56,654 bases of DNA, from assembly GCA_903875605.1 (NCBI GenBank), contig CAIQWT010000019.1, positions 1 through 56,654 of the forward strand, in the 5' to 3' direction. Within the stretch, counting starts at the first letter, position 1. Each line of letters starts with the position of its first letter. A program made the position numbers and the translations under genes. The notes beneath the pieces were generated by a model. The model was given only the letters and a program-made list of their open reading frames with translations, did no database searches and was not told the origin of the DNA. The stretch is from an uncultured Geobacteraceae bacterium (GTDB lineage: Bacteria; Desulfobacterota; Desulfuromonadia; Geobacterales; Pseudopelobacteraceae). This document shows positions 1-56,654 of the stretch, piece after piece.

Positions 1-1
1 A

Positions 2-466
2 CTTGCAGGTCGCAAGGTGTTGGTCGTTCACCCTTTTGTTGAGTCAATAAAAAAACAATATTCCGAAAAGCGGCACCTTCTCTTTCCTTCACCAGAAGTC
101 CTGCCCGATTTTGAACTGAAAACGCTCAAGACAGTGCAATCAATCGCCGGTTCAAAAGTCGATTTCCCGACATGGTTCGCTGCGTATCACCACATGTGCG
201 ACGAAATTGCAAAAGTCGATTTTGATATTTGCATTATCGGAGCAGGAGCCTACGGCCTTCCCTTGGCATCATTTGCCAAGCAGTTGGGAAAGCAGGTGAT
301 TCATCTTGGCGGGGTAACGCAGATCCTGTTTGGCATAAAAGGAAGGAGATGGGAACGGGAATATGCCGACAGCACGGCAAAGCTGTTCAACGAGCACTGG
401 GTACGACCTCTGCCATCTGAAACCCCCGCAAATAAAGACAAGATAGAAAAAAGCAGCTACTGGTAA
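2..466 (+). CDS. GT-D-fold glycosyltransferase-like protein, 5' partial
   Basis: The reading frame is open to the left edge, and codons before the GTG at 17 read LAGRK directly into VLVVHPF, so the true start lies outside the window. The visible part holds a Rossmann-like strand with IIGAGAYGLPLA (about residues 74-85 counted from the GTG), then GGVTQILFGIKGRRWE, and it ends in SSYW. This pattern is typical of the poorly characterised GT-D/DUF1792-like proteins found in polysaccharide loci. A role in surface-glycan assembly fits the downstream transferases, but the substrate is unknown. The stop is 15 bp before the next gene, consistent with one operon. Confidence 0.6.
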   Translation, partial: LAGRKVLVVHPFVESIKKQYSEKRHLLFPSPEVLPDFELKTLKTVQSIAGSKVDFPTWFAAYHHMCDEIAKVDFDICIIGAGAYGLPLASFAKQLGKQVIHLGGVTQILFGIKGRRWEREYADSTAKLFNEHWVRPLPSETPANKDKIEKSSYW

Positions 467-481
467 TGACAGGGGTCTCTC

Positions 482-1510
482 ATGGCGTCACTTGACCGCC
501 TTCAACATATTTTTTATGAGAATGGTCTCCCTCCGGTAGTTGAGATCAATCTCGAAAAAATCTACCAGAGTCCCTTTTGTGTAACCAAATATTTTGAGAT
601 ATTTCGGAACGTACGTAACCTTAGCGCATTGAATATATCTGGCGGGGTGACCGACCCTCAACATGTACTGGCATATATAATTTCCGGAAAAGAGATTACG
701 GTATTAAACGAGCTTGTTGAGGTAGAGCAAGAGTACCTGCAGTATTTTGCCGATACCGTATTTAAGAGATATCCCGCAATTACCACAGTTAATTTCAATT
801 GTATAAAAAGCAACATTTTAAATCTGCAATACCCTTGGCGACGCTGGAGGACCAGTCAAGATATTGCCATAAAACTGTCTCAGCATTTTGAGGCTTACCA
901 TGCTCAGTTAGGTAAACAGACTCAAAAACATATCAGATATTACATTAACAGGCTTCAGAGAGAATTTAATGACTTCACCTTTAATGTTGCTGCGACACAT
1001 GAAACGGACCCGGTTATTATCAGTAGAATCATTGAAATGAACCGGTTACGTATGAAAGCCAAAAATATAAACTCCGGCTTCGACAATGCATTTGAAGCTA
1101 GGATTATAGAATTTTGCCGACAATATGGATTGGTTAGCACCATCAGTATTAACGGCAAAATAGTTGCGGGTGCCATCTGTTATGAAGTGGGAGACCAGGC
1201 ATATCTGGAGGCAATTTCACACGATCCGGATTTCAACAAATATAATGCAGGTCAGGTCTGCCTCTATCTGACGGTAAAACATATGATCGAATCGGGTAAA
1301 GATACATTCCATATGCTGTGGGGAGAAAATGAATATAAATACAGATTCCTGGGAGTAAAACAGGAGCTTTACTTTATATCCATTTACAGATCTTACTCGT
1401 CTAAACTATTAAGCATCCCCAGAGTAGCAAAGCATGTGTGCTCATATATATTCAAGCAGCTTGATTATCTTACAAAGAAGTACATTTTCAACCGGTTCTG
1501 GAAGAGATGA
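482..1510 (+). CDS. FemAB/GNAT-like acyltransferase (BioF2-like domain)
   Basis: 342 aa, soluble. The C-terminal half (about residues 130-300) has the GNAT-type layout of the Acetyltransf_6 (CelD/BioF/FemAB-like) family: a basic helix with KHIRYYINRLQRE, then GKIVAGAICYEVGDQAYLEAIS, and the late signature DPDFNKYNAGQVCLYLTVKH followed by WGENEYKYRFLG. Members of this family transfer acyl or aminoacyl groups onto cell-surface polysaccharide or peptidoglycan precursors. The neighbours (methyltransferase, deacetylase, glycosyltransferases) suggest that it N- or O-acylates a sugar of the same glycan. The stop overlaps the next start (ATGA at 1507-1510), implying translational coupling. The family is fairly clear; the substrate is not. 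Confidence 0.75.
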   Translation: MASLDRLQHIFYENGLPPVVEINLEKIYQSPFCVTKYFEIFRNVRNLSALNISGGVTDPQHVLAYIISGKEITVLNELVEVEQEYLQYFADTVFKRYPAITTVNFNCIKSNILNLQYPWRRWRTSQDIAIKLSQHFEAYHAQLGKQTQKHIRYYINRLQREFNDFTFNVAATHETDPVIISRIIEMNRLRMKAKNINSGFDNAFEARIIEFCRQYGLVSTISINGKIVAGAICYEVGDQAYLEAISHDPDFNKYNAGQVCLYLTVKHMIESGKDTFHMLWGENEYKYRFLGVKQELYFISIYRSYSSKLLSIPRVAKHVCSYIFKQLDYLTKKYIFNRFWKR

Positions 1511-2148
1511 TGCCAATACTCCACGATATTAAAAACGCTCTTGCTTTTCTCCGCAGGGGAGAAATCAAGGAATTCCTGTTTCGACTTCAGGTGTATGTCC
1601 GCAAGATCGATCTTCGTTATGCTTCAGTCAATGAACTTGGTCTTTGTGCGGACAAAAGCCATCATTATGCTCATTCAGGCGGAGTCCACCTTGAAAAAGT
1701 CCTTAATAGCCTGAATATAAATGCAGATGACGCTATCGTAGATTTCGGATCAGGCAAGGGAGGCGCGTTGATAACTTTTGCCAAATATCCTTTTAAAAAA
1801 ATTTCCGGCATTGAACTATTGCCAGAACTGGTTACCATAGCGGAACAGAACTTCAAAAAGCTGAACATCTCGAATGTTGCTATGATCGTCAGTGATGCAG
1901 CAGATTTTACAGATCTTGATGCATACAATTATTTCTATTTTTATAGCCCGTTTCCACGCAGCGTCATGGCTGTTGTCATGCACAACATACAATCTTCCCT
2001 GCTAAAAAAACCGCGTCCGCTGCATCTGATTTATTGCAATCCTGAGTTTCATGATCTTGTCGAAAAAGATTCCACCTTTCATAAATCAGAAGAATTCTAC
2101 CATAACCAACTTCATCATCCCATTTATGTATATGCAAATACGCCATGA
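1507..2148 (+). CDS. class I SAM-dependent methyltransferase
   Basis: 213 aa. The SAM-binding motif I is VDFGSGKGGAL (about residues 77-87), followed by the acidic end of strand 2 in ISGIELLPELV and by a motif-II-like DAADF. The segment YNYFYFYSPFP occupies the motif IV position. The early SHHYAHSGGVHLEKVL is commonly seen before motif I in this group. The acceptor cannot be deduced; sugar or lipid methylation in the surrounding glycan locus is an inference. The start ATG overlaps the previous stop, with a second in-frame ATG at 1510. The end overlaps the next gene by 4 bp (ATGA). Confidence 0.75.
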   Translation: MMPILHDIKNALAFLRRGEIKEFLFRLQVYVRKIDLRYASVNELGLCADKSHHYAHSGGVHLEKVLNSLNINADDAIVDFGSGKGGALITFAKYPFKKISGIELLPELVTIAEQNFKKLNISNVAMIVSDAADFTDLDAYNYFYFYSPFPRSVMAVVMHNIQSSLLKKPRPLHLIYCNPEFHDLVEKDSTFHKSEEFYHNQLHHPIYVYANTP

Positions 2149-3131
2149 TGAATCGTACCGATAAATTCAAAAGCACTATTCGTTCGGCGGTGTGTACACC
2201 CCGCAACCGTCTGCTCAACTACCTTGACCCGCCGGTACTGGTCCTGCTTTACCACAGGGTGACCTCTCTTCTATACGACCCGGAAATGCTTGCAGTTACA
2301 CCTGACAACTTCCGTTCCCAAATGCTCTTTCTGAAAAAAACTTTTCCTGTCGTCAGGTTTGAAGAGAACTGGGCGAAGGTACCGAAACCAGCCATTGCAA
2401 TAACCTTTGATGACGGCTATGCCGACAATTTTCTGGAGGCGTTGCCTATCCTTGAAGAAGTGGGGGTGCCGGCAACCTTCTTCGTCAGCACCGGGACAAT
2501 CGGTACCTCGAAGGAGTTTTGGTGGCATGAACTGGAACGCTTGATATTGGAGAAACAGGACACTCCCCTCAGCTTCACCCTGGAAGACGACCGTTGCGGA
2601 AGGGTCTGGCCGTCCGGCGACCTCAAGGAGCGGCAGGAATTTTACCAGGGAATCGTGCAACTCATGACCAATGCCGACGCCGCCCAGCGTGATAACTGGC
2701 TTGCACAGCTTCGCCGCTGGGCGTCGGCAGAAGACGCAATCGCCAACACCCACCGTGCGATGACGATAGAAGAGTTGCGACAGCTTTCCAGAAGCAATGG
2801 AGTAACTATCGGCGCCCATACTGTGACGCACACCCAGCTATCTTCTCTTCCACCTGATAAGCAACGTGAAGAAATAGTTGCATCAAAAAAACAGTTGGAA
2901 GCGTGGCTTGACCGGGAGGTCACCACGTTTTCCTACCCGTTCGGCAAGCGGTGCCACTATACGAGTGAAACGGTAACATTATGCCGTGAGGCCGGATTTA
3001 CTAAAGTTGCTGCCAATTTTCCCGGCCAGGCTCACCGTTGGACCGACACGCATCAAACTCCTCGCCACCTGATCCGCAATTGGCCGATTGAGACTTTTAC
3101 CGAAAAGCTTCGGGGGTTCTGGACGCGATGA
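2145..3131 (+). CDS. polysaccharide deacetylase family protein (CE4/NodB)
   Basis: 328 aa. The NodB homology domain is recognisable: LLYHRV (about residue 35), the catalytic/metal motif AITFDDGYADN (about residues 85-95), VPATFFVSTGTIG, and the zinc-ligand motif IGAHTVTHTQLS (H-x3-H, about residue 225), then TFSYPFGKR. These enzymes remove acetyl groups from N-acetylated sugars in cell-wall or exported polysaccharides. No signal peptide is visible, so it probably acts in the cytoplasm or on a membrane-bound intermediate. It overlaps both neighbours by 4 bp (ATGA), placing it inside a tightly coupled glycan operon. Confidence 0.88.
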   Translation: MMNRTDKFKSTIRSAVCTPRNRLLNYLDPPVLVLLYHRVTSLLYDPEMLAVTPDNFRSQMLFLKKTFPVVRFEENWAKVPKPAIAITFDDGYADNFLEALPILEEVGVPATFFVSTGTIGTSKEFWWHELERLILEKQDTPLSFTLEDDRCGRVWPSGDLKERQEFYQGIVQLMTNADAAQRDNWLAQLRRWASAEDAIANTHRAMTIEELRQLSRSNGVTIGAHTVTHTQLSSLPPDKQREEIVASKKQLEAWLDREVTTFSYPFGKRCHYTSETVTLCREAGFTKVAANFPGQAHRWTDTHQTPRHLIRNWPIETFTEKLRGFWTR

Positions 3132-4369
3132 AGGTTCTCCATCTGAACGGTGCCGATATCGAGGGTGGGGCCGCGAAGGCAGCGACCCGGCTGCTTCAGG
3201 GGCTCACAGCAGCAGGGATTGACGCGCGGCTCCATGTGCAGCGCAAGTACGGCACTGCGACTCAGGTTGATGGGCCCCGGTCACTGTTTGAAAAAGCAAT
3301 GAGTGCAGCCCGGCCAACCCTCGAACAGCTCCTTTTTGGCACCACATCAGGAAAAGTAAACGGCCCATTCTCTGCCGCCTTTTTGCCGGACGGACTATTG
3401 GCCAAAGTGAACGAGGCGACACCTGACATCGTTCATCTACACTGGGTTGCACGCATGATGCGACTGGAGACGCTGCAACGATTCAACGTGCCGATTGTCT
3501 GGACCATGCATGACTCCTGGGCATTCACCGGCGGTTGCTATCTACCCGGTAATTGCACTCGTTACCGTGATTCATGCGGGAAATGCCCGGTTCTTAAATC
3601 TACCCGCGAGGATGATCTATCGAACCGGATCTGGCGGAGGAAGCAGAAAGCGTGGGGGCGTTTGGATCTGACGATTATTGCCCCGAGCCATTGGATGGCC
3701 GCTTGTGCGCGGGCAAGTTCGCTCTTTCGGAACAGTCGCATTGAGGTCATTCCCAACGGACTTGACCTGAATCGTTTCAAACCATCTGACCAACGCAAGG
3801 CGCGTGAAATCTTGTCCCTTCCGCAGGATAAGAAATTGATTCTGTTCGGAGCAAAGGGGGCCACCAGTGACCGGAACAAGGGGTTCCATCTCCTCTCTGA
3901 AGCTCTACGGCAACTGGCGGGAGACACCATACTCAACGACTCGACAGAACTGCTCATATTCGGCTCGCCAGAACCGGAACCGCCGCCGAACCTCGGCTTC
4001 AAAACACATTATCTGGGATGGCAGAATGACGAGGTAGGCCTTGCACGGCTCTATGCAGCAGCAGATGTTTTCGTTCTTCCATCCCTTCAGGAGAGTCTTG
4101 GCTATACTGCTATGGAAGCAATGGCCTGCGGAACGCCATGTGTTGCTTTCAACCAGGGGGGTGTGCCTGACTTGATTGATCACCAACAGAATGGCTATCT
4201 TGCTGTCTCTTACGAGCCGACTGATCTGGCACGGGGGATTGCCTGGGTGCTGGATGATAGTGAGCGATGGAGTGAGCTAGCGGAACTGGCACGAAATAAA
4301 ATTATCAATTCGTTTTCGATCGGAAAAATAGCTGAGAAGCATATTGCGCTTTATTCCAATATTTTATGA
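3128..4369 (+). CDS. glycosyltransferase family 4 protein
   Basis: 413 aa with a GT-B fold. The N-terminal domain begins MKVLHLNGADIEGGAAKAA, with DIVHLHWV and then a cysteine cluster WAFTGGCYLPGNC...CGKCP that is common in a subset of GT4 enzymes. The C-terminal GT4 domain has VIPNGLDLNRF, LIFGAKG, YLGW, VFVLPSLQES and the EX7E region QESLGYTAMEAMACGTPCVAF. It presumably transfers a hexose from a nucleotide sugar to a lipid-linked glycan; donor and acceptor are unknown. The start overlaps the deacetylase stop (ATGA). The next 178 bp carry no gene and end this tightly overlapping run. Confidence 0.88.
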   Translation: MKVLHLNGADIEGGAAKAATRLLQGLTAAGIDARLHVQRKYGTATQVDGPRSLFEKAMSAARPTLEQLLFGTTSGKVNGPFSAAFLPDGLLAKVNEATPDIVHLHWVARMMRLETLQRFNVPIVWTMHDSWAFTGGCYLPGNCTRYRDSCGKCPVLKSTREDDLSNRIWRRKQKAWGRLDLTIIAPSHWMAACARASSLFRNSRIEVIPNGLDLNRFKPSDQRKAREILSLPQDKKLILFGAKGATSDRNKGFHLLSEALRQLAGDTILNDSTELLIFGSPEPEPPPNLGFKTHYLGWQNDEVGLARLYAAADVFVLPSLQESLGYTAMEAMACGTPCVAFNQGGVPDLIDHQQNGYLAVSYEPTDLARGIAWVLDDSERWSELAELARNKIINSFSIGKIAEKHIALYSNIL

Positions 4370-4547
4370 TTCCAATGGCTGCCCCGCAACAAGCTGCCGC
4401 GAAGCAGTCGGGAGTCCACCTCATCCTTTCAGGCTTTCAACAGAGTTGAATCAGAAAAATTGGTGAATCCGAACATCTGGTTTAATCTTTACTAAATAAA
4501 ACCTTATTGATAGTGTCTTGCTAGACTGTCTATTTTATGGAGATCAT

Positions 4548-4796
4548 ATGAAATCTGATCTAAAAGAATACACCTCCCATGATAGTGAATGGCAGCTTCA
4601 AGAAGCCAAGAATTGCCTGAGTCAAGCGGTAAATCTGGCTATTCAATATGAGGCACAGATAATAAACCTTCATGGCAATACGACTACTATTGTCGTGTCT
4701 TTTGAAGAATACCAGAAATTGATCAAGCCGAAATCCTCGTTATCCCAATTTTCCGGACAATCGCCTCTCTACGCATTTGGTCTTGGCCTCGCTTAA
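4548..4796 (+). CDS. orphan Phd/YefM-type antitoxin, no toxin partner
   Basis: The ATG at 4548 is preferred (82 aa) because GGAG lies just upstream at 4539-4542; an alternative start at 4518 has no such site. The sequence WQLQEAKNCLSQAVNLA, then NLHGNTTTIVVSFEEYQKLIKPKSSL, matches the Phd/YefM antitoxin layout (helix with QLQEAK, beta strand, VVS-EEY). After the DNA-binding domain the tail reads QSPLYAFGLGLA and stops, where relatives continue into the toxin-binding tail. No PIN or RelE-like toxin follows; the next gene is a glycosyltransferase. A possible promoter (TTGATA at 4507, TATTTT at 4531, 18-bp spacer) would give a very short leader. It could be a remnant of a degraded toxin-antitoxin pair. 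Confidence 0.65.
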   Translation: MKSDLKEYTSHDSEWQLQEAKNCLSQAVNLAIQYEAQIINLHGNTTTIVVSFEEYQKLIKPKSSLSQFSGQSPLYAFGLGLA

Positions 4797-4806
4797 CCCG
4801 TGCACC

Positions 4807-5796
4807 ATGATCTTGCCCATGCACCTTAAACCATCAAATCCCCCTGTCCTGTCCATAATAACCCCCTCCTACAACCAGGGCGCGTTCCTGGCTGAGACGA
4901 TTGAGAGCGTTATCAGCCAGCAGGGAGACTTCTTCATTGACTACATCATCGTTGATGGTGGATCAAGCGACAATTCTGTTGATGTCATCAAGAGGTATGA
5001 CTCTCTGCTGAAAACAGGGCAATGGCCGATTACATGCCGAGGGATCGCCTTGCGGTGGATGAGCGAGAAGGACAACGGGCAGACGGATGCCCTGATGAAG
5101 GGATTTCGCATGGTGCAGGGGGAGATACTGGCCTGGCTGAACTCTGATGACACCTATCTGCCCGGAGCCCTGCAGAGTGCTGTCGATTTTTTCATTGCCG
5201 AGCCCGACGTGGCACTTGTGTATGGAGATGCCAGCTACACTGATGCTGCAGGCTCCGTTATCAGCAGCTATCGAACCGCAGAGTTCGATCTCGTCAAACT
5301 GGCCTCCGCCAACATCATCTGTCAGCCTGCGGCTTTTTTCCGGAGAACGGCTTTCGAGGAGGTCGGAAGTCTCAACGAGACGCTCCACTTTGCCATGGAT
5401 TACGACCTCTGGATCAGGCTCGGCAGGCGTTTTGCCTGTCATCATATCCATCAACCTCTCGCAAACTACCGTCTCCACGAAACTTCCAAGACTATCAACA
5501 GCGACACTCTCATCAGAAACAGTGAGGAATCTCTTGAAATCACCCGCAGACATTTCGGCTGGGCACCGTTGACCAGGGTCTACACCTCATGCCACATCCG
5601 CTGTTCGGCACGCCTGCCGAACATAATCGCCAGAAGTAAATTTGCAGTTACATCGTCTGCAGTGGTCTGTTCGTTGTTCCGTTACCTGTATCTAAATCAC
5701 GGCTTTCACCGTAATGACCTGATCTTGCTGAACAGAGAAAACTTCAGCAAGCTCTTTAAAAGCCGGATTGAAATCATGACTGGTAGAAAACCATGA
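4807..5796 (+). CDS. glycosyltransferase family 2 protein
   Basis: About 330 aa with a GT-A fold. It starts with SIITPSYNQGAFLAETIESV, then IIVDGGSSDNSVDVI, the acidic metal-binding motif AWLNSDDTYLPGAL (DXD-like), and FAMDYDLWIRLG before the C-terminal helix. This is a typical inverting GT2 that adds a sugar to a growing surface glycan. The start is uncertain. A TTG at 4777 would overlap the antitoxin gene, while ATG codons at 4807 and 4819 lie after it; none has a convincing Shine-Dalgarno site, and 4807 is used here. The stop overlaps the next gene (ATGA at 5793-5796). Confidence 0.88.
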   Translation: MILPMHLKPSNPPVLSIITPSYNQGAFLAETIESVISQQGDFFIDYIIVDGGSSDNSVDVIKRYDSLLKTGQWPITCRGIALRWMSEKDNGQTDALMKGFRMVQGEILAWLNSDDTYLPGALQSAVDFFIAEPDVALVYGDASYTDAAGSVISSYRTAEFDLVKLASANIICQPAAFFRRTAFEEVGSLNETLHFAMDYDLWIRLGRRFACHHIHQPLANYRLHETSKTINSDTLIRNSEESLEITRRHFGWAPLTRVYTSCHIRCSARLPNIIARSKFAVTSSAVVCSLFRYLYLNHGFHRNDLILLNRENFSKLFKSRIEIMTGRKP

Positions 5797-6926
5797 GAAT
5801 CTGCCTGATAGCACCTGTTCCTCCTTTCAGGGGAGGAATAGCCAAATACTGTTACTCTCTTGCTCAGGAGCTTGAGAAACGGCACGACCTTCTGCTCTTA
5901 AGTTACAGCAGGCAATATCCGGAACTCCTGTACGGGAGAAAAAGCCAACTGGACCCCGCGTACGACAGTCAGAAAATTGATAGTGAGTTCAAGCAGCTGT
6001 CCTATGACATTGACTCAGCAAGTATATTCTCCTGGCTGGAGACTTCCCGCAAAATCGCTGACTTCAATCCCAACCTGGTTATTCTTCCATGGTGGGTGGC
6101 CTACTGGGCCCCAATGTATGCATATCTGCTTTCATCTTTTAAGAAGAAAAACATCAATGTGGTTTTTCTCTGCATTAATATTTTTGAGCATGAAGACAAC
6201 ATCATAAAAAAATTAGTTACCACGTTTGTTCTCAAAAAAGTTAACTCCATCATTGTCCACTCCGAACAGGAGAAAAACAGTGCCATCAAAATAAATCCCA
6301 AAGCTGAGGTCAGAAAACATCTTCTGCCGCTGTTCGAGTATGAACCCGTCCCGGCAGCAAAACAGGAACAGACAACATTACAGATGCTGTTCTTTGGCTT
6401 TGTCAGGCCCTACAAAGGGCTTGACGTCCTGCTCAAGGCGATCTGCATACTAAAAGATCGGAATATTTCGTTGAAGATTGTCGGAGAGTTCTGGAACGAT
6501 AAAGATGAACACCTCAAGATTATGGACGAATACGGGATATCCGGGAAGGTTGAAATAATTGATCGCTATGTTTCTGACCAGGAAATGATACGCTATTTTA
6601 CTGAAAGCGACGTGGTCGTCCTGCCCTACAAAAAAAGTATAACATCGGGTGTAATAGCGACCGCCTACGGGTTTAATAAACCTGTTCTCGCAACAAACGT
6701 AGGGGGATTTTATGAGGTTATACTAGAAAACGTTACGGGAAAAATAGTGCAGCCTGATGACCCGAAATCGCTGGCAGATGGCATCGAGTGGTTTTTATCC
6801 AACAGGCTGGTCGATTTCGCAGAAAATATTGCGGAATTTACGGCGGAGAAAATGTCCTGGAAATCTCTTGTTGATGTGGTTGAGGAATTTGATATTAAGT
6901 CTGAGGGTAGAACCGATGAAGGATGA
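5793..6926 (+). CDS. glycosyltransferase family 4 protein
   Basis: 377 aa, GT-B fold. The N-terminal motif MRICLIAPVPPFRGGIAKYC is a common GT4 opening with a glycine-rich loop, and the linker LLPLFEYEPV leads into the C-terminal nucleotide-sugar domain: MLFFGFVRPYKGLDVLLKAI, then ESDVVVLPYKKSITSGVIATAYGFNKPVLATNVGG. The usual EX7E segment is modified, with SGVIATAYGFNKPV in its place, as in several GT4 subfamilies. It probably acts on the same glycan as the upstream GT2, with which it is translationally coupled. It is the last gene of the plus-strand glycan locus and converges on a minus-strand gene 53 bp away. Confidence 0.85.
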   Translation: MRICLIAPVPPFRGGIAKYCYSLAQELEKRHDLLLLSYSRQYPELLYGRKSQLDPAYDSQKIDSEFKQLSYDIDSASIFSWLETSRKIADFNPNLVILPWWVAYWAPMYAYLLSSFKKKNINVVFLCINIFEHEDNIIKKLVTTFVLKKVNSIIVHSEQEKNSAIKINPKAEVRKHLLPLFEYEPVPAAKQEQTTLQMLFFGFVRPYKGLDVLLKAICILKDRNISLKIVGEFWNDKDEHLKIMDEYGISGKVEIIDRYVSDQEMIRYFTESDVVVLPYKKSITSGVIATAYGFNKPVLATNVGGFYEVILENVTGKIVQPDDPKSLADGIEWFLSNRLVDFAENIAEFTAEKMSWKSLVDVVEEFDIKSEGRTDEG

Positions 6927-6945
6927 GACCCTCCAACGGTTCTAC
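6905..6945. repeat. inverted repeat at convergent gene ends
   Basis: Perfect 9-bp arms GTAGAACCG (6907-6915) and CGGTTCTAC (6937-6945) with a GGG/CCC extension just outside. The structure straddles the stop codon of the GT4 gene. It lacks a clear T-tract, so a terminator role between the converging genes is only possible. Confidence 0.35.
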
Positions 6946-6979
6946 TCACCCTTCTTCGGTCCAGCTCTCCCTAATCAGG

Positions 6980-7462
6980 TCAGATATCACCAAGTTTAAA
7001 TTTTGTCACAAGAGTATAGTGCCTGTTATACATTGGGCCGCCATATTCTATATCGTACCATGCCTTATCAAATTCAGTTCCCATCTCTTTATCGGTACAA
7101 AGTAATTTGTTATCCTTAGTGTAGTTCCTTTTTGCAACAGTCCTGAACTTCCCTTTTTTGATTTCAAAATCCAGCTTGTGATAGGCAACATTCCCATTTT
7201 TAGTAATGCTGTCAAGGCATGCCGGATACTGTGAAATATGCTTGGTATAGCTTTTTTCGCCCAGGCTTGTCAGAACGAATTTTTCCGTCCAGGTTAGAGT
7301 TTTACGGCGTGTTTTAACGCTCCCGGAGTCATAATAGTTCGACTCGAGGTTCATATTAGGCACGTCAACTGTAATTTTTACCCAGTTTTCAGCGTAACAA
7401 TTGAGAGCGCTGCACAACAAAACAGAGCTTAATAACACCCCTAATAAAACATTTCTTATCAT
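6980..7462 (-). CDS. secreted surface-adhesin E-like protein
   Basis: 160 aa. The N-terminus is a signal peptide (VLLGVLLSSVLLCSALNCYA, cleavage near residue 24). The mature part begins ENWVKI, contains NYYDSGSVK and ends with a region rich in aromatic residues and lysine. The opening WVKI plus YYDSGSV resembles the Surface-adhesin protein E family (PF16747), a small beta-rich secreted domain found in many proteobacteria. The exact function is unknown. It follows a small lipoprotein gene on the same strand with a 31-bp gap, so the two may be cotranscribed. Confidence 0.55.
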   Translation of the reverse strand: MIRNVLLGVLLSSVLLCSALNCYAENWVKITVDVPNMNLESNYYDSGSVKTRRKTLTWTEKFVLTSLGEKSYTKHISQYPACLDSITKNGNVAYHKLDFEIKKGKFRTVAKRNYTKDNKLLCTDKEMGTEFDKAWYDIEYGGPMYNRHYTLVTKFKLGDI

Positions 7463-7493
7463 CTGATGCTCCTGTAATTATGTATTCAATTAT

Positions 7494-7859
7494 CTATCGG
7501 GTTATTTTCCAAGAGCCGTTTTCTTTGACAAGAGGAAAGTTGTCGCCAACCGTTGACCCATCCTTAAATTTGTATACAAGATCTACTATTGCACTTCCAC
7601 CGGTAACCTTTTTTTGGGTTATCTTGATCTCGTCAATGCCTTTACGTTGTTTGAATCCCAACCCGGCTTCTGCCAACAGCGATTTACCACCGGCCTTTTC
7701 CAACATGATCTTTGCATCTCTGGAAAGAAAGGATGCGGCCTCGTCAAGCTTTCCACTTTCGAGCGCTTTACAATAACCGATTACTACTTTATCCTGCTCA
7801 CCACTACAACCGATTAACAGAGTAAACAGCATTAACACTACGACGTAAGGTAATTTCAC
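7494..7859 (-). CDS. small lipoprotein, DUF4878/NTF2-like
   Basis: 121 aa beginning with a GTG, with GGAG 9 bp upstream. The N-terminus is a lipoprotein signal with lipobox LIGC (Cys18). The mature part alternates helix (YCKALESGKLDEAASFL) and beta strands ending in FPLVKENGSWKITR, the usual end of small NTF2-like (DUF4878) stress or transport-associated lipoproteins. It is predicted to be anchored to the periplasmic side of a membrane; function unknown. It lies 162 bp after the large TPR membrane-protein run, behind a possible terminator. Confidence 0.6.
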   Translation of the reverse strand: MKLPYVVVLMLFTLLIGCSGEQDKVVIGYCKALESGKLDEAASFLSRDAKIMLEKAGGKSLLAEAGLGFKQRKGIDEIKITQKKVTGGSAIVDLVYKFKDGSTVGDNFPLVKENGSWKITR

Positions 7860-7975
7860 TTTATTACGCTCCGCTTCTTCTCAAGTATTCATTCAGGTAA
7901 CGCAGATGTGCAACGGCGAACAAACTATCAATTTTTCCCTGGTTATGTAAAGCAAAAACATCGCTGAATACGTCC

Positions 7976-8009
7976 AAAAAGGCCTGCCGTTCTGAATCTA
8001 TTCAGCAGG
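7976..8009 (-). terminator. candidate intrinsic terminator after the TPR/GT-C run
   Basis: On the minus strand, immediately after the stop at 8022, arms CCTG...CAGG and CTGAAT/ATTCAG form a bulged stem followed by CCTTTTTGG. The stem is imperfect and the T-run is only five, so strength is uncertain. Confidence 0.45.
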
Positions 8010-8021
8010 ATGAACGTCTCC

Positions 8022-9665
8022 TTATTTTCTCTCGCTCCTCCTTATGGTATCCAGTAATGGTTGCGCGTAAGAGTCATTCAATCGAATTAACTGAAGATAT
8101 TCCTGATAAGCCAGATCCAGATTGCCTGCGATCAGATACGCATATCCAAGTCGAATGTGCCCATCCGCATCGTTCGGGTCCAACCTGAGAGACTCGCGGA
8201 ATGCATTAATAGCAGCCGGTATGTTACCTACAGCCTGATAGGTATTTCCGAGATTTTTTAAACCGGGGGCCTGATAAGGGTTGATTCGGATCGATTCTTC
8301 AAAATGCTTGATAGCGTCAGCATAACGGTACTGCTGGGCAATCAATATTGCCATGTTGTTATGCGCCAACCAGTTCCGCTCTACCACAGTAATAGCATGA
8401 GTGTAAAGATCATAGCTGGTATGCCAGAAACGGATCTGACTGACTGTCAACACGGAGAAGACTACAAATATTGCTGCCGCTATTCCCGCAGCAACCGGGA
8501 TTCCGTGGCGCCATCTACCGGCCAAATCCTCCCCTCCCCATACCACGGCCATAAACGGTCCGATCAACGGGATGTAGGTATACCGGTCCGCCATGGCCAG
8601 TGATCCTATTCTGACAAAACCGATTACCGGCAGGAGCGTTATCAGAAACCAGAGCCAGCCGAATAGCAGATAGGGGCGTTTTCTTCCCTGCGTGACGGCA
8701 AAAAAACTGATTGACGCCAGGAGAATGACTGCCCCTGCCACTTTTAACGCTACTACATCCGTTATTTGCAGAGGATAAAAGAAGGCAAGATCGACAGGCC
8801 AGAACATATTCCGAAGGTATTTCACATAAGAAAGAAGGCCGTTTCCTATCTGCAGTAAAGTTGATCCGGCATCGGCATGATTTAGAGCCCCACCGGCACT
8901 CTGGGCGCGGAGCGTAATCAATGATGCTGCAGCGGCCATAACTAACAGCGGAATTTTTTCGACCAGCAGCCTCCACCGGCCAAACTGTTCCGACGCCTCT
9001 TCCTCTTGACTCAGGAAAAGGCGGTTTAGCGGCCAGTAGTCTACCAGCAGGAGAATCAGGGGAAGCGTCACCAGCATCTGCTTCGCCATAAGGCCAAGGG
9101 CAAACAGAACGACAACAGGAATATAGCGCTTGAGGGAAGGTTTACTGGCGTACCATACATAGGCAATCATGGCCAGGAGCCAAAAAAAAGTGGAGAGGAC
9201 GTCCTTCCGCTCAGAGATCCAGGCAACCGACTCAACATGCAGGGGGTGGAGCGCAAAAAACAATGCGACCACCAGACTCCTGCCGAGAAAACCGGTCAAC
9301 TGTCGGAGGAGAAGACAAAGCAGGATTGCATTGGCAACATGGAGCAGTAGATTGACGGCGTGATGCCCCATTGGATTCAGGCCGAACATTTCCACGTCGG
9401 CCATATGAGATAGCCAAGTGAGCGGATGCCAATTACCGGCATGGAAGGCGCTGAATGACCAGATAAATCCCTTTAAGGTTAAACCCTGCCGTACGATCAT
9501 GTTAACAGTTACATAGTCAGGATCATCAAAATCGATGAAACCGTTTTGCAGAACGGTCCAGTAAACCACGACGGTCACTATTGCAATCAAAGCTAAAGCG
9601 AGCGGCAGATGCCAAGTGGCACCCACGATTGACAATTTTGTATTTTCCTTCGATCTATCCCTCAT
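8022..9665 (-). CDS. TMTC-like GT-C membrane protein with C-terminal TPRs
   Basis: 547 aa. About ten hydrophobic segments fill residues 15-420. The first periplasmic loop carries NGFIDFDDPDYV, an acidic FDDPDYV motif at the site of the catalytic Asp in GT-C enzymes, then NWHPLTWLSHMADVEMFG and ALHPLHVESVAW. After the membrane part come about three tetratricopeptide repeats (YADAIKHFEESIRINPYQA; AINAFRESLRLDPNDAD; LAYQEYLQLI). Eukaryotic TMTC proteins with this layout are O-mannosyltransferases; bacterial relatives are mostly uncharacterised. It is closely paralogous to the proteins at 11212 and 12761 and is the last of four consecutive membrane-protein genes. Protein O-glycosylation is inferred. 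Confidence 0.75.
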   Translation of the reverse strand: MRDRSKENTKLSIVGATWHLPLALALIAIVTVVVYWTVLQNGFIDFDDPDYVTVNMIVRQGLTLKGFIWSFSAFHAGNWHPLTWLSHMADVEMFGLNPMGHHAVNLLLHVANAILLCLLLRQLTGFLGRSLVVALFFALHPLHVESVAWISERKDVLSTFFWLLAMIAYVWYASKPSLKRYIPVVVLFALGLMAKQMLVTLPLILLLVDYWPLNRLFLSQEEEASEQFGRWRLLVEKIPLLVMAAAASLITLRAQSAGGALNHADAGSTLLQIGNGLLSYVKYLRNMFWPVDLAFFYPLQITDVVALKVAGAVILLASISFFAVTQGRKRPYLLFGWLWFLITLLPVIGFVRIGSLAMADRYTYIPLIGPFMAVVWGGEDLAGRWRHGIPVAAGIAAAIFVVFSVLTVSQIRFWHTSYDLYTHAITVVERNWLAHNNMAILIAQQYRYADAIKHFEESIRINPYQAPGLKNLGNTYQAVGNIPAAINAFRESLRLDPNDADGHIRLGYAYLIAGNLDLAYQEYLQLIRLNDSYAQPLLDTIRRSERK

Positions 9666-9678
9666 CCCTCACCCCTCA

Positions 9679-11199
9679 TCAATTAGGCAGCCAATCATAC
9701 CATTCCGGAGTTACATGGCTAAGAAACCAGGGGAAGTCATATGAAATCAACAACAGAGCTGTTGCCAGCGCCAGCGTTAACCTTATGGGCCCGGTGCGGA
9801 AGAGTCGCAGCAGATAACAGCACACAAGAATATAGATGGGACCAAGCAGGGGGAAAAGATACCTCCCATAAAGGGTTATGCCGGGTGCTCCATACTGCAG
9901 ATAACTGCTGTAGTTAATTTCCAACATGAGATAACCGGCATAAAAACCGGCAATAGCAGCCAGGCAGAGAGACAGCCATCCCGATTCCCTTGGCCGCCAG
10001 CGGATTATAAAACCGCATAGCGCCAACGATAAAACCACGTACACCGGAATAAGATAGCGCAGATCCTTGACCATTATCAGGTGGGCCTTTATCCCGAACA
10101 TAGTGGCCACCATGTTTATGAACCAGACCTTTACATACTGCAGCGGGCCCAACCAGAGTTGTGGGTTCCTCTTCAGGTTTTCATAGTTCATAAGCAGACC
10201 AAATGTATCGGCCTTGTCTCCGGGATGCCTGATCTCTCCAGCCAATATCAAAGCATCCATATAGGATATTTTGCCATTCTTATACTGATCAAAAATTATC
10301 CCGCGCGCCTCAAGACGGTAGTTCATAGCTATCTCAGGCGACAATACCATTGGCATGGAGGGGACCAGCGCCCCGTAGCGAAGATAATTACCCCCATACA
10401 GATTGACGTTTAACCCCAGCACAACAAAGATAATCAGTATAGCGAACCATGCGCGACGACCGGACAGCTGCAACCATGACTTTAGTGTGCAGGGTAAAAG
10501 GCGTAGGCCCCTCCATTCATGAATGACCAGCAACATGCACAACACCGGAACGAGTGGCAAAAAGGTGATTTTCGTCAGGCATCCCGTTAACTGAACCAAT
10601 ATTGCCGCGACCAAAAGATTGCCCGAACGCTGTTTAAAAAACGCCAGCTGATAATATATGGCCATTGCAGCCAATAGATTCGTCAGGTTATCGTATGAGA
10701 CCGAAGCTGACATCAAGGAGAACATCGCCGTATTAGTTATGGCAACAATCAGCAAAAGTTGGGTCAGCCGGTCCCCTGTCAGGAGAAGCAGTGTCCGCCG
10801 GACAAAAAAAACAGTTCCGAAGGCGAGTGGGATATTAAGAAGCCGAAGAAAGACCAGATCCGAGAGGCCAAACAAATTGAGGTGGAGCATTTTGCCCATG
10901 AGCCAGTAATAGAGCCATGGGATGTTGGTAACGAGGCCGAACTCGTAGCTTTCGGGAGTATTTACGGGGAACAGCAGCGTCTTCGAAAAGAGCCTGCAGA
11001 TCCCGGCATGGGTAACTTCATCAGGCGGCACAAACGAGGATATATTCAAAGCAAAGTATATAAGGCGCACAGCAAAATATGCCAGAAGAAGGCCAGTCGC
11101 CCAATTTAGAAACCTGGCCGAAATCAAGGTGTCTTTTGTAGAGACAAGCTCAATGGTTGATACATTTTGATTCTGCTCCGCGGGAATATCTGAGTGCAT
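9679..11199 (-). CDS. polytopic GT-C-like membrane protein (DUF2142/GT39-like)
   Basis: 506 aa with roughly ten to twelve TM segments. An early periplasmic motif SFVPPDEVTHAG follows TM1. PPDE-x-H is typical of DUF2142/GT39-type integral membrane glycosyltransferases, the acidic residue being the likely catalytic position. A further loop has YSSYLQYGAPGITLYGRYLFPL, with a GRYLFP motif shared by that group. It has no TPRs, unlike its three neighbours. It lies 13 bp from genes on either side and is therefore almost certainly in the same operon. It probably uses a lipid-linked sugar on the periplasmic face; donor and acceptor are unknown. Confidence 0.65.
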   Translation of the reverse strand: MHSDIPAEQNQNVSTIELVSTKDTLISARFLNWATGLLLAYFAVRLIYFALNISSFVPPDEVTHAGICRLFSKTLLFPVNTPESYEFGLVTNIPWLYYWLMGKMLHLNLFGLSDLVFLRLLNIPLAFGTVFFVRRTLLLLTGDRLTQLLLIVAITNTAMFSLMSASVSYDNLTNLLAAMAIYYQLAFFKQRSGNLLVAAILVQLTGCLTKITFLPLVPVLCMLLVIHEWRGLRLLPCTLKSWLQLSGRRAWFAILIIFVVLGLNVNLYGGNYLRYGALVPSMPMVLSPEIAMNYRLEARGIIFDQYKNGKISYMDALILAGEIRHPGDKADTFGLLMNYENLKRNPQLWLGPLQYVKVWFINMVATMFGIKAHLIMVKDLRYLIPVYVVLSLALCGFIIRWRPRESGWLSLCLAAIAGFYAGYLMLEINYSSYLQYGAPGITLYGRYLFPLLGPIYILVCCYLLRLFRTGPIRLTLALATALLLISYDFPWFLSHVTPEWYDWLPN

Positions 11200-11211
11200 T
11201 ATGGCTGCCTG

Positions 11212-12777
11212 CTATTGCTGTATTTTGGTCGCATCTTGCCACCTCTTCTGTTCAAGGGCAACTCCCAAGTTGTTTTGCGCCTTTGCGTTGTCAGGATTTA
11301 ACCGAAGAGTCTCCTTAAGATGCAGAATCGCTGCATCCAGATCCCCCTTAATGGCAAAAGCCATTCCCATATTATAATGTGCATCCGGGTAATTGGAATT
11401 TATCCTTAGTGCCGCACGGAATTCAGGAATAGCAGCATCCAGATCCCACTTCGAGGCGAGGGCATTTCCAAGGTTGTTATGAATGACATAGTTACCGGTG
11501 GTAACGCGAAGGGTATGCCTGTAGAGGGAAATATTGTCACGCCAGTGGCCAAGCTGCTGCCACGTTAACACAGTTGATACAATTAAAGCCGTTCCGGCAA
11601 GCAGCGCCAGAATTGACGTTTTGTATCTATTGTTATTTACAAGCTCCGGGACGCTCCATGCGATCATGATGAATATACCTGTCAAGGGAATGTAAGAGTA
11701 GCGATCAGCCATTGATTGAACCCCCACCTGTACAAGGCCGATGACCGGAATAAGGGTTATGATGAACCAGAACCATCCCACTGCAAGGTAGGGTAGTTGG
11801 TGTCTGGTCCGGATAACGGCGAAAGACACGAGGAGCATGACGAGCAGTGAGCCTATAACCTGCCATAGCTGGAACGCCTGGGGAATGGGATACAATATCG
11901 CCAGATCACTGGGCCAGAAAGTTTTACCGATGTAGGTTAAATAAGCAATCAGGGCGTTTTCTACGCGGAGCAAAGGAGGTATGGCACCAAAACTTTTAAT
12001 AGCTCCCCCTGAATGCTGGGCAAAGAGGGTAATTAAAGATGAAATAAATGAACTGGCAAAGAAGGGCCCTTTTTCCTTTACAAGGGCGGCCAGTGACAGT
12101 TCACGGCCAGACTCCTTACACCTGTAATCGGCCTGCCCCTCGCTCCGGCAGCGGCCTAAAGGCCAGTAATCCATCAAGAGCATGATTATGGGAAGGGTCA
12201 CGAGCATTGGCTTGGACATCAGGCCCAGCGCGAAGGAGACGAGTGTGAGGAGGTAAAGGGTGGCGTTCCGTTTTTTTACATATTCGGCATACAGCAACAG
12301 AGTAAGGAACCAGAAAAAAGCACTGAGGAGATCCTTTCTCTCTGCCACCCAGGCGACCGATTCTACATGCAGCGGGTGAAGCGCGAACAGGGCGGCGACA
12401 AATGAACTTTGCCAGCGTGAGCCGGTAATGCGGAATAGCAGGAGTAAAATGAGCAGGGAGGATGCCGCATGAATAAAAACGTTGGTGAGATGGTGACCGC
12501 GAGGATTCATGCCGTAGAACTGTACGTCCGTCATGTGAGATATCCAGGTGACCGGATGCCAGTTGGCTGCTTCTACAGAGGTAAAGGCCCACAAAATATT
12601 TTTACCGGTTATGCCGCTGACGACATGAGGGTTGGTGGTAACGTAGACATCGTCGTCAAAATTCAGGAACTGGTGGTTTCCGGCCTGCCAATATACGGCA
12701 ACAACGAAGACAACCAACGCCAGGCATATTAAGAAAATGGAGCGCGTCCCGCTGTCCTTGTCAAAAGCCGGATTCAT
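11212..12777 (-). CDS. TMTC-like GT-C membrane protein with C-terminal TPRs
   Basis: 521 aa. Same plan as the protein at 8022: TM1, a loop with FLNFDDDVYV, then NWHPVTWISHMTDVQFYGMNPRGHH (over 60% identical by eye to the neighbour in this segment), ALHPLHVESVAWVAERKD, multiple TM segments, and two to three TPRs at the C-terminus (AIPEFRAALRINSNYPDA; AILHLKETLRLNPDNAKA). The final TPR is cut short, ending KRWQDATKIQQ. The start overlaps the upstream gene by 17 bp, with AAGG just before the ATG. Predicted periplasm-facing glycosyltransferase; the TPRs may recruit substrate proteins (inference). Confidence 0.75.
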   Translation of the reverse strand: MNPAFDKDSGTRSIFLICLALVVFVVAVYWQAGNHQFLNFDDDVYVTTNPHVVSGITGKNILWAFTSVEAANWHPVTWISHMTDVQFYGMNPRGHHLTNVFIHAASSLLILLLLFRITGSRWQSSFVAALFALHPLHVESVAWVAERKDLLSAFFWFLTLLLYAEYVKKRNATLYLLTLVSFALGLMSKPMLVTLPIIMLLMDYWPLGRCRSEGQADYRCKESGRELSLAALVKEKGPFFASSFISSLITLFAQHSGGAIKSFGAIPPLLRVENALIAYLTYIGKTFWPSDLAILYPIPQAFQLWQVIGSLLVMLLVSFAVIRTRHQLPYLAVGWFWFIITLIPVIGLVQVGVQSMADRYSYIPLTGIFIMIAWSVPELVNNNRYKTSILALLAGTALIVSTVLTWQQLGHWRDNISLYRHTLRVTTGNYVIHNNLGNALASKWDLDAAIPEFRAALRINSNYPDAHYNMGMAFAIKGDLDAAILHLKETLRLNPDNAKAQNNLGVALEQKRWQDATKIQQ

Positions 12778-14413
12778 CCTTCACCCTTCCCATGCCGGCA
12801 AGTGCCGGCGCATATTCCGGATTAATCTGCAACGCCTGCCAGAATACATTTTCAGCCGGCACATAAAGCTTTTGAGCCAAGTACCCGTCACCCTCGCGGC
12901 AGAGTGCAACTGCTCTCTGCGCCATCCTTGTATCCATTCCGCGAAACAGCCTCTCTCCCTTTTCTCGATAAAGTGCAGCCTGCCTGTTGCTCCCACTCTG
13001 TTCGTACAATTTAATCAGCATGAGATATGGCTCTGGGTTTGTCGGCCCCAACGAAATCGCTCTGAGCAGTGATTTCTCGGTCTCGTAGCGCATATTCTCT
13101 TTCCAGAACACGGAGGCGCTGCCAATTAAAAATTGTGCGGAGATGTCCGGCTTTGTCAGAGCAGCGGCCAGAAATGGTACGGCTCGGGCTATGTCGCCAT
13201 TTTTGTAGTGTAACATGCCGAGATTTTGAAAACCGTCGAACTTTTCCGGGGCATCAGTCGTCATCCGGGTAAAAAAAACAATCTCATTTTCCCAGATGCC
13301 ACCACGTCCGAAATCTATGAGAGAATAAACAATGCAGATGGTCCCAACGCATACTGCCAAGGCTCGACCATTTAACTTACAGACAACTGATGCCAGAAAA
13401 AGTGCAAAACCCATCAAGGAAAAATAGGCATAGCGATCCGCCATTAAAGACGCTGAATCAAGCGGTATGATATTAATAACTGGAAGGAGAAAAAGAAACA
13501 GCCATGCGGCAGAAAACAGGATTTCATCATTCTTTCTAAAGAGCCGGACAGCAGTCACGAGACCGGCAAGAACAAACAGGCATACCATGCTTAAAAGCAG
13601 ATTCGGCAACGCATCATAAAGGATTTTCAGATGAAACGGATAGAGCATATTAAGGACGTATCTCACTATGAGGTACGGTGCAGCCAGCGAATCAGACAGG
13701 TTTATAGCACTGATAAAGTTGGCTTTCTGTACGGCGTATGAACGGAGGGCAAGATAACTGACAATCGGTATCAGGTAGAGAATGTAGCCGCTGAAACGCT
13801 TTTTTTCCTGGTTCAGCCGGAAGTCATACAGCAGGAATATTATCGGCAGCAACAGGGCAAATTCTTTGGAAAAAATAGCTGCGGTGAAACAGACTGCCGC
13901 CGGAATCTGCTTTTTTTTGATATATAAAAGCAGAGACAGCAAGCCAAAACAGGCTGAGAGCAGAGTATTTCTGCCGCCGGCAAGAAAATTAACCGACTCA
14001 GCGGTAACAGGATGCAGGGCAAAAAGCAGGGTTGCAACAAACGCCAGGCGTTCTTTTTTGAAAAGTGCCATGACAACCATATAAAAGAGCAGCACTACGA
14101 AGAGATGAAGAGTGATGTTGGTAAGATGGAATCCTGCCGGATTAAGCCCCCATAAAGCGCGATCCAGGGCAAAAGAGATGTACGTCACCGGGCGGTAATA
14201 ACCTGTATAACCCATAGCCATGTCTTCAGACAGGAAGAAATGTGGTATGTTGCCAAGTTTCCCCAGAAGCGGGTTATGGACTATTACGTTGTTGTCGTCC
14301 CAGACAAAACCATTGTTGATTGTAGAAGCATAGATTGCAGTGATAAGCAGGATGAACAGCCCATAGCGAAGTACAGATATCTTTAATGCATCGTTAATGT
14401 GACGCACCTTCAA
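12761..14413 (-). CDS. TMTC-like GT-C membrane protein with C-terminal TPRs
   Basis: 550 aa. A more divergent member of the triplet: NGFVWDDNNVIVHNPLL is the acidic loop motif, followed by YYRPVTYISFALDRALWGLNPAGFH and LLFALHPVTAESVNFLAGGRNT. The last third (residues 390-550) holds TPR-like helices (MLHYKNGDIARAVPFLAAAL; ENVFWQALQINPEYAPALAGMGRV). It starts 4 bp inside the upstream ResB-like gene (ATGA) and overlaps the next gene by 17 bp, so translation of all three is probably coupled. The divergence suggests an older duplication or a different acceptor. Confidence 0.75.
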   Translation of the reverse strand: MKVRHINDALKISVLRYGLFILLITAIYASTINNGFVWDDNNVIVHNPLLGKLGNIPHFFLSEDMAMGYTGYYRPVTYISFALDRALWGLNPAGFHLTNITLHLFVVLLFYMVVMALFKKERLAFVATLLFALHPVTAESVNFLAGGRNTLLSACFGLLSLLLYIKKKQIPAAVCFTAAIFSKEFALLLPIIFLLYDFRLNQEKKRFSGYILYLIPIVSYLALRSYAVQKANFISAINLSDSLAAPYLIVRYVLNMLYPFHLKILYDALPNLLLSMVCLFVLAGLVTAVRLFRKNDEILFSAAWLFLFLLPVINIIPLDSASLMADRYAYFSLMGFALFLASVVCKLNGRALAVCVGTICIVYSLIDFGRGGIWENEIVFFTRMTTDAPEKFDGFQNLGMLHYKNGDIARAVPFLAAALTKPDISAQFLIGSASVFWKENMRYETEKSLLRAISLGPTNPEPYLMLIKLYEQSGSNRQAALYREKGERLFRGMDTRMAQRAVALCREGDGYLAQKLYVPAENVFWQALQINPEYAPALAGMGRVKDESGF

Positions 14414-15660
14414 ACTTTCCTCGCATCCACCAGATCAAGAACTTCATGGAATACCCCGGCATGAGTCCTTGCTCTACCTTCTGACCGGGAGCAGGATCTT
14501 ATCAGATCCGGCTCAAAACTTAACAACATTTCCCTGCGGGGGAAGAACAACCGAATCGGCAGCCAGAGACTGACTGCTGTGGCGAAGATCAGGCCTGCTG
14601 CCCATATTAAAAGGACACCGTAATCTCCAATAAAATCGGTTATCACGAGGCGCCTGACATCGGGAAGTGCCAGACGGTAGCCGTCACGCATAAATTCCCC
14701 GCCAGCCGGAACACTCCCCGAAAAGAGCACTTCCTTGCCCTTCAGCACCTTAAACAGTAAGTTAATTTTACCCGACATATATGAAACATAGCGTTCACTA
14801 TTTGCGGCCGGTATCGGAACACTTAACACGATTCGATAGGGTGAACCTGGAATTACAACATTATCCTCTTTTCCCGGAGGATAGGTATTCAGAGAGCAAT
14901 GTGTATCGTAACCGGCTTGCAGGTCAGGAGCAGAGAAACGCAGGAGAACGGCAAGGCCGAGATAACGGGGATAGACAAAAGAACCGCCATACAGTGCTGG
15001 AGGATATAGCCCGAAGGTCTTTTTTCCCTGTCCGGAATTCGACGGAGCAATTTCCATAGTCAGGGTTTTGGCCAGGATAGAACCGGATGAGTTTGCCAAA
15101 GTGATTCGTTCTACAGTACCGCCCGTCCCGTCCGGCATAGGCATCGACTCGCCCTCAATTACCATCCGTCTGTCCGAGGTACGGGAGGTTACACTTATGA
15201 GAATACCGGTAAAAAGACAACAGGTTGCAGTCAAGAATAGCATCCGCGCGGGAAAAAGGCTGATTCCTCGCCAGGCAGCAAGGGTATTTAATGAGCGACG
15301 TGTTTTATATCCGACCCCGATAAGCCTCCCCTCGAGTTCTGACATAAAGGGTGAAACCGGGAGCTCTACCGTTTCGTCGAACAGCTCAGGCAGGGAATCA
15401 ACTGACTTTCCACTCAGCGACCTGCGCCTTTTCATAAAAACAACTGTTTCCTGCAGAATCCTGACTCCGCAGCTCAACGGTATTAAGGAAAGAATGGCCG
15501 CAAGAATAATACTTTTGCGGGTGAACGCCATCAGGGCAATCAAGGTTTCGTCGGTAAAGAAAGCAATCCCGATATAAAATAGAAAGAACAGGCCAATGAC
15601 CACAGGAGCTATGGCACGGGAAGATCCTACGATCAAAAAGGTCTGCAGAAGGCGCTTCAT
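14410..15660 (-). CDS. ResB-like membrane protein with large periplasmic domain
   Basis: 416 aa. Two TM segments near the start (residues 12-32 and 45-62), one at about 133-155, then a large beta-rich periplasmic domain and a terminal TM (VLLIWAAGLIFATAVSLWLP) followed by a basic tail. The order of TMs, the periplasmic loop ending in GYRLALPDVRRLVITDFIGDYG, and the closing TM plus basic segment resemble ResB-family cytochrome c maturation proteins, but sequence similarity is weak. It overlaps the FtrD-like gene by 4 bp upstream (ATGA) and a TMTC-like gene by 4 bp downstream. A role in handling haem or redox partners of the FtrD-like protein is inferred. Confidence 0.5.
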   Translation of the reverse strand: MKRLLQTFLIVGSSRAIAPVVIGLFFLFYIGIAFFTDETLIALMAFTRKSIILAAILSLIPLSCGVRILQETVVFMKRRRSLSGKSVDSLPELFDETVELPVSPFMSELEGRLIGVGYKTRRSLNTLAAWRGISLFPARMLFLTATCCLFTGILISVTSRTSDRRMVIEGESMPMPDGTGGTVERITLANSSGSILAKTLTMEIAPSNSGQGKKTFGLYPPALYGGSFVYPRYLGLAVLLRFSAPDLQAGYDTHCSLNTYPPGKEDNVVIPGSPYRIVLSVPIPAANSERYVSYMSGKINLLFKVLKGKEVLFSGSVPAGGEFMRDGYRLALPDVRRLVITDFIGDYGVLLIWAAGLIFATAVSLWLPIRLFFPRREMLLSFEPDLIRSCSRSEGRARTHAGVFHEVLDLVDARKV

Positions 15661-17009
15661 TTACCCCCCTCCTTAACACGTGCCGTCGCCTGGACGGTCG
15701 CCCCCCAGCTGTTGATAAGCGTTATGGCGTCAATAATTACGCCATCTGCTTTCTCCGTAAACTGGACCGGGACAGGATTGCAGCCACCCGGCTTGCCAAC
15801 CGTTTCCAGAGGGATAAGGGTTTTGCAATAGTAGCAGATAACCGTCCCCTCCGTCTGGCCGTACCCATCCGGTTTACATATAGCACAGGCATCCAGATCA
15901 ACCGTCAACTGTCCTGCAGGCCCCTTCAGCACAAAGAAACGCGCTTCTTTGTCCCCCTTCTTGAAAAGATATTTATGCAGCTTGCCGTCCTCCAGGTTGA
16001 TCTCTCCTTTTTTCGGGATAAAAATCTCTCCGGCCTGGCTTGCAGTGACCGCGAGAGGCTTTGGATCCCAGTATTCCACGCTCGGATAACTGCTCTGATA
16101 GGCTGCCGCAGCGAAGATTAGGATTGATAACAGCGGCATAACGAGGCGACAGCGACGCAATGTGACAGCAGCTGCCAGCAGCGTACGACGCTGCGCGCCC
16201 TGCCTGATATGAGCAACTGAAGGTAAACGCTCAGACAAAAAAGCGGTGATTATAAGAAATACCGGCGCAAACCAGATGACCATCGCCCCCCAGAAGCCAA
16301 CCCCGTTACCGAACAGGAAACCAATATACTTCCAGACTATAGGGCGAACAAAGAGGTGATCCGGAATCAGAATAGACTCCATAAACTGATGTACAAAATC
16401 GTGGATACCCTTCATTACCTTCATACTCAACGGGGAAAACAGGTCAAGACGGAGAATGGAAGAGGAGCTGAAAAGCAGGAGGGAAACTACAGAAACAACC
16501 ATACCAAGCGGTGAAACCATGAATGATTCTGGCAATCGTTTTTCTATAAATCGTACAGCATAGACAATAAAATAAGCAATTAGAGCTGAGGAAAGAGCCA
16601 GAAAAACCATTGAAAGCGCGCTGATACCGGTAACCGGGAGCGCGCAGACACTGACCGCTCCGGCGACCATGGAGATGATTCCGGTAACTGTTCCGGCGCA
16701 AATAGAGGACTGAAAAAACTGTTTGCTCCGGCAAAAAGCTTCCCCGCGGACGGCGTTGCTATAACCGGAGGCAACGGAAACACCCCAAAGAAGTAGAAAG
16801 CTCAATCCCAGAATTGACTTGATGATTCCGAAAGGAATTGCACCTGGAAATGAACGGAACAGAATGCAAGAGCCGCTCACTCCGATTATAAGCCCTGATA
16901 TGCTTGATAAAGTCACGACCGATCGCCGTCCGGTAAATCCCCTAAACGAGACGAGAACAATTACAGACCAGGCAAGGAGGTGAGGTATCGTTTTTAATAT
17001 AATTGCCAT
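15657..17009 (-). CDS. FtrD-like (DUF2318) Fe-S-binding membrane protein
   Basis: 450 aa. Residues 1-310 contain about eight TM segments. The C-terminal domain (about 335-450) has the DUF2318/FtrD cysteine pattern: LDACAIC, then GYGQ, VICYYCKTLIPLETVGKPGGCNPVPV, giving CxxC + CxxC + Cys. In Campylobacter (cj1660 with cj1661-cj1663) and bifidobacteria this family is encoded with a MacB-like ABC transporter and P19/FTR1 iron-uptake genes. Here the ATPase and two permeases lie immediately upstream, but P19 and FTR1 are absent from the window. Likely role: periplasmic metal or electron handling coupled to the transporter. The 4-bp overlap with the downstream ResB-like gene is notable. Confidence 0.8.
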   Translation of the reverse strand: MAIILKTIPHLLAWSVIVLVSFRGFTGRRSVVTLSSISGLIIGVSGSCILFRSFPGAIPFGIIKSILGLSFLLLWGVSVASGYSNAVRGEAFCRSKQFFQSSICAGTVTGIISMVAGAVSVCALPVTGISALSMVFLALSSALIAYFIVYAVRFIEKRLPESFMVSPLGMVVSVVSLLLFSSSSILRLDLFSPLSMKVMKGIHDFVHQFMESILIPDHLFVRPIVWKYIGFLFGNGVGFWGAMVIWFAPVFLIITAFLSERLPSVAHIRQGAQRRTLLAAAVTLRRCRLVMPLLSILIFAAAAYQSSYPSVEYWDPKPLAVTASQAGEIFIPKKGEINLEDGKLHKYLFKKGDKEARFFVLKGPAGQLTVDLDACAICKPDGYGQTEGTVICYYCKTLIPLETVGKPGGCNPVPVQFTEKADGVIIDAITLINSWGATVQATARVKEGGK

Positions 17010-17108
17010 TGGATTTCTTTCGTTCCACTAAAGAGCTTACAAACAGGTATCAACATTGATGAAATGGGGGAGAAACGCTGAAACTCGATGAACGATGAGT
17101 GGCTTCCC

Positions 17109-17789
17109 TCATTGTTTTTCACCCATCCGTTCTTCACGCACCAGCACCCCATCATCGAGATAAATGGTGCGGTCTCCCCAGGCAGCAACCTCCTGGTTGT
17201 GAGTTACCATGATAACGGTAAATCGTTCTTCAGCCCGCAACTCCTTGAGCAGTTCCATAATCATGACCGTGCTCTTGTGGTCAAGATTGCCGGTCGGCTC
17301 ATCCCCCAGAAGGAGCTTCGGACTATTTATTATCGCCCGTGCAATGCATACCCTCTGCTGTTCCCCCCCGGAAAGTTCCCCCGGGCGGTTTTTCAGACGA
17401 TGACCAAGCCCCACTCGTTCCAGGGCTGATCTTGCCTCGGCCTCATCTGGAACACTGTGAAAGTACTGAGCCAGCATAACATTTTCCACAGCAGTCAGAT
17501 AGGGTACCATGTGATGCTGCTGAAAGATGATCCCGACGAACTTCCGCCTGAAGCGGGCCAGGCCATCTTCAGTGAGTGCCAGCAGATCTTCACCGCCAAC
17601 CTTCAACGAACCGGCACTCGGCCGATCAAGACCACCCACAAGATTCATAAAGGTACTCTTGCCAGAACCGGAGTGCCCCATTACTGACAGCCACTCTCCC
17701 TCCGGCACCTTTAGTTCTAAAGGCTTCAGAGCGCAGATATCTCCGTAGTTTCTGGTGAGACCGCTTGTTTCAATAATATTTTCACTCAT
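17109..17789 (-). CDS. ABC transporter ATP-binding protein (MacB/LolD type)
   Basis: The start at 17789 ([16 protein letters not shown], 226 aa) is chosen over the upstream ATG at 17846 because the extra 19 residues are encoded by the inverted-repeat element; AAAGG lies about 9 bp before it. Walker A is GHSGSGKST, the Q-loop is [11 protein letters not shown], the signature is LSGGEQQR and Walker B is [12 protein letters not shown]; the switch His follows in MVTHNQ. This is the ATPase type that pairs with FtsX-like permeases, here the two encoded immediately upstream. These ATPases drive mechanotransmission or export rather than classical import. Context suggests an iron- or Fe-S-related substrate together with the FtrD-like protein. 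Confidence 0.88.
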
Positions 17790-17822
17790 CCTCAATAACC
17801 TTTCAGACTTTGAAGAGCCTTT

Positions 17823-17972
17823 ACCGCAAAGGCGCAAAGTACGCAAAGAAAATCACCGTCAAAACCTTTAGGTCTTTGGGTAAAATCTAAGCTGTTTTTT
17901 GTAGGTTTAAGTTTTTCACCGCACTTTACTTTTTTATCTTGGTTTCCTTTGCGTTCTTTGCGCCTTTGCGGT
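17823..17972. repeat. 150-bp element bounded by 26-bp inverted repeats
   Basis: The left arm at 17823-17848 (ACCGCAAAGGCGCAAAG...) and the right arm at 17947-17972 are reverse complements with one mismatch in 26. The interior is AT-rich and carries no gene. It sits between the permease and ATPase genes of an otherwise tight operon, and its arm supplies the codons of the spurious ATPase N-terminal extension. It resembles a MITE/REP-type interspersed element. Confidence 0.75.
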
Positions 17973-17984
17973 TCAAATGCCTGA

Positions 17985-19145
17985 CTACTCGCCCCGAAGA
18001 CTTCTCACCGGATCAAGTCTAAAAACCGATATCATCGGCCCGACACTGCCCAGTAAAGCTAAAAACAGACTAACCCCAAGAGATACAAATACAAACCAGG
18101 GAATGAACTCAGCAGATGCAGCAAAGACCGTTTTGGTGATGAACTGGGCTATAACGCTGCCGAAGAGATATCCGGCAAACCCGCCCAAAACGCCCAGCAT
18201 TGCCGCTTCCCCGCAAAAGATAAGCATAACCTCCCATCGGGTTCCCCCCATCGCCTTCATAAGCCCGATTTCCTTACCTCTTTCCAGCACCGTAGTACTC
18301 ATTGTACCGGCCACACTACTTCCTGCGGAGACCAGTACCACAGCAGTCACCATAAGCATCAGCAGCTTGACTTTAGCAAGCAGTCCTTCGGAGGTTCGGG
18401 CGGTTTGCCGCACTTCATTGACTTTAGCTGTCGGCACATGCCGTTGCAGTGTTAAAGCGCTCTGACGGAGAGAGTCCCTCCCTGCGGTCACCATGAGCCT
18501 GACAAGGGTAAGCTGGCCTTCAAGTCCAAGAGCCTGTTGAAGTTCAGGGAGTGCCATAAACAGGAGGTCATCCTCCTCACCGCCGGATGAAACAATGCCG
18601 GAAATCCGCAACTGTATTTTTTTATCAACGCCGGCCATCTCGACAACATCCCCGGCCTTTAACTTCATCCGTAACGCCAGGTCACTGCCTACAACAGTCT
18701 CACCAACCGCAGGCCAATTGCCATTAAGCTGCCACCATGGAAACAGCCGGCGAATATCACTGAAGTTGACCCCTTCCGCTATTACATCCGTGTTTTTCAT
18801 GTGCAAAGCGCCACGCAGATGAAATGAGACCTCAGCTTTCAGCCCGCTTTTAACAAGGGCCTCTTCCACCAAGCTCTGCCGCAGATACGCCGGGTCACTG
18901 ACAACACCAAAATTAAGTCCGCCACTGCCAATATCAAGGCGGGCCGATTCAGGGATGATGATCAGATTTGCTCCGTATTTACGAACCTCTTCAGCAACCC
19001 GTGTTTCCATAGAAAACGAAACAATGCCAAGAGCCGTAGCAAGGCTTGACGCCATAGCGAGCACCGCCAGTAAAAGCGCAGTACGTCCCTTACGGTGGGC
19101 AAGCGCACGTAAAACAAGGTGTATGAGCCAACGACGTTTATTCAT
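17985..19145 (-). CDS. ABC transporter permease, FtsX/MacB-like
   Basis: 386 aa. The classic MacB/FtsX plan: TM1 (TALLLAVLAMASSLATALGIVSF) after a basic N-terminus, a periplasmic domain with RRLFPWWQLNGNWPAVGETVVG, then three C-terminal TMs (VKLLMLMVTAVVLVSAGSSVAG; EVMLIFCGEAAMLGVLGGFAGYL; WFVFVSLGVSLFLALLGSV) ending LDPVRSLRGE. The signature KEIGLMKAMGGTRWEV sits between TM2 and TM3. It is homologous to the permease encoded just upstream (1-bp gap), and together they likely form a heterodimer with the ATPase at 17109. Same arrangement as cj1661/cj1662 in Campylobacter (from memory, not checked). Confidence 0.87.
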   Translation of the reverse strand: MNKRRWLIHLVLRALAHRKGRTALLLAVLAMASSLATALGIVSFSMETRVAEEVRKYGANLIIIPESARLDIGSGGLNFGVVSDPAYLRQSLVEEALVKSGLKAEVSFHLRGALHMKNTDVIAEGVNFSDIRRLFPWWQLNGNWPAVGETVVGSDLALRMKLKAGDVVEMAGVDKKIQLRISGIVSSGGEEDDLLFMALPELQQALGLEGQLTLVRLMVTAGRDSLRQSALTLQRHVPTAKVNEVRQTARTSEGLLAKVKLLMLMVTAVVLVSAGSSVAGTMSTTVLERGKEIGLMKAMGGTRWEVMLIFCGEAAMLGVLGGFAGYLFGSVIAQFITKTVFAASAEFIPWFVFVSLGVSLFLALLGSVGPMISVFRLDPVRSLRGE

Positions 19146-19146
19146 G

Positions 19147-20376
19147 TCAGCCTTTCAAAACAGTAACAGGTTCAATCAGGAGCGCCCGGCGCAGAGGCGT
19201 AACGCTACCGGCGATAGCAACTACCAAGGCGGATATAATAGCCGTAGGGAACAGCCAGAGCGGAGAAACTATTGCTGAGTTAAATACCGTGCGACTGATG
19301 ATCTGAGCAAGCTGGTCACCTAGCAAATATCCGATGATTCCTCCTGCAACAGAGATGATCAAGGTCTCGCCTACAAAGATAGCACTGATTTGGAAACGGT
19401 CCGCCCCAATCGCCTTCATCAAGGCTATTTCCGGACTCCTTTCAGCCATGGAAGCCATTAAACTGGTCGAAACGGCGGTTGCAGAAGCCACAAGCGCCAG
19501 AACCGTAAGGAGAAGCATCACGCTGTTAAGTTTCTTCAGAAGAGATCCCTCCGCACTTGCAATCTGCCAGATCGGCTTGGCACGGCTTCCAGCCATAACC
19601 TCTTCCACATTCTTGGCTACTGAAGTCACATAAGCAGTGCAATACCATTTTTCATATTCGTCCTTCGTCATCTTAGCCGGGTCTTTTTTACCGAAATCAT
19701 CCATCGGTACAGTAAGGGCGCTCACCTGAACCCGAGAGACTTTCCCCGGTTTCAGCAGAAGGGTCTGTACCGTAACAAGTGGAGCGAATAGCTGTTCCTC
19801 CTCGAAACCACCAGTGGTGACAACTCCTACAACACGGAAACGTTGATTTCGACCCCGAACACTTGTTTCAACATCACTTCCGGTATTGACGCCGAGTCGT
19901 TTAGCCAGGGCCGCGCCGATAATCGCTTCGTCTGGACCGTCAGGCCAGTTTCCGCTGACATCCCACCATGGAGCAATGCCCTTAATACCCTGTATTGAAA
20001 TATCCTCTCCCGGAACCTCCAGCTGTTTGGTAAACCAAGTTCCAGAAACGACCCCACGCTCTTTCCTGCCACCTGCAGCGAAGTCGGCAACACCATATAG
20101 ATAGGGTGCAAATCCGGTAATATTATATTTCCAAAAGACCGTCTTTATTTTTGGCAGGTCTTCTTCACGCAAAAAACCGCCCCCCTCAACGGCGGACGGT
20201 TCAAGCAAAATATTCGCACCATAGCTCCGAAGCTCCAGCGCCATTTTGTGGGATATTTCGCCGGCAATGCCGAGAAAGGCAGTAGCAACGGAGGCCCCCA
20301 TGGCTATAGAGAGGAAAACCAGGAAAACAGACTTAGGACGTTTGAGGAATGAATTTTTGAGAATTCGTAACAGCAC
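19147..20376 (-). CDS. ABC transporter permease, FtsX/MacB-like
   Basis: 409 aa starting at GTG 20376, 3 bp after the preceding stop. TM1 (SVFLVFLSIAMGASVATAFLGI), a periplasmic domain containing IAPWWDVSGNWPDGPDEAIIG (a counterpart of the WWQLNGNWP motif in the partner permease), the coupling segment SPEIALMKAIGADRFQI, and three C-terminal TMs ending LRRALLIEPVTVLKG. Both permeases share the PWW-x-L/V-x-GNWP motif, supporting a heterodimer from an old duplication. Within the operon it is preceded by a small 4-TM protein and the WG-repeat lipoprotein. Confidence 0.87.
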   Translation of the reverse strand: MLLRILKNSFLKRPKSVFLVFLSIAMGASVATAFLGIAGEISHKMALELRSYGANILLEPSAVEGGGFLREEDLPKIKTVFWKYNITGFAPYLYGVADFAAGGRKERGVVSGTWFTKQLEVPGEDISIQGIKGIAPWWDVSGNWPDGPDEAIIGAALAKRLGVNTGSDVETSVRGRNQRFRVVGVVTTGGFEEEQLFAPLVTVQTLLLKPGKVSRVQVSALTVPMDDFGKKDPAKMTKDEYEKWYCTAYVTSVAKNVEEVMAGSRAKPIWQIASAEGSLLKKLNSVMLLLTVLALVASATAVSTSLMASMAERSPEIALMKAIGADRFQISAIFVGETLIISVAGGIIGYLLGDQLAQIISRTVFNSAIVSPLWLFPTAIISALVVAIAGSVTPLRRALLIEPVTVLKG

Positions 20377-20379
20377 AGT

Positions 20380-20802
20380 TTAAAGACCGATGAGTTCCGC
20401 ACGCAATTCAGACGGTAGCGATTCCTTGAGCAGATCAACTTTCTTTTGCATACGCCTCCACGCGTAAATCCCCCAGACAACTGCAGCAAACATCATGATA
20501 TGTTTTACCGCCAGCGCCGGAATCTGAAGTTTGTCTGCTGCATTTGCCCATTCAAAACTAGTGTAGAAGATTGTGCGCGGCACTCCACCCAGGACTACCC
20601 ACCAGAGAGCAAATTTGAATAGTTTTTTCATCTGGGAGTTCGTCTTCAGGAAAAAGAGCGTTGCCTGCGGTGTATTCATGGTTGCCTGTATGCGCATAAT
20701 CGCATGCAGCGCGAAGCCGCTTCCCACAAGCAGACCGGTAGCCATGTCGTGGAAATAGTTATTCATCATAATGGCTACGCCGAGCCCTGGACCTATATGC
20801 AT
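20380..20802 (-). CDS. small four-TM membrane protein, unknown function
   Basis: 140 aa with about four hydrophobic segments (residues 18-36, 62-80, 93-115 and a weaker N-terminal one). Histidines occur in or near membrane segments: NYFHDMATG, FALHAIMR and AVKHIMMF, an arrangement that could hold haem as in CopD- or b-type membrane cytochromes, but this is speculation. The tail is charged (RRMQKKVDLLKESLP). It is tightly packed between the WG-repeat lipoprotein (2-bp gap) and the first ABC permease (3-bp gap), so it probably works with the transporter. I do not recognise the family with certainty. Confidence 0.6.
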   Translation of the reverse strand: MHIGPGLGVAIMMNNYFHDMATGLLVGSGFALHAIMRIQATMNTPQATLFFLKTNSQMKKLFKFALWWVVLGGVPRTIFYTSFEWANAADKLQIPALAVKHIMMFAAVVWGIYAWRRMQKKVDLLKESLPSELRAELIGL

Positions 20803-20804
20803 GG

Positions 20805-21887
20805 TTATTTTCCCTTTGGAGCGTCAGTATTGAAATGTGTATTGTAATGTGTGTATTGGTCAATTGAGCGTTGATCCCATTCAAAGCGGGGCTCAATAAC
20901 CATTTTGCCGGTTTTATCGATAAAACCGCACTTTTCACCCACTCTGACCGGCGCTATCCCTGCTACAAATATTGAACCGGAATCAAACTGTGGCTTGATT
21001 ACCATCTTACCCTGTTTGTCTATATACCCGACCTTCCCTTTTTCTATCATCGGCGCCAAACCCTCAGTAAAGATTGTTGGTGTGCGGAACTCCTGAGAGA
21101 TGATCTGTTTCCCGGTTTTGTCTATCAACTGCCAGACATCCTTATTTTTCACCGCAGCCACCCCATCACTGAAGTTTGTTGCTTCACTGTATTGCGCCGG
21201 AATAACCATATTACCAGTATGATCGATATATCCTACCATGCCGAATTTTCCGTTGATCTTGACCATAGCAAGTCCATCACGGAACAGTGCTGCCTGAAAA
21301 TACTTTTCCGGTATTACAACTTTTCCGCTCTTATCAATATAACCATACTTACTACCGTTTTTTACAGTGGCAAGCCCTTCAGAAAACTGAGCGGCGTCGG
21401 CGAACTGGGGTTTTATAACTACTTTACCCTTGTCATTGATAAACCCGGACTTGCCGACGTTACCCTCCTGCACAACTACTGCTGCCATACCTTCGGTAAA
21501 AGCAAAAGTGGACAGGTATTCATAATCGATAACCATCTTTCCTGTTTGATCTATGTAACCCCACTTTTCTCCTTTCCGGACCGATGCTCTGCCGTTCAGA
21601 AAAATAGATGCCGCATCGAAACTTGCAGGGATTACGATCTTGCCATTTGTGTCGATATAGCCGTCCTTGCCGTTGACATGAACCGCAGCAAGACCCTCGG
21701 AAAAGAGAGAGGCAGAGTCGAATTGGGCAGGAATTACCGTGATACCGCCACGGTCACAATAACCGTATTTACCGTTCTGTTTCACCAGAATCCGTAAAGA
21801 ATTATCCAGAGCAGGCTTCTTTTCATCCCGGTTGCAAGCTGTGCATAGTGTCAGCAATGCGAGTGTAAGTAACAGTAAACGTTTCAT
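20805..21887 (-). CDS. WG-repeat lipoprotein
   Basis: 360 aa. A lipoprotein signal with lipobox LCTAC (Cys18) is followed by nine consecutive WG/KWG-type repeats of about 35 residues (PF14903 style): YGYCDRGGITVIPAQFDSA, DGYIDTNGKIVIPASFD, WGYIDQTGKMVIDYEY, and so on to CGFIDKTGKMVIEPRFEW. The ATG has a perfect GGAGGT 5 bp upstream. Such repeats form beta-rich scaffolds on the cell surface or in the periplasm; no enzymatic residues are evident. It lies 78 bp after resB and 2 bp before a small membrane-protein gene. The partner is unknown; association with the cytochrome maturation or transport complex is an inference from position. Confidence 0.82.
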   Translation of the reverse strand: MKRLLLLTLALLTLCTACNRDEKKPALDNSLRILVKQNGKYGYCDRGGITVIPAQFDSASLFSEGLAAVHVNGKDGYIDTNGKIVIPASFDAASIFLNGRASVRKGEKWGYIDQTGKMVIDYEYLSTFAFTEGMAAVVVQEGNVGKSGFINDKGKVVIKPQFADAAQFSEGLATVKNGSKYGYIDKSGKVVIPEKYFQAALFRDGLAMVKINGKFGMVGYIDHTGNMVIPAQYSEATNFSDGVAAVKNKDVWQLIDKTGKQIISQEFRTPTIFTEGLAPMIEKGKVGYIDKQGKMVIKPQFDSGSIFVAGIAPVRVGEKCGFIDKTGKMVIEPRFEWDQRSIDQYTHYNTHFNTDAPKGK

Positions 21888-21965
21888 TTAGACCTCCGTA
21901 AATATTGTTTAAGGAGCGATGTGGGAGGAGCTAGAGCCGATGATGGGTGAGAAAGTCATGACCAC

Positions 21966-23330
21966 TCATCGTTCCTCGCTTACTGTTTCCCCAACTATTT
22001 CTCCAAAAAGTTTAACAAATTCATCTTCCGCCAGACTTTTGTAATACTCAGAGCGACCGGCAACGACCAGAGAGAGCACACCATTCTGCTCCCTTACGGC
22101 ACCGAGGATCTCTCGCCGGTAAAAAAGCAGTCGCCAGATGACACCGATTGTTGCGAGAGCAAAACCGGCATACAGGATTGATAGGCCGCGCTGCTTAACT
22201 ACGTAAAAGCGAACCCAGAAAGGCATATCACGCATTTCAAGACGATAACCGGCAAACTCCAGAGCCCCGTTTTTCGGGACAAGTCCTTCGGCTATCTTCT
22301 TCCCGTACTGTTCTACGGCAATGAAGAACACCGGATTGTTAAATTCCATGGAACGTGTAGCCCGTTTACCATCATCCAGAACATAATCCGGGTAGAAAGT
22401 TGCAGTAAACGTGAACCCGGCCAAGGTAAAGTGGTCCGGCTTCATCTTCAGGACGTCAAGCTTTATATACGATCCTTCTATTTCCCTGCCTGAATTATCT
22501 TTGACTACAAAAAGCGGAGATACTCCAAGATGCTTGAACACAAAAGAGGTATGTTCTGTTGTATACGGTCGGTTGATGTCAACTTCATGGGTTCCGCCCT
22601 TGGCGTCAGCCAGGACAATGCTGATTCCGGTTGGAGTATTGTGTTCAACACGGGGAATAATACTTTTTACTGTCAGAGTTACATCCGGCGGAGAGCCTAT
22701 CTCCGGTATTTTCGGGCTGGGTGAAGCGTTGTAACGGCTGAGTTCACCCTGAAATGATTCCCCCTGAGCAAGGTCAAGATACCCGATAAACTCGGTATAA
22801 ACACTGATAAGTCCACCAAGCAGAATGAGAAAGAAGCTGACGTGAAAGAGCATAAACGCGAGCGGCGACAAGCGGTTTTTAACCCCATAGAACCCGGCAG
22901 CATCGCCAAGGATGGTAAAGCCACCACCCTTGACGCGGCTAAGAACTGTGTCACCGCTGGTAGTCGCTGGTAGTGTGTAGCATTTCCGAAATGGGTATCC
23001 ACCCGCAGTCTCCGGATCGGTGATTTTTGTTTCTGATAAAATTATGCGGCTTTTGACGATAGGCCATCGCTGCCAAAGCACAAGTGACAGGTTAAGAAAA
23101 AAAAGCAGCCAGAGTGTTATGGTGATAGGTGATGAGTATATTGTCGTCAACCCAAGAGTATCGAGAATAGCTACCAATGAGGGGGAACTCTTTTGCCACT
23201 CAAGGTATATCGACTTTAGCAGTTTCTGCTGAGGCACGACGAGGCCAAGGGCAAAAATCATACCAAGCAGGCTGATAAGCAGGATTGTAAACCTGAGAGA
23301 GCTGAGATATTTGATTGTTTTTTTTATCAT
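21966..23330 (-). CDS. resB: cytochrome c biogenesis protein ResB
   Basis: About 454 aa from the ATG at 23330. An upstream ATG at 23384 adds an 18-residue stretch read from the repeat-like hairpin between the genes, so it is considered less likely, although no clear Shine-Dalgarno site marks either start. Typical ResB layout: KYLSSLRFTILLISLLG (TM1), TM2 ending in LVLWQRWP, TM3 with a histidine (FMLFHVSFFLILLGG), a large periplasmic domain, and the final TM (LSILYAGFALATIGVIWRLLFYRRE). With CcsA/CcsB it forms the system II complex that exports haem and attaches it to CxxCH motifs in the periplasm, fitting the cytochromes encoded upstream. ccsB lies 76 bp upstream of this start. Confidence 0.88.
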   Translation of the reverse strand: MIKKTIKYLSSLRFTILLISLLGMIFALGLVVPQQKLLKSIYLEWQKSSPSLVAILDTLGLTTIYSSPITITLWLLFFLNLSLVLWQRWPIVKSRIILSETKITDPETAGGYPFRKCYTLPATTSGDTVLSRVKGGGFTILGDAAGFYGVKNRLSPLAFMLFHVSFFLILLGGLISVYTEFIGYLDLAQGESFQGELSRYNASPSPKIPEIGSPPDVTLTVKSIIPRVEHNTPTGISIVLADAKGGTHEVDINRPYTTEHTSFVFKHLGVSPLFVVKDNSGREIEGSYIKLDVLKMKPDHFTLAGFTFTATFYPDYVLDDGKRATRSMEFNNPVFFIAVEQYGKKIAEGLVPKNGALEFAGYRLEMRDMPFWVRFYVVKQRGLSILYAGFALATIGVIWRLLFYRREILGAVREQNGVLSLVVAGRSEYYKSLAEDEFVKLFGEIVGETVSEER

Positions 23331-23349
23331 AGAGAAATGAGGGATGAGC

Positions 23350-23399
23350 GGTGAAGGATGAGGGATGATCTTTTCATCTATCATCCCTCATCTTTCATC
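23350..23399. repeat. hairpin repeat between ccsB and resB
   Basis: Arms at 23350-23369 (GGTGAAGGATGAGGGATGAT) and 23380-23399 are reverse complements at 18 of 20 positions, including a perfect 13-bp core, around a 10-nt loop. Related TCATCCCTCA strings occur at 9660-9680. It is probably an intergenic repeat that folds in the ccsB-resB transcript and may modulate processing or translation. Confidence 0.6.
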
Positions 23400-23406
23400 G
23401 GTTCGT

Positions 23407-24243
23407 TTACCTTACTTGAAACACATGCAGGCTGGAGTTTACAACCAGGTTAACACCGAAGAAACAGATAATAACTGTGCTCAGAGCGGCAATAGCAAGC
23501 CAGGCCAGACGTTTTTCGCGCCAACCGAACGTTACACGCAGATGAATGGTAATGCCATAGGTAAGCCATGAGATTAGAGACCAGGTTTCGACCGGATCCC
23601 AGGCCCAGTAGCTCCCCCAGAGATCTTTTGCCCAGATTGCACCTGCAGATATCATGATGGTATCAGTAATAAACCCGAAAACAACATAGCGGAAAATCAG
23701 TTCATCTAATCGACCAAGAGAAGGGAAGCGATCATAGGAGGGGTTCGGCACTGCCAGAGATTCACTCTTCTGCTTCAATAAAAAGACAACTCCAGCTGCC
23801 ATGGCAAGAGAATAAGCGCCGAAAGAAAGCCAGGCAAAATAGACGTGTATGTACAGCCAGATGGTTTTAAGGCTCGCTGCCATTGGTGTGAGGGCTGGAT
23901 TCTGCATATAACCGTAGCCCATCATGACGACAACAAGCGGTGTGGTTGCTGCAGCCAACCCCTGCAGCAGCTTGTTTTGCCAACCGACGAAGAGCGTACC
24001 TAATATAATGAACCACCCGCCCATCAGTGCGTACTCGTAGTGGCCTGACCAGGGAAGATGGCCGGTGGCAACAAAACGCGCGACGATTGCTGCAGTATGA
24101 CCAAGAAATCCTGCAGCGATCAGCAGGGTTAATTTGTTCATTGTGCGCGGATTCTTGAAGACGAATGAGTAGATGAAACCTCCTGCCGCCAGCGCATAAG
24201 AAACTAAAGCTACCCAATAAAAAACCATTTCCCAGAATGCCAT
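23407..24243 (-). CDS. ccsB: cytochrome c biogenesis protein CcsB (CcsA family)
   Basis: 278 aa with eight TM segments. The tryptophan-rich WWD-type haem-binding loop reads KDLWGSYWAWDPVETWSLISWL (about residues 203-224), with flanking histidines in LPWSGHYEYALMG, WLYIHVYFAWLSFG and YGITIHLRV, the expected haem ligands. CcsA/CcsB together with ResB carries haem across the membrane and ligates it to apocytochromes. It lies directly upstream of resB in the same orientation and downstream of a ResB-like gene (151-bp gap). The family's usual length is about 270-320 aa. Confidence 0.92.
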   Translation of the reverse strand: MAFWEMVFYWVALVSYALAAGGFIYSFVFKNPRTMNKLTLLIAAGFLGHTAAIVARFVATGHLPWSGHYEYALMGGWFIILGTLFVGWQNKLLQGLAAATTPLVVVMMGYGYMQNPALTPMAASLKTIWLYIHVYFAWLSFGAYSLAMAAGVVFLLKQKSESLAVPNPSYDRFPSLGRLDELIFRYVVFGFITDTIMISAGAIWAKDLWGSYWAWDPVETWSLISWLTYGITIHLRVTFGWREKRLAWLAIAALSTVIICFFGVNLVVNSSLHVFQVR

Positions 24244-24394
24244 ATTATAATCCTTTTTCTGCCTTAACCTGTGGTTTGCGGCCAGTTGCAGTTATTAAAA
24301 ACATCCTTCTGTGTTAAGACGGCATGATCGAAAAGATAAACGCAGTAATAAGCCGTAGTTTTTACACACTTTAACTCTTTGTATCAGTCAAGGT

Positions 24395-25585
24395 TCAAAT
24401 GCCGTTGCTGGTTCTGATGCTTGTAATACGCTTATTAGTTTCAGCACCGGCGGACCTGACGGCACAACCTTCCGGCGCTTCTTCCAACCAGACCCGCTTG
24501 GGCCGTATCAGGGAACGCAGTAACAGACCAAATAGCGTGATAATGCCACCAATCACCAGCAGGCCTTTGTGCCTTCTGTGAACGACATGAATTTCAGACC
24601 ACTGCCCCATTTTTGCACAGGAGAGAACAAATTCTCCTTGGGTGACTTGCTGATCAACCTGAAATGCCATTTCAGTAACTGTTTTTGTGTCGCCACGGGA
24701 GAGAACCACCAACAGGTTATTTGCTTCCGGCTGATAATAAACACCACCACCGATATATGTGCCCTGGAACAAACCATAGAAGCTGTAAACGCCGCGTTTT
24801 TGTACAAGCGGATCCAGCTTGACCAATTCGTTGAATAAAACGACCGAATCCAGTGTCTTAACGACAATCTGCGGTTCAAAAATCATCTTTGTCATCGCAA
24901 TATCGTACTCACCGTAACTGATCGGATTACCGGGTACAAGAATCCTTTTTTGCTCCACGCCGTCATCTGAAAACAGTGATACCTCGGTTGCTCCCTTTGG
25001 TAAACTGGCAGATGGAAAGAGCTGTTTAGTGATGACCAATTGCGGCAATGTATCAAGCTTGTTGGCAAGAAGCCCTTTGTTAATCCGTCGGTAAGATTCG
25101 ATACGACTTAACTTGGTAGCAGGACCCATGCCGTCCAGCAGTGTCCCGGAAAACTGATGCAGGTTATCCCATATCCCGACAGAGAGGAGGATTAACAACC
25201 CCGCATAAAAGATTGTGCTGCCGAAGTAGCCGTAATCTTTCTTTTCTCCATACGAACCATCAGGAGTAAAGATGTATCCGGCATCGCTCAACAATTGCTG
25301 AGTTTCGATTCTCGGCATACGGAGCGAGACAGCAGACTGCGGTCGTCCGTAAGCATTGCTGTATCGTATTGTTTTACCTCCTCTGAAAAGATACCAGAAC
25401 AAACGGAAGGCGACTATAAACGCAAATGAGGCATTGTTGGCAAGTATCAGCTTTGTGGGGTTAATAACAGGGAGTTGAATATGAAGAGTCACGCTCAGAA
25501 TAACCAGAACGGGGATAATCAAAAATATGAGTAACGACCACGGAGAAACAAAGAGCAGTCGAAAAAATTTAGTGTCGGTATTCAT
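24395..25585 (-). CDS. ResB-like cytochrome biogenesis-associated membrane protein
   Basis: 396 aa. TM1 (LLIFLIIPVLVILSVTLHI), TM2 (FAFIVAFRLFWYLFRGG), TM3 (STIFYAGLLILLSVGIWDNLHQF), a periplasmic domain of about 190 residues, and a final TM (GLLVIGGIITLFGLLLRSLIRP). This is the ResB topology, and YDIAMTKMIFEP in the loop plus the basic exit segment RPKRVWLEE match ResB-like proteins, although key residues of ResB proper are hard to place. It sits directly upstream of ccsB, so it may be an accessory or dedicated haem-handling subunit. It differs from the resB product at 21966 and the protein at 14410. Confidence 0.65.
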   Translation of the reverse strand: MNTDTKFFRLLFVSPWSLLIFLIIPVLVILSVTLHIQLPVINPTKLILANNASFAFIVAFRLFWYLFRGGKTIRYSNAYGRPQSAVSLRMPRIETQQLLSDAGYIFTPDGSYGEKKDYGYFGSTIFYAGLLILLSVGIWDNLHQFSGTLLDGMGPATKLSRIESYRRINKGLLANKLDTLPQLVITKQLFPSASLPKGATEVSLFSDDGVEQKRILVPGNPISYGEYDIAMTKMIFEPQIVVKTLDSVVLFNELVKLDPLVQKRGVYSFYGLFQGTYIGGGVYYQPEANNLLVVLSRGDTKTVTEMAFQVDQQVTQGEFVLSCAKMGQWSEIHVVHRRHKGLLVIGGIITLFGLLLRSLIRPKRVWLEEAPEGCAVRSAGAETNKRITSIRTSNGI

Positions 25586-25682
25586 CGGCTATTATGGTCC
25601 TTTTGCAGTAAAGAAATGCATCCCTCGTTGTTCATCGTTTCAATTTCATCGGTCCTAGCAAATCATTCCTTCACAACTCTAT

Positions 25683-26189
25683 TTACTTAAGCTCATCATG
25701 CTGATTCAACCCGGCCAGTTCCATCTTGCCGCTCTTTGCGCGGGCAAAGGTCAGGCGCATATCTGTATTGTAGTGGTCATTTGAAACACGGTAGACAAGC
25801 ACATGAATGTTGTTTGGGCGGGTTTCAAAACTGGATTCTTTGGGATTTTTAAGTATTCCGACCTTCTGTCTGGTTTGTTGGAATTTCTCGACAAATTGGC
25901 TTTCACTCCCTAATTGCTGAAATCCGGGAGACGCCTCTTTATATAGCGCTGAAAAATTACCGGCTTCTAGTTGCTTAAGAACTTTGGTTGCGACTGCTCT
26001 GACATCAATCATGTCCTGTGGCGAGGCCGCAGGCACGACTGCTTTGTCCTGAGGTGCTGCCGCTACGTTACCCTGAGGTGTTCCAGCGGGCGCCACCGGT
26101 TTTGACGCTTGTTCCTTCGATTTACAACCTAAAGTGGCAATTACGACAATAACAAGAATTGCCGGCAATAAACAACGTAGATATTTCAT
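25683..26189 (-). CDS. periplasmic lipoprotein, DUF4019/NTF2-like
   Basis: 168 aa. Signal with lipobox TLGC (Cys22), then a low-complexity linker rich in Pro, Ala and Gln (residues 25-60), then a compact domain beginning DVRAVATKVLKQLEAGNFSALYKEASPGFQQ. This resembles DUF4019-type stress-associated lipoproteins. ACGGAG lies upstream of the ATG, giving a confident start. It is the first gene after the terminator that closes the cytochrome operon, 97 bp before the ResB-like gene, and may head the maturation/transport operon. Function unknown. Confidence 0.65.
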   Translation of the reverse strand: MKYLRCLLPAILVIVVIATLGCKSKEQASKPVAPAGTPQGNVAAAPQDKAVVPAASPQDMIDVRAVATKVLKQLEAGNFSALYKEASPGFQQLGSESQFVEKFQQTRQKVGILKNPKESSFETRPNNIHVLVYRVSNDHYNTDMRLTFARAKSGKMELAGLNQHDELK

Positions 26190-26418
26190 TAATAACTCCG
26201 TAATAAAGGGATGAAATAAAGTTTGCCATTAACAAGCGGTTTAATCTGCTTCTGGAATCGTAACATTTTTCAGCCGTTTTATATCAGTTTATGCCCACTG
26301 CCGTCAATGTTAAAGAGCCTGTAAAAGGCCGTGATGTCAGGCTTATTTAAAACAATGAGTCGTGCGGCCATCCATTTATGAAAGAAGGTGAAGTTATTTT
26401 TACGGAGTGGTTTTACTT

Positions 26419-26447
26419 AAAAAAAGGCCGGCACCTGAGTGCCGGCC
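26419..26447 (-). terminator. intrinsic terminator after the multihaem cytochrome operon
   Basis: On the minus strand GGCCGGCAC, a 4-nt loop (TCAG) and GTGCCGGCC (26426-26447) are followed by a run of seven T. The stem is perfect and GC-rich. The remaining bases of the 317-bp gap 26190-26506 hold no recognisable gene. Confidence 0.88.
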
Positions 26448-26469
26448 CTAAATTCAAGTTGTGCATAGT

Positions 26470-26491
26470 GGAGAGGGGAAAACCCCTCTCC
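26470..26491. repeat. second hairpin downstream of the cytochrome stop codon
   Basis: Perfect 9-bp arms GGAGAGGGG and CCCCTCTCC with an AAAA loop on the plus strand, located 16 bp after the cytochrome stop and 23 bp before the intrinsic terminator stem. Probably protects the 3' end of the mRNA or adds to termination. Confidence 0.6.
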
Positions 26492-26506
26492 AGTCAAGAA
26501 TACAGG

Positions 26507-29335
26507 TTAGTAAGTAACCGGACGCACAATGCGTTTGATGAAGCCGTGGTTACCACCACCGATTGGTGCGGAGTGATCATCGCAGCCGCCCCAGTTTTCC
26601 CAAAGTTCAGGATTTGGTTCACCAGCAACGCCCTGTGAAGGTCCTCTCAGGTCATCCATGACGTTCGGACGCTGAGCTATAACATTTCCGTTCTGATCTT
26701 TGAAACCAACTCCGGTACTAATTGTGCCAGGAGTCTTGGCGACAGAAGAGCCAAGTGTATAGCAGCCGGCGCCAACAGCCTGCTGCTGATTTGCGTCAAG
26801 CGTAGAGTTAGGACCGCTCTGTTTCCAGCCCTTCTGCTCCCAGTTTGTATCGTTTGTGATGCCACCAGTAGTGAAGTTGTAGCTACCAACTTTTTGCTTG
26901 TTGCCTGCGAGTGCTGCAGGGCGGTTATCACGTACCGGCAATTCTGTGAACATAGTGTTAGGGGCAGCAACTCTATCAGATGAATACTGAATGAATTTGG
27001 CAGTTGATCCACCAGTTACGCCACCCAGTGTACCAGGAACATGCATTGCGTCGCCAAGACCCGGCAGGAAGCGCATGATCTTGGTTGTGTTACCCATACC
27101 GTCAATGTAAGTACCATTAACTACGGAGATGGAGCCTGCCTTAGCAGCTGTAACGTCTTTGTTTGTGTAACCAGACAATGTCTGATTATTCTTGGAACCG
27201 TGGATACCGCCGTAAGCATTGCCGGAACCGGAGTTATGGCAGTTAGCACAAGCAATACCGAAGACGTTACCGAAGTCAGGGTCCTGCTCGCCAGATGCAG
27301 GAACTTGTCCTGGGCCTGAAGGAAGCGGGAAGCCTGGTGCAAATGCTGGTGTTCCGCCTGTTTTTGTACGTGGTCCTTCAAAACGGCTGCCGAACTGTGT
27401 ACCGTCAGTGGCTGTACCAGTTGTGTAACCGTTGAAAGGAATGGTGTTACCAACGCCGTTGCAACGTCCACCAGCATCATATTCACCGGCGTGAGGGCCA
27501 GTTGTACCGGTAGCGCTGAAAAGGCTGCCGTATCTGCTGTAGCTGTGGCAGTTGAAACATACCAAGTTAGCAGCATTCGGGTTAGTGTACTGTACCTGGC
27601 CATTAGGAATAACAAGGCCGGTATTAGGATTTGTAACAGTGCCGGCTGCGTTGCCAACCAGATATGCATCCTGGGTGTGGCGGGCATCGGTGCCTTTATC
27701 ATTACGCAGCAGGTACTCGTTGTTGGAACCGTGAGCACCGATAACATCAGTGTTCAGTACACCGGCAGCATTTACAGCAACGCCGGCTTTCCACTGACCG
27801 ACTGTATGGCAGTCGCCGCAATGAAGGGTAGAATCATCACCAAGCTCAAGCGAACCGGTGCGTGGAGCGACTTCGCCGCCTGTATTGGCGAGAGGTACAT
27901 AGAGAGCGTTGAATGCTGCTCTGCCGTCCTGTGTAACTGCGTCATAGATCGTCATACGCTTACCGAACAGAGTTGCAGATGAGTTGGCTGCAAAAGTAGC
28001 AGGAGATGCGATCTGACGTGCGCCGGCAGTTCTGGTGCGGCCGGTATAGCGTGGGCCTTTAACAGCGTGGTGCGAGTTGTTGTCAGTGTTGAACTGACCA
28101 CTTGCATCAACAACTGCAGGGCGCTGCATTTTGTCATAACGGTTGGAGATTGTATCACCAAACGGGTTGCTTGCAGATGCGGTCTTACCGGCTGCAGGAA
28201 TCATGATTGCGCGGATTGCGGCACTCTGAGTAGAAGCGGCACCGTTGCCATCATGGCAGGTCATACAGAAGTTATCCATGGTGCTGTGATTTGGCGCAGC
28301 TGGATCCCACTGCATATCTGCGTCTGTATCAGCATTACGCAGATGAGTTTTGGCATCAGCCATGTGGTAGGTTGTGTCGATGTGGATTTTTTTGTCGTCG
28401 CCAGCTTTACCTTCAAGGTGGCAGGCGGCGCAGTGAGCATCCTGCAGTGTAACGCCTGTTACGTGATGTGACCACTTGGTGAATTCTGCAGTGATTGCAC
28501 GAACACCATTGTTGTCATTTACATAGTTACCACGGTCGGTAAGATCCTGAGCAAAAGCGTGACATTTTACGCAGCTGCCGTCAAGGAATTGGCCAAGTGG
28601 ATTGTGTGCATTGTGGCAATCAGTACAGTTGTTAGGAACGACTGCCGGAGCAGTAGTCGCTACATAACCTGTGTGCTGTGGGCTGAGTGCAAGAAGGCTG
28701 TTATGGCACTCAAAGCATCTGCCACTGGCTGAAGGCGATACGTCATTATGACCTGTACCGTGGCAACCGGCACAACCAACAGTGTTAGAGCCGTTCTTAA
28801 CAGAAGGAGTCCCTGCTGCTGCATCAGTGTAGTGACCTGATTGCTTGAAATCGGCTACCAGATTCTGACCGATTGCATCACGAGTATTGTCGTGGCATGC
28901 GATACAAGGAGTATTTTCAGGATTGATTTTAGGTTGAACCATGTCAATAGCTACAGTTGTAGGTGTACCTGCAACAACTGACTGATTAACGGCAAAACCT
29001 TCATAAAGGACGTTATCGTTGGCATCAAGTGCCCGAGCGGTAACAATCAGTCTGCTGCCTGGATAGACGGCAAGTGAACCACCGGCGATATCAGTAAATT
29101 CCTTAGTGGCGGTAGGAATAGTTGCGCCGGTAACCTTAAGAGTGATTTTTGTTGGGGCGGCAACGACAACGGCTCCAACTGTTTTTGCCGAACTCTTCGG
29201 CATTGTCAGTTTGGCAGTAAGTGTACCGGGCTGGCCACTTCCTGCAGTGTTGAGGCTGTTAGCACCACATCCCGACAATGCGAACAGCATTAGGGCAAAC
29301 AGCAGATACGTTACTTTACTTAGACTGTTTTTCAT
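26507..29335 (-). CDS. decahaem c-type cytochrome lipoprotein (putative outer surface)
   Basis: 942 aa. AGGAG precedes the ATG. Lipoprotein signal with lipobox LSGC (Cys23), then an Ig-like/DUF4382-like beta domain (about residues 35-135), then ten CxxCH haem sites: CIACH (144), CAGCH, CFECH, CTDCH, CVKCH, CAACH, CMTCH, CGDCH, CFNCH and CANCH (about 697). The last 240 residues have no haem motif but hold three non-haem cysteines (CNGVGN precedes them, with CYTLG and CDDHS near the end). Large spacers rich in Asn, Gly and Thr are typical of extracellular Geobacter cytochromes. It is presumably the terminal electron-releasing component of the conduit encoded upstream. It is not assigned to a named Omc/Ext protein because I cannot align it. 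Confidence 0.9.
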   Translation of the reverse strand: MKNSLSKVTYLLFALMLFALSGCGANSLNTAGSGQPGTLTAKLTMPKSSAKTVGAVVVAAPTKITLKVTGATIPTATKEFTDIAGGSLAVYPGSRLIVTARALDANDNVLYEGFAVNQSVVAGTPTTVAIDMVQPKINPENTPCIACHDNTRDAIGQNLVADFKQSGHYTDAAAGTPSVKNGSNTVGCAGCHGTGHNDVSPSASGRCFECHNSLLALSPQHTGYVATTAPAVVPNNCTDCHNAHNPLGQFLDGSCVKCHAFAQDLTDRGNYVNDNNGVRAITAEFTKWSHHVTGVTLQDAHCAACHLEGKAGDDKKIHIDTTYHMADAKTHLRNADTDADMQWDPAAPNHSTMDNFCMTCHDGNGAASTQSAAIRAIMIPAAGKTASASNPFGDTISNRYDKMQRPAVVDASGQFNTDNNSHHAVKGPRYTGRTRTAGARQIASPATFAANSSATLFGKRMTIYDAVTQDGRAAFNALYVPLANTGGEVAPRTGSLELGDDSTLHCGDCHTVGQWKAGVAVNAAGVLNTDVIGAHGSNNEYLLRNDKGTDARHTQDAYLVGNAAGTVTNPNTGLVIPNGQVQYTNPNAANLVCFNCHSYSRYGSLFSATGTTGPHAGEYDAGGRCNGVGNTIPFNGYTTGTATDGTQFGSRFEGPRTKTGGTPAFAPGFPLPSGPGQVPASGEQDPDFGNVFGIACANCHNSGSGNAYGGIHGSKNNQTLSGYTNKDVTAAKAGSISVVNGTYIDGMGNTTKIMRFLPGLGDAMHVPGTLGGVTGGSTAKFIQYSSDRVAAPNTMFTELPVRDNRPAALAGNKQKVGSYNFTTGGITNDTNWEQKGWKQSGPNSTLDANQQQAVGAGCYTLGSSVAKTPGTISTGVGFKDQNGNVIAQRPNVMDDLRGPSQGVAGEPNPELWENWGGCDDHSAPIGGGNHGFIKRIVRPVTY

Positions 29336-29374
29336 TTAGCCTTCTCCTTTTGTTTGGTTTCCGAACCGGAGTTC

Positions 29375-29407
29375 GTTACTGCACTATCGCAGTTACTGAA
29401 ACATCGC
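29375..29407. repeat. 16-bp direct repeat in the cytochrome leader
   Basis: GTTACTGCACTATCGC (29375-29390) and GTTACTGAAACATCGC (29392-29407) match at 13 of 16 positions and are adjacent (17-bp period), between the 672-aa lipoprotein gene and the decahaem cytochrome start. Possible operator or chance duplication. Confidence 0.5.
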
Positions 29408-29519
29408 TACCTGCTCACAAATCATTTTCTCCTCTCGTTGATAGTATCGTCCCCCCTTTCATTTATAAGCTGTAAGCTTTTAAAGCCAGTTACACAACCC
29501 AAAGCAACTTGATTCATTT

Positions 29520-31490
29520 TTATGGAGACAGAACAATATTCCCGACAGCAGAACTAAATGTGGTGATTGTGATACTGCTGCTTGTAGCCGTTGTAAAGCC
29601 TGATCCTGTAAAATATGCCGGATCTACTGAAACAGTATAAGAACCATTTGTAATATTTTTGAAATAGTACGAACCCGTCGAATCCGTGGATGCAGTTGCC
29701 ACTGTAGCATTTGATGAATTAACAACATTAACTATAACTCCTGCTACACCAACCGGAATCACCTGGACTTCTGACGAAGTGGGTGCTCTTACAACTTTAC
29801 CTGACACACCATAGGTTACTTGCGATTTAACTTCACCTGACGAGGGGTAGGTAATACTGCCGATTAACGTACCAAGTGGGAATGCAACACCGCCAACTAT
29901 AGTACCGGAAGGGTAATTGACTCCACCGATGATCACACCGTTTGGATAGGCAACTCCGCCGATCACTGTGCCTGTCGGATATGTAACGCCGCCGATAATT
30001 GTGGATGTCGGATAAGTGATACCGCCAATAACCAGGCCGGATGGGTAGGATATTCCGCCGATTACTGTCCCGGGCGGATAAGATATGCCGCCGGTTACTG
30101 TTCCAGCCGGGTAGGTGATACCGCCAACGACCGTGCCGGCATTAACAGCTGTTGCTGAGAAATCAATGGCAGAAACATCAGCACTGATTACCGCTACGGT
30201 CTTGCTTGATGGTGTAAACGTATAACCGCTGAATACCGGTGTGACAGTATAGCTGCCGGCACTGACACCAGCCATCGAATAGTTGCCATCAGCATCAGTA
30301 ATAAAGACCCCGGAACCAGCACCGGAAATTACCACATAAACTGAGGCAAGTCCGGTAGTACCTGATGAGATTTTCCCGCTGATTTTGTAGGTCAGGATCG
30401 GAGCAGTAGCAATGTTGACAGAGCTGGCTGCGGATTTATTACCGGCTGCATCACGAGCTATCACTTCATAGGTAAATGTAGTACCGGATTTTAGAGATGA
30501 ATCAGTAAAGGAACGCGCTGAAGAGGTGGCTGAGGCTATGAACACGCTATCACGATAAATGTTATACGCGGTAACTCCGACAGCATCAGATGCGGCACCC
30601 CACGAAAGGGTTACTGCACTGGTTGTTGAAGTTGCAGTCAGATTCGTTGGTGTTGTCGGTGCCGTTGTATCAGACAAATCTGGCTCTGTTACCGGCGTTA
30701 TTGCCGGTAGAGTGAAGGAACCGGAAACAGCACCTACGGTGATCAAGTCCTTTGTTATAGTCGTAACAGTAGCGGACAGGCCGGCCAACGCCGTCCCTTC
30801 GCCTATTGCTATCGTATTTGTACCGGAGTTCACCGTTACAAGTGAGGCTAGAGTGTAATTACCAGTGGCCACAAGCGATTCAATCGCCTGTGTCATGATA
30901 ACCAACTGCTGCTGCGGTACTGTTGGAGTTGACCCGACTGCCGGTGGAGCTGTCTGAGTAAAGTTCTGTCCAAGGAACGGCTCCAGAACCAGAATAGCCT
31001 TCTGAATGTTGGCAGCCGTAAAACTGCTGGACTTGTTTTTTTCAATGTATTGAACCACAAGTTCCGTGGCAAGACTAATTACAACCGTTTCGTTGGACTT
31101 AACGGACGTCTGGAGTGACCTTAATACAACGGAGCCGGCCTGACTTGACTTGAGACTTGCAACCGGAGGTGCGGCTGCAACAGCCTGAAACATTACTCCG
31201 CCAGTATATGACTCAGGAATGTTCATGACAAAGTTTCCCTGACCATCACTTTGGACAGAGGGCGGTACACCTAAAAGTGATGTTGAAACATTTCCCGCTG
31301 CATCAACAGCGTATGCTGTCACAGTGGCATTAGCAGATCTCTGGCCTGTACTGCTATCAGCAACAATGCCGCTGATCGCTTTTAATACAGGTGCCTCTGG
31401 AGTAACATTATTCCCACACCCGAAAAGGAATAATGACAGAGAGGCGAGTAAAATCGCTTTTAACGTGAACCCCTTCCAATTGGTACACAT
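29520..31490 (-). CDS. lipoprotein with FN3 domain and tandem 11-residue repeat
   Basis: About 656 aa from the ATG at 31490, chosen because GGAGGAG lies 6 bp upstream; an earlier ATG at 31538 overlaps the previous gene. Signal with lipobox LFGC. Order of domains: carboxypeptidase-regulatory-like beta domain (residues 30-110), helical segment, fibronectin type III domain (TAPTTPTNLTATSTT... YNIYRD... ARDAAGNKSA), a second regulatory-like domain (GKISSGTTGLASVYVVI), nine 11-residue repeats, and a last regulatory-like domain. All-beta surface or adhesin-like lipoprotein. Placed between two cytochrome genes, it may scaffold or anchor them at the outer surface (inference). Confidence 0.75.
   Translation of the reverse strand: MCTNWKGFTLKAILLASLSLFLFGCGNNVTPEAPVLKAISGIVADSSTGQRSANATVTAYAVDAAGNVSTSLLGVPPSVQSDGQGNFVMNIPESYTGGVMFQAVAAAPPVASLKSSQAGSVVLRSLQTSVKSNETVVISLATELVVQYIEKNKSSSFTAANIQKAILVLEPFLGQNFTQTAPPAVGSTPTVPQQQLVIMTQAIESLVATGNYTLASLVTVNSGTNTIAIGEGTALAGLSATVTTITKDLITVGAVSGSFTLPAITPVTEPDLSDTTAPTTPTNLTATSTTSAVTLSWGAASDAVGVTAYNIYRDSVFIASATSSARSFTDSSLKSGTTFTYEVIARDAAGNKSAASSVNIATAPILTYKISGKISSGTTGLASVYVVISGAGSGVFITDADGNYSMAGVSAGSYTVTPVFSGYTFTPSSKTVAVISADVSAIDFSATAVNAGTVVGGITYPAGTVTGGISYPPGTVIGGISYPSGLVIGGITYPTSTIIGGVTYPTGTVIGGVAYPNGVIIGGVNYPSGTIVGGVAFPLGTLIGSITYPSSGEVKSQVTYGVSGKVVRAPTSSEVQVIPVGVAGVIVNVVNSSNATVATASTDSTGSYYFKNITNGSYTVSVDPAYFTGSGFTTATSSSITITTFSSAVGNIVLSP
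29847..30143 (-). repeat. nine in-frame copies of a 33-bp repeat (11 residues)
   Basis: Coding repeat of consensus PxGTVIGGITY: units begin NAGTVVGGITY, PAGTVTGGISY, PPGTVIGGISY, PSGLVIGGITY and end PLGTLIGSITY. Exactly 9 x 33 = 297 bp. Regular Gly-Gly and Tyr-Pro positions suggest a solenoid or beta-roll. Confidence 0.9.
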
Positions 31491-31534
31491 ACTTAACTCC
31501 TCCTTCTGATTCCTATTTGCAATAATTTCAAATG

Positions 31535-32206
31535 TCATAAGCTACTGCTGCCCGGCAGTGATGCTTCAAAATCCTGACCGTTAAGCACGTTTCCAGTTAT
31601 TGTGAACGGTGTTCCGGTATTGTATATTACCGTTTTATCAGAGGAAAGTTTGTTGCCGCTCCCCTCAGGATTGTAGACATAGACTATACCACTGCCAGTA
31701 ATAGTTAAAACGCCGATGTTGTCCCTTGTTGGCACTTGAAACCACTTAAAAACGTAAGTTCCACTTGTCGGTTGTATCGTATAAACACCATCCTGTACAC
31801 CGGTAAAACTGTAAAGTCCATTTTGATCAGTGAGCTTCGTCTGCAGCTGCGTTTCAAGCTTTACGCTCTCAACGCCGTTCTTATCTTTTGTGCTGTAAAA
31901 TGTTCCACCAGCAGAACTGTACGGTGTTATTATGTAGCTGGTTTTTAATAATTTCACGGAAACTCCGGAAAGAGGAGCACCGCCAGCCAGACTTATTTTT
32001 CCACTTAGCGAAAACGTATTACTCTCGCTAACTCCACTACTGCCACCGCCACATCCGGCGAGCAGTGCGGATGCTACCATTAAAGCAACAAGTACGTTCC
32101 ATCCGGGGAAACTTGATACGCTGACTTTTCGAATGGAACGACCTGCATGCGGTTCAACTTTGTTCACTGATCCCATTTTATCGTACTGATATTGGAATCG
32201 TGACAT
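31535..32206 (-). CDS. lipoprotein with carboxypeptidase-regulatory-like domain
   Basis: 223 aa from ATG 32206; a second ATG at 32176 is equally possible, as neither has a good Shine-Dalgarno site. A long N-terminal region leads to TM-like VLVALMVASALLAGCGGG, with lipobox LAGC. The mature part begins FSLSGKISLAGGAPLSGVSVKLLK, continues with LTDQNGLYSFTGVQDGVYTIQP and ends NVLNGQDFEASLPG, a single transthyretin-like/CarboxypepD_reg beta-sandwich. It overlaps the upstream cytochrome gene by 43 bp if the first ATG is used. Probably a surface-exposed accessory of the porin-cytochrome complex; function unknown. Confidence 0.7.
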   Translation of the reverse strand: MSRFQYQYDKMGSVNKVEPHAGRSIRKVSVSSFPGWNVLVALMVASALLAGCGGGSSGVSESNTFSLSGKISLAGGAPLSGVSVKLLKTSYIITPYSSAGGTFYSTKDKNGVESVKLETQLQTKLTDQNGLYSFTGVQDGVYTIQPTSGTYVFKWFQVPTRDNIGVLTITGSGIVYVYNPEGSGNKLSSDKTVIYNTGTPFTITGNVLNGQDFEASLPGSSSL

Positions 32207-33102
32207 TCAACTGTATTGCACGTTTTAGTACTGACGGTGTATGAACTTATTTTAGTCGGAGAGCCTCCGATAGTGTTGCCGGGAATGGTGAGCCTTTTAC
32301 CGGCAATTCCCGCAAAATGTTTCTGATAATCTGTTAACGCTCCAATATTGTGGCAGTCTGTACAAAAAGCACCACGGTTCAAATGCGAGGTATGGAGCGG
32401 GGTTACTGGATCAGTACCGGAATAAGTGCCGGAATTAAAGCTGTTGTACTGAGTATAGCCTGACTGATGACACATGTAGCACACCGAATTGTCCTTGGCG
32501 ACAATGCTGATTGTGCCGGTCCAGGCAGGTGTGACTTTACCACCATGGCAACTGATTTGCGAGCAGGTGCCGTTAGTGTTATAGCCGAATGGGCCTGTTG
32601 TTGAATTATGTGCTGCGGAATATGTCGTCAACGCAACAGTAGCTTTACTTAGGCCACCGGCTGTCGTTGCTTTTGCATGGCCTGCAGTACCGGAACCGGC
32701 ATTTTCATGGCAAGTGACACAAGCCGTAAGAGCAGTATGTTTTGTGTGCGCTGACTTCCTGTTGGGAGCCGCTGTGCCGAAAGGGCCACTTGGCAGGCCG
32801 CCATGACATGAAACACATCCGGTCATATTTACAGCAGGGTTGCTGGCGTGGCAGGTAAAACCACTGGGACCAGTCTGGCTCATACAGCTGACATTCGCAA
32901 TTCCGCCACTATAGTCTGAACCATGACATTCAGTACACGATTCAACATCAACTCTGGCAGATATTTTATGAGTTAATACCCAGTCAGGAGTGTGCTTGCT
33001 TTCAGGGCTATAGACAGCTTTGGAGTTTTTGTCGCCACAACCGCCAAGCACAAGCGCAAGAAATGCGGTAATTAATAAATGAGATAGTTTTATCTGTGAC
33101 AT
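32164..33102 (-). CDS. multihaem lipoprotein cytochrome with CxxxxCH motifs
   Basis: 312 aa from ATG 33102 (GAGGTG upstream; a GTG at 33111 is less likely). Lipobox LGGC. Haem-type motifs: five CxxCH (CTECH, CVSCH, CVTCH, CYMCH, CTDCH), two Cx4CH (CSQISCH, CNTVECH) and one Cx10CH (C-MSQTGPSGFT-CH), up to eight sites. The alternating Cx4CH/CxxCH pattern matches the Geobacter-type TIGR01904 domain. It is predicted to be a periplasmic-side or outer-membrane lipoprotein that feeds electrons through the barrel. It overlaps the 5-haem gene by 13 bp. Whether the Cx4CH and Cx10CH sites bind haem cannot be told from sequence. Confidence 0.85.
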   Translation of the reverse strand: MSQIKLSHLLITAFLALVLGGCGDKNSKAVYSPESKHTPDWVLTHKISARVDVESCTECHGSDYSGGIANVSCMSQTGPSGFTCHASNPAVNMTGCVSCHGGLPSGPFGTAAPNRKSAHTKHTALTACVTCHENAGSGTAGHAKATTAGGLSKATVALTTYSAAHNSTTGPFGYNTNGTCSQISCHGGKVTPAWTGTISIVAKDNSVCYMCHQSGYTQYNSFNSGTYSGTDPVTPLHTSHLNRGAFCTDCHNIGALTDYQKHFAGIAGKRLTIPGNTIGGSPTKISSYTVSTKTCNTVECHDSNISTIKWDQ

Positions 33103-33536
33103 GACGCGCACCTCACATTATTCTGGCGACCGTGGCATCTGACACACGATACCGGATTCACTCTGCCATCGATCTTGTGCTGGCTGAGATAATCGCCACG
33201 ATGAGGGAGATTACGCTCCGGGGCATCGGTGAATTTTTCGCTCGGCTTGATCTCGTCCTTGCGTGAGTGGCAGTCATTGCAGAATGATTCATGATGACAG
33301 CTGCTGCAGGCCTGTCGTGACGAAGCGGCATAGAAACGATGCTTGGCAAAAAAGTCCGGCGCGCGGTGATTCAGCGAAGCCCATAGATCGGTGTGGCATT
33401 CAGAACAGTTTGGCCTTGAAAGGCCCTGCTTCCTGACGTCTTCAGGGTGCGTAAGCGGCAGACTGGTGGTGTTGGCACAGGCGTACAGTAGGCTCATCAG
33501 CAGAAGAATAGACATGATACCAATTTTATTTTTCAC
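33090..33536 (-). CDS. pentahaem c-type cytochrome lipoprotein
   Basis: 148 aa. Lipobox LYAC (Cys20) after a short hydrophobic signal. Five CxxCH motifs in a compact mature part of about 128 residues: CSECH (44), CSSCH, CNDCH, CVRCH and CASCH at the very C-terminus. Histidines between motifs (HRAPDFFAKHRFY, LPHRGDYLSQHKID) provide likely distal ligands. The gene overlaps both neighbours by a few bases, with the barrel upstream and the CxxxxCH cytochrome downstream. Likely the periplasmic electron donor within the conduit. Small 5-haem partners of this kind occur in Geobacter Ext clusters, as I recall. Confidence 0.85.
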   Translation of the reverse strand: MKNKIGIMSILLLMSLLYACANTTSLPLTHPEDVRKQGLSRPNCSECHTDLWASLNHRAPDFFAKHRFYAASSRQACSSCHHESFCNDCHSRKDEIKPSEKFTDAPERNLPHRGDYLSQHKIDGRVNPVSCVRCHGRQNNVRCASCHR

Positions 33537-34869
33537 TCTTTGTCCCTCCTTCAGCTACTAACTTTGTGTCAAAGGTGTAGGTTGCCTTCAACAGTCCGCG
33601 AACCTCACTATTAAAATCAGGGTTTCTGGAAACTTCAATGTCGGCCCCTACTTTCAACTTGCGGTTGACTTCATAGCCGGCTGCCCCGGTGAGCGCATAG
33701 CTGTTTCTAATCCCGTTGACGGCTTTGTCGTAGTTTATGTTGATTGCATCAATGGTTAGATCGGCATGGCCCATCTTCTTGGAAGCAAAACCACGCATTT
33801 CAACGTAGCGTAATCTTTCGATGTAGCCTTCCATACGGTGAAGAGCACCACCTACGACAAAAGATTCAGGCAGCGCATAGGATGCCTTGCCGCCAAAATA
33901 GGAAGCATCGCCGGATTGCATATAGCTGTAAAATTTGTAGTCTGCAGCGACGGTAAGGTTTTTAATACCTGTATAGGAAACACTGGTGCCGACGGCGTTC
34001 TGTTTTTCATTATTGTTACTGCTTGGGTTAATAAGCGGGTTGTAGATGCTTAACGCTGATGTCGTGACGCCTGCAAGGTAATCCTTAAAGTTGATGTGAG
34101 CAAAATCAGCGCCGAAGCGGAGGGTCGGCAGTGCCGCATAGCTCAGGGCGTAACTGTTTTCCATCCAGCCATTGGTGGTGGAGTTGTACGTTGAACGACC
34201 GGTTATATCAACCTGATCAAAGGGACGCAGCCAGAGGTCAAGCCCCTCTTCTTCACGGTAGTAACTGCCGTTTTCTGGCCGCTCACTTTTGAGGGCGCTC
34301 AGGCCGACTGTGTAATACTTCTTGTTTGTCTGGGAGACTCTCGCACCATAAATGATTGTCCCTCCCTGGTATTTCGGATCTGAGAGAGGCTCTGTGTTGA
34401 CAGAATTGCCGAAGAATGCCGAGGCTCCGAAGCCATAATCAAAATCACTGCGCAGAGAAAGGCCGTCGATTCTCTCGGCGGCAACACCTTCACTGATAAA
34501 CTGACGTCCAATAGTGCCCACTGTGTTGTTTTTGGGAGCGCGGTATGTCAGATAAGCGTACTGAAGATCTCCTTCAGGGTTGTTACTGCCCGACTTGTCG
34601 GCCAGATCAGCACGACCCCAGGCCCCAAGGTAAAAGGAAACCCCCGAACCGTCACTGAGGTTGTCGGTCATGCTGAGGCGAAGGTATTCGTAGGCCGGCA
34701 TGATGCTTTTGTTGTCGATCGTTTTTCGCGCACGGAAGATCGTGTTTGATTCGCCTGAAAATGTGTAATCAGACGCCATGGCAGGAATTGACCAGAGCAG
34801 TGAAGAAGCTAAGGCCAAGACCCCAACTCCAAGGGCCAAGCTGCTTTTATTCGTGTGGATATGTTTCAA
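33526..34869 (-). CDS. outer-membrane beta-barrel of the cytochrome conduit
   Basis: About 447 aa starting at TTG 34869, selected because AGGAGG is 7 bp upstream and the signal peptide (SLALGVGVLALASSLLWSIPAMA) follows directly; an ATG further up at 34959 lacks both. The mature protein begins SDYTFSGESNTIF and consists of alternating aromatic beta strands (for example GVSFYLGAWGRADL, YYTVGLSALKSE, LKATYTFDTKLVAEGG), the pattern of a transmembrane barrel of roughly 18-22 strands. It is the first gene of the operon and overlaps the pentahaem gene by 11 bp. Likely analogous to MtrB/OmbB/Ext-type barrels that hold haem proteins across the outer membrane. Confidence 0.78.
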   Translation of the reverse strand: MKHIHTNKSSLALGVGVLALASSLLWSIPAMASDYTFSGESNTIFRARKTIDNKSIMPAYEYLRLSMTDNLSDGSGVSFYLGAWGRADLADKSGSNNPEGDLQYAYLTYRAPKNNTVGTIGRQFISEGVAAERIDGLSLRSDFDYGFGASAFFGNSVNTEPLSDPKYQGGTIIYGARVSQTNKKYYTVGLSALKSERPENGSYYREEEGLDLWLRPFDQVDITGRSTYNSTTNGWMENSYALSYAALPTLRFGADFAHINFKDYLAGVTTSALSIYNPLINPSSNNNEKQNAVGTSVSYTGIKNLTVAADYKFYSYMQSGDASYFGGKASYALPESFVVGGALHRMEGYIERLRYVEMRGFASKKMGHADLTIDAININYDKAVNGIRNSYALTGAAGYEVNRKLKVGADIEVSRNPDFNSEVRGLLKATYTFDTKLVAEGGTKSEK

Positions 34870-34999
34870 AATACTCCCTCCTTTCCAGAAGATGCGTTCT
34901 ACTGAGCCAGTGTATGCTGCATTATTTTGTAGCGTGTGAGGCAAAGACCGGGATGACATCTCCTTTCTTGGTACTCAGGTGGTAATAGTTTGATGAAAC

Positions 35000-35027
35000 T
35001 TAATACCATTATATTTGCTCATGTCAA
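35000..35027 (-). promoter_or_regulatory. candidate sigma-70 promoter of the conduit operon
   Basis: Minus strand: TTGACA (plus coordinates 35022-35027), 16-bp spacer, TATTAA (35000-35005), about 130 bp upstream of the TTG start at 34869. The -35 is perfect, the -10 matches 4 of 6. Confidence 0.5.
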
Positions 35028-35615
35028 GCGAAGGAATAACATTTATTTCGGATTACGAATAATATTGTTACAATCGTGAAACGGTATACCGTATACGCAT
35101 GCAGGACGTTACCTGTCAATAGTTTTTTTGCGTGTTTTCCGATGTTAAGTACTCGTTAAATATATAGGATTCCCTATTAATTAAAACTTCGGGCCGGTAG
35201 TTTTATGCGTTTAATGACTAGTTTTTATGTAATGTCTGATGAAAAAGCATAAACTAAGCCAATGCTACTATAATTAATTACCATTAAATATTGCCGCCGA
35301 CGATCGCATGTGCGTCCGCTATTTTATTCAATATATGTGCCACACCCTCAAAATAAAAAATACAACATGATATTATTGAGTTATAACTACATGCAGCACA
35401 GTGCACCAGTCATAGCTTAAGTAACTTATGTTGACACAATATTAAGAATATCTCCAATACTGCTTTATTATCGGCCTGTTGAGCCCATATAGACAATATT
35501 TGCTCTGCAACTTTTGTCTTTGCTCTCTTGATTAGACTATCGCCATGTTTTCATTTGCAGAGAGACGACAACATTTAAAAACCGGATTAATGATATTTTG
35601 ACAACCTGGACAACA
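35028..35615. other. AT-rich divergent intergenic region
   Basis: This part of the 816-bp space between the conduit operon and the FmdB-type gene contains no reading frame that I can support. It is strongly AT-rich, unlike the flanking genes. One perfect 10-bp palindrome, CGGTATACCG (35082-35091), overlaps GTATACCGTATAC and lies about 55 bp upstream of the conduit promoter, a plausible operator. A TTCG-N5-CGAA dyad lies close to it (near 35047). Confidence 0.6.
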
Positions 35616-35645
35616 TTGACAAACAGGCCACGACATTACTATAGT
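35616..35645 (+). promoter_or_regulatory. candidate sigma-70 promoter of the fmdB-like gene
   Basis: TTGACA (35616-35621), 18-bp spacer, TATAGT (35640-35645), 40 bp before the ATG at 35686. Perfect -35 and 5 of 6 at the -10. Confidence 0.7.
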
Positions 35646-35685
35646 GTCAGCATACCATTTACACAGTCAGAGGAGTTTACACGTT

Positions 35686-35919
35686 ATGCCGATGTACGAA
35701 TATCGTTGCACTAGTTGCGACCACCAATTTGAAATGCGCCAAAAATTTTCTGATCCGCCTGCAAGTGAGTGTCCGCAGTGCGGCGAAGCAGTAGAGAAGA
35801 TGATATCTTCTACGGCTTTTAGCCTGAAAGGCGACGGTTGGTTTAATACCGGCTATTGCCCGAAAACTGAATCACCAAAACCGGCTGCGTGCAGCGGTTG
35901 TGCCTGCTCCGGGGCGTAA
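35686..35919 (+). CDS. FmdB-family zinc-ribbon protein
   Basis: 77 aa from the ATG at 35686; AGAGGAG lies about 10 bp upstream, and an earlier in-frame ATG at 35644 falls inside the promoter. Starts MPMYEYRCTSCDHQFE and has the second knuckle ECPQCGEAVEKM, so CxxC + CxxC binds one zinc. The tail contains AFSLKGDGWFNTGY, the usual FmdB ending, and a Cys-rich AACSGCACSGA. FmdB-like proteins are putative regulators of unknown target. The gene stands between a long AT-rich region and galU, 131 bp away. Confidence 0.88.
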   Translation: MPMYEYRCTSCDHQFEMRQKFSDPPASECPQCGEAVEKMISSTAFSLKGDGWFNTGYCPKTESPKPAACSGCACSGA

Positions 35920-36050
35920 AACAGATACATGGGACTCCGTATGGGCGCAACGATTGCGCCCTTGTCACAAAAACTGATTTATTCCCGTTCTTGAATTCAT
36001 GCGTTTATTCTATACTCCTGAACATTCTCCCTGTAATTCCGGAGCCTCTT

Positions 36051-36914
36051 ATGAAAGTAAAAAAAGCCGTTTTCCCGGTTGCCGGCCTCGGCACCCGCTT
36101 TCTTCCTGCTACAAAATCATCGCCCAAAGAAATGCTGCCGCTGATTGACAAGCCGCTGGTGCAGTATGTCGTTGAAGAGGCGGTGGCTTCCGGTATTGAG
36201 CAGATTCTCTTTGTGACCGGGCGAGGCAAGCACAATATTGAGGATCACTTCGATATCTCCGTGGAACTTGAGGCACATCTTTACGACAAGGGGAAAGATA
36301 GCGAGCTGTCTCGTGTGCGTGAAATCGCCGAGATGGTAAATATTTTTTATGTCCGCCAGCGACAGGCTATGGGCCTGGGGCACGCCATACTATGTGCCAG
36401 GGATTTTGTTGGCGACGAGCCATTTGCTGTTTTACTTGGTGATGACATAGTCGATGGTGACCGCCCCTGCCTTGGGCAGCTGCTGGATGTATTCAATTTA
36501 CAGGGAAGGTCGGTGCTGGCGTTGGAAAAAGTACCGATGGAAAACATCTCTTCGTACGGGTGTGTTGCCGCTGATCGTGTCGGTGAGCGAACCTTCCGGA
36601 TAACTGATATGGTTGAAAAACCGTCCCGTGACGAAGCTCCCTCAGATATGGCTATTATCGGCCGCTATGTATTGACACCCCGGATTTTTGACATTCTCCA
36701 AAATCAGGTTCCGGGAAAGGGGGGGGAAATTCAATTGACTGATGCCATCCTGACCCTGTCGAAAGAAGAGGCGGTGTACGGATGTTTATTTGAGGGATTC
36801 CGACATGATTGCGGAGACAAGCTCGGCTTTTTGAAGGCTACGGTTGATATGGCGCTCAAGAGGAAGGAATTCAGCGCGGAATTTGAAGCATATCTGCGGC
36901 AGCGGCTGGGGTAA
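36051..36914 (+). CDS. galU: UTP-glucose-1-phosphate uridylyltransferase
   Basis: 287 aa from ATG 36051, with GGAG upstream. N-terminal nucleotide-binding motif FPVAGLGTRFLPATKSSPKEM, then PLIDKPLVQYVVEEA, the family motif FVTGRGKHNIEDHFD, the metal-binding LLGDDIVDG and MVEKPSRDEAPSDMAIIGRYVL, and finally GGEIQLTDAI and HDCGDKLGFLKA. All are standard GalU landmarks. It makes UDP-glucose from UTP and glucose-1-phosphate for LPS and exopolysaccharide synthesis. Length is typical. A strong bidirectional terminator follows within 20 bp. Confidence 0.96.
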   Translation: MKVKKAVFPVAGLGTRFLPATKSSPKEMLPLIDKPLVQYVVEEAVASGIEQILFVTGRGKHNIEDHFDISVELEAHLYDKGKDSELSRVREIAEMVNIFYVRQRQAMGLGHAILCARDFVGDEPFAVLLGDDIVDGDRPCLGQLLDVFNLQGRSVLALEKVPMENISSYGCVAADRVGERTFRITDMVEKPSRDEAPSDMAIIGRYVLTPRIFDILQNQVPGKGGEIQLTDAILTLSKEEAVYGCLFEGFRHDCGDKLGFLKATVDMALKRKEFSAEFEAYLRQRLG

Positions 36915-36932
36915 ATAGTTAAAGTAGATTAC

Positions 36933-36974
36933 ACAAACAAAAGGCGACCTGCTATAAGGTCGCCTTTTGTTTGT
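36933..36974. terminator. strong bidirectional terminator after galU
   Basis: Perfect 18-bp arms (ACAAACAAAAGGCGACCT and its complement) around a 6-nt loop GCTATA. The core AGGCGACCT/AGGTCGCCT is flanked by A-rich and TTTTGTTTGT sequence, giving a T-rich tail on both strands. It ends galU and can also serve the convergent gene at 37071. Confidence 0.88.
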
Positions 36975-36977
36975 CCG

Positions 36978-37006
36978 TAGGGGCGAGTCGGTAACTCGCC
37001 CTCCCC
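36978..37006. repeat. GTAGGGGCGA-type palindromic repeat
   Basis: GGGCGAGT (36981-36988) and ACTCGCCC (36994-37001) around a CGGTA loop, preceded by GTAG. A similar string (GTAGGGGCGA...TCGCCCC) lies upstream of ahcY at 46016-46042, which suggests a dispersed palindromic family. Confidence 0.6.
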
Positions 37007-37070
37007 TGACTCTGATGCTGACAGTATGCTTACGATTGAAATCGGTCGTTCTACGTGACCGCCAATACTG

Positions 37071-37457
37071 CTAATTCCCTGCAACAGCCTTTGAGGTATC
37101 TCTTTTCGGCTCCCAGCCCTGCCATACATATTCCGGGTCAATCATCGGGTCATAATATCCGGGTTGCGGAACCATGCAGAAAATGGTTTCCGCCATCCCG
37201 ATTACCCCGCGATAAAAAGTCATTCCCACACCCTTGATCGGACCGATAATATAACCGACAGAACCCATCTCACGTCCGGTAATGATAGTCTGCTTCGGCA
37301 ATTCAACAATACTTGTAACCGTATTGGTTATACCTCTCACAAACTTGACTGCCATTTTCTCCGCAATCATTTCCGGCTGTTGATCTGCTCTCACCATACT
37401 TGGATCAAAACCGGCAAAAACAGTTATTAATGCTGAGAGTAACAGAACTTTTTTCAT
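37071..37457 (-). CDS. TIGR04073-like secreted protein
   Basis: 128 aa. Signal peptide (VLLLSALITVFAGFDPSMVRA); AAAGGAG precedes the ATG. The mature part carries KFVRGITNTVTSIVELPKQTI, GPIKGVGMTFYRGVIGMAETIF and a Pro/Tyr-rich tail (MVPQPGYYDPMIDPEYVWQG), the layout of the TIGR04073 'exosortase system-associated' proteins. No exosortase or PEP-CTERM protein is visible in the window. Function unknown. It is isolated between a terminator and the family-B polymerase gene. Confidence 0.72.
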   Translation of the reverse strand: MKKVLLLSALITVFAGFDPSMVRADQQPEMIAEKMAVKFVRGITNTVTSIVELPKQTIITGREMGSVGYIIGPIKGVGMTFYRGVIGMAETIFCMVPQPGYYDPMIDPEYVWQGWEPKRDTSKAVAGN

Positions 37458-37575
37458 TCAGTCTCCTTTTGATTCTTCACGCGGGGTAAAATAAACCCTT
37501 CATTCTGGCGGAGAACTAACCCCGCTCAACTACTTTAAAAGACGTTTACCATAAAGAGGCAGCTCGTGCAAGCGA

Positions 37576-39831
37576 TCACAGGTCAAAGAGAGTGGGCTCT
37601 TTCGGCAGAAACGGTTCAAAGCGTTTTTGTGTATGGCGCAGCTTTTCGATGTAATAGTTAATATTGATGTCAGGATGCCCCGGATCAAACGCACTCACCG
37701 GTCGGCACTGTTCATAAGCGGTGGCATCTTTGCAGGAACCGCTGACATAGTAACTAACGTGGTCACCGGCACGATATGGCCTCCCCGACGCTATAGCAAC
37801 TTCAAAAGCGGCCGAATGATTGCGTGTGCCGGCGCGGATTTTTTCACGATAGTTCTCTGGCGAATCATTAAGTGTTTCGCTGCGGGCTATCCAGGCAACA
37901 TCCAGTCCCCTCGAACGTAGCCGGACAACATACCCGCTGTATAACCGCTCCACCTCGGCAGATTTTCCTGCCAGCAGAAGTCCGATGACATCCCTCATGA
38001 ATTCCCGCAAAAAAGGCTCTAAACCACGTGAACGAAGCCCGCTCCCCTTGATTATGATCCTGCCGGCATAATCCTGTAGAGCATAATTTTTTGTTTTGTA
38101 TGCAAACATCGAACGATAGCGCCCATCCAGTTCGACTTCGATACCTTCAGGCAGTTTTTCGGAAATGCCCTGTACAGCCGCCTGTTCCGCTTCTTCGGTA
38201 TTACAGCTATTCGCCGGTTTGAAATAGATTCCGTCTGTATCCACTTCTACCGGCACTGCTCCATCAGAGACCAGCAGCCCGAGCATATTCCTGATCGTGA
38301 CCCGCCCCAGACGGGTGACTTCAGCGGCGGTAGCCGGATCAGAAAAGTTGTGCCGTGCCGCACCAAGATAACCGTAAAACGAGTTTATTAACACTTTGAA
38401 CACCTGCTGCAGCGCATCATAATAGTGCCGGTCAGCATCTTCAAGAGATTCACGCGCCAACTGCTTGGCGGCCAGTCGAAAACGCCGTAACTCGGCCAGC
38501 ATCGGCAGAAAAAGGCCCAGTCGGTCATTAGCCGGGGCAAGCCGATAGGTCAGCATCAGTGACGGATAGAGTGACGCCACGTCACAATGGACTACCGGGC
38601 CGATAATACCCTGAAAAGAGGATTCCGTGTAACCCCCTTCGAATGGGGCGACAGCAGCGGTACGGACAGGAATAGCATGGCCGCGGTGGAGATATTCGCG
38701 CAAAAACAGAGTATTTATACGGGTTGCGTTGCCGCGGATGACGCAGTTCTGAAAAGAGTAGGGGAAAATACGGCTCTGTAGAAACCAGGGGTAGCCGAGT
38801 AGCCGGAATAGGGAGAGTGTTTCACTGGCATCATCCAGATTATAGCGGTAGAGCTGCTCCGGATCATTTTGAAACGTGGCTGAAATATCTTCGCCAGCAA
38901 TATAGGTGCGCTCTGCGGATGCTATGCCGAAGTGCCTTGCAACAGTTTTTAGCCCGTGGCTTTCCAGGTTACGCCCGGCAACGTCATACAGTTGTACCAG
39001 AAAGTAGGTATCAATAATGTGCCGGCCATAGAGGTCCCAGCGCGGGTATTCAAGAGTCTTTTCAGCCAGATTCCAGCGGGCACGCGGGGTAATCTGCGGT
39101 TCAGAACCGTTGCGCCCCCAGTTCAGGCGAATTGCATGACGCTGCGCACGCTTACTGATGTAATCAAGATCAAAACGGAAGATATTGTGTCCGGTGATAA
39201 CATCCGGGTCACAGCTTAATATCGCAGCGTTCAGCGCCTTCAGCAGCTCCGGTTCTGTCATCCGGTCGCCGCGAAGTACAATATCATCGCCATGAGAATT
39301 TTTTAGCGCTATGGATATGATCCGGTCTTCCAGTCGCTCCGGATTCGAAAAGCCATAACCATCGGCGCACGCGGTTTCGATGTCGAGAGCCATGCAATGA
39401 AGTTCTGAAAACTCCATCCCCTTAAAGAGCGTGGTACCGCTGGCAAGCATGTATTGGTGGGAAAGATCCGGCAGGAAAAGATAGGGCGCATCGGCAGAGG
39501 AATAAGGTTTGCCGCTTTTTGTCGCCAGAAAATCACGGGCGATGAGACATTCATTCCAGGAATCAAATAACAACTGGCAGCGAAAGAAATCGTCTCCAGT
39601 CAATTGCCGTACAGCGCACGGCACCCGGCAACCAGAGATAATACCCGGGTCATTGACCAGAATGAACGGTTGAAACGGTTCGTCCAGAAAATGCACTCGA
39701 CCGGCCATTCTGAAAAAAAGCCGGATAAAGTGCCCGATCGACTCCACCGCGATGATGCCGGTTCGTTCGTCACGCCCGAATAACAGCGGGTTATGTTCGA
39801 TTGAGCGTGTTGGCATAGGGAAAAGAATCAA
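37576..39831 (-). CDS. family-B DNA polymerase (PolB/DNA polymerase II type)
   Basis: 751 aa. The start may be TTG 39831 (GGAGGGG next to it) or ATG 39816. The N-terminal exonuclease domain has Exo I ALDIETA (about 147), Exo II ITGHNIFRFDLDYI and Exo III YNLDDASETLSL. The polymerase domain has motif A CDVASLYPSLMLTY (about 418), motif B QVFKVLINSFYGYLGAARH (about 480) and motif C VEVDTDGIYFKP (about 532), with catalytic aspartates in motifs A and C. All catalytic residues are present, so it should be an active proofreading repair polymerase. The length matches the compact bacterial Pol II group. It is monocistronic and separated from metK by a repeat. Confidence 0.92.
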   Translation of the reverse strand: MILFPMPTRSIEHNPLLFGRDERTGIIAVESIGHFIRLFFRMAGRVHFLDEPFQPFILVNDPGIISGCRVPCAVRQLTGDDFFRCQLLFDSWNECLIARDFLATKSGKPYSSADAPYLFLPDLSHQYMLASGTTLFKGMEFSELHCMALDIETACADGYGFSNPERLEDRIISIALKNSHGDDIVLRGDRMTEPELLKALNAAILSCDPDVITGHNIFRFDLDYISKRAQRHAIRLNWGRNGSEPQITPRARWNLAEKTLEYPRWDLYGRHIIDTYFLVQLYDVAGRNLESHGLKTVARHFGIASAERTYIAGEDISATFQNDPEQLYRYNLDDASETLSLFRLLGYPWFLQSRIFPYSFQNCVIRGNATRINTLFLREYLHRGHAIPVRTAAVAPFEGGYTESSFQGIIGPVVHCDVASLYPSLMLTYRLAPANDRLGLFLPMLAELRRFRLAAKQLARESLEDADRHYYDALQQVFKVLINSFYGYLGAARHNFSDPATAAEVTRLGRVTIRNMLGLLVSDGAVPVEVDTDGIYFKPANSCNTEEAEQAAVQGISEKLPEGIEVELDGRYRSMFAYKTKNYALQDYAGRIIIKGSGLRSRGLEPFLREFMRDVIGLLLAGKSAEVERLYSGYVVRLRSRGLDVAWIARSETLNDSPENYREKIRAGTRNHSAAFEVAIASGRPYRAGDHVSYYVSGSCKDATAYEQCRPVSAFDPGHPDININYYIEKLRHTQKRFEPFLPKEPTLFDL

Positions 39832-39904
39832 CCCCTCCCCGCTCCCTTTATCGGGGGAGTGCTTTTAAGCATCCCCCCGTTAAGGGGGGATAGAGGGGGT
39901 TGGT
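39829..39904. repeat. GC-rich interspersed palindromic repeat
   Basis: Nested inverted arms: outer ACCCCTC.../GAGGGGGT and inner CTCCC...GGGAG and CCCCCCGTTAAGGGGGG (about 39870-39888). Same AACCCCTCC/GGAGGGGTT theme as the repeat at 44520-44558. It fills the gap between metK and the polymerase and may act as a terminator on either strand. Confidence 0.6.
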
Positions 39905-39924
39905 TTGAATCTTACTGAGGCTTT

Positions 39925-41091
<1,167 letters not shown>

Positions 41092-41144
41092 GACGGTAAA
41101 CTCCTCTGTTATATTTGATTTTCCTACAAGATTACTTTTTTTGA

Positions 41145-41179
41145 GCGATAAAAATATCGCCCGTCTGCTGATAAGTCAA
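41145..41179 (-). promoter_or_regulatory. candidate metK promoter with overlapping dyad
   Basis: Minus strand TTGACT (plus 41174-41179), 17-bp spacer, TATTTT (41151-41156). The perfect dyad GCGATA-N4-TATCGC (41145-41160) spans the -10, so a repressor binding there would block metK. Whether the SahR-like protein is that repressor is unknown. Confidence 0.5.
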
Positions 41180-41270
41180 GTGAAGATGAAAAAGTTCATA
41201 TTCTGTTTGACTTCGTGACGACGAATTAGGCAGTATGTCCTTATTAGATAACGCTTCTAAGGCGGTTACC

Positions 41271-41786
41271 ATGCCAAAAGGTATCCTTTTCTCTCTGGCC
41301 TTTCTTGTCTGTACAATGATTTATTCTACGGCATCTGCTGCCGCTAAACGGCCACCTGAAGTCTGGAATTATTATCATTTTGATGGCGTAGCCTTCACCT
41401 CCGGTTCAGCTGTTGATGGCAGCGCTTTTATAGCGGTGCGGGAAAAAACGCGCCCGGTGGTACTGACAATTGAGACGTCGCCAAGCGAGTCGACCCCAAT
41501 TCCGGAAGGGTCTGGTGTTATTGCCGGGATCTGCTACCTGCAAAGTACCGGCGGTAAACTCGGCAGCGGCAGCGGTTTTAAATCCTACCCGCGTGTGCCG
41601 CTCCTGATATCCACTGCAGGCAAACCATTTGTAACTGTTCAGACTGATGACCTCGGCTATTTCGTAGTGGTTCTGCCGGCAGCAACATATACTGTCGGCA
41701 GTGGACCGGCCACAGCCGAAATCAGCGTCGAACCGGGCATAACAACTCTTGTCCCATTACGTGTCGGCAAAAGGATGGCTGATTGA
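41271..41786 (+). CDS. secreted protein, carboxypeptidase-regulatory-like fold
   Basis: About 171 aa from ATG 41271, preferred because a clean signal peptide ([23 protein letters not shown]) begins there; an ATG at 41235 gives a 12-residue extension. The mature part is beta-rich: [55 protein letters not shown] and [16 protein letters not shown], similar to the transthyretin-like domains that carry surface proteins. The stop overlaps the ATG of the metalloprotease gene, so the two are likely co-expressed and may act together at the cell surface. Family not firmly recognised. Confidence 0.6.
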
Positions 41787-43591
41787 TGAACTGTTTTTCC
41801 ACTCGAATTTCTCTCATTTTAGTTGCACTGATTCTCTTTTCCACATCTGTATTTGCCGGACCTCTTGATGATTATTACCTGCAGCAGTTCGACGAGTCAA
41901 AAAGTGTTCAGCTTCAGAAAGCGGTACTGTCGCTTCCAACGGATGTCCAAGAAGCTGCGCGCTGCGGCATGCCGCTTAAGCATGGTTTAAAGCGCGACTG
42001 GAAACTACTGGAATTGTCCACACAGAAGGTTCTGGCAAAACAACTTGCTTTGCCGGTTCTCAGTGGCACCGAACAAACAATCGTCTCACCATCCGGCAGA
42101 TTCAAAATCCACTATACTGTTACAGGTGCTGATGCAGTACCCTCGCTGGCCTGGGTACAGACTGTTGCCCAGACATTTGATGATGTAGCCGTATCCTACA
42201 TTGCCTTACATTGGCAACTTGCTCCTACAAACAGCAACTCGGCGTATGACGTTTATCTGGAAGATCTTGCTCCGCAACGATATTACGGCGTTACAAATAG
42301 CGATCTGGCCGTTTCAACGCCAAGCCGGCAGAACGCCTATACCAGCTGGATTGAGTTGGACAATAATTTCACCGATTCCATCTATAGAAACTATACTCCG
42401 CTACAAAGCCTGCAGATCACCGCCGCTCATGAATATCACCACGCAATTCAGTACGGCTATTCCTACTATTTTGACATCTGGTATGCGGAAGCAACCTCCA
42501 CCTGGATGGAGGATGAGCTGTATGATGGTGTCAACCAACTGTACAGCTATATCCCTACCTGGTTTTCTCAGAGCACATTGTCACTGGATATTTCAGAGAG
42601 CACGACAACAGGCGGAGGTTACGGCCGCTGGATTTTCAATCGTTATCTAGCGGAAAAACATACCCCGGCTATGATTCGCAGTGCCTGGGAAAAACTGGCC
42701 GACATCTCCAGCCCCGGTGGCAGTGATATCCCCATGACTCCGGTGCTTGACAGCCTGCTATCTTCAACTTATGCCACTTCACTAAGCACTGATTTTATGG
42801 GATTTGCCAGGCAAGTCTACATGCGGAACTGGATAACCCACCTTGCAGAGACTGATAAAATACATGTCTATTCGCCTGATGCCACGTATGTATCGTATCC
42901 GGTTAATGGCACCGTCAGCACCCCATCACCTTCGGTGACTTTGCCTCATTACTCGTTTGCCTATTACAAATTTGCTCCATCTTCAAGTGTACCTGCCTTG
43001 ACAATTACGATAGCAAAGAGCAGTGGCATCCAGACCGCCGTTTTTAGAAAGAGTTCTGGTGTTATTACTGAAATCATTTCCACTAACGGTGGTAATTCTT
43101 ACACCGATAACTCCTTCAGCAACGCTGATGAAGTGGTGCTGCTGATTGCCAATATCACCAGCAACTATGAGAGCGCTAACGCCAACTTTAGCACTGACGG
43201 GACAACATTAGCTGTAACGGCAATGCCCACCGTGAGCGGCAGTGCTGCAACCTGCTTCATCGCCACCGCCGCGTACGGCAGTTATCTTCATCCGCAGGTG
43301 CAGCTGCTGCGTAATTTCCGGGACGATTATCTACTGACTAATGCTCCGGGTCGGGCTTTCGTGGCACTCTACTATCGCTGCAGTCCGCCGCTGGCCGATT
43401 TTATTGCCCGCCATCCGTACCTGCGGGCAGTGACCAGACTGGCGCTGACGCCGCTGGTAACAGCTATTGTTCATCCTCTTCTCGCACTTTTTTCTCTGTT
43501 ACTTTTCGGCTGTACAGTGTTGTTACTAAGATTACAGCGCAGAAAAGCAGCAAGTTTAAATGCAACTCGATACATTGTTCGTGACATCTAA
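41786..43591 (+). CDS. MXAN_6640-like metalloprotease with CFI-CTERM tail
   Basis: 601 aa from ATG 41786 (a TTG at 41783 is less likely; AAGGA lies upstream). Signal peptide [19 protein letters not shown] putative zinc site [10 protein letters not shown] (HExxH, about residue 214) is followed by [17 protein letters not shown], a downstream Glu acting as third ligand in this family. The C-terminal part (about residue 490 on) has the CFI box [24 protein letters not shown], then a TM segment and a basic tail (RLQRRKAAS), the layout of a C-terminal surface-sorting signal. Predicted secreted, surface-anchored protease. Confidence 0.8.
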
Positions 43592-43613
43592 TTCCGCTTG
43601 AGAAAGAGACCTT

Positions 43614-44228
43614 ATGCAAACCATATTCAAAAGAGTACTGTTCTCCTGTTTATGTATTTTACCAACTATAACTTTTGCCGCTGACAACGTACCTGAGGTA
43701 AAACAGGCACTCCCACTGCAAAGCACGGCGCCGGTTGAGACTGCTTCAAAACCGTTGACAGCTGTTCAAGGCGCCCGTATCGGCTATGTGGATATCGTTC
43801 GCATCGGTAGCGAGTCAGAGCGCGGCAAAGTACTCAAAACCATGCTGACTGCAAGTAAAGATAAATTCCAGGTCAAAATAGACAGCAGGAAGAAACAGCT
43901 GGAAAAAGTGAAAGCATCCATTGAAGCTAAAATTGCCACGATGACGCCTCCGCAACGTGAAGCCAAATCAAAGGAATTCCAGAAAAAGCTGGAAGAACTA
44001 CAAAAGTTTGCCCATACGTCTGAAGAGGAATTTTTTACTCTTCAGAATAGAGAAACCAAAGCGCTTTACGAGGCTATTGAACAATCCTCCGTTGAACATG
44101 GTAAGGCTAACGGTTTTGCCGTCATCGTAGTCAAAAAAGAGTTGCTCTATGTTGGCAACGCTGTTGACGCGCAGGATGTCACTGATGTTATTATCAAAGC
44201 GTTGAATCAAGCTTCTCAGAAGAAGTAG
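43614..44228 (+). CDS. OmpH/Skp-family periplasmic chaperone
   Basis: 204 aa. Signal peptide (VLFSCLCILPTITFA). The mature part begins near GARIGYVDIVRIGSESERGK, with the Skp start motif (IGYVD then S.RGK), followed by a long helical coiled-coil (KFQVKIDSRKKQLEKVKASIEAKI... REAKSKEFQKKLEELQK), and ends with the beta strand NGFAVIVVKKELLYVG. Skp shields outer-membrane proteins in the periplasm. About 22 bp after the metalloprotease gene, on the same strand. The 3' end overlaps the converging YkgJ-type gene by 35 bp. Confidence 0.85.
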   Translation: MQTIFKRVLFSCLCILPTITFAADNVPEVKQALPLQSTAPVETASKPLTAVQGARIGYVDIVRIGSESERGKVLKTMLTASKDKFQVKIDSRKKQLEKVKASIEAKIATMTPPQREAKSKEFQKKLEELQKFAHTSEEEFFTLQNRETKALYEAIEQSSVEHGKANGFAVIVVKKELLYVGNAVDAQDVTDVIIKALNQASQKK

Positions 44229-44493
44229 CAACGGGGCACGTTAACCGCTCCCACTCTGCTAATCGTTCCAATGCCTCAGCACTATTTATTCCGCACATCT
44301 CCCCGCTCGGGCGTAGACTCCGGCAGACAGACGGGCGTTTCTCATTGTCAAAGAGCTGGCAGCGATTGTCGGCTGTCAATTGGATGCAGCGAAATCCCGC
44401 AGGCTTTCCGGACGGCATTCCCGGAATAGGCGAAGATATTGATGGTGCAATACAGCAGGCGGCACACCCTACTCTACACTCCATAAGAAGCAT
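44194..44493 (-). CDS. YkgJ-family cysteine-cluster protein
   Basis: About 99 aa from the ATG at 44493, preferred because GAGAGGGG lies just upstream; an alternative ATG at 44484 gives MECRVGCAACC. The sequence begins with the conserved CRVGCAACC cluster and the family string PSISSPIPGMPSGKPAG, continues RCIQLTADNRCQLF and ends with CRSLRPSGEMCG and a late Cys. This pattern (several CxxC/CxxCC groups) is typical of YkgJ-type proteins that probably bind Fe or Zn. Function unknown. The 3' end overlaps the converging OmpH gene by 35 bp. Confidence 0.88.
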   Translation of the reverse strand: MLLMECRVGCAACCIAPSISSPIPGMPSGKPAGFRCIQLTADNRCQLFDNEKRPSVCRSLRPSGEMCGINSAEALERLAEWERLTCPVATSSEKLDSTL

Positions 44494-44519
44494 TTCCCCT
44501 CTCACACGCAATCTTACCA

Positions 44520-44558
44520 CCCCCCTAACCCCTCCTCAATGAGGAGGGGTTAGGGGGG
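44520..44558. repeat. perfect 19-bp inverted repeat (GC-rich interspersed)
   Basis: CCCCCCTAACCCCTCCTCA (44520-44538), one base, and the exact reverse complement (44540-44558). Same AACCCCTCC theme as at 39829-39904. It lies after the ahcY stop and near the YkgJ start, so it can end ahcY transcription. Confidence 0.8.
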
Positions 44559-44591
44559 GTCAAAACCTCTGGTTCATGGGTGGTAGTCTGC

Positions 44592-45986
44592 TTAGTACCG
44601 GTACTGTTCAGCTTTGTACGGGCCTTCTTTCGGCACTCCGATATAAGCCGCCTGTGCGTCAGTCAACACGCTCAACTGCGAATTCAGCTTTTTGAGCTGC
44701 AGACGTGCAACCTTCTCATCAAGGTGCTTAGGAAGAACATATACTCCTACCGGATATTTACCCGGATTGCAGAACAGTTCGATCTGGGCAATGGTCTGAT
44801 TGGCGAAGGAGGAAGACATAACGTAACTTGGGTGACCGGTACCGCAACCAAGATTAACCAGACGTCCTTTCGCCAGCAGGATGATGCGTGTGCCGCCGGG
44901 GAAGATAATGTGGTCCACCTGTGGCTTGATCTCTTCCCACTCATATTTTTCAAGTGCAGCGACTTCGATCTCGTTGTCAAAATGGCCGATATTGCAGACG
45001 ATAGCCTGATCTTTCATCCTGATCATATGATCGTGGGTTATGACGTGGTAATTACCGGTGCAGGTGACAAAGATATCAGCCTTATCAGCAGCATATTCCA
45101 TCGTTACAACACGGAAGCCTTCCATGGCTGCCTGCAGGGCACAGATCGGGTCAACTTCGGTTACCCATACCTGAGCGGACAGGGCGCGCATGGCCTGAGC
45201 AGAGCCTTTACCAACGTCGCCATAACCACAGATCAGGGCAACCTTGCCGGCAATCATAACATCGGTGGCACGCTTGATACCGTCTACCAATGATTCGCGG
45301 CAGCCGTACAGGTTATCAAACTTTGACTTGGTAACAGAATCATTGACATTGATAGCCGGGAATTTCAGATCGCCGCGTTCATGCATCTGGTAGAGACGAT
45401 GTACGCCGGTAGTAGTTTCCTCGGTCACGCCCTTTATTTCGGCCAGGCGGATGGAATACCAGGTTGGATCAATAGCCAGCTTGGCCTTGATGGCGGCATA
45501 GAGTATTGCTTCCTCTTCTGAAGTCGGGTTTGAGAGGACGGAGAGGTCTTTTTCAGCCCGGGCGCCCAGGTGCAGCAGCAGAGTGGCGTCGCCGCCATCG
45601 TCGAGAATCATGTTCGAAAAACCACCATCGCTCCATTCAAAGATGCGGTGGGTGTAATCCCAATACTGCTCCAGAGTCTCGCCTTTAACAGCAAAGACCG
45701 GTACCCCTGATGCAGCTATTGCAGCCGCTGCGTGATCCTGGGTTGAAAAAATATTACAGGAAGCCCAGCGAACCTCGGCTCCAAGGGCCGTCAATGTCTC
45801 AATCAGCACGGCTGTCTGAATGGTCATATGAAGCGAACCGGTGATACGTGCGCCCTTAAGCGATTGAGCTGCAGCAAATTCTTCACGAATAGCCATCAGT
45901 CCCGGCATTTCAGTCTCGGCGATTCTGATTTCCTTGCGGCCCCAATCGGCCAGTTTCAGGTCTGCTACGATGTAATCTTGTGACAT
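44592..45986 (-). CDS. ahcY: adenosylhomocysteinase
   Basis: 464 aa, the longer bacterial form. AAGGAG lies 8 bp before the ATG. N-terminus [42 protein letters not shown] and [23 protein letters not shown] are canonical. NAD-binding domain: [21 protein letters not shown]-terminus ends KAEQYRY, the conserved Lys/Tyr tail. Hydrolyses S-adenosylhomocysteine to adenosine and homocysteine, removing the inhibitor of methyltransferases. It follows the SahR-like regulator by 113 bp in the same orientation, with a palindromic repeat between, and may share its promoter. Confidence 0.97.
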
Positions 45987-46015
45987 TGTGTATTCTCCTT
46001 TGTGTTGTTGATTCT

Positions 46016-46042
46016 GTAGGGGCGACGCCGATGGCTCGCCCC
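46016..46042. repeat. GTAGGGGCGA-type palindromic repeat
   Basis: GGGGCGA (46019-46025) and TCGCCCC (46036-46042) with inner GCC-GAT-GGC pairing, preceded by GTA. Related to the repeat at 36978-37006. It lies between the regulator gene and ahcY. Confidence 0.6.
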
Positions 46043-46099
46043 GTTACATATATTCAGCGCAGTTTCTATAAACATTGTCACCTGAAACCGGTTCGCACC

Positions 46100-47011
46100 C
46101 TATAAGGCGCGAACCATCAGTATTGATTCCTGCCCGATCCCCGCTTCGATGCGTTCACAGTGAACCGAGACAAAACCTGCCGCCTTAAGCCATGATGTAA
46201 GCTCGCACTCCTCAAACCCGAGCCACTGATCAGCCAACTGTTCACGCGCAGCTTCCCGTTCATGACGGGCAAGATCAGCCAGCAGCAATATGCCACCCTG
46301 CGTGAGTACGCGCCGGATTTCTGCCAGTACGGTCGCAGGGTCAGCGGCGTGATGCAGAACCATATTAGCAACTACGCATCCTACCGAGGCATTTGGCAGC
46401 GGCAGATGACTCATCTCGCCAAGGCGCAGTTCGATGTCAGCAACATTATTGCTGGTCAAACGACGGCGCGCCTCCTCAAGCATGGCAGGGGAATGATCCA
46501 CGCCAATTACATTAGACGCCCGTGCAGCCAGCTCAATCAAAAGACCACCTGTACCGGTGCCGATTTCCAGCACGGTCACGCTTTCCGGTACTTGATCAAG
46601 CAAGCGCTGGCGGTACTCAGGAACCGGCAGCAGAGTTCGCGCCAGATCGTCCCACTGACGGGCATGCCGATCGAAAAACTGCTGGCTGCGTCTTCGCCGC
46701 TCCTCAAGCACTGCACCGACAGCGGCCAGGTCCTGACTGCGTTCCGGCAGCGCCTCCATCCCCCTCTCAAAGGCCGAACGTATGGCAGCAAAGAAGGGGC
46801 TTCCATCACCGGCCCGAAAGTAACTCCATGTCCCCTGACGCTTGACGGTAAGTACACCCGCTTCGCTCAATATTTTCAGGTGACGTGAGATCCGCGATTG
46901 CCCCATGTCCATAATGCGGGTCAACTCCTGCACGGTGTATTCACCGGCAAGAAGAACCGCCGTCAGGCGTAACCGACAGGGGTCGGACAGAGCTTTGAGA
47001 GTTTCAAGCAT
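46100..47011 (-). CDS. sahR: SahR-like ArsR-family regulator with methyltransferase domain
   Basis: 303 aa. N-terminal winged-helix of the ArsR type: MLETLKALSDPCRLRLTAVLL, EYTVQELTRIMDMGQSRISRHLKILSEAGVLTVKRQGTWSYF. The C-terminal half is a SAM-binding methyltransferase fold: VTVLEIGTGTGGLLIELAA (about 151-169), IGVDHSPAMLEEARRRL, and CVVANMVLHHAADP. This fusion is that of SahR, which senses S-adenosylhomocysteine and represses methionine-cycle genes such as ahcY and metK. Placement next to ahcY supports the assignment. The upstream region has several dyads, fitting autoregulation. A C-terminal domain acting as a true methyltransferase is the alternative. Confidence 0.72.
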   Translation of the reverse strand: MLETLKALSDPCRLRLTAVLLAGEYTVQELTRIMDMGQSRISRHLKILSEAGVLTVKRQGTWSYFRAGDGSPFFAAIRSAFERGMEALPERSQDLAAVGAVLEERRRRSQQFFDRHARQWDDLARTLLPVPEYRQRLLDQVPESVTVLEIGTGTGGLLIELAARASNVIGVDHSPAMLEEARRRLTSNNVADIELRLGEMSHLPLPNASVGCVVANMVLHHAADPATVLAEIRRVLTQGGILLLADLARHEREAAREQLADQWLGFEECELTSWLKAAGFVSVHCERIEAGIGQESILMVRAL

Positions 47012-47055
47012 GATATATCAGGTATCCCGATTTATATAAATCAATTTTTCTTGAT
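47011..47055 (-). promoter_or_regulatory. dyad-rich upstream region of the SahR-like gene
   Basis: Three dyads in 45 bp: TGATATATCA (47011-47020, abutting the ATG), GATTTATATAAATC (47029-47042, a perfect 14-bp palindrome) and ATCAA-N6-TTGAT (47040-47055). Likely operators for an ArsR-type dimer. No comparable dyad is evident upstream of ahcY. Confidence 0.55.
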
Positions 47056-47108
47056 ATACCATAGAAAGATGAAAGAGGTCAAAGGAATTGCGTAGTCGCT
47101 GCGGAAAT

Positions 47109-47906
47109 TCAACTAATTCTTGAGGTTTGCTCCAGCGGCAGCCAGCGTGTCCTGAGGCGAGCCAATTCCCGCCCGTCATGCCCGTTTTCTATACGGTGAA
47201 GGTAATTATCGGTGCCCTCGACTTGTGCTGTGCGCGCAACGATGATGTCGCCATAGAAAGCCTCGGCGCGAAAAGCAATTTCAATTGAGGCGAGACGCCG
47301 TGTACTGTCAACCTCCTCCGGAATTGCTTCCAGTGCCCACCCGGCATAAATGGTGTTGTTAACGTGCCGGTTAATGTCCAGGTCCCCCCGCAACACAGGC
47401 AGACGCAATTCATGGGAGGATACAGCAAATTCCGGCAGTGTGGCAAACGAGTCGGCCAATGCCCGTTCGAGGCGTATTGGATACACCGGTAGTACGTTGA
47501 CCAGCTTCACCGGCCTCCTGTTCTTTATGCTCAAGACCGCCCATGAGGTTGTTGCCCGGCCAATGATTGCCCCATCCGTATCAAGAAGCTCGAAATCCCT
47601 CAGGGTAAAAAGAGTATCGCGGGCTGCCGGCCAGGTGCGGATGTGGACGGTTTCACCCCCACGCGGATACCGATCCACGGCAAGGTGAACCCGTGACAAT
47701 ACCCAGGTGTGCCCGCTTTTGCGAAGATCAGAAACTGCGACGCCCAGGAGTGTGGCATGTTCGCCTGCAGCAGACTGCATATAGTTGAGCAGAGCTACCG
47801 GTCTGGCAAAGTTATGTTGATCGGCTTCATACGACTGAACGATAAAATATTTGTCAAAAACATAATCCGCGCTGTTAGCGCTTAAATGAATGCCTATATC
47901 AGACAT
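47109..47906 (-). CDS. acyl-ACP thioesterase
   Basis: 265 aa. Two hotdog domains. First: YFIVQSYEADQHNFARPVALLNYMQSAAGEHA and HTWVLSRVHLAVDRYPRGGETVHIRTWP. Second: LDINRHVNNTIYAGWALE, the hallmark DxNxHVNN of the catalytic domain (about 172-188), then AFRAEAFYGD. Matches the PF01643 (FatA/bacterial TE) family that releases free fatty acids from acyl-ACP. AAGGGG lies before the ATG. It lies 31 bp downstream of radA on the same strand and might be cotranscribed. Confidence 0.9.
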   Translation of the reverse strand: MSDIGIHLSANSADYVFDKYFIVQSYEADQHNFARPVALLNYMQSAAGEHATLLGVAVSDLRKSGHTWVLSRVHLAVDRYPRGGETVHIRTWPAARDTLFTLRDFELLDTDGAIIGRATTSWAVLSIKNRRPVKLVNVLPVYPIRLERALADSFATLPEFAVSSHELRLPVLRGDLDINRHVNNTIYAGWALEAIPEEVDSTRRLASIEIAFRAEAFYGDIIVARTAQVEGTDNYLHRIENGHDGRELARLRTRWLPLEQTSRIS

Positions 47907-47937
47907 ATTTTCCCCTTAATAAACGGCAGCCTCGTTT

Positions 47938-49290
47938 TCACGCATCGAATATGACATCGAGCGCACCCTGAACAGTGGACACTCCAACAAGCTTGATGCC
48001 CCGTTTTTTGAGGCGCTTTAAGCTCCCGGCAGGAATAATACAGCGCTTGAAGCCGAGCTTCTCCGCTTCGGCAATACGCAGTTCCGGTTGAGTTACCGCC
48101 CGCACCTCACCTGCCAGACCAACCTCCCCGAATATTACCGTATCGGGAGGAATGGCTTTATCCAGATGACTTGATGCAACCGCCATTATCATAGCCAGAT
48201 CGGCAGCCGGTTCGTTAAGCCGTGCACCGCCGGCAGCATTCAAAAAGATGTCCTGCCCGGCCATATGTAGACCAACTTTTTTTTCCAGCACTGCAACCAG
48301 TAACGCCAGGCGATTATGATCAACTCCTATGGTAGTCCGCCGTGGGACCCCATAAGATGACGGAGTTACCAGCGCCTGAAGCTCCACCAGCAGCGGCCGA
48401 CTCCCCTCCAGTGAAGTGGTGACGACGGAACCGGAAACACCTAGAGGGCGTTCTGAAAGAAATAGCTCTGAAGGATTTGCAACCTCACAAAGCCCTTCTT
48501 GTTTCATCTCAAATACACCTATTTCATTGGTAGAACCGAAACGGTTTTTGACCGCCCGCAATATACGAAAGGGATGACTGCCGTCTCCCTCGAAATAAAG
48601 CACCGTGTCAACCATATGTTCCAACACGCGAGGGCCGGCAATTGACCCGTCTTTGGTTACATGACCGACGATAAAAATCGGGATATCACTCCCTTTGGCC
48701 AGCAGCATTAATTTACCTGCTGATTCCCGAACCTGACTGACGCTGCCGGGGGCGGACTCAAGAGCAGATGTCCATACAGTCTGAATCGAGTCAACAACCA
48801 TAGCGGCGGGCTTAAGGGCCGCAGCCTGATTTAATATAGCTTCCAGTGAGTTTTCGGCCAGAATAAGCAGATTTTTACTTGAAACCCCCAGGCGCTCCCC
48901 ACGGAGTCGCGTCTGGGATGCGGATTCTTCACCGGAGACGTACAGCACTTTGCCTGTTTGCTCAGCCAGGGTGTGCATTGCCTGCAGCAGCAGTGTTGAC
49001 TTTCCGATACCGGGATCACCGCCGATTAGCACCAGTGAACCGGGGACAATACCTCCCCCCAGCACGCGATCAAGCTCTCCTATGCCGGTCGGCCTTCGTG
49101 TTTCTGATTGCGGAGGTACGTCGCAAATAGGTACGGGGAGCGCGCTCCCGGCCGAACGTGCATCATGCGATATCTTGATTACCGCTTCTTCCGCCATACT
49201 GTTCCAGGATCCGCAATCGGGACATTTTCCAAGCCATTTTGGCGATTGGCTGCCACATTTCTGGCAGGTAAATATTGTTTTCTGCTTCAT
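47938..49290 (-). CDS. radA: DNA repair protein RadA
   Basis: About 450 aa starting at ATG 49290; AAGGGG is correctly placed for it rather than for a GTG at 49296. N-terminal zinc finger FTCQKCGSQSPKWLGKCPDCGSWNS (CxxC...CxxC), Walker A GGDPGIGKSTLLLQ, the RadA signature KNRFGSTNEIGVFEM, and a C-terminal Lon-like domain (PAADLAMIMAVASSHLDKAIP, FGEVGLAGEVRAV). It processes recombination intermediates by branch migration together with RecA. Complete and of typical length. Confidence 0.96.
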   Translation of the reverse strand: MKQKTIFTCQKCGSQSPKWLGKCPDCGSWNSMAEEAVIKISHDARSAGSALPVPICDVPPQSETRRPTGIGELDRVLGGGIVPGSLVLIGGDPGIGKSTLLLQAMHTLAEQTGKVLYVSGEESASQTRLRGERLGVSSKNLLILAENSLEAILNQAAALKPAAMVVDSIQTVWTSALESAPGSVSQVRESAGKLMLLAKGSDIPIFIVGHVTKDGSIAGPRVLEHMVDTVLYFEGDGSHPFRILRAVKNRFGSTNEIGVFEMKQEGLCEVANPSELFLSERPLGVSGSVVTTSLEGSRPLLVELQALVTPSSYGVPRRTTIGVDHNRLALLVAVLEKKVGLHMAGQDIFLNAAGGARLNEPAADLAMIMAVASSHLDKAIPPDTVIFGEVGLAGEVRAVTQPELRIAEAEKLGFKRCIIPAGSLKRLKKRGIKLVGVSTVQGALDVIFDA

Positions 49291-49396
49291 ACACACCCCT
49301 TAAAACGTACAGCAGCTGATATGGCCAACAGGATTTTGGCAAAGACATTTTAGTTGCAGTATGGCATAATGTGAGACCTTAACACAAGGAACGGCA

Positions 49397-51001
49397 ATGG
49401 CTTTCTATCGACCACCAACAACTCAGGGAACTCTCGACATGCTCGGCTCTGTGTACCGGGCTATACGGGCATGGAGGTTTTACCCGAAAGGACACCCGAC
49501 ACGTCGCAACACTCTCAATCTGGCTCATGATGCACTCCTGCAGCTTCTGGATGGCAACACTCTGTTGCTCGCCTGCGGACGAACCGGCTTCAGCTTTCCA
49601 GACGGAGAATCCATCAAGGATGACTCCGGGTTATCTGCGGCTCTTGCATATGAGCTGTTTGTACGCCGGGTGCAAAAAATCACGTTTTTTCCCGATCCTT
49701 TTCAGGAAGATCTGCTTGAGCTGTTTAAAATATTATGTCTTTCCCCTGAGACGATCCAGCAAGCCGGTGGCATGGATGCCATAATGGCCAAACGCGGAAT
49801 CCGCACTATATGGGTCAACGAGTTCGATCTGGCGGCAATCCGCAGTAAACGCAGCAAGGTTGAACAGGACGGGGTTATTCCGCAGGGAATTGATGAAGCA
49901 GAAATTGATAATGATGTTGCTACCAACGTATTGCTGCAAACCCTTCAGGCAGAAGTACCCACTTCGGAAGAGCAGCTTCAGGCGCTGCTCGGACGTCTGA
50001 CAGTCTGTACTGATGACGATAACTATCTAATATTGGTTCGCCAAGCGGTTGCCTGTGCTGACGAGCTCCAACCTCACCGCAATCTGCTGCTGCTTTTCCC
50101 TCTGATTGAAGTGCTAGCCGACCATGCCGGCGACGAATCCCGCAGTGAAAACATGCGTGAATGCGCACAGTTTGCGATAGAGCAGATTATCTCGACGGCA
50201 GACGTCCTGCCGAACCTGCTCGAAAGAGCAGGACTGGGCAATGAGTTATCAAACAGGGCTCTTCTTGCTGTAATAAAAGCTGGGGGCACTGTAGCCATTA
50301 CTGCTGCGATAGAGTTGATGGGGCGCACCGGCAACCTCAAAACAAGAAAAACCATCTCAACCACGCTTGGCAAACTGGGGGGAGCGTCCGTACCCGCTCT
50401 TCTCTGCTTAATGGATGATTCCCGCTGGTTTATCATACGAAATATTTGCGCAATTCTAGGTGCTATCGCCAGTCAAGAGGCTCTGACGCCACTAGTAAAG
50501 TGCATGAAGCACCCCGACATTCGCGTACGCAAAGAAGCAATCCGCAGCATTGCTCAGATTGGCGGTCCGGAGGCAGAAGCGGCCGTCCTGGAGATGTTGC
50601 ACGGTTCAAATACGACTCTCTACCCACAGTTGATAGCTTCACTTGGAGGGATGAAAAGCAAAAAAGCTCTGGCTGAACTTTTGATAATTCTGTTTTCAAA
50701 AGATATCTTTTTGAAGACACTCACACTTAAAATAGATGTCCTAACGGCCATTGCCACCATTGGCGACCGACAAGTGACGCCACACCTTGTGGCACTCCTT
50801 GGGAGACGTTATTTACTGGCTAAGGCGCGCGGCAATCTATTAAAAGCGGCCATAGTCGTCTGCCTGGGCAAACTTGGTGATGCCAGGGCGATACCGGCAC
50901 TTCGTAAATACGCTTCTGCCGGCAGTAATCTTGGTTACGTTTGCCTTGAAGCAATTGCAGCTATAGAAAAAACAGAGGGAATATCAGATGGAATCTCTTG
51001 A
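49397..51001 (+). CDS. HEAT-repeat protein with N-terminal domain shared with the HD-GYP neighbour
   Basis: 534 aa, soluble. Residues 1-150: YRAIRAWRFYPKGHPTRRNTLNLAHDALLQLL, RVQKITFFPDPFQEDLLELFKIL, IRTIWVNEFDL; the neighbouring HD-GYP protein has a counterpart of this region. Residues 280-530 hold several HEAT/PBS-lyase repeats: LGKLGGASVPALLCLMDDSRW, IRKEAIRSIAQIGGPEAEAAVLEML (general pattern), LGDARAIPALRKYA. Such repeats form helical scaffolds for protein-protein binding. The 3' end overlaps the HD-GYP start by 14 bp, so the two are co-translated. Presumably a signalling partner. No catalytic residues seen. Confidence 0.75.
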   Translation: MAFYRPPTTQGTLDMLGSVYRAIRAWRFYPKGHPTRRNTLNLAHDALLQLLDGNTLLLACGRTGFSFPDGESIKDDSGLSAALAYELFVRRVQKITFFPDPFQEDLLELFKILCLSPETIQQAGGMDAIMAKRGIRTIWVNEFDLAAIRSKRSKVEQDGVIPQGIDEAEIDNDVATNVLLQTLQAEVPTSEEQLQALLGRLTVCTDDDNYLILVRQAVACADELQPHRNLLLLFPLIEVLADHAGDESRSENMRECAQFAIEQIISTADVLPNLLERAGLGNELSNRALLAVIKAGGTVAITAAIELMGRTGNLKTRKTISTTLGKLGGASVPALLCLMDDSRWFIIRNICAILGAIASQEALTPLVKCMKHPDIRVRKEAIRSIAQIGGPEAEAAVLEMLHGSNTTLYPQLIASLGGMKSKKALAELLIILFSKDIFLKTLTLKIDVLTAIATIGDRQVTPHLVALLGRRYLLAKARGNLLKAAIVVCLGKLGDARAIPALRKYASAGSNLGYVCLEAIAAIEKTEGISDGIS

Positions 51002-52379
51002 CAAGCCAAACGCACTGAGACTAATCACACTTTTTTCCGGCGCGGTTAAAGGAATCGCTTTTTACCCCGCCTCTCACCCTGCCATCAGACAGCCGCTCGT
51101 GGATCTATATAAAATTCTGGCAACAGCACTCGAGGGAAAAGGACAGGTTTACTGGGGGCTCATCGACGGGATCATGTTTTTTGAAGACCACCTGTTTATT
51201 GCACCTTCTGCTGCAATTGCCGATCTGGCAAACCGGATGATGGAGAGGGAGATAAGCAGGATTGTTGTTACTTCATCGATCGGTTTTGACGAACTTGAAT
51301 CCTTTGTCAAACTTTTCTCTGCCAAGGGTCTGCGCTTTGATGCTCTTTCTCGTCAGATGGCGGAAGACGGAATTACCTCGCTTAAGCTGATTCGTCATGG
51401 CAGTGAGGAGTTAGAGCAGGTCAATGACAATCTTGAAGGAGACGCGGACGGGGATCATGTTGAAACTTATAACAGAGCCCTCTCGGCCATTAGAACCATC
51501 TGCCGCGATATTGAACGTGGGCGTATACCGAGCAGCGCACCGCTGATAAAGGTCGTTGATCAGATGGTTGAAATTACCATGCAGGAACCGGCCGCACTGC
51601 TGGGATTGACGATGATTAAGGACTATGACAACTATACCTTTAATCATTGTGTCAATGTTGGTGTCATATCGATGGCATTGGGCGCCACACTCGGCCTGGA
51701 CGCCATGTCGGTTCGGGATCTGGGAATTGCAGGACAGCTGCATGATATCGGCAAAACCTTGATTTCAAAGGACATCCTGAATAAACCGGGCAAACTTTCC
51801 AGCGAAGAATTTGATGAAATAAAACGCCACCCGGAACTCGGCTCTAAAATACTCCGTGAGATGGAGGGTTTGGCTCCTCATATCTCCTCGGTCGTGCTGG
51901 GGCACCATCTTCATTATAACCGGAGCGGGTATCCTGAATGGGCAAGCAAGCTTCCGTTTAACCAGATGGTTGATATAATAGCTGTCGCTGACACCTATGA
52001 CGCCATAACAACACTGCGTGTATACCAGCATCCGGTTAATCCCAAGACAGCGCTCGATGAGATGCAGAAAATGACTAATACCATTCTTGATGGTGCAGTG
52101 CTTGAGCGTTTTGTGGAAATGATGGGTAACTATCCGGTAGGCACACTAGTGCGGCTTGATAACAATGAGGTTGCTATTGTATACCTCCCGAACCCGCTGG
52201 ATGAAAATGCACCTCTGGTGCGTATTCTGATCGATGGTGACGGTATTCGGTTGCGCGCACCTCGCGAAAAATCACTTATCGAACCGGACGGCACTTACTA
52301 TGCCCGGATCGTCGCAGTCGTAGATCCTTTGCTGAAAAACATTGATATCGGGAGATTAATTGCGAGCGGTCATTACTGA
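50988..52379 (+). CDS. HD-GYP domain phosphodiesterase
   Basis: 463 aa. N-terminal region (about 1-160) similar to the HEAT-repeat neighbour (IAFYPASHPAIRQPLVDLY; ISRIVVTSSIGFDELESFVKLF; ITSLKLIRH). HD-GYP domain (about 210-400): FNHCVNVGVISMALG, AGQLHDIGKTLISKDILNKPGKLSSEEFDEIKRHPELG, and VVLGHHLHYNRSGYPEWAS with the GYP triad (SGYP), then VADTYDAITT. These are the metal- and substrate-binding residues for hydrolysis of cyclic di-GMP. Probably active. Overlaps the gene before by 14 bp and the converging HEAT gene after by 7 bp. Confidence 0.9.
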   Translation: MESLDKPNALRLITLFSGAVKGIAFYPASHPAIRQPLVDLYKILATALEGKGQVYWGLIDGIMFFEDHLFIAPSAAIADLANRMMEREISRIVVTSSIGFDELESFVKLFSAKGLRFDALSRQMAEDGITSLKLIRHGSEELEQVNDNLEGDADGDHVETYNRALSAIRTICRDIERGRIPSSAPLIKVVDQMVEITMQEPAALLGLTMIKDYDNYTFNHCVNVGVISMALGATLGLDAMSVRDLGIAGQLHDIGKTLISKDILNKPGKLSSEEFDEIKRHPELGSKILREMEGLAPHISSVVLGHHLHYNRSGYPEWASKLPFNQMVDIIAVADTYDAITTLRVYQHPVNPKTALDEMQKMTNTILDGAVLERFVEMMGNYPVGTLVRLDNNEVAIVYLPNPLDENAPLVRILIDGDGIRLRAPREKSLIEPDGTYYARIVAVVDPLLKNIDIGRLIASGHY

Positions 52380-52954
52380 AGAGGGATAATGCTGAGCGCC
52401 GTGGCGGCAGCCTGACGGGTTGAGGCATGATGTGACGTCAGGAGCGAATAGATGAGGCTTAAAGAAAAGAGATCTTTGAATTTAGCCAGGGTAAGCGCGG
52501 CTTCGGCTTCAAGTACTCCGTCACTGGCACTCAAAAATGGGCGTAGTTTATTGAGAATGTCCGGGGTGACTGTGAAATTGCGTAACGCCTCAATTGCCCT
52601 CCCCTGTACTGTCGGGCTTTCATCATCAAGCAGTTCAACCAGAACCGAAAGAGATGCAGGAAACGCCAGTCTGCCCAAAACGGCCGCGGTTGCCGAACGA
52701 ATATCCACCTCCGGCCGGCGGGCACAATAATTCAGCGGGGGGAGAACCTTCTCGCCACCAATTTCGCCCAGGGAATAGATAGCACCAATGCGTGCACCCA
52801 TGTTTCCGGCTTTCATGGTTGCAAGTATTTCATCGACACTGCTGGCCACTTCCAGCTTTTCAATAGCCTCTGCTGCAGCGATTCTGACACTCGGTACTGG
52901 GTCTTTCAGTAACGGCCGGAGGGTGTCTATGCGTGTGCGAACTTTTTCTTTCAT
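52373..52954 (-). CDS. small HEAT-repeat protein
   Basis: 193 aa made of about five HEAT/PBS-lyase repeats: LLKDPVPSVRIAAAEAIEKLEVAS, MKAGNMGARIGAIYSLGEIGGEKVL, PEVDIRSATAAVLGRLAFPA, DDESPTVQGRAIEALRNF, LTSHHASTRQAAATALSII. AGGA precedes the ATG by 4 bp. No enzymatic motif. It converges on the HD-GYP gene (7-bp overlap), on the opposite strand from the HEAT/HD-GYP pair, but shares the repeat type. Function unknown; probably a scaffold. Confidence 0.8.
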   Translation of the reverse strand: MKEKVRTRIDTLRPLLKDPVPSVRIAAAEAIEKLEVASSVDEILATMKAGNMGARIGAIYSLGEIGGEKVLPPLNYCARRPEVDIRSATAAVLGRLAFPASLSVLVELLDDESPTVQGRAIEALRNFTVTPDILNKLRPFLSASDGVLEAEAALTLAKFKDLFSLSLIYSLLTSHHASTRQAAATALSIIPLQ

Positions 52955-53122
52955 GCTTCCTATGTAGCAGAAACCAGCTGTCGAGACAATTGCAAAGTTA
53001 TTATTTGCGGCTTGTACACGGCTTGGCAGTTCTGATATATTGCCGTTTGTTTTAACAACAGAGAATAGTGCAGCAGCCTCACCGTCGAGGAAAACTGCAC
53101 AATAAAAGGAGACCGACTTATT

Positions 53123-54313
53123 ATGCTTGGACCGATAGAAATCAAACCGGGAATCTACTGGATTGGCTCAGAAGATCCTGACCTCAGGGTCTTTGACGAC
53201 CTTTTCCCTACTGAACATGGCACAAGTTACAATGCTTACCTGCTTAAAGTTGCAGACAAAATCGTCCTTATTGACACAGTAGAAGAAAAGTTTGTTGACG
53301 AATATATGGATAAAGTAAGGTCTCTGGTTGATCCGGCAGCCATTGATTATATTATCATTAATCACACTGAGCATGACCACTCCGGCTCACTGTCATACCT
53401 GCTGGAGCAGGCTCCGCAGGCGATGGTTTACTGTACGATGGCGGCCAAAAATTTTCTTGGTGATATCATGCCCAAACCGATTGTGTGCCAGACCGTCAAA
53501 GACGGCGACACCCTTGATCTTGGTGGACGTACCCTGCGGTTTATCACTGCACCTTTTCTTCACTGGCCTGACACGATGTTTACTCGACTGGAAGAGGATA
53601 ATATCCTCTTTTCCTGTGATGCCTTCGCAGCACATTACTGGCAGACCGGGCGTATTTTTAACGATGAGGTTGATGATTTCACCTCTGCACGACACTTTTA
53701 TTTCGACTGCATATTCCGTCCTTTCAAGGACAAAGTATTGTCTGCCGTTGAGAAAATTCGTCATGACGTAATCGACATGATCTGCCCCAGCCATGGGCCT
53801 ATCATCAGACGTGACCCGTGGAAAGTTATCTGCCAGTTTGAAGACTGGAGTAAACCCACATCACAAAACAAGAAAATTGTGCTGCTGTTTCTGTCTCCCC
53901 ACGGCAGCACCGAAAAGATGGCTCATGCTGTAGCCCATGGCGCCTCGCAGCACGGCATAGAGGTCGCCAGCTATCATATTAACAACCTGAATGCCAGTGA
54001 ACTGCGTAATTTGATGGAAGAAGCTGATGCCCTGCTTTTCGGTATCCCGACATTTAATCGCGATATTGCAAAGCCGATGTGGGAAGTACTCGCTTACCTT
54101 AGCACAGTCAAACTGAAGACTAATCTTGCCGGAATTTTTGGCAGCTATGGCTGGAGCGGAGAGGCCTGTAAAATGGCTGAAGAACGTCTCAAAAGCCTTG
54201 GCTTTAAATTGGTAGGCGATACGGTGCGCACAAAGTTTTCGCCTAAGCCTGAAGTGCTTGAACAGTGTGAAGCACTCGGTCGAGCTGCTGCTGACGCGGT
54301 CGCAGCCAGGTAA
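53123..54313 (+). CDS. A-type flavodiiron protein (FprA/rubredoxin:oxygen oxidoreductase)
   Basis: 396 aa. N-terminal metallo-beta-lactamase-like di-iron domain: INHTEHDHSGS (HxExDH, about residue 80), FLHWPDTM, CDAFAAHYW and CPSHGPIIR, so all the diiron ligands are present. C-terminal flavodoxin domain from about residue 252: VLLFLSPHGSTEKMAHAVAHG, ALLFGIPTFN, IFGSYGWSGEA. Class A flavodiiron proteins reduce O2 to water or NO to N2O using FMN, and protect anaerobes. AGGAG precedes the ATG. The gene lies 57 bp before the hydrogenase-like regulator on the same strand, which may control it. Confidence 0.93.
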   Translation: MLGPIEIKPGIYWIGSEDPDLRVFDDLFPTEHGTSYNAYLLKVADKIVLIDTVEEKFVDEYMDKVRSLVDPAAIDYIIINHTEHDHSGSLSYLLEQAPQAMVYCTMAAKNFLGDIMPKPIVCQTVKDGDTLDLGGRTLRFITAPFLHWPDTMFTRLEEDNILFSCDAFAAHYWQTGRIFNDEVDDFTSARHFYFDCIFRPFKDKVLSAVEKIRHDVIDMICPSHGPIIRRDPWKVICQFEDWSKPTSQNKKIVLLFLSPHGSTEKMAHAVAHGASQHGIEVASYHINNLNASELRNLMEEADALLFGIPTFNRDIAKPMWEVLAYLSTVKLKTNLAGIFGSYGWSGEACKMAEERLKSLGFKLVGDTVRTKFSPKPEVLEQCEALGRAAADAVAAR

Positions 54314-54370
54314 TTTATCAAGTTGCATATTCAGCAGTAGCGTAATTGAAACCTGCACAAGCTGAGAATA

Positions 54371-56650
54371 ATGGAACCAATTATAACTTATAAAGAGCGC
54401 TGCCGGCGCTGCTATTCATGCGTCCGGAGCTGCCCGGTCAAGGCAATCAAGGTTGATGGTGGTTTTGCACAGATCATGTATGACCGCTGTATCGGTTGCG
54501 GTAATTGCCTGAGCTGCCCTCAGAACGCCAAAGCAGTTGTGAACCGTATGGTCATGACTCAAGAAATGCTTGCTTCCGGCTCTCCTGTCGTAGCGGTTCT
54601 CGGCTGCTCTTTTCCTGCTTTTTTTAACACATTGCGACCGGGTCAACTGGTCGCGGCCCTGAAGAGTCTCGGCTTCAGTGAAGTCCATGAGGGTGCATAC
54701 GGCGCCCGCATGATAGCCAGTAGTTACCGCAATTCGCTTGAATCATCCGAACAGCCGCTGATTTCATCGCATTGTCCAGCTGTAGTCGATCTGATTGAGC
54801 GTCATTACCCCTCCCTGGTTACCAATATTATGCCGGTAGTTTCACCGATGATTGCTATCGGGCGCTATATTAAAAGCATTCTCGGCGCTGAGACCAGAGT
54901 CGTCTACGTCAGCACCTGTATTGCTGCCAAATTCGAGATCCAGAGTGAAGTAAACGGCGCAATAGATGTGGTACTGACATACCAGGAGCTCGACAAGCTC
55001 CTCAAAAACAGGGGTATTACCCCGGCGTCTCTTGCTGAAATGCCCTTTGATGGTATTGACCCAGATGACGGCCGTCTTTTTTCACTGACTGGCGGCCCGA
55101 TTAAGGTTTTTGATATTAAAACCGATTTTCAAGACAATGAAACAATCAGTGCAGAAGGAGAAGCTCACACAATCGGCATCATTCGCGATTTGGCAGCGGG
55201 TAGAATTTCACCCTCTTTTGTTGATTTACGCTTCTGCGATGGCGGCTGTGTCGATGGACCGGCTCGTGATAAACAGCTAAATCATTTTTTCAAGCGCAAG
55301 CTTATTGTGTGTCACAATAGTGCCAAGCCACCTTATGAAACGGCAGCCCACTACCGCTCAAACCTACAGATTCCAGATCTTGCACGATCCTACACCAATA
55401 AAGCACAAAAACTTGCTATGCCCGGCAAGAATGATGTCAAGCGCATCCTTCATTCCATAAATAAGTTCGCGCAAGGTGACGAGCTTAACTGTCGCGCCTG
55501 CGGTTACAATACCTGTCGTGAGCTCGCTGTTGCCGTGTTTCAGGGACTGGCAGATATTGAAATGTGCCTTCCCAATAATATGCAGCGGATTGTTGATGAA
55601 CGCGGGAACCTGATGCAAAAATTTGAGCTGGCTCAACGTGAGCTGGATCGTCAGGCTGGTTGTGATTTTATTGTTGGCAGTGATCCTGGAATCAAAGAGG
55701 TAATGGAACTTATCAGCAAGGTTGCACCAACACCTATTACTGTGCTGATAAGAGGTGAAACCGGTACCGGCAAGGAGTTGACTGCCCGGGCCATCCACCG
55801 CCAAAGCCTGCGCAACGACAAACCGCTTATGACAGTAAACTGTACGACACTCACAGATTCACTTCTAGAGAGCGAGCTGTTCGGTCATAAGAAGGGATCA
55901 TTTACCGGGGCGGTAGCCGACAAAAAGGGACTGTTTGAGGCAGCGAACGGCGGGACGATTTTCCTTGATGAAATCGGTGATATCACCCCAAAACTGCAGG
56001 CCGAACTTTTACGCATACTTGACCAGGGGGAGGTGCGACCTGTTGGCGGTATTGCAGCAAAAAAGGTTGATGTGCGCTTGATTGCGGCTACAAACAAGGA
56101 TCTTGAGCTGGGTGTAAGGGAGGGGTGGTTTCGGGAAGATCTGTATTATCGTCTTAATGTATTCTGTATTGAACTCCCACCACTGAGGAACCGCCCAGAA
56201 TCTGTGCCAGAATTGGCACATCACTTTCTTGACAAAGCTCGAAAGAAACTTAACAAGACTATTGCCGGCATAGATGAACGTGCTGTTAAGGCCATGCAGC
56301 ATTATCCGTGGCCCGGTAACATTCGTGAGATGCAGAATGTTATCGAACGCAGTGCTGTATTAGTCAAAGAAGGCATCATCAAGCTGGAAAATCTCCCCAC
56401 AGTTTTCGCCGACACATACGAAGCCTGCCTTGATATTGAAGTTAATCGCAGCCGGGTCTCATTCAAAGCTGAGCGGGAATTGCAGGTAGTACGCACAGAA
56501 AAAAATATCATTATTCGCTATCTAGAAGAGACTGACGGAAACGTCGCCAAAGCTGCGCGCCTAGCGAATCTACCGAGAAGAACATTTTATCGCCTGCTTG
56601 AAAAACATAACATCGCTGTTGTGCGCCGTCCAAAGCCTGCCTCAGGCTAA
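54371..56650 (+). CDS. hydrogenase-like iron-sulfur sensor fused to sigma-54 activator
   Basis: 759 aa. Domains: (1) two [4Fe-4S] clusters, CRRCYSCVRSCP and CIGCGNCLSCP (residues 13-53); (2) an [FeFe]-hydrogenase large-subunit C-terminal-like domain (about 70-370) with SSHCPAVV, STCIAAKFE and FCDGGCVDGP, corresponding to the three H-cluster cysteine motifs; (3) a Fe-S module CRACGYNTCRELAVAVFQGLAD (about 374); (4) sigma-54 AAA+ with GETGTGKE, GSFTGA (variant of GAFTGA) and GGTIFLDEIGD; (5) a Fis-type HTH (GNVAKAARLANLPRRTFYRLL). The first motif has His where catalytic enzymes have the first of two Cys. It is therefore likely a sensor rather than a hydrogen-evolving enzyme, activating sigma-54 promoters in response to redox or H2. 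Confidence 0.9.
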   Translation: MEPIITYKERCRRCYSCVRSCPVKAIKVDGGFAQIMYDRCIGCGNCLSCPQNAKAVVNRMVMTQEMLASGSPVVAVLGCSFPAFFNTLRPGQLVAALKSLGFSEVHEGAYGARMIASSYRNSLESSEQPLISSHCPAVVDLIERHYPSLVTNIMPVVSPMIAIGRYIKSILGAETRVVYVSTCIAAKFEIQSEVNGAIDVVLTYQELDKLLKNRGITPASLAEMPFDGIDPDDGRLFSLTGGPIKVFDIKTDFQDNETISAEGEAHTIGIIRDLAAGRISPSFVDLRFCDGGCVDGPARDKQLNHFFKRKLIVCHNSAKPPYETAAHYRSNLQIPDLARSYTNKAQKLAMPGKNDVKRILHSINKFAQGDELNCRACGYNTCRELAVAVFQGLADIEMCLPNNMQRIVDERGNLMQKFELAQRELDRQAGCDFIVGSDPGIKEVMELISKVAPTPITVLIRGETGTGKELTARAIHRQSLRNDKPLMTVNCTTLTDSLLESELFGHKKGSFTGAVADKKGLFEAANGGTIFLDEIGDITPKLQAELLRILDQGEVRPVGGIAAKKVDVRLIAATNKDLELGVREGWFREDLYYRLNVFCIELPPLRNRPESVPELAHHFLDKARKKLNKTIAGIDERAVKAMQHYPWPGNIREMQNVIERSAVLVKEGIIKLENLPTVFADTYEACLDIEVNRSRVSFKAERELQVVRTEKNIIIRYLEETDGNVAKAARLANLPRRTFYRLLEKHNIAVVRRPKPASG

Positions 56651-56654
56651 ACTA

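Follow-up and report, generated by a model that had tools for sequence, protein, structure and literature searches.

In System I cytochrome c maturation, the ABC transporter of CcmABCD works with a WWD haem protein. To our knowledge, the reductant of the haem iron and of the cysteines in System II maturation is poorly known. According to passages of PMC10663686, Wolinella has client-linked haem lyases, CcsA1 and NrfI, beside a general CcsBA, and passages of PMC10783030 describe poor growth of Campylobacter jejuni fet mutants at low iron. Here, we analyzed a locus in which genes related to the Fet ABC transporter are joined to those of a System II synthase. We estimate a probability of roughly 50% that the core of this locus forms a System II line of cytochrome c maturation with an extra ABC/redox module, whose mechanism we infer, and that this line is reserved for multihaem cytochromes of the outer-membrane conduit whose genes lie just upstream. 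The locus bears on the question of how haem-protein-rich bacteria build and sort particular multihaem conduits, and both this question and that of the reductant would become testable by gene removal if a Fet-type ABC/DUF2318 module is indeed tied to a System II synthase. Such a tie would also suggest that FetABCD of the iron-uptake system serves as a general periplasmic redox device and does not import iron.

The window, meaning the whole stretch of 56,654 nucleotides that was analyzed, comes from the genome of a metal-respiring bacterium, and the named relatives of this genome belong to the Geobacterales. As shown in Table 1, an ORF survey of the window identified an unbroken one-strand run of 15 genes on the minus strand (8022..26189). 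The original prediction had recognized this run but counted thirteen genes, and its list left out the DUF3887-like gene, a homologue of which occupies the same position in several relatives. The spacing that it gave, 4- to 17-bp overlaps or 1- to 13-bp gaps, applies only in part; five larger gaps were measured, between FetA2 and FetD (99 bp), FetD and FtsX2 (138 bp), the WG-repeat gene and ResB (78 bp), CcsB and ResB-like396 (151 bp), and ResB-like396 and the DUF3887-like gene (97 bp). The families that it named (ResB, Cytochrom_C_asm, FtsX, ABC_tran, FtrD-like, and WG repeats) were all matched in Pfam. The conserved core consists of ResB-like396, CcsB (CcsA-type), ResB, the WG lipoprotein, the 4-TM protein (p4TM), FtsX1, FtsX2, the ATPase (FetD), FetA2 (DUF2318), and ResB-like416. 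No tRNA was found in the window, and Rfam gave no match there at gathering scores.

Table 1. Features of the one-strand run and of the cytochrome unit upstream of it
Feature	Position	Strand	Basis
Exported beta-barrel-like protein, probable porin	33526..34959	-	sequence judged by eye; no family match
Cytochrome lipoprotein	32164..33111	-	5 CXXCH + 2 CX4CH
CarboxypepD_reg-like predicted lipoprotein	31535..32206	-	matches below cut-off
CarboxypepD_reg/SdrD_B-domain predicted lipoprotein, cytochrome unit	29520..31538	-	domain matches; homologues in L141, L146, L147
10-haem c-type cytochrome, predicted lipoprotein, probable client	26507..29335	-	10 CXXCH, lipobox, Cytochrome_C7
Strong intrinsic-terminator-like hairpin between cytochrome genes and run	26424..26449	-	11-bp stem, 8 GC pairs, T tract; consensus match only
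DUF3887-like predicted lipoprotein, first gene of run	25683..26189	-	Pfam PF13026 E 1e-5, below cut-off
ResB-like396, ResB paralogue without haem-ligand His	24395..25585	-	Pfam ResB 26.7 vs 24.6 bits
CcsB, CcsA-type haem-handling synthase half	23407..24243	-	Cytochrom_C_asm E 1e-38
ResB	21966..23384	-	Pfam ResB E 5.5e-23
WG-repeat predicted lipoprotein	20805..21887	-	8 WG repeats, E 4e-84
p4TM, 140-aa membrane protein	20380..20802	-	no family match above cut-off
FtsX1, FetB-like permease with MacB periplasmic domain	19147..20376	-	Pfam FtsX, MacB_PCD
FtsX2, second FtsX permease, FetB/FetC-like	17985..19145	-	Pfam FtsX
FetD-like ATPase	17109..17846	-	ABC_tran E 3e-33
FetA2, DUF2318 membrane protein	15657..17009	-	PF10080
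ResB-like416, third ResB homologue, no haem-ligand His	14410..15660	-	hhalign 99.2% to ResB
GTC3, TPR protein, outside conserved core	12761..14413	-	TPR matches only in Pfam; place and strand vary in relatives
GTC2, TPR + PMT_2 protein, outside conserved core	11212..12777	-	PMT_2 30.9 vs cut-off 26.1 bits
"DUF2142-like" protein of the original prediction	9679..11199	-	no Pfam/NCBIfam match at E 0.01; opposite strand often in relatives
GTC1, TPR/PMT_2-like protein	8022..9665	-	PMT_2 22.5 bits, below cut-off; opposite strand often in relatives

The multihaem cytochromes and the barrel-like protein encoded just upstream are obvious clients of a haem machinery and had not been used in the original prediction. 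In the 10-haem cytochrome, the ten CXXCH motifs and three extra Cys residues were invariant in all nine aligned sequences, that of the window included. Homologues of the barrel-like protein adjoin the same cytochromes at two loci in relatives (L141 and L146). In PDB sequence searches, the 10-haem protein and cyt315 gave no match, and the barrel-like protein gave only a chance-level match. A single transcription unit comprising the run and the cytochrome genes was rejected because of the hairpin between them, a consensus match from a scan in which terminator-like sites were at the shuffled level (23 versus 21.5).

We next considered the residues of the System II synthase. CcsB contains the WWD motif, and alignment to the CcsBA chains 25vk and 7s9y placed P-His1 at H133, TM-His at H234, and P-His2 at H273, the last via 25vk only; the ligand-His designations of CcsA-type proteins are those given in passages of PMC11322641. 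H133, H234, and H273 were kept in 27 of 27, 26 of 26, and 25 of 25 homologous segments, respectively. The membrane His of ResB, H181, was invariant in 24 of 24 segments, was matched by eye to H83 of 7s9y, and is probably the second TM-His ligand of the synthase. PDB sequence searches with ResB and with the ResB profile gave no match. Judged from their sequences, CcsB and ResB appear to keep the haem-ligand residues of a System II synthase, one of them assigned by eye. The two weaker "ResB-like" assignments held in profile comparison, in which ResB-like416 (99.2%) and ResB-like396 (99.1% by hhalign) were both ResB homologues, and the top PDB match of ResB-like416 was CcsBA 7s9y. The membrane His of ResB was absent from both at the aligned position, where Tyr127 of ResB-like396 and, by hhalign, Leu143 of ResB-like416 stand opposite H181.

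The ABC transporter was compared with Fet proteins of an E. coli plasmid. FtsX1 matched FetB at 36% over nearly its full length, and FetD matched its namesake at 49% from residue 25 on; this homology suggests that the true start of FetD is the Met codon near 17789. FtsX2 matched FetC at 29% (153 bits) and FetB at 30% (146 bits), and its assignment to FetC is weak. p4TM, which co-occurs with FetA2, carries the conserved motifs NNYxHDxAT and PALxVKH. The description of FetA2 as FtrD-like fits residues 339-431, where DUF2318 was matched; the rest is a membrane protein with about nine helices, counted on a predicted model (pLDDT 83). Alignments revealed an added motif in FetA2, HDxxHQ-x7-PDH (H203, H207, and H218), in a survey that omits L132 and L136-L139, where the DUF2318 ORF was not picked. 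The C-terminal DUF2318 domain contains CxxC/CxxC, and a fold match on the model predicts a Rieske-like fold. The ligands of Rieske-type [2Fe-2S] clusters follow the pattern CXH...CXXH; in the alignment, this pattern was absent from the DUF2318 domain of FetA2, with CxxC...CxxC in its place. A PDB sequence search with FetA2 gave no match.

The gene set of the core is well supported as conserved. In 40 of 41 loci, ResB-like416 is the gene directly 3' of FetA2 in the same orientation, and all 31 loci with enough sequence had an FtsX1 match within 6 kb upstream of FetA2. The co-occurrence in relatives on which the original prediction was to stand or fall was thus found for the ABC-FetA2-ResB-CcsB part. 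In a co-occurrence analysis including p4TM and FetA2, Fisher p values were 1.9e-13 across 76 genomes and 1.1e-7 within the genus; they ignore kinship and are descriptive only. The tabulation of 27 loci omits 14 of the 41 for short flanks, and two FetD misses in it (L105 and L107) stem from cutting of the FetA2 match; in L105, the ORFs of FetD and FetA2 overlap each other. L081/L151 and L084/L152 each denote a single place, with one member of each pair within the count of 10, and G137 and G357, whose contigs have lengths identical to those of L081 and L084, are probably the same records as these. Two candidate scans scored about 8,000 candidates each, of which at least 120 were listed, and one further scan scored at most 5 candidates per genome. 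The union of the DUF2318/FtsX-ABC set with ResB/CcsA is real and conserved, and no description of it was present among the literature matches listed. In a paper on cable bacteria (PMC11976967), ResB, radical SAM, MacB, FtsX, and BchE all had no occurrence.

In the maturation line that we propose, CcsB and ResB, in which the residues are present, would deliver haem to the periplasmic side and catalyse its attachment. The other two ResB paralogues, which lack haem ligands, probably retain the apocytochrome or serve as docking sites for the transporter. The LolCDE/MacB-kind ABC machine (FtsX1, FtsX2, and FetD), together with FetA2 and p4TM, probably drives a step missing from ordinary System II. 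The Rieske-like CxxC/CxxC domain of FetA2 and its His motif may keep the haem iron or the cysteines reduced at the periplasmic face; alternatively, the ABC transporter may power product release, by analogy with CcmAB in System I. The module shares common ancestry with FetABCD and works without FTR1, P19, YHS, or thioredoxins in its operon. We consider very unlikely a broader proposal, under which the locus would represent a third cytochrome c maturation architecture, an ATP-powered System II. In this scheme, the FtsX-type ABC transporter and Rieske-like FetA2 would act together as a redox pump for haem iron or thiols, with the three ResB proteins coupled to the pump; the machine would serve only outer-membrane conduits and, in some lineages, would handle haem that BchE-like cobalamin radical SAM enzymes have altered.

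The ABC transporter might instead extract lipoproteins in the manner of Lol, with the outer-membrane cytochromes and the WG/CarboxypepD lipoproteins of the locus as its dedicated cargo, since LolCDE models were among the best NCBIfam matches of FtsX1, FtsX2, and FetD, and several neighbours have lipoboxes or are lipoprotein-like. However, this is unlikely: the scores lay far below the cut-offs (47.5 and 36.5 versus 362 bits for LolCE, and 206 versus 308 bits for LolD), FtsX1 matches FetB better (36% over its full length) than it does a Geobacter OR-1 permease of the LolCE type (24%, 221 residues), and FetA2 and its constant ResB-like partner would be left unexplained. As had been predicted, the DUF2318/FtsX-ABC part has a relative in the Campylobacter-type iron locus. 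Its homology to FetABCD and the low-iron phenotype in passages of PMC10783030 would fit Fet-kind acquisition of iron or another metal through another permease, the neighbours being there because haem synthesis needs iron. The FTR1-type permease (FetM) was absent from the window's genome by Pfam search and was not found in 20 of 21 FetA2 genomes, and P19/FetP was not found by a Pfam search of the window's genome only. The lack of both makes Campylobacter-style iron uptake unlikely, and iron uptake as such was rejected on this ground. The wider version is also rather improbable, because the run has neither YHS nor thioredoxin, one genome (G056) has a separate canonical Fet cluster, and the partner that stays constant is ResB-like rather than a permease. 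FetA2 gave no YHS match and ends soon after DUF2318; the canonical FetA of L055 carries YHS. No gene of the run had a thioredoxin domain of the FetE/FetF type in Pfam.

It is highly improbable that the machine handles a modified haem or another tetrapyrrole made by the cobalamin radical SAM enzymes that adjoin it in some relatives. Of the 41 loci, 8 have a B12-binding radical SAM gene immediately ahead of p4TM, and 12 (plus one fragment) have a BchE-like gene in the neighbourhood. However, the best score to the BchE model TIGR02026 among three BchE-like proteins scanned, 435.4 bits, is below the cut-off of 481.35, other models were matched, and enzymes of this kind also have lipid and protein substrates. 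Most loci, including the window, are without such genes, and the BchE-like genes of the window's genome are on another contig. The original proposal that the run couples the handling of haem or metal to the O-glycosylation of exported proteins is scarcely credible. In the window, ResB-like416 and the first GT-C gene share 4 bp, so that their co-transcription is likely there. Among 37 testable relatives, however, only 8 have GT-C genes following the core in the same orientation; in 11 these genes are on the opposite strand, and in the remaining 18 none was found within 4 kb. They were rejected as core members on this variability, and O-glycosyltransferase-like proteins do not belong to the conserved set. 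Only one of the "four GT-C proteins" (11212-12777) passed the PMT_2 cut-off; the others scored below it, matched TPR only, or had no match, and the DUF2142/GT39-like assignment of 9679-11199 was not reproduced in Pfam or NCBIfam at E 0.01.

The locus was finally compared with known systems. FetMP-FetABCDEF of C. jejuni and of the E. coli plasmid (NZ_CP048311.1) shares with the present module a DUF2318 membrane protein, two FtsX-type permeases, and an ATPase. By contrast, the present module lacks FTR1, P19, YHS, and thioredoxins, has the added HDxxHQ-PDH motif, has a ResB-like protein as constant partner, and is joined to CcsB/ResB. System I CcmABCD likewise combines an ABC transporter with a WWD haem protein, but the permeases here are FtsX-type, and no other gene of the run matched a Ccm family in Pfam. 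CcsA1 and NrfI of Wolinella resemble the proposed line as client-linked forms of CcsBA beside a general one; their clients carry CX15CH or CXXCK according to the same passages of PMC10663686, whereas the 10-haem client here has ordinary CXXCH and its neighbour has two CX4CH. With the System II synthase (CcsBA 7s9y), the CcsA-type half here has in common WWD, P-His1, TM-His, and P-His2, and the invariant membrane His of ResB would be a further common feature if its by-eye match to H83 holds; to these the present run adds two ResB paralogues without the membrane His and the ABC/FetA2/p4TM module.

In the window, which is contig C19 of a 3.58-Mb genome of 109 contigs, 15 ORFs follow in unbroken succession on the minus strand from 26189 to 8022. 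In transcription order, the first half encodes a DUF3887-like lipoprotein, ResB-like396, CcsB, ResB, a WG-repeat lipoprotein, and the 4-TM protein p4TM, and the second half encodes FtsX1, FtsX2, a FetD-like ATPase, the DUF2318 membrane protein FetA2, ResB-like416, and four GT-C-called proteins. Coordinates, including those of genes elsewhere in the window and in relatives, are tabulated.

Coordinates of the features in the window and in related loci
Feature	Location	Strand
Glycan-type genes: GNAT-domain protein, methyltransferase, polysaccharide deacetylase, three glycosyltransferases	window, 482-6926	+
Four GT-C genes	window, 8022..14413	-
ResB-like416	window, 14410..15660	-
FetA2	window, 15657..17009	-
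p4TM	window, 20380..20802	-
ResB-like396	window, 24395..25585	-
Terminator-like hairpin, strong	window, 26449-26424	
10-haem cytochrome	window, 26507-29335	
Cytochrome, two CX4CH beside five CXXCH	window, 32164-33111	
Family B DNA polymerase	window, 37576-39831	
Two BchE-like genes, window's genome	G000:C81:57995-63474	
Short DUF2318 protein, FtsX, ATPase, window's genome	L057:10415-12716 (G000:C74)	
B12-binding radical SAM	L091, 4765-6114	
BchE-like radical SAM	L107:12703-14196	
BchE-like radical SAM	L098:14420-15886	
HlyD-type adaptor, LolCE-type permease, ATPase (Geobacter sp. OR-1)	L076:3666-6808	
Spermidine synthase-like/MFS-like fusion (Geotalea toluenoxydans)	L107:4775-6106	

Genome contigs were scanned with a FetA2 alignment and two short peptide patterns, yielding 41 loci from Geobacter, Geomonas, Geotalea, Oryzomonas, Geomobilimonas, Geomesophilobacter, MAGs of the same order, and one Nitrospirota MAG. 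Neither G. sulfurreducens nor G. metallireducens was among the titles of these loci; because the scan relied on two short patterns, their absence is not proven. A same-strand ResB-like416 lay directly 3' of FetA2 in 40/41 loci, FetD directly 5' in 36/38 testable loci, and an FtsX1 match ≤6 kb upstream in 31/31 testable loci. In the sole ResB-like416 exception, the Nitrospirota locus L105, a 371-aa protein stands in its place and was matched to the ResB-like416 family by profile comparison (95%, E 4e-8, 287 columns aligned). For the 27 loci whose sequence extends ≥9 kb 5' and ≥1.3 kb 3' of FetA2, a same-strand match at any position was counted for ResB in 22, p4TM in 21, CcsB in 19, ResB-like396 in 16, and WG in 16. 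The two core halves were rearranged in L081, L084, L095, and L096; in the genome G035 they lay 20 kb apart, one block reading p4TM-WG-ResB-CcsB-ResB-like396-DUF3887-cytochrome. The co-occurrence search proposed with the original prediction, which had joined ResB/CcsA, FtrD-like/ABC, and GT-C proteins in one run, found the ABC/FetA2/ResB/CcsB part to be kept.

The GT-C proteins did not hold their place in that set. Among the 37 loci with sufficient sequence (three too short and L105 were excluded), the first match to one of the window's four proteins after ResB-like416 was on the same strand in 8 and on the other strand in 11; in the remaining 18, the 4 kb examined held no such match. The GT-C genes do not belong to the core and are simply its neighbours.

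FetA2 was present in 21 of 76 family genomes, as read off search results, and p4TM in 19 (E < 1e-40): both in 18, FetA2 alone in 3, p4TM alone in 1, and neither in 54. Across 297 phylum genomes, 14 matched FetA2 at E 1e-15, only three at full length (the window's plus two others from its order), and FetA2 seems rare outside the family.

Relatives' loci also carry other genes. A B12-binding radical SAM gene stands just before p4TM in 8/41 (L091, L092, L098, L099, L103, L106, L107, L108), and BchE-like radical SAM genes occur in 12/41, including L107, L098, L097, and L102, with a fragment in L103. The BchE-like pair in the window's genome is distant from the core (78% and 46% to a relative's). 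The OR-1 genes are inserted between p4TM and FtsX1, and the Geotalea fusion is flanked by the radical SAM gene and p4TM.

Neither FTR1 nor P19 was found in the window's genome (completeness 99%), and, of the 21 genomes with FetA2, some of which are incomplete drafts, 20 gave no FTR1 match. In the single exception, G056, FTR1 adjoins a second, canonical FetA with YHS, in a cluster with two FtsX genes and a thioredoxin-like gene. Therefore, FetA2 and its ABC transporter seem independent of FetMP. The second, short DUF2318 protein of the window's genome, with one FtsX gene and an ATPase, adjoins an apparent RND efflux set, recognised by eye.

The tabulated hairpin separates the run from the genes immediately upstream, which encode a cytochrome lipoprotein with 10 haems, a pair of CarboxypepD-type lipoproteins, a further cytochrome carrying 5 CXXCH and 2 CX4CH, and an exported barrel-like protein; we take this to be the make-up of a porin-cytochrome conduit (barrel judged by eye). 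The whole set is found in the same order in L141 and nearly so in L146. With the window excluded, 7 of 10 blocks with ≥4 kb available 5' had a same-strand ORF with ≥5 CXXCH within 6 kb; L095, L096, and L103 had none. The upstream cytochrome genes are probably a client of the core. In the 10-haem cytochrome, C625, C858, and C918 (the last in CDDH) lie outside CXXCH and lipobox and are invariant in 9/9 aligned sequences, the window's included; two may form a disulfide and leave one Cys free, or the three may mark an unusual haem site. The CX4CH motifs of the other cytochrome are kept in two orthologues (L141, L146).

The analysis shows the gene content, conservation, and residues of the core. 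Mechanistically, CcsB/ResB would attach haem to neighbouring cytochromes, FetA2 would bear a redox or haem site, and the ABC machine would power a reduction or release step. CcsBA enzymes dedicated to particular clients are known in Wolinella, according to an excerpt of PMC10663686. For C. jejuni, an excerpt of PMC10783030 proposes that reducing power comes from FetBCD and through FetA; such a device, stripped of iron transport, would suit System II, which requires haem iron and cysteines in reduced form. Open-access literature searches (DUF2318, cj1660/P19, Geobacter ResB, FetA/FtrD/ResB, porin-cytochrome biogenesis) gave no description of the set in titles or abstract starts among the matches listed. 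DUF2318 genes lie almost always within homologues of the C. jejuni cluster, as stated in part of PMC6083913, whereas the present locus is an exception to that rule.
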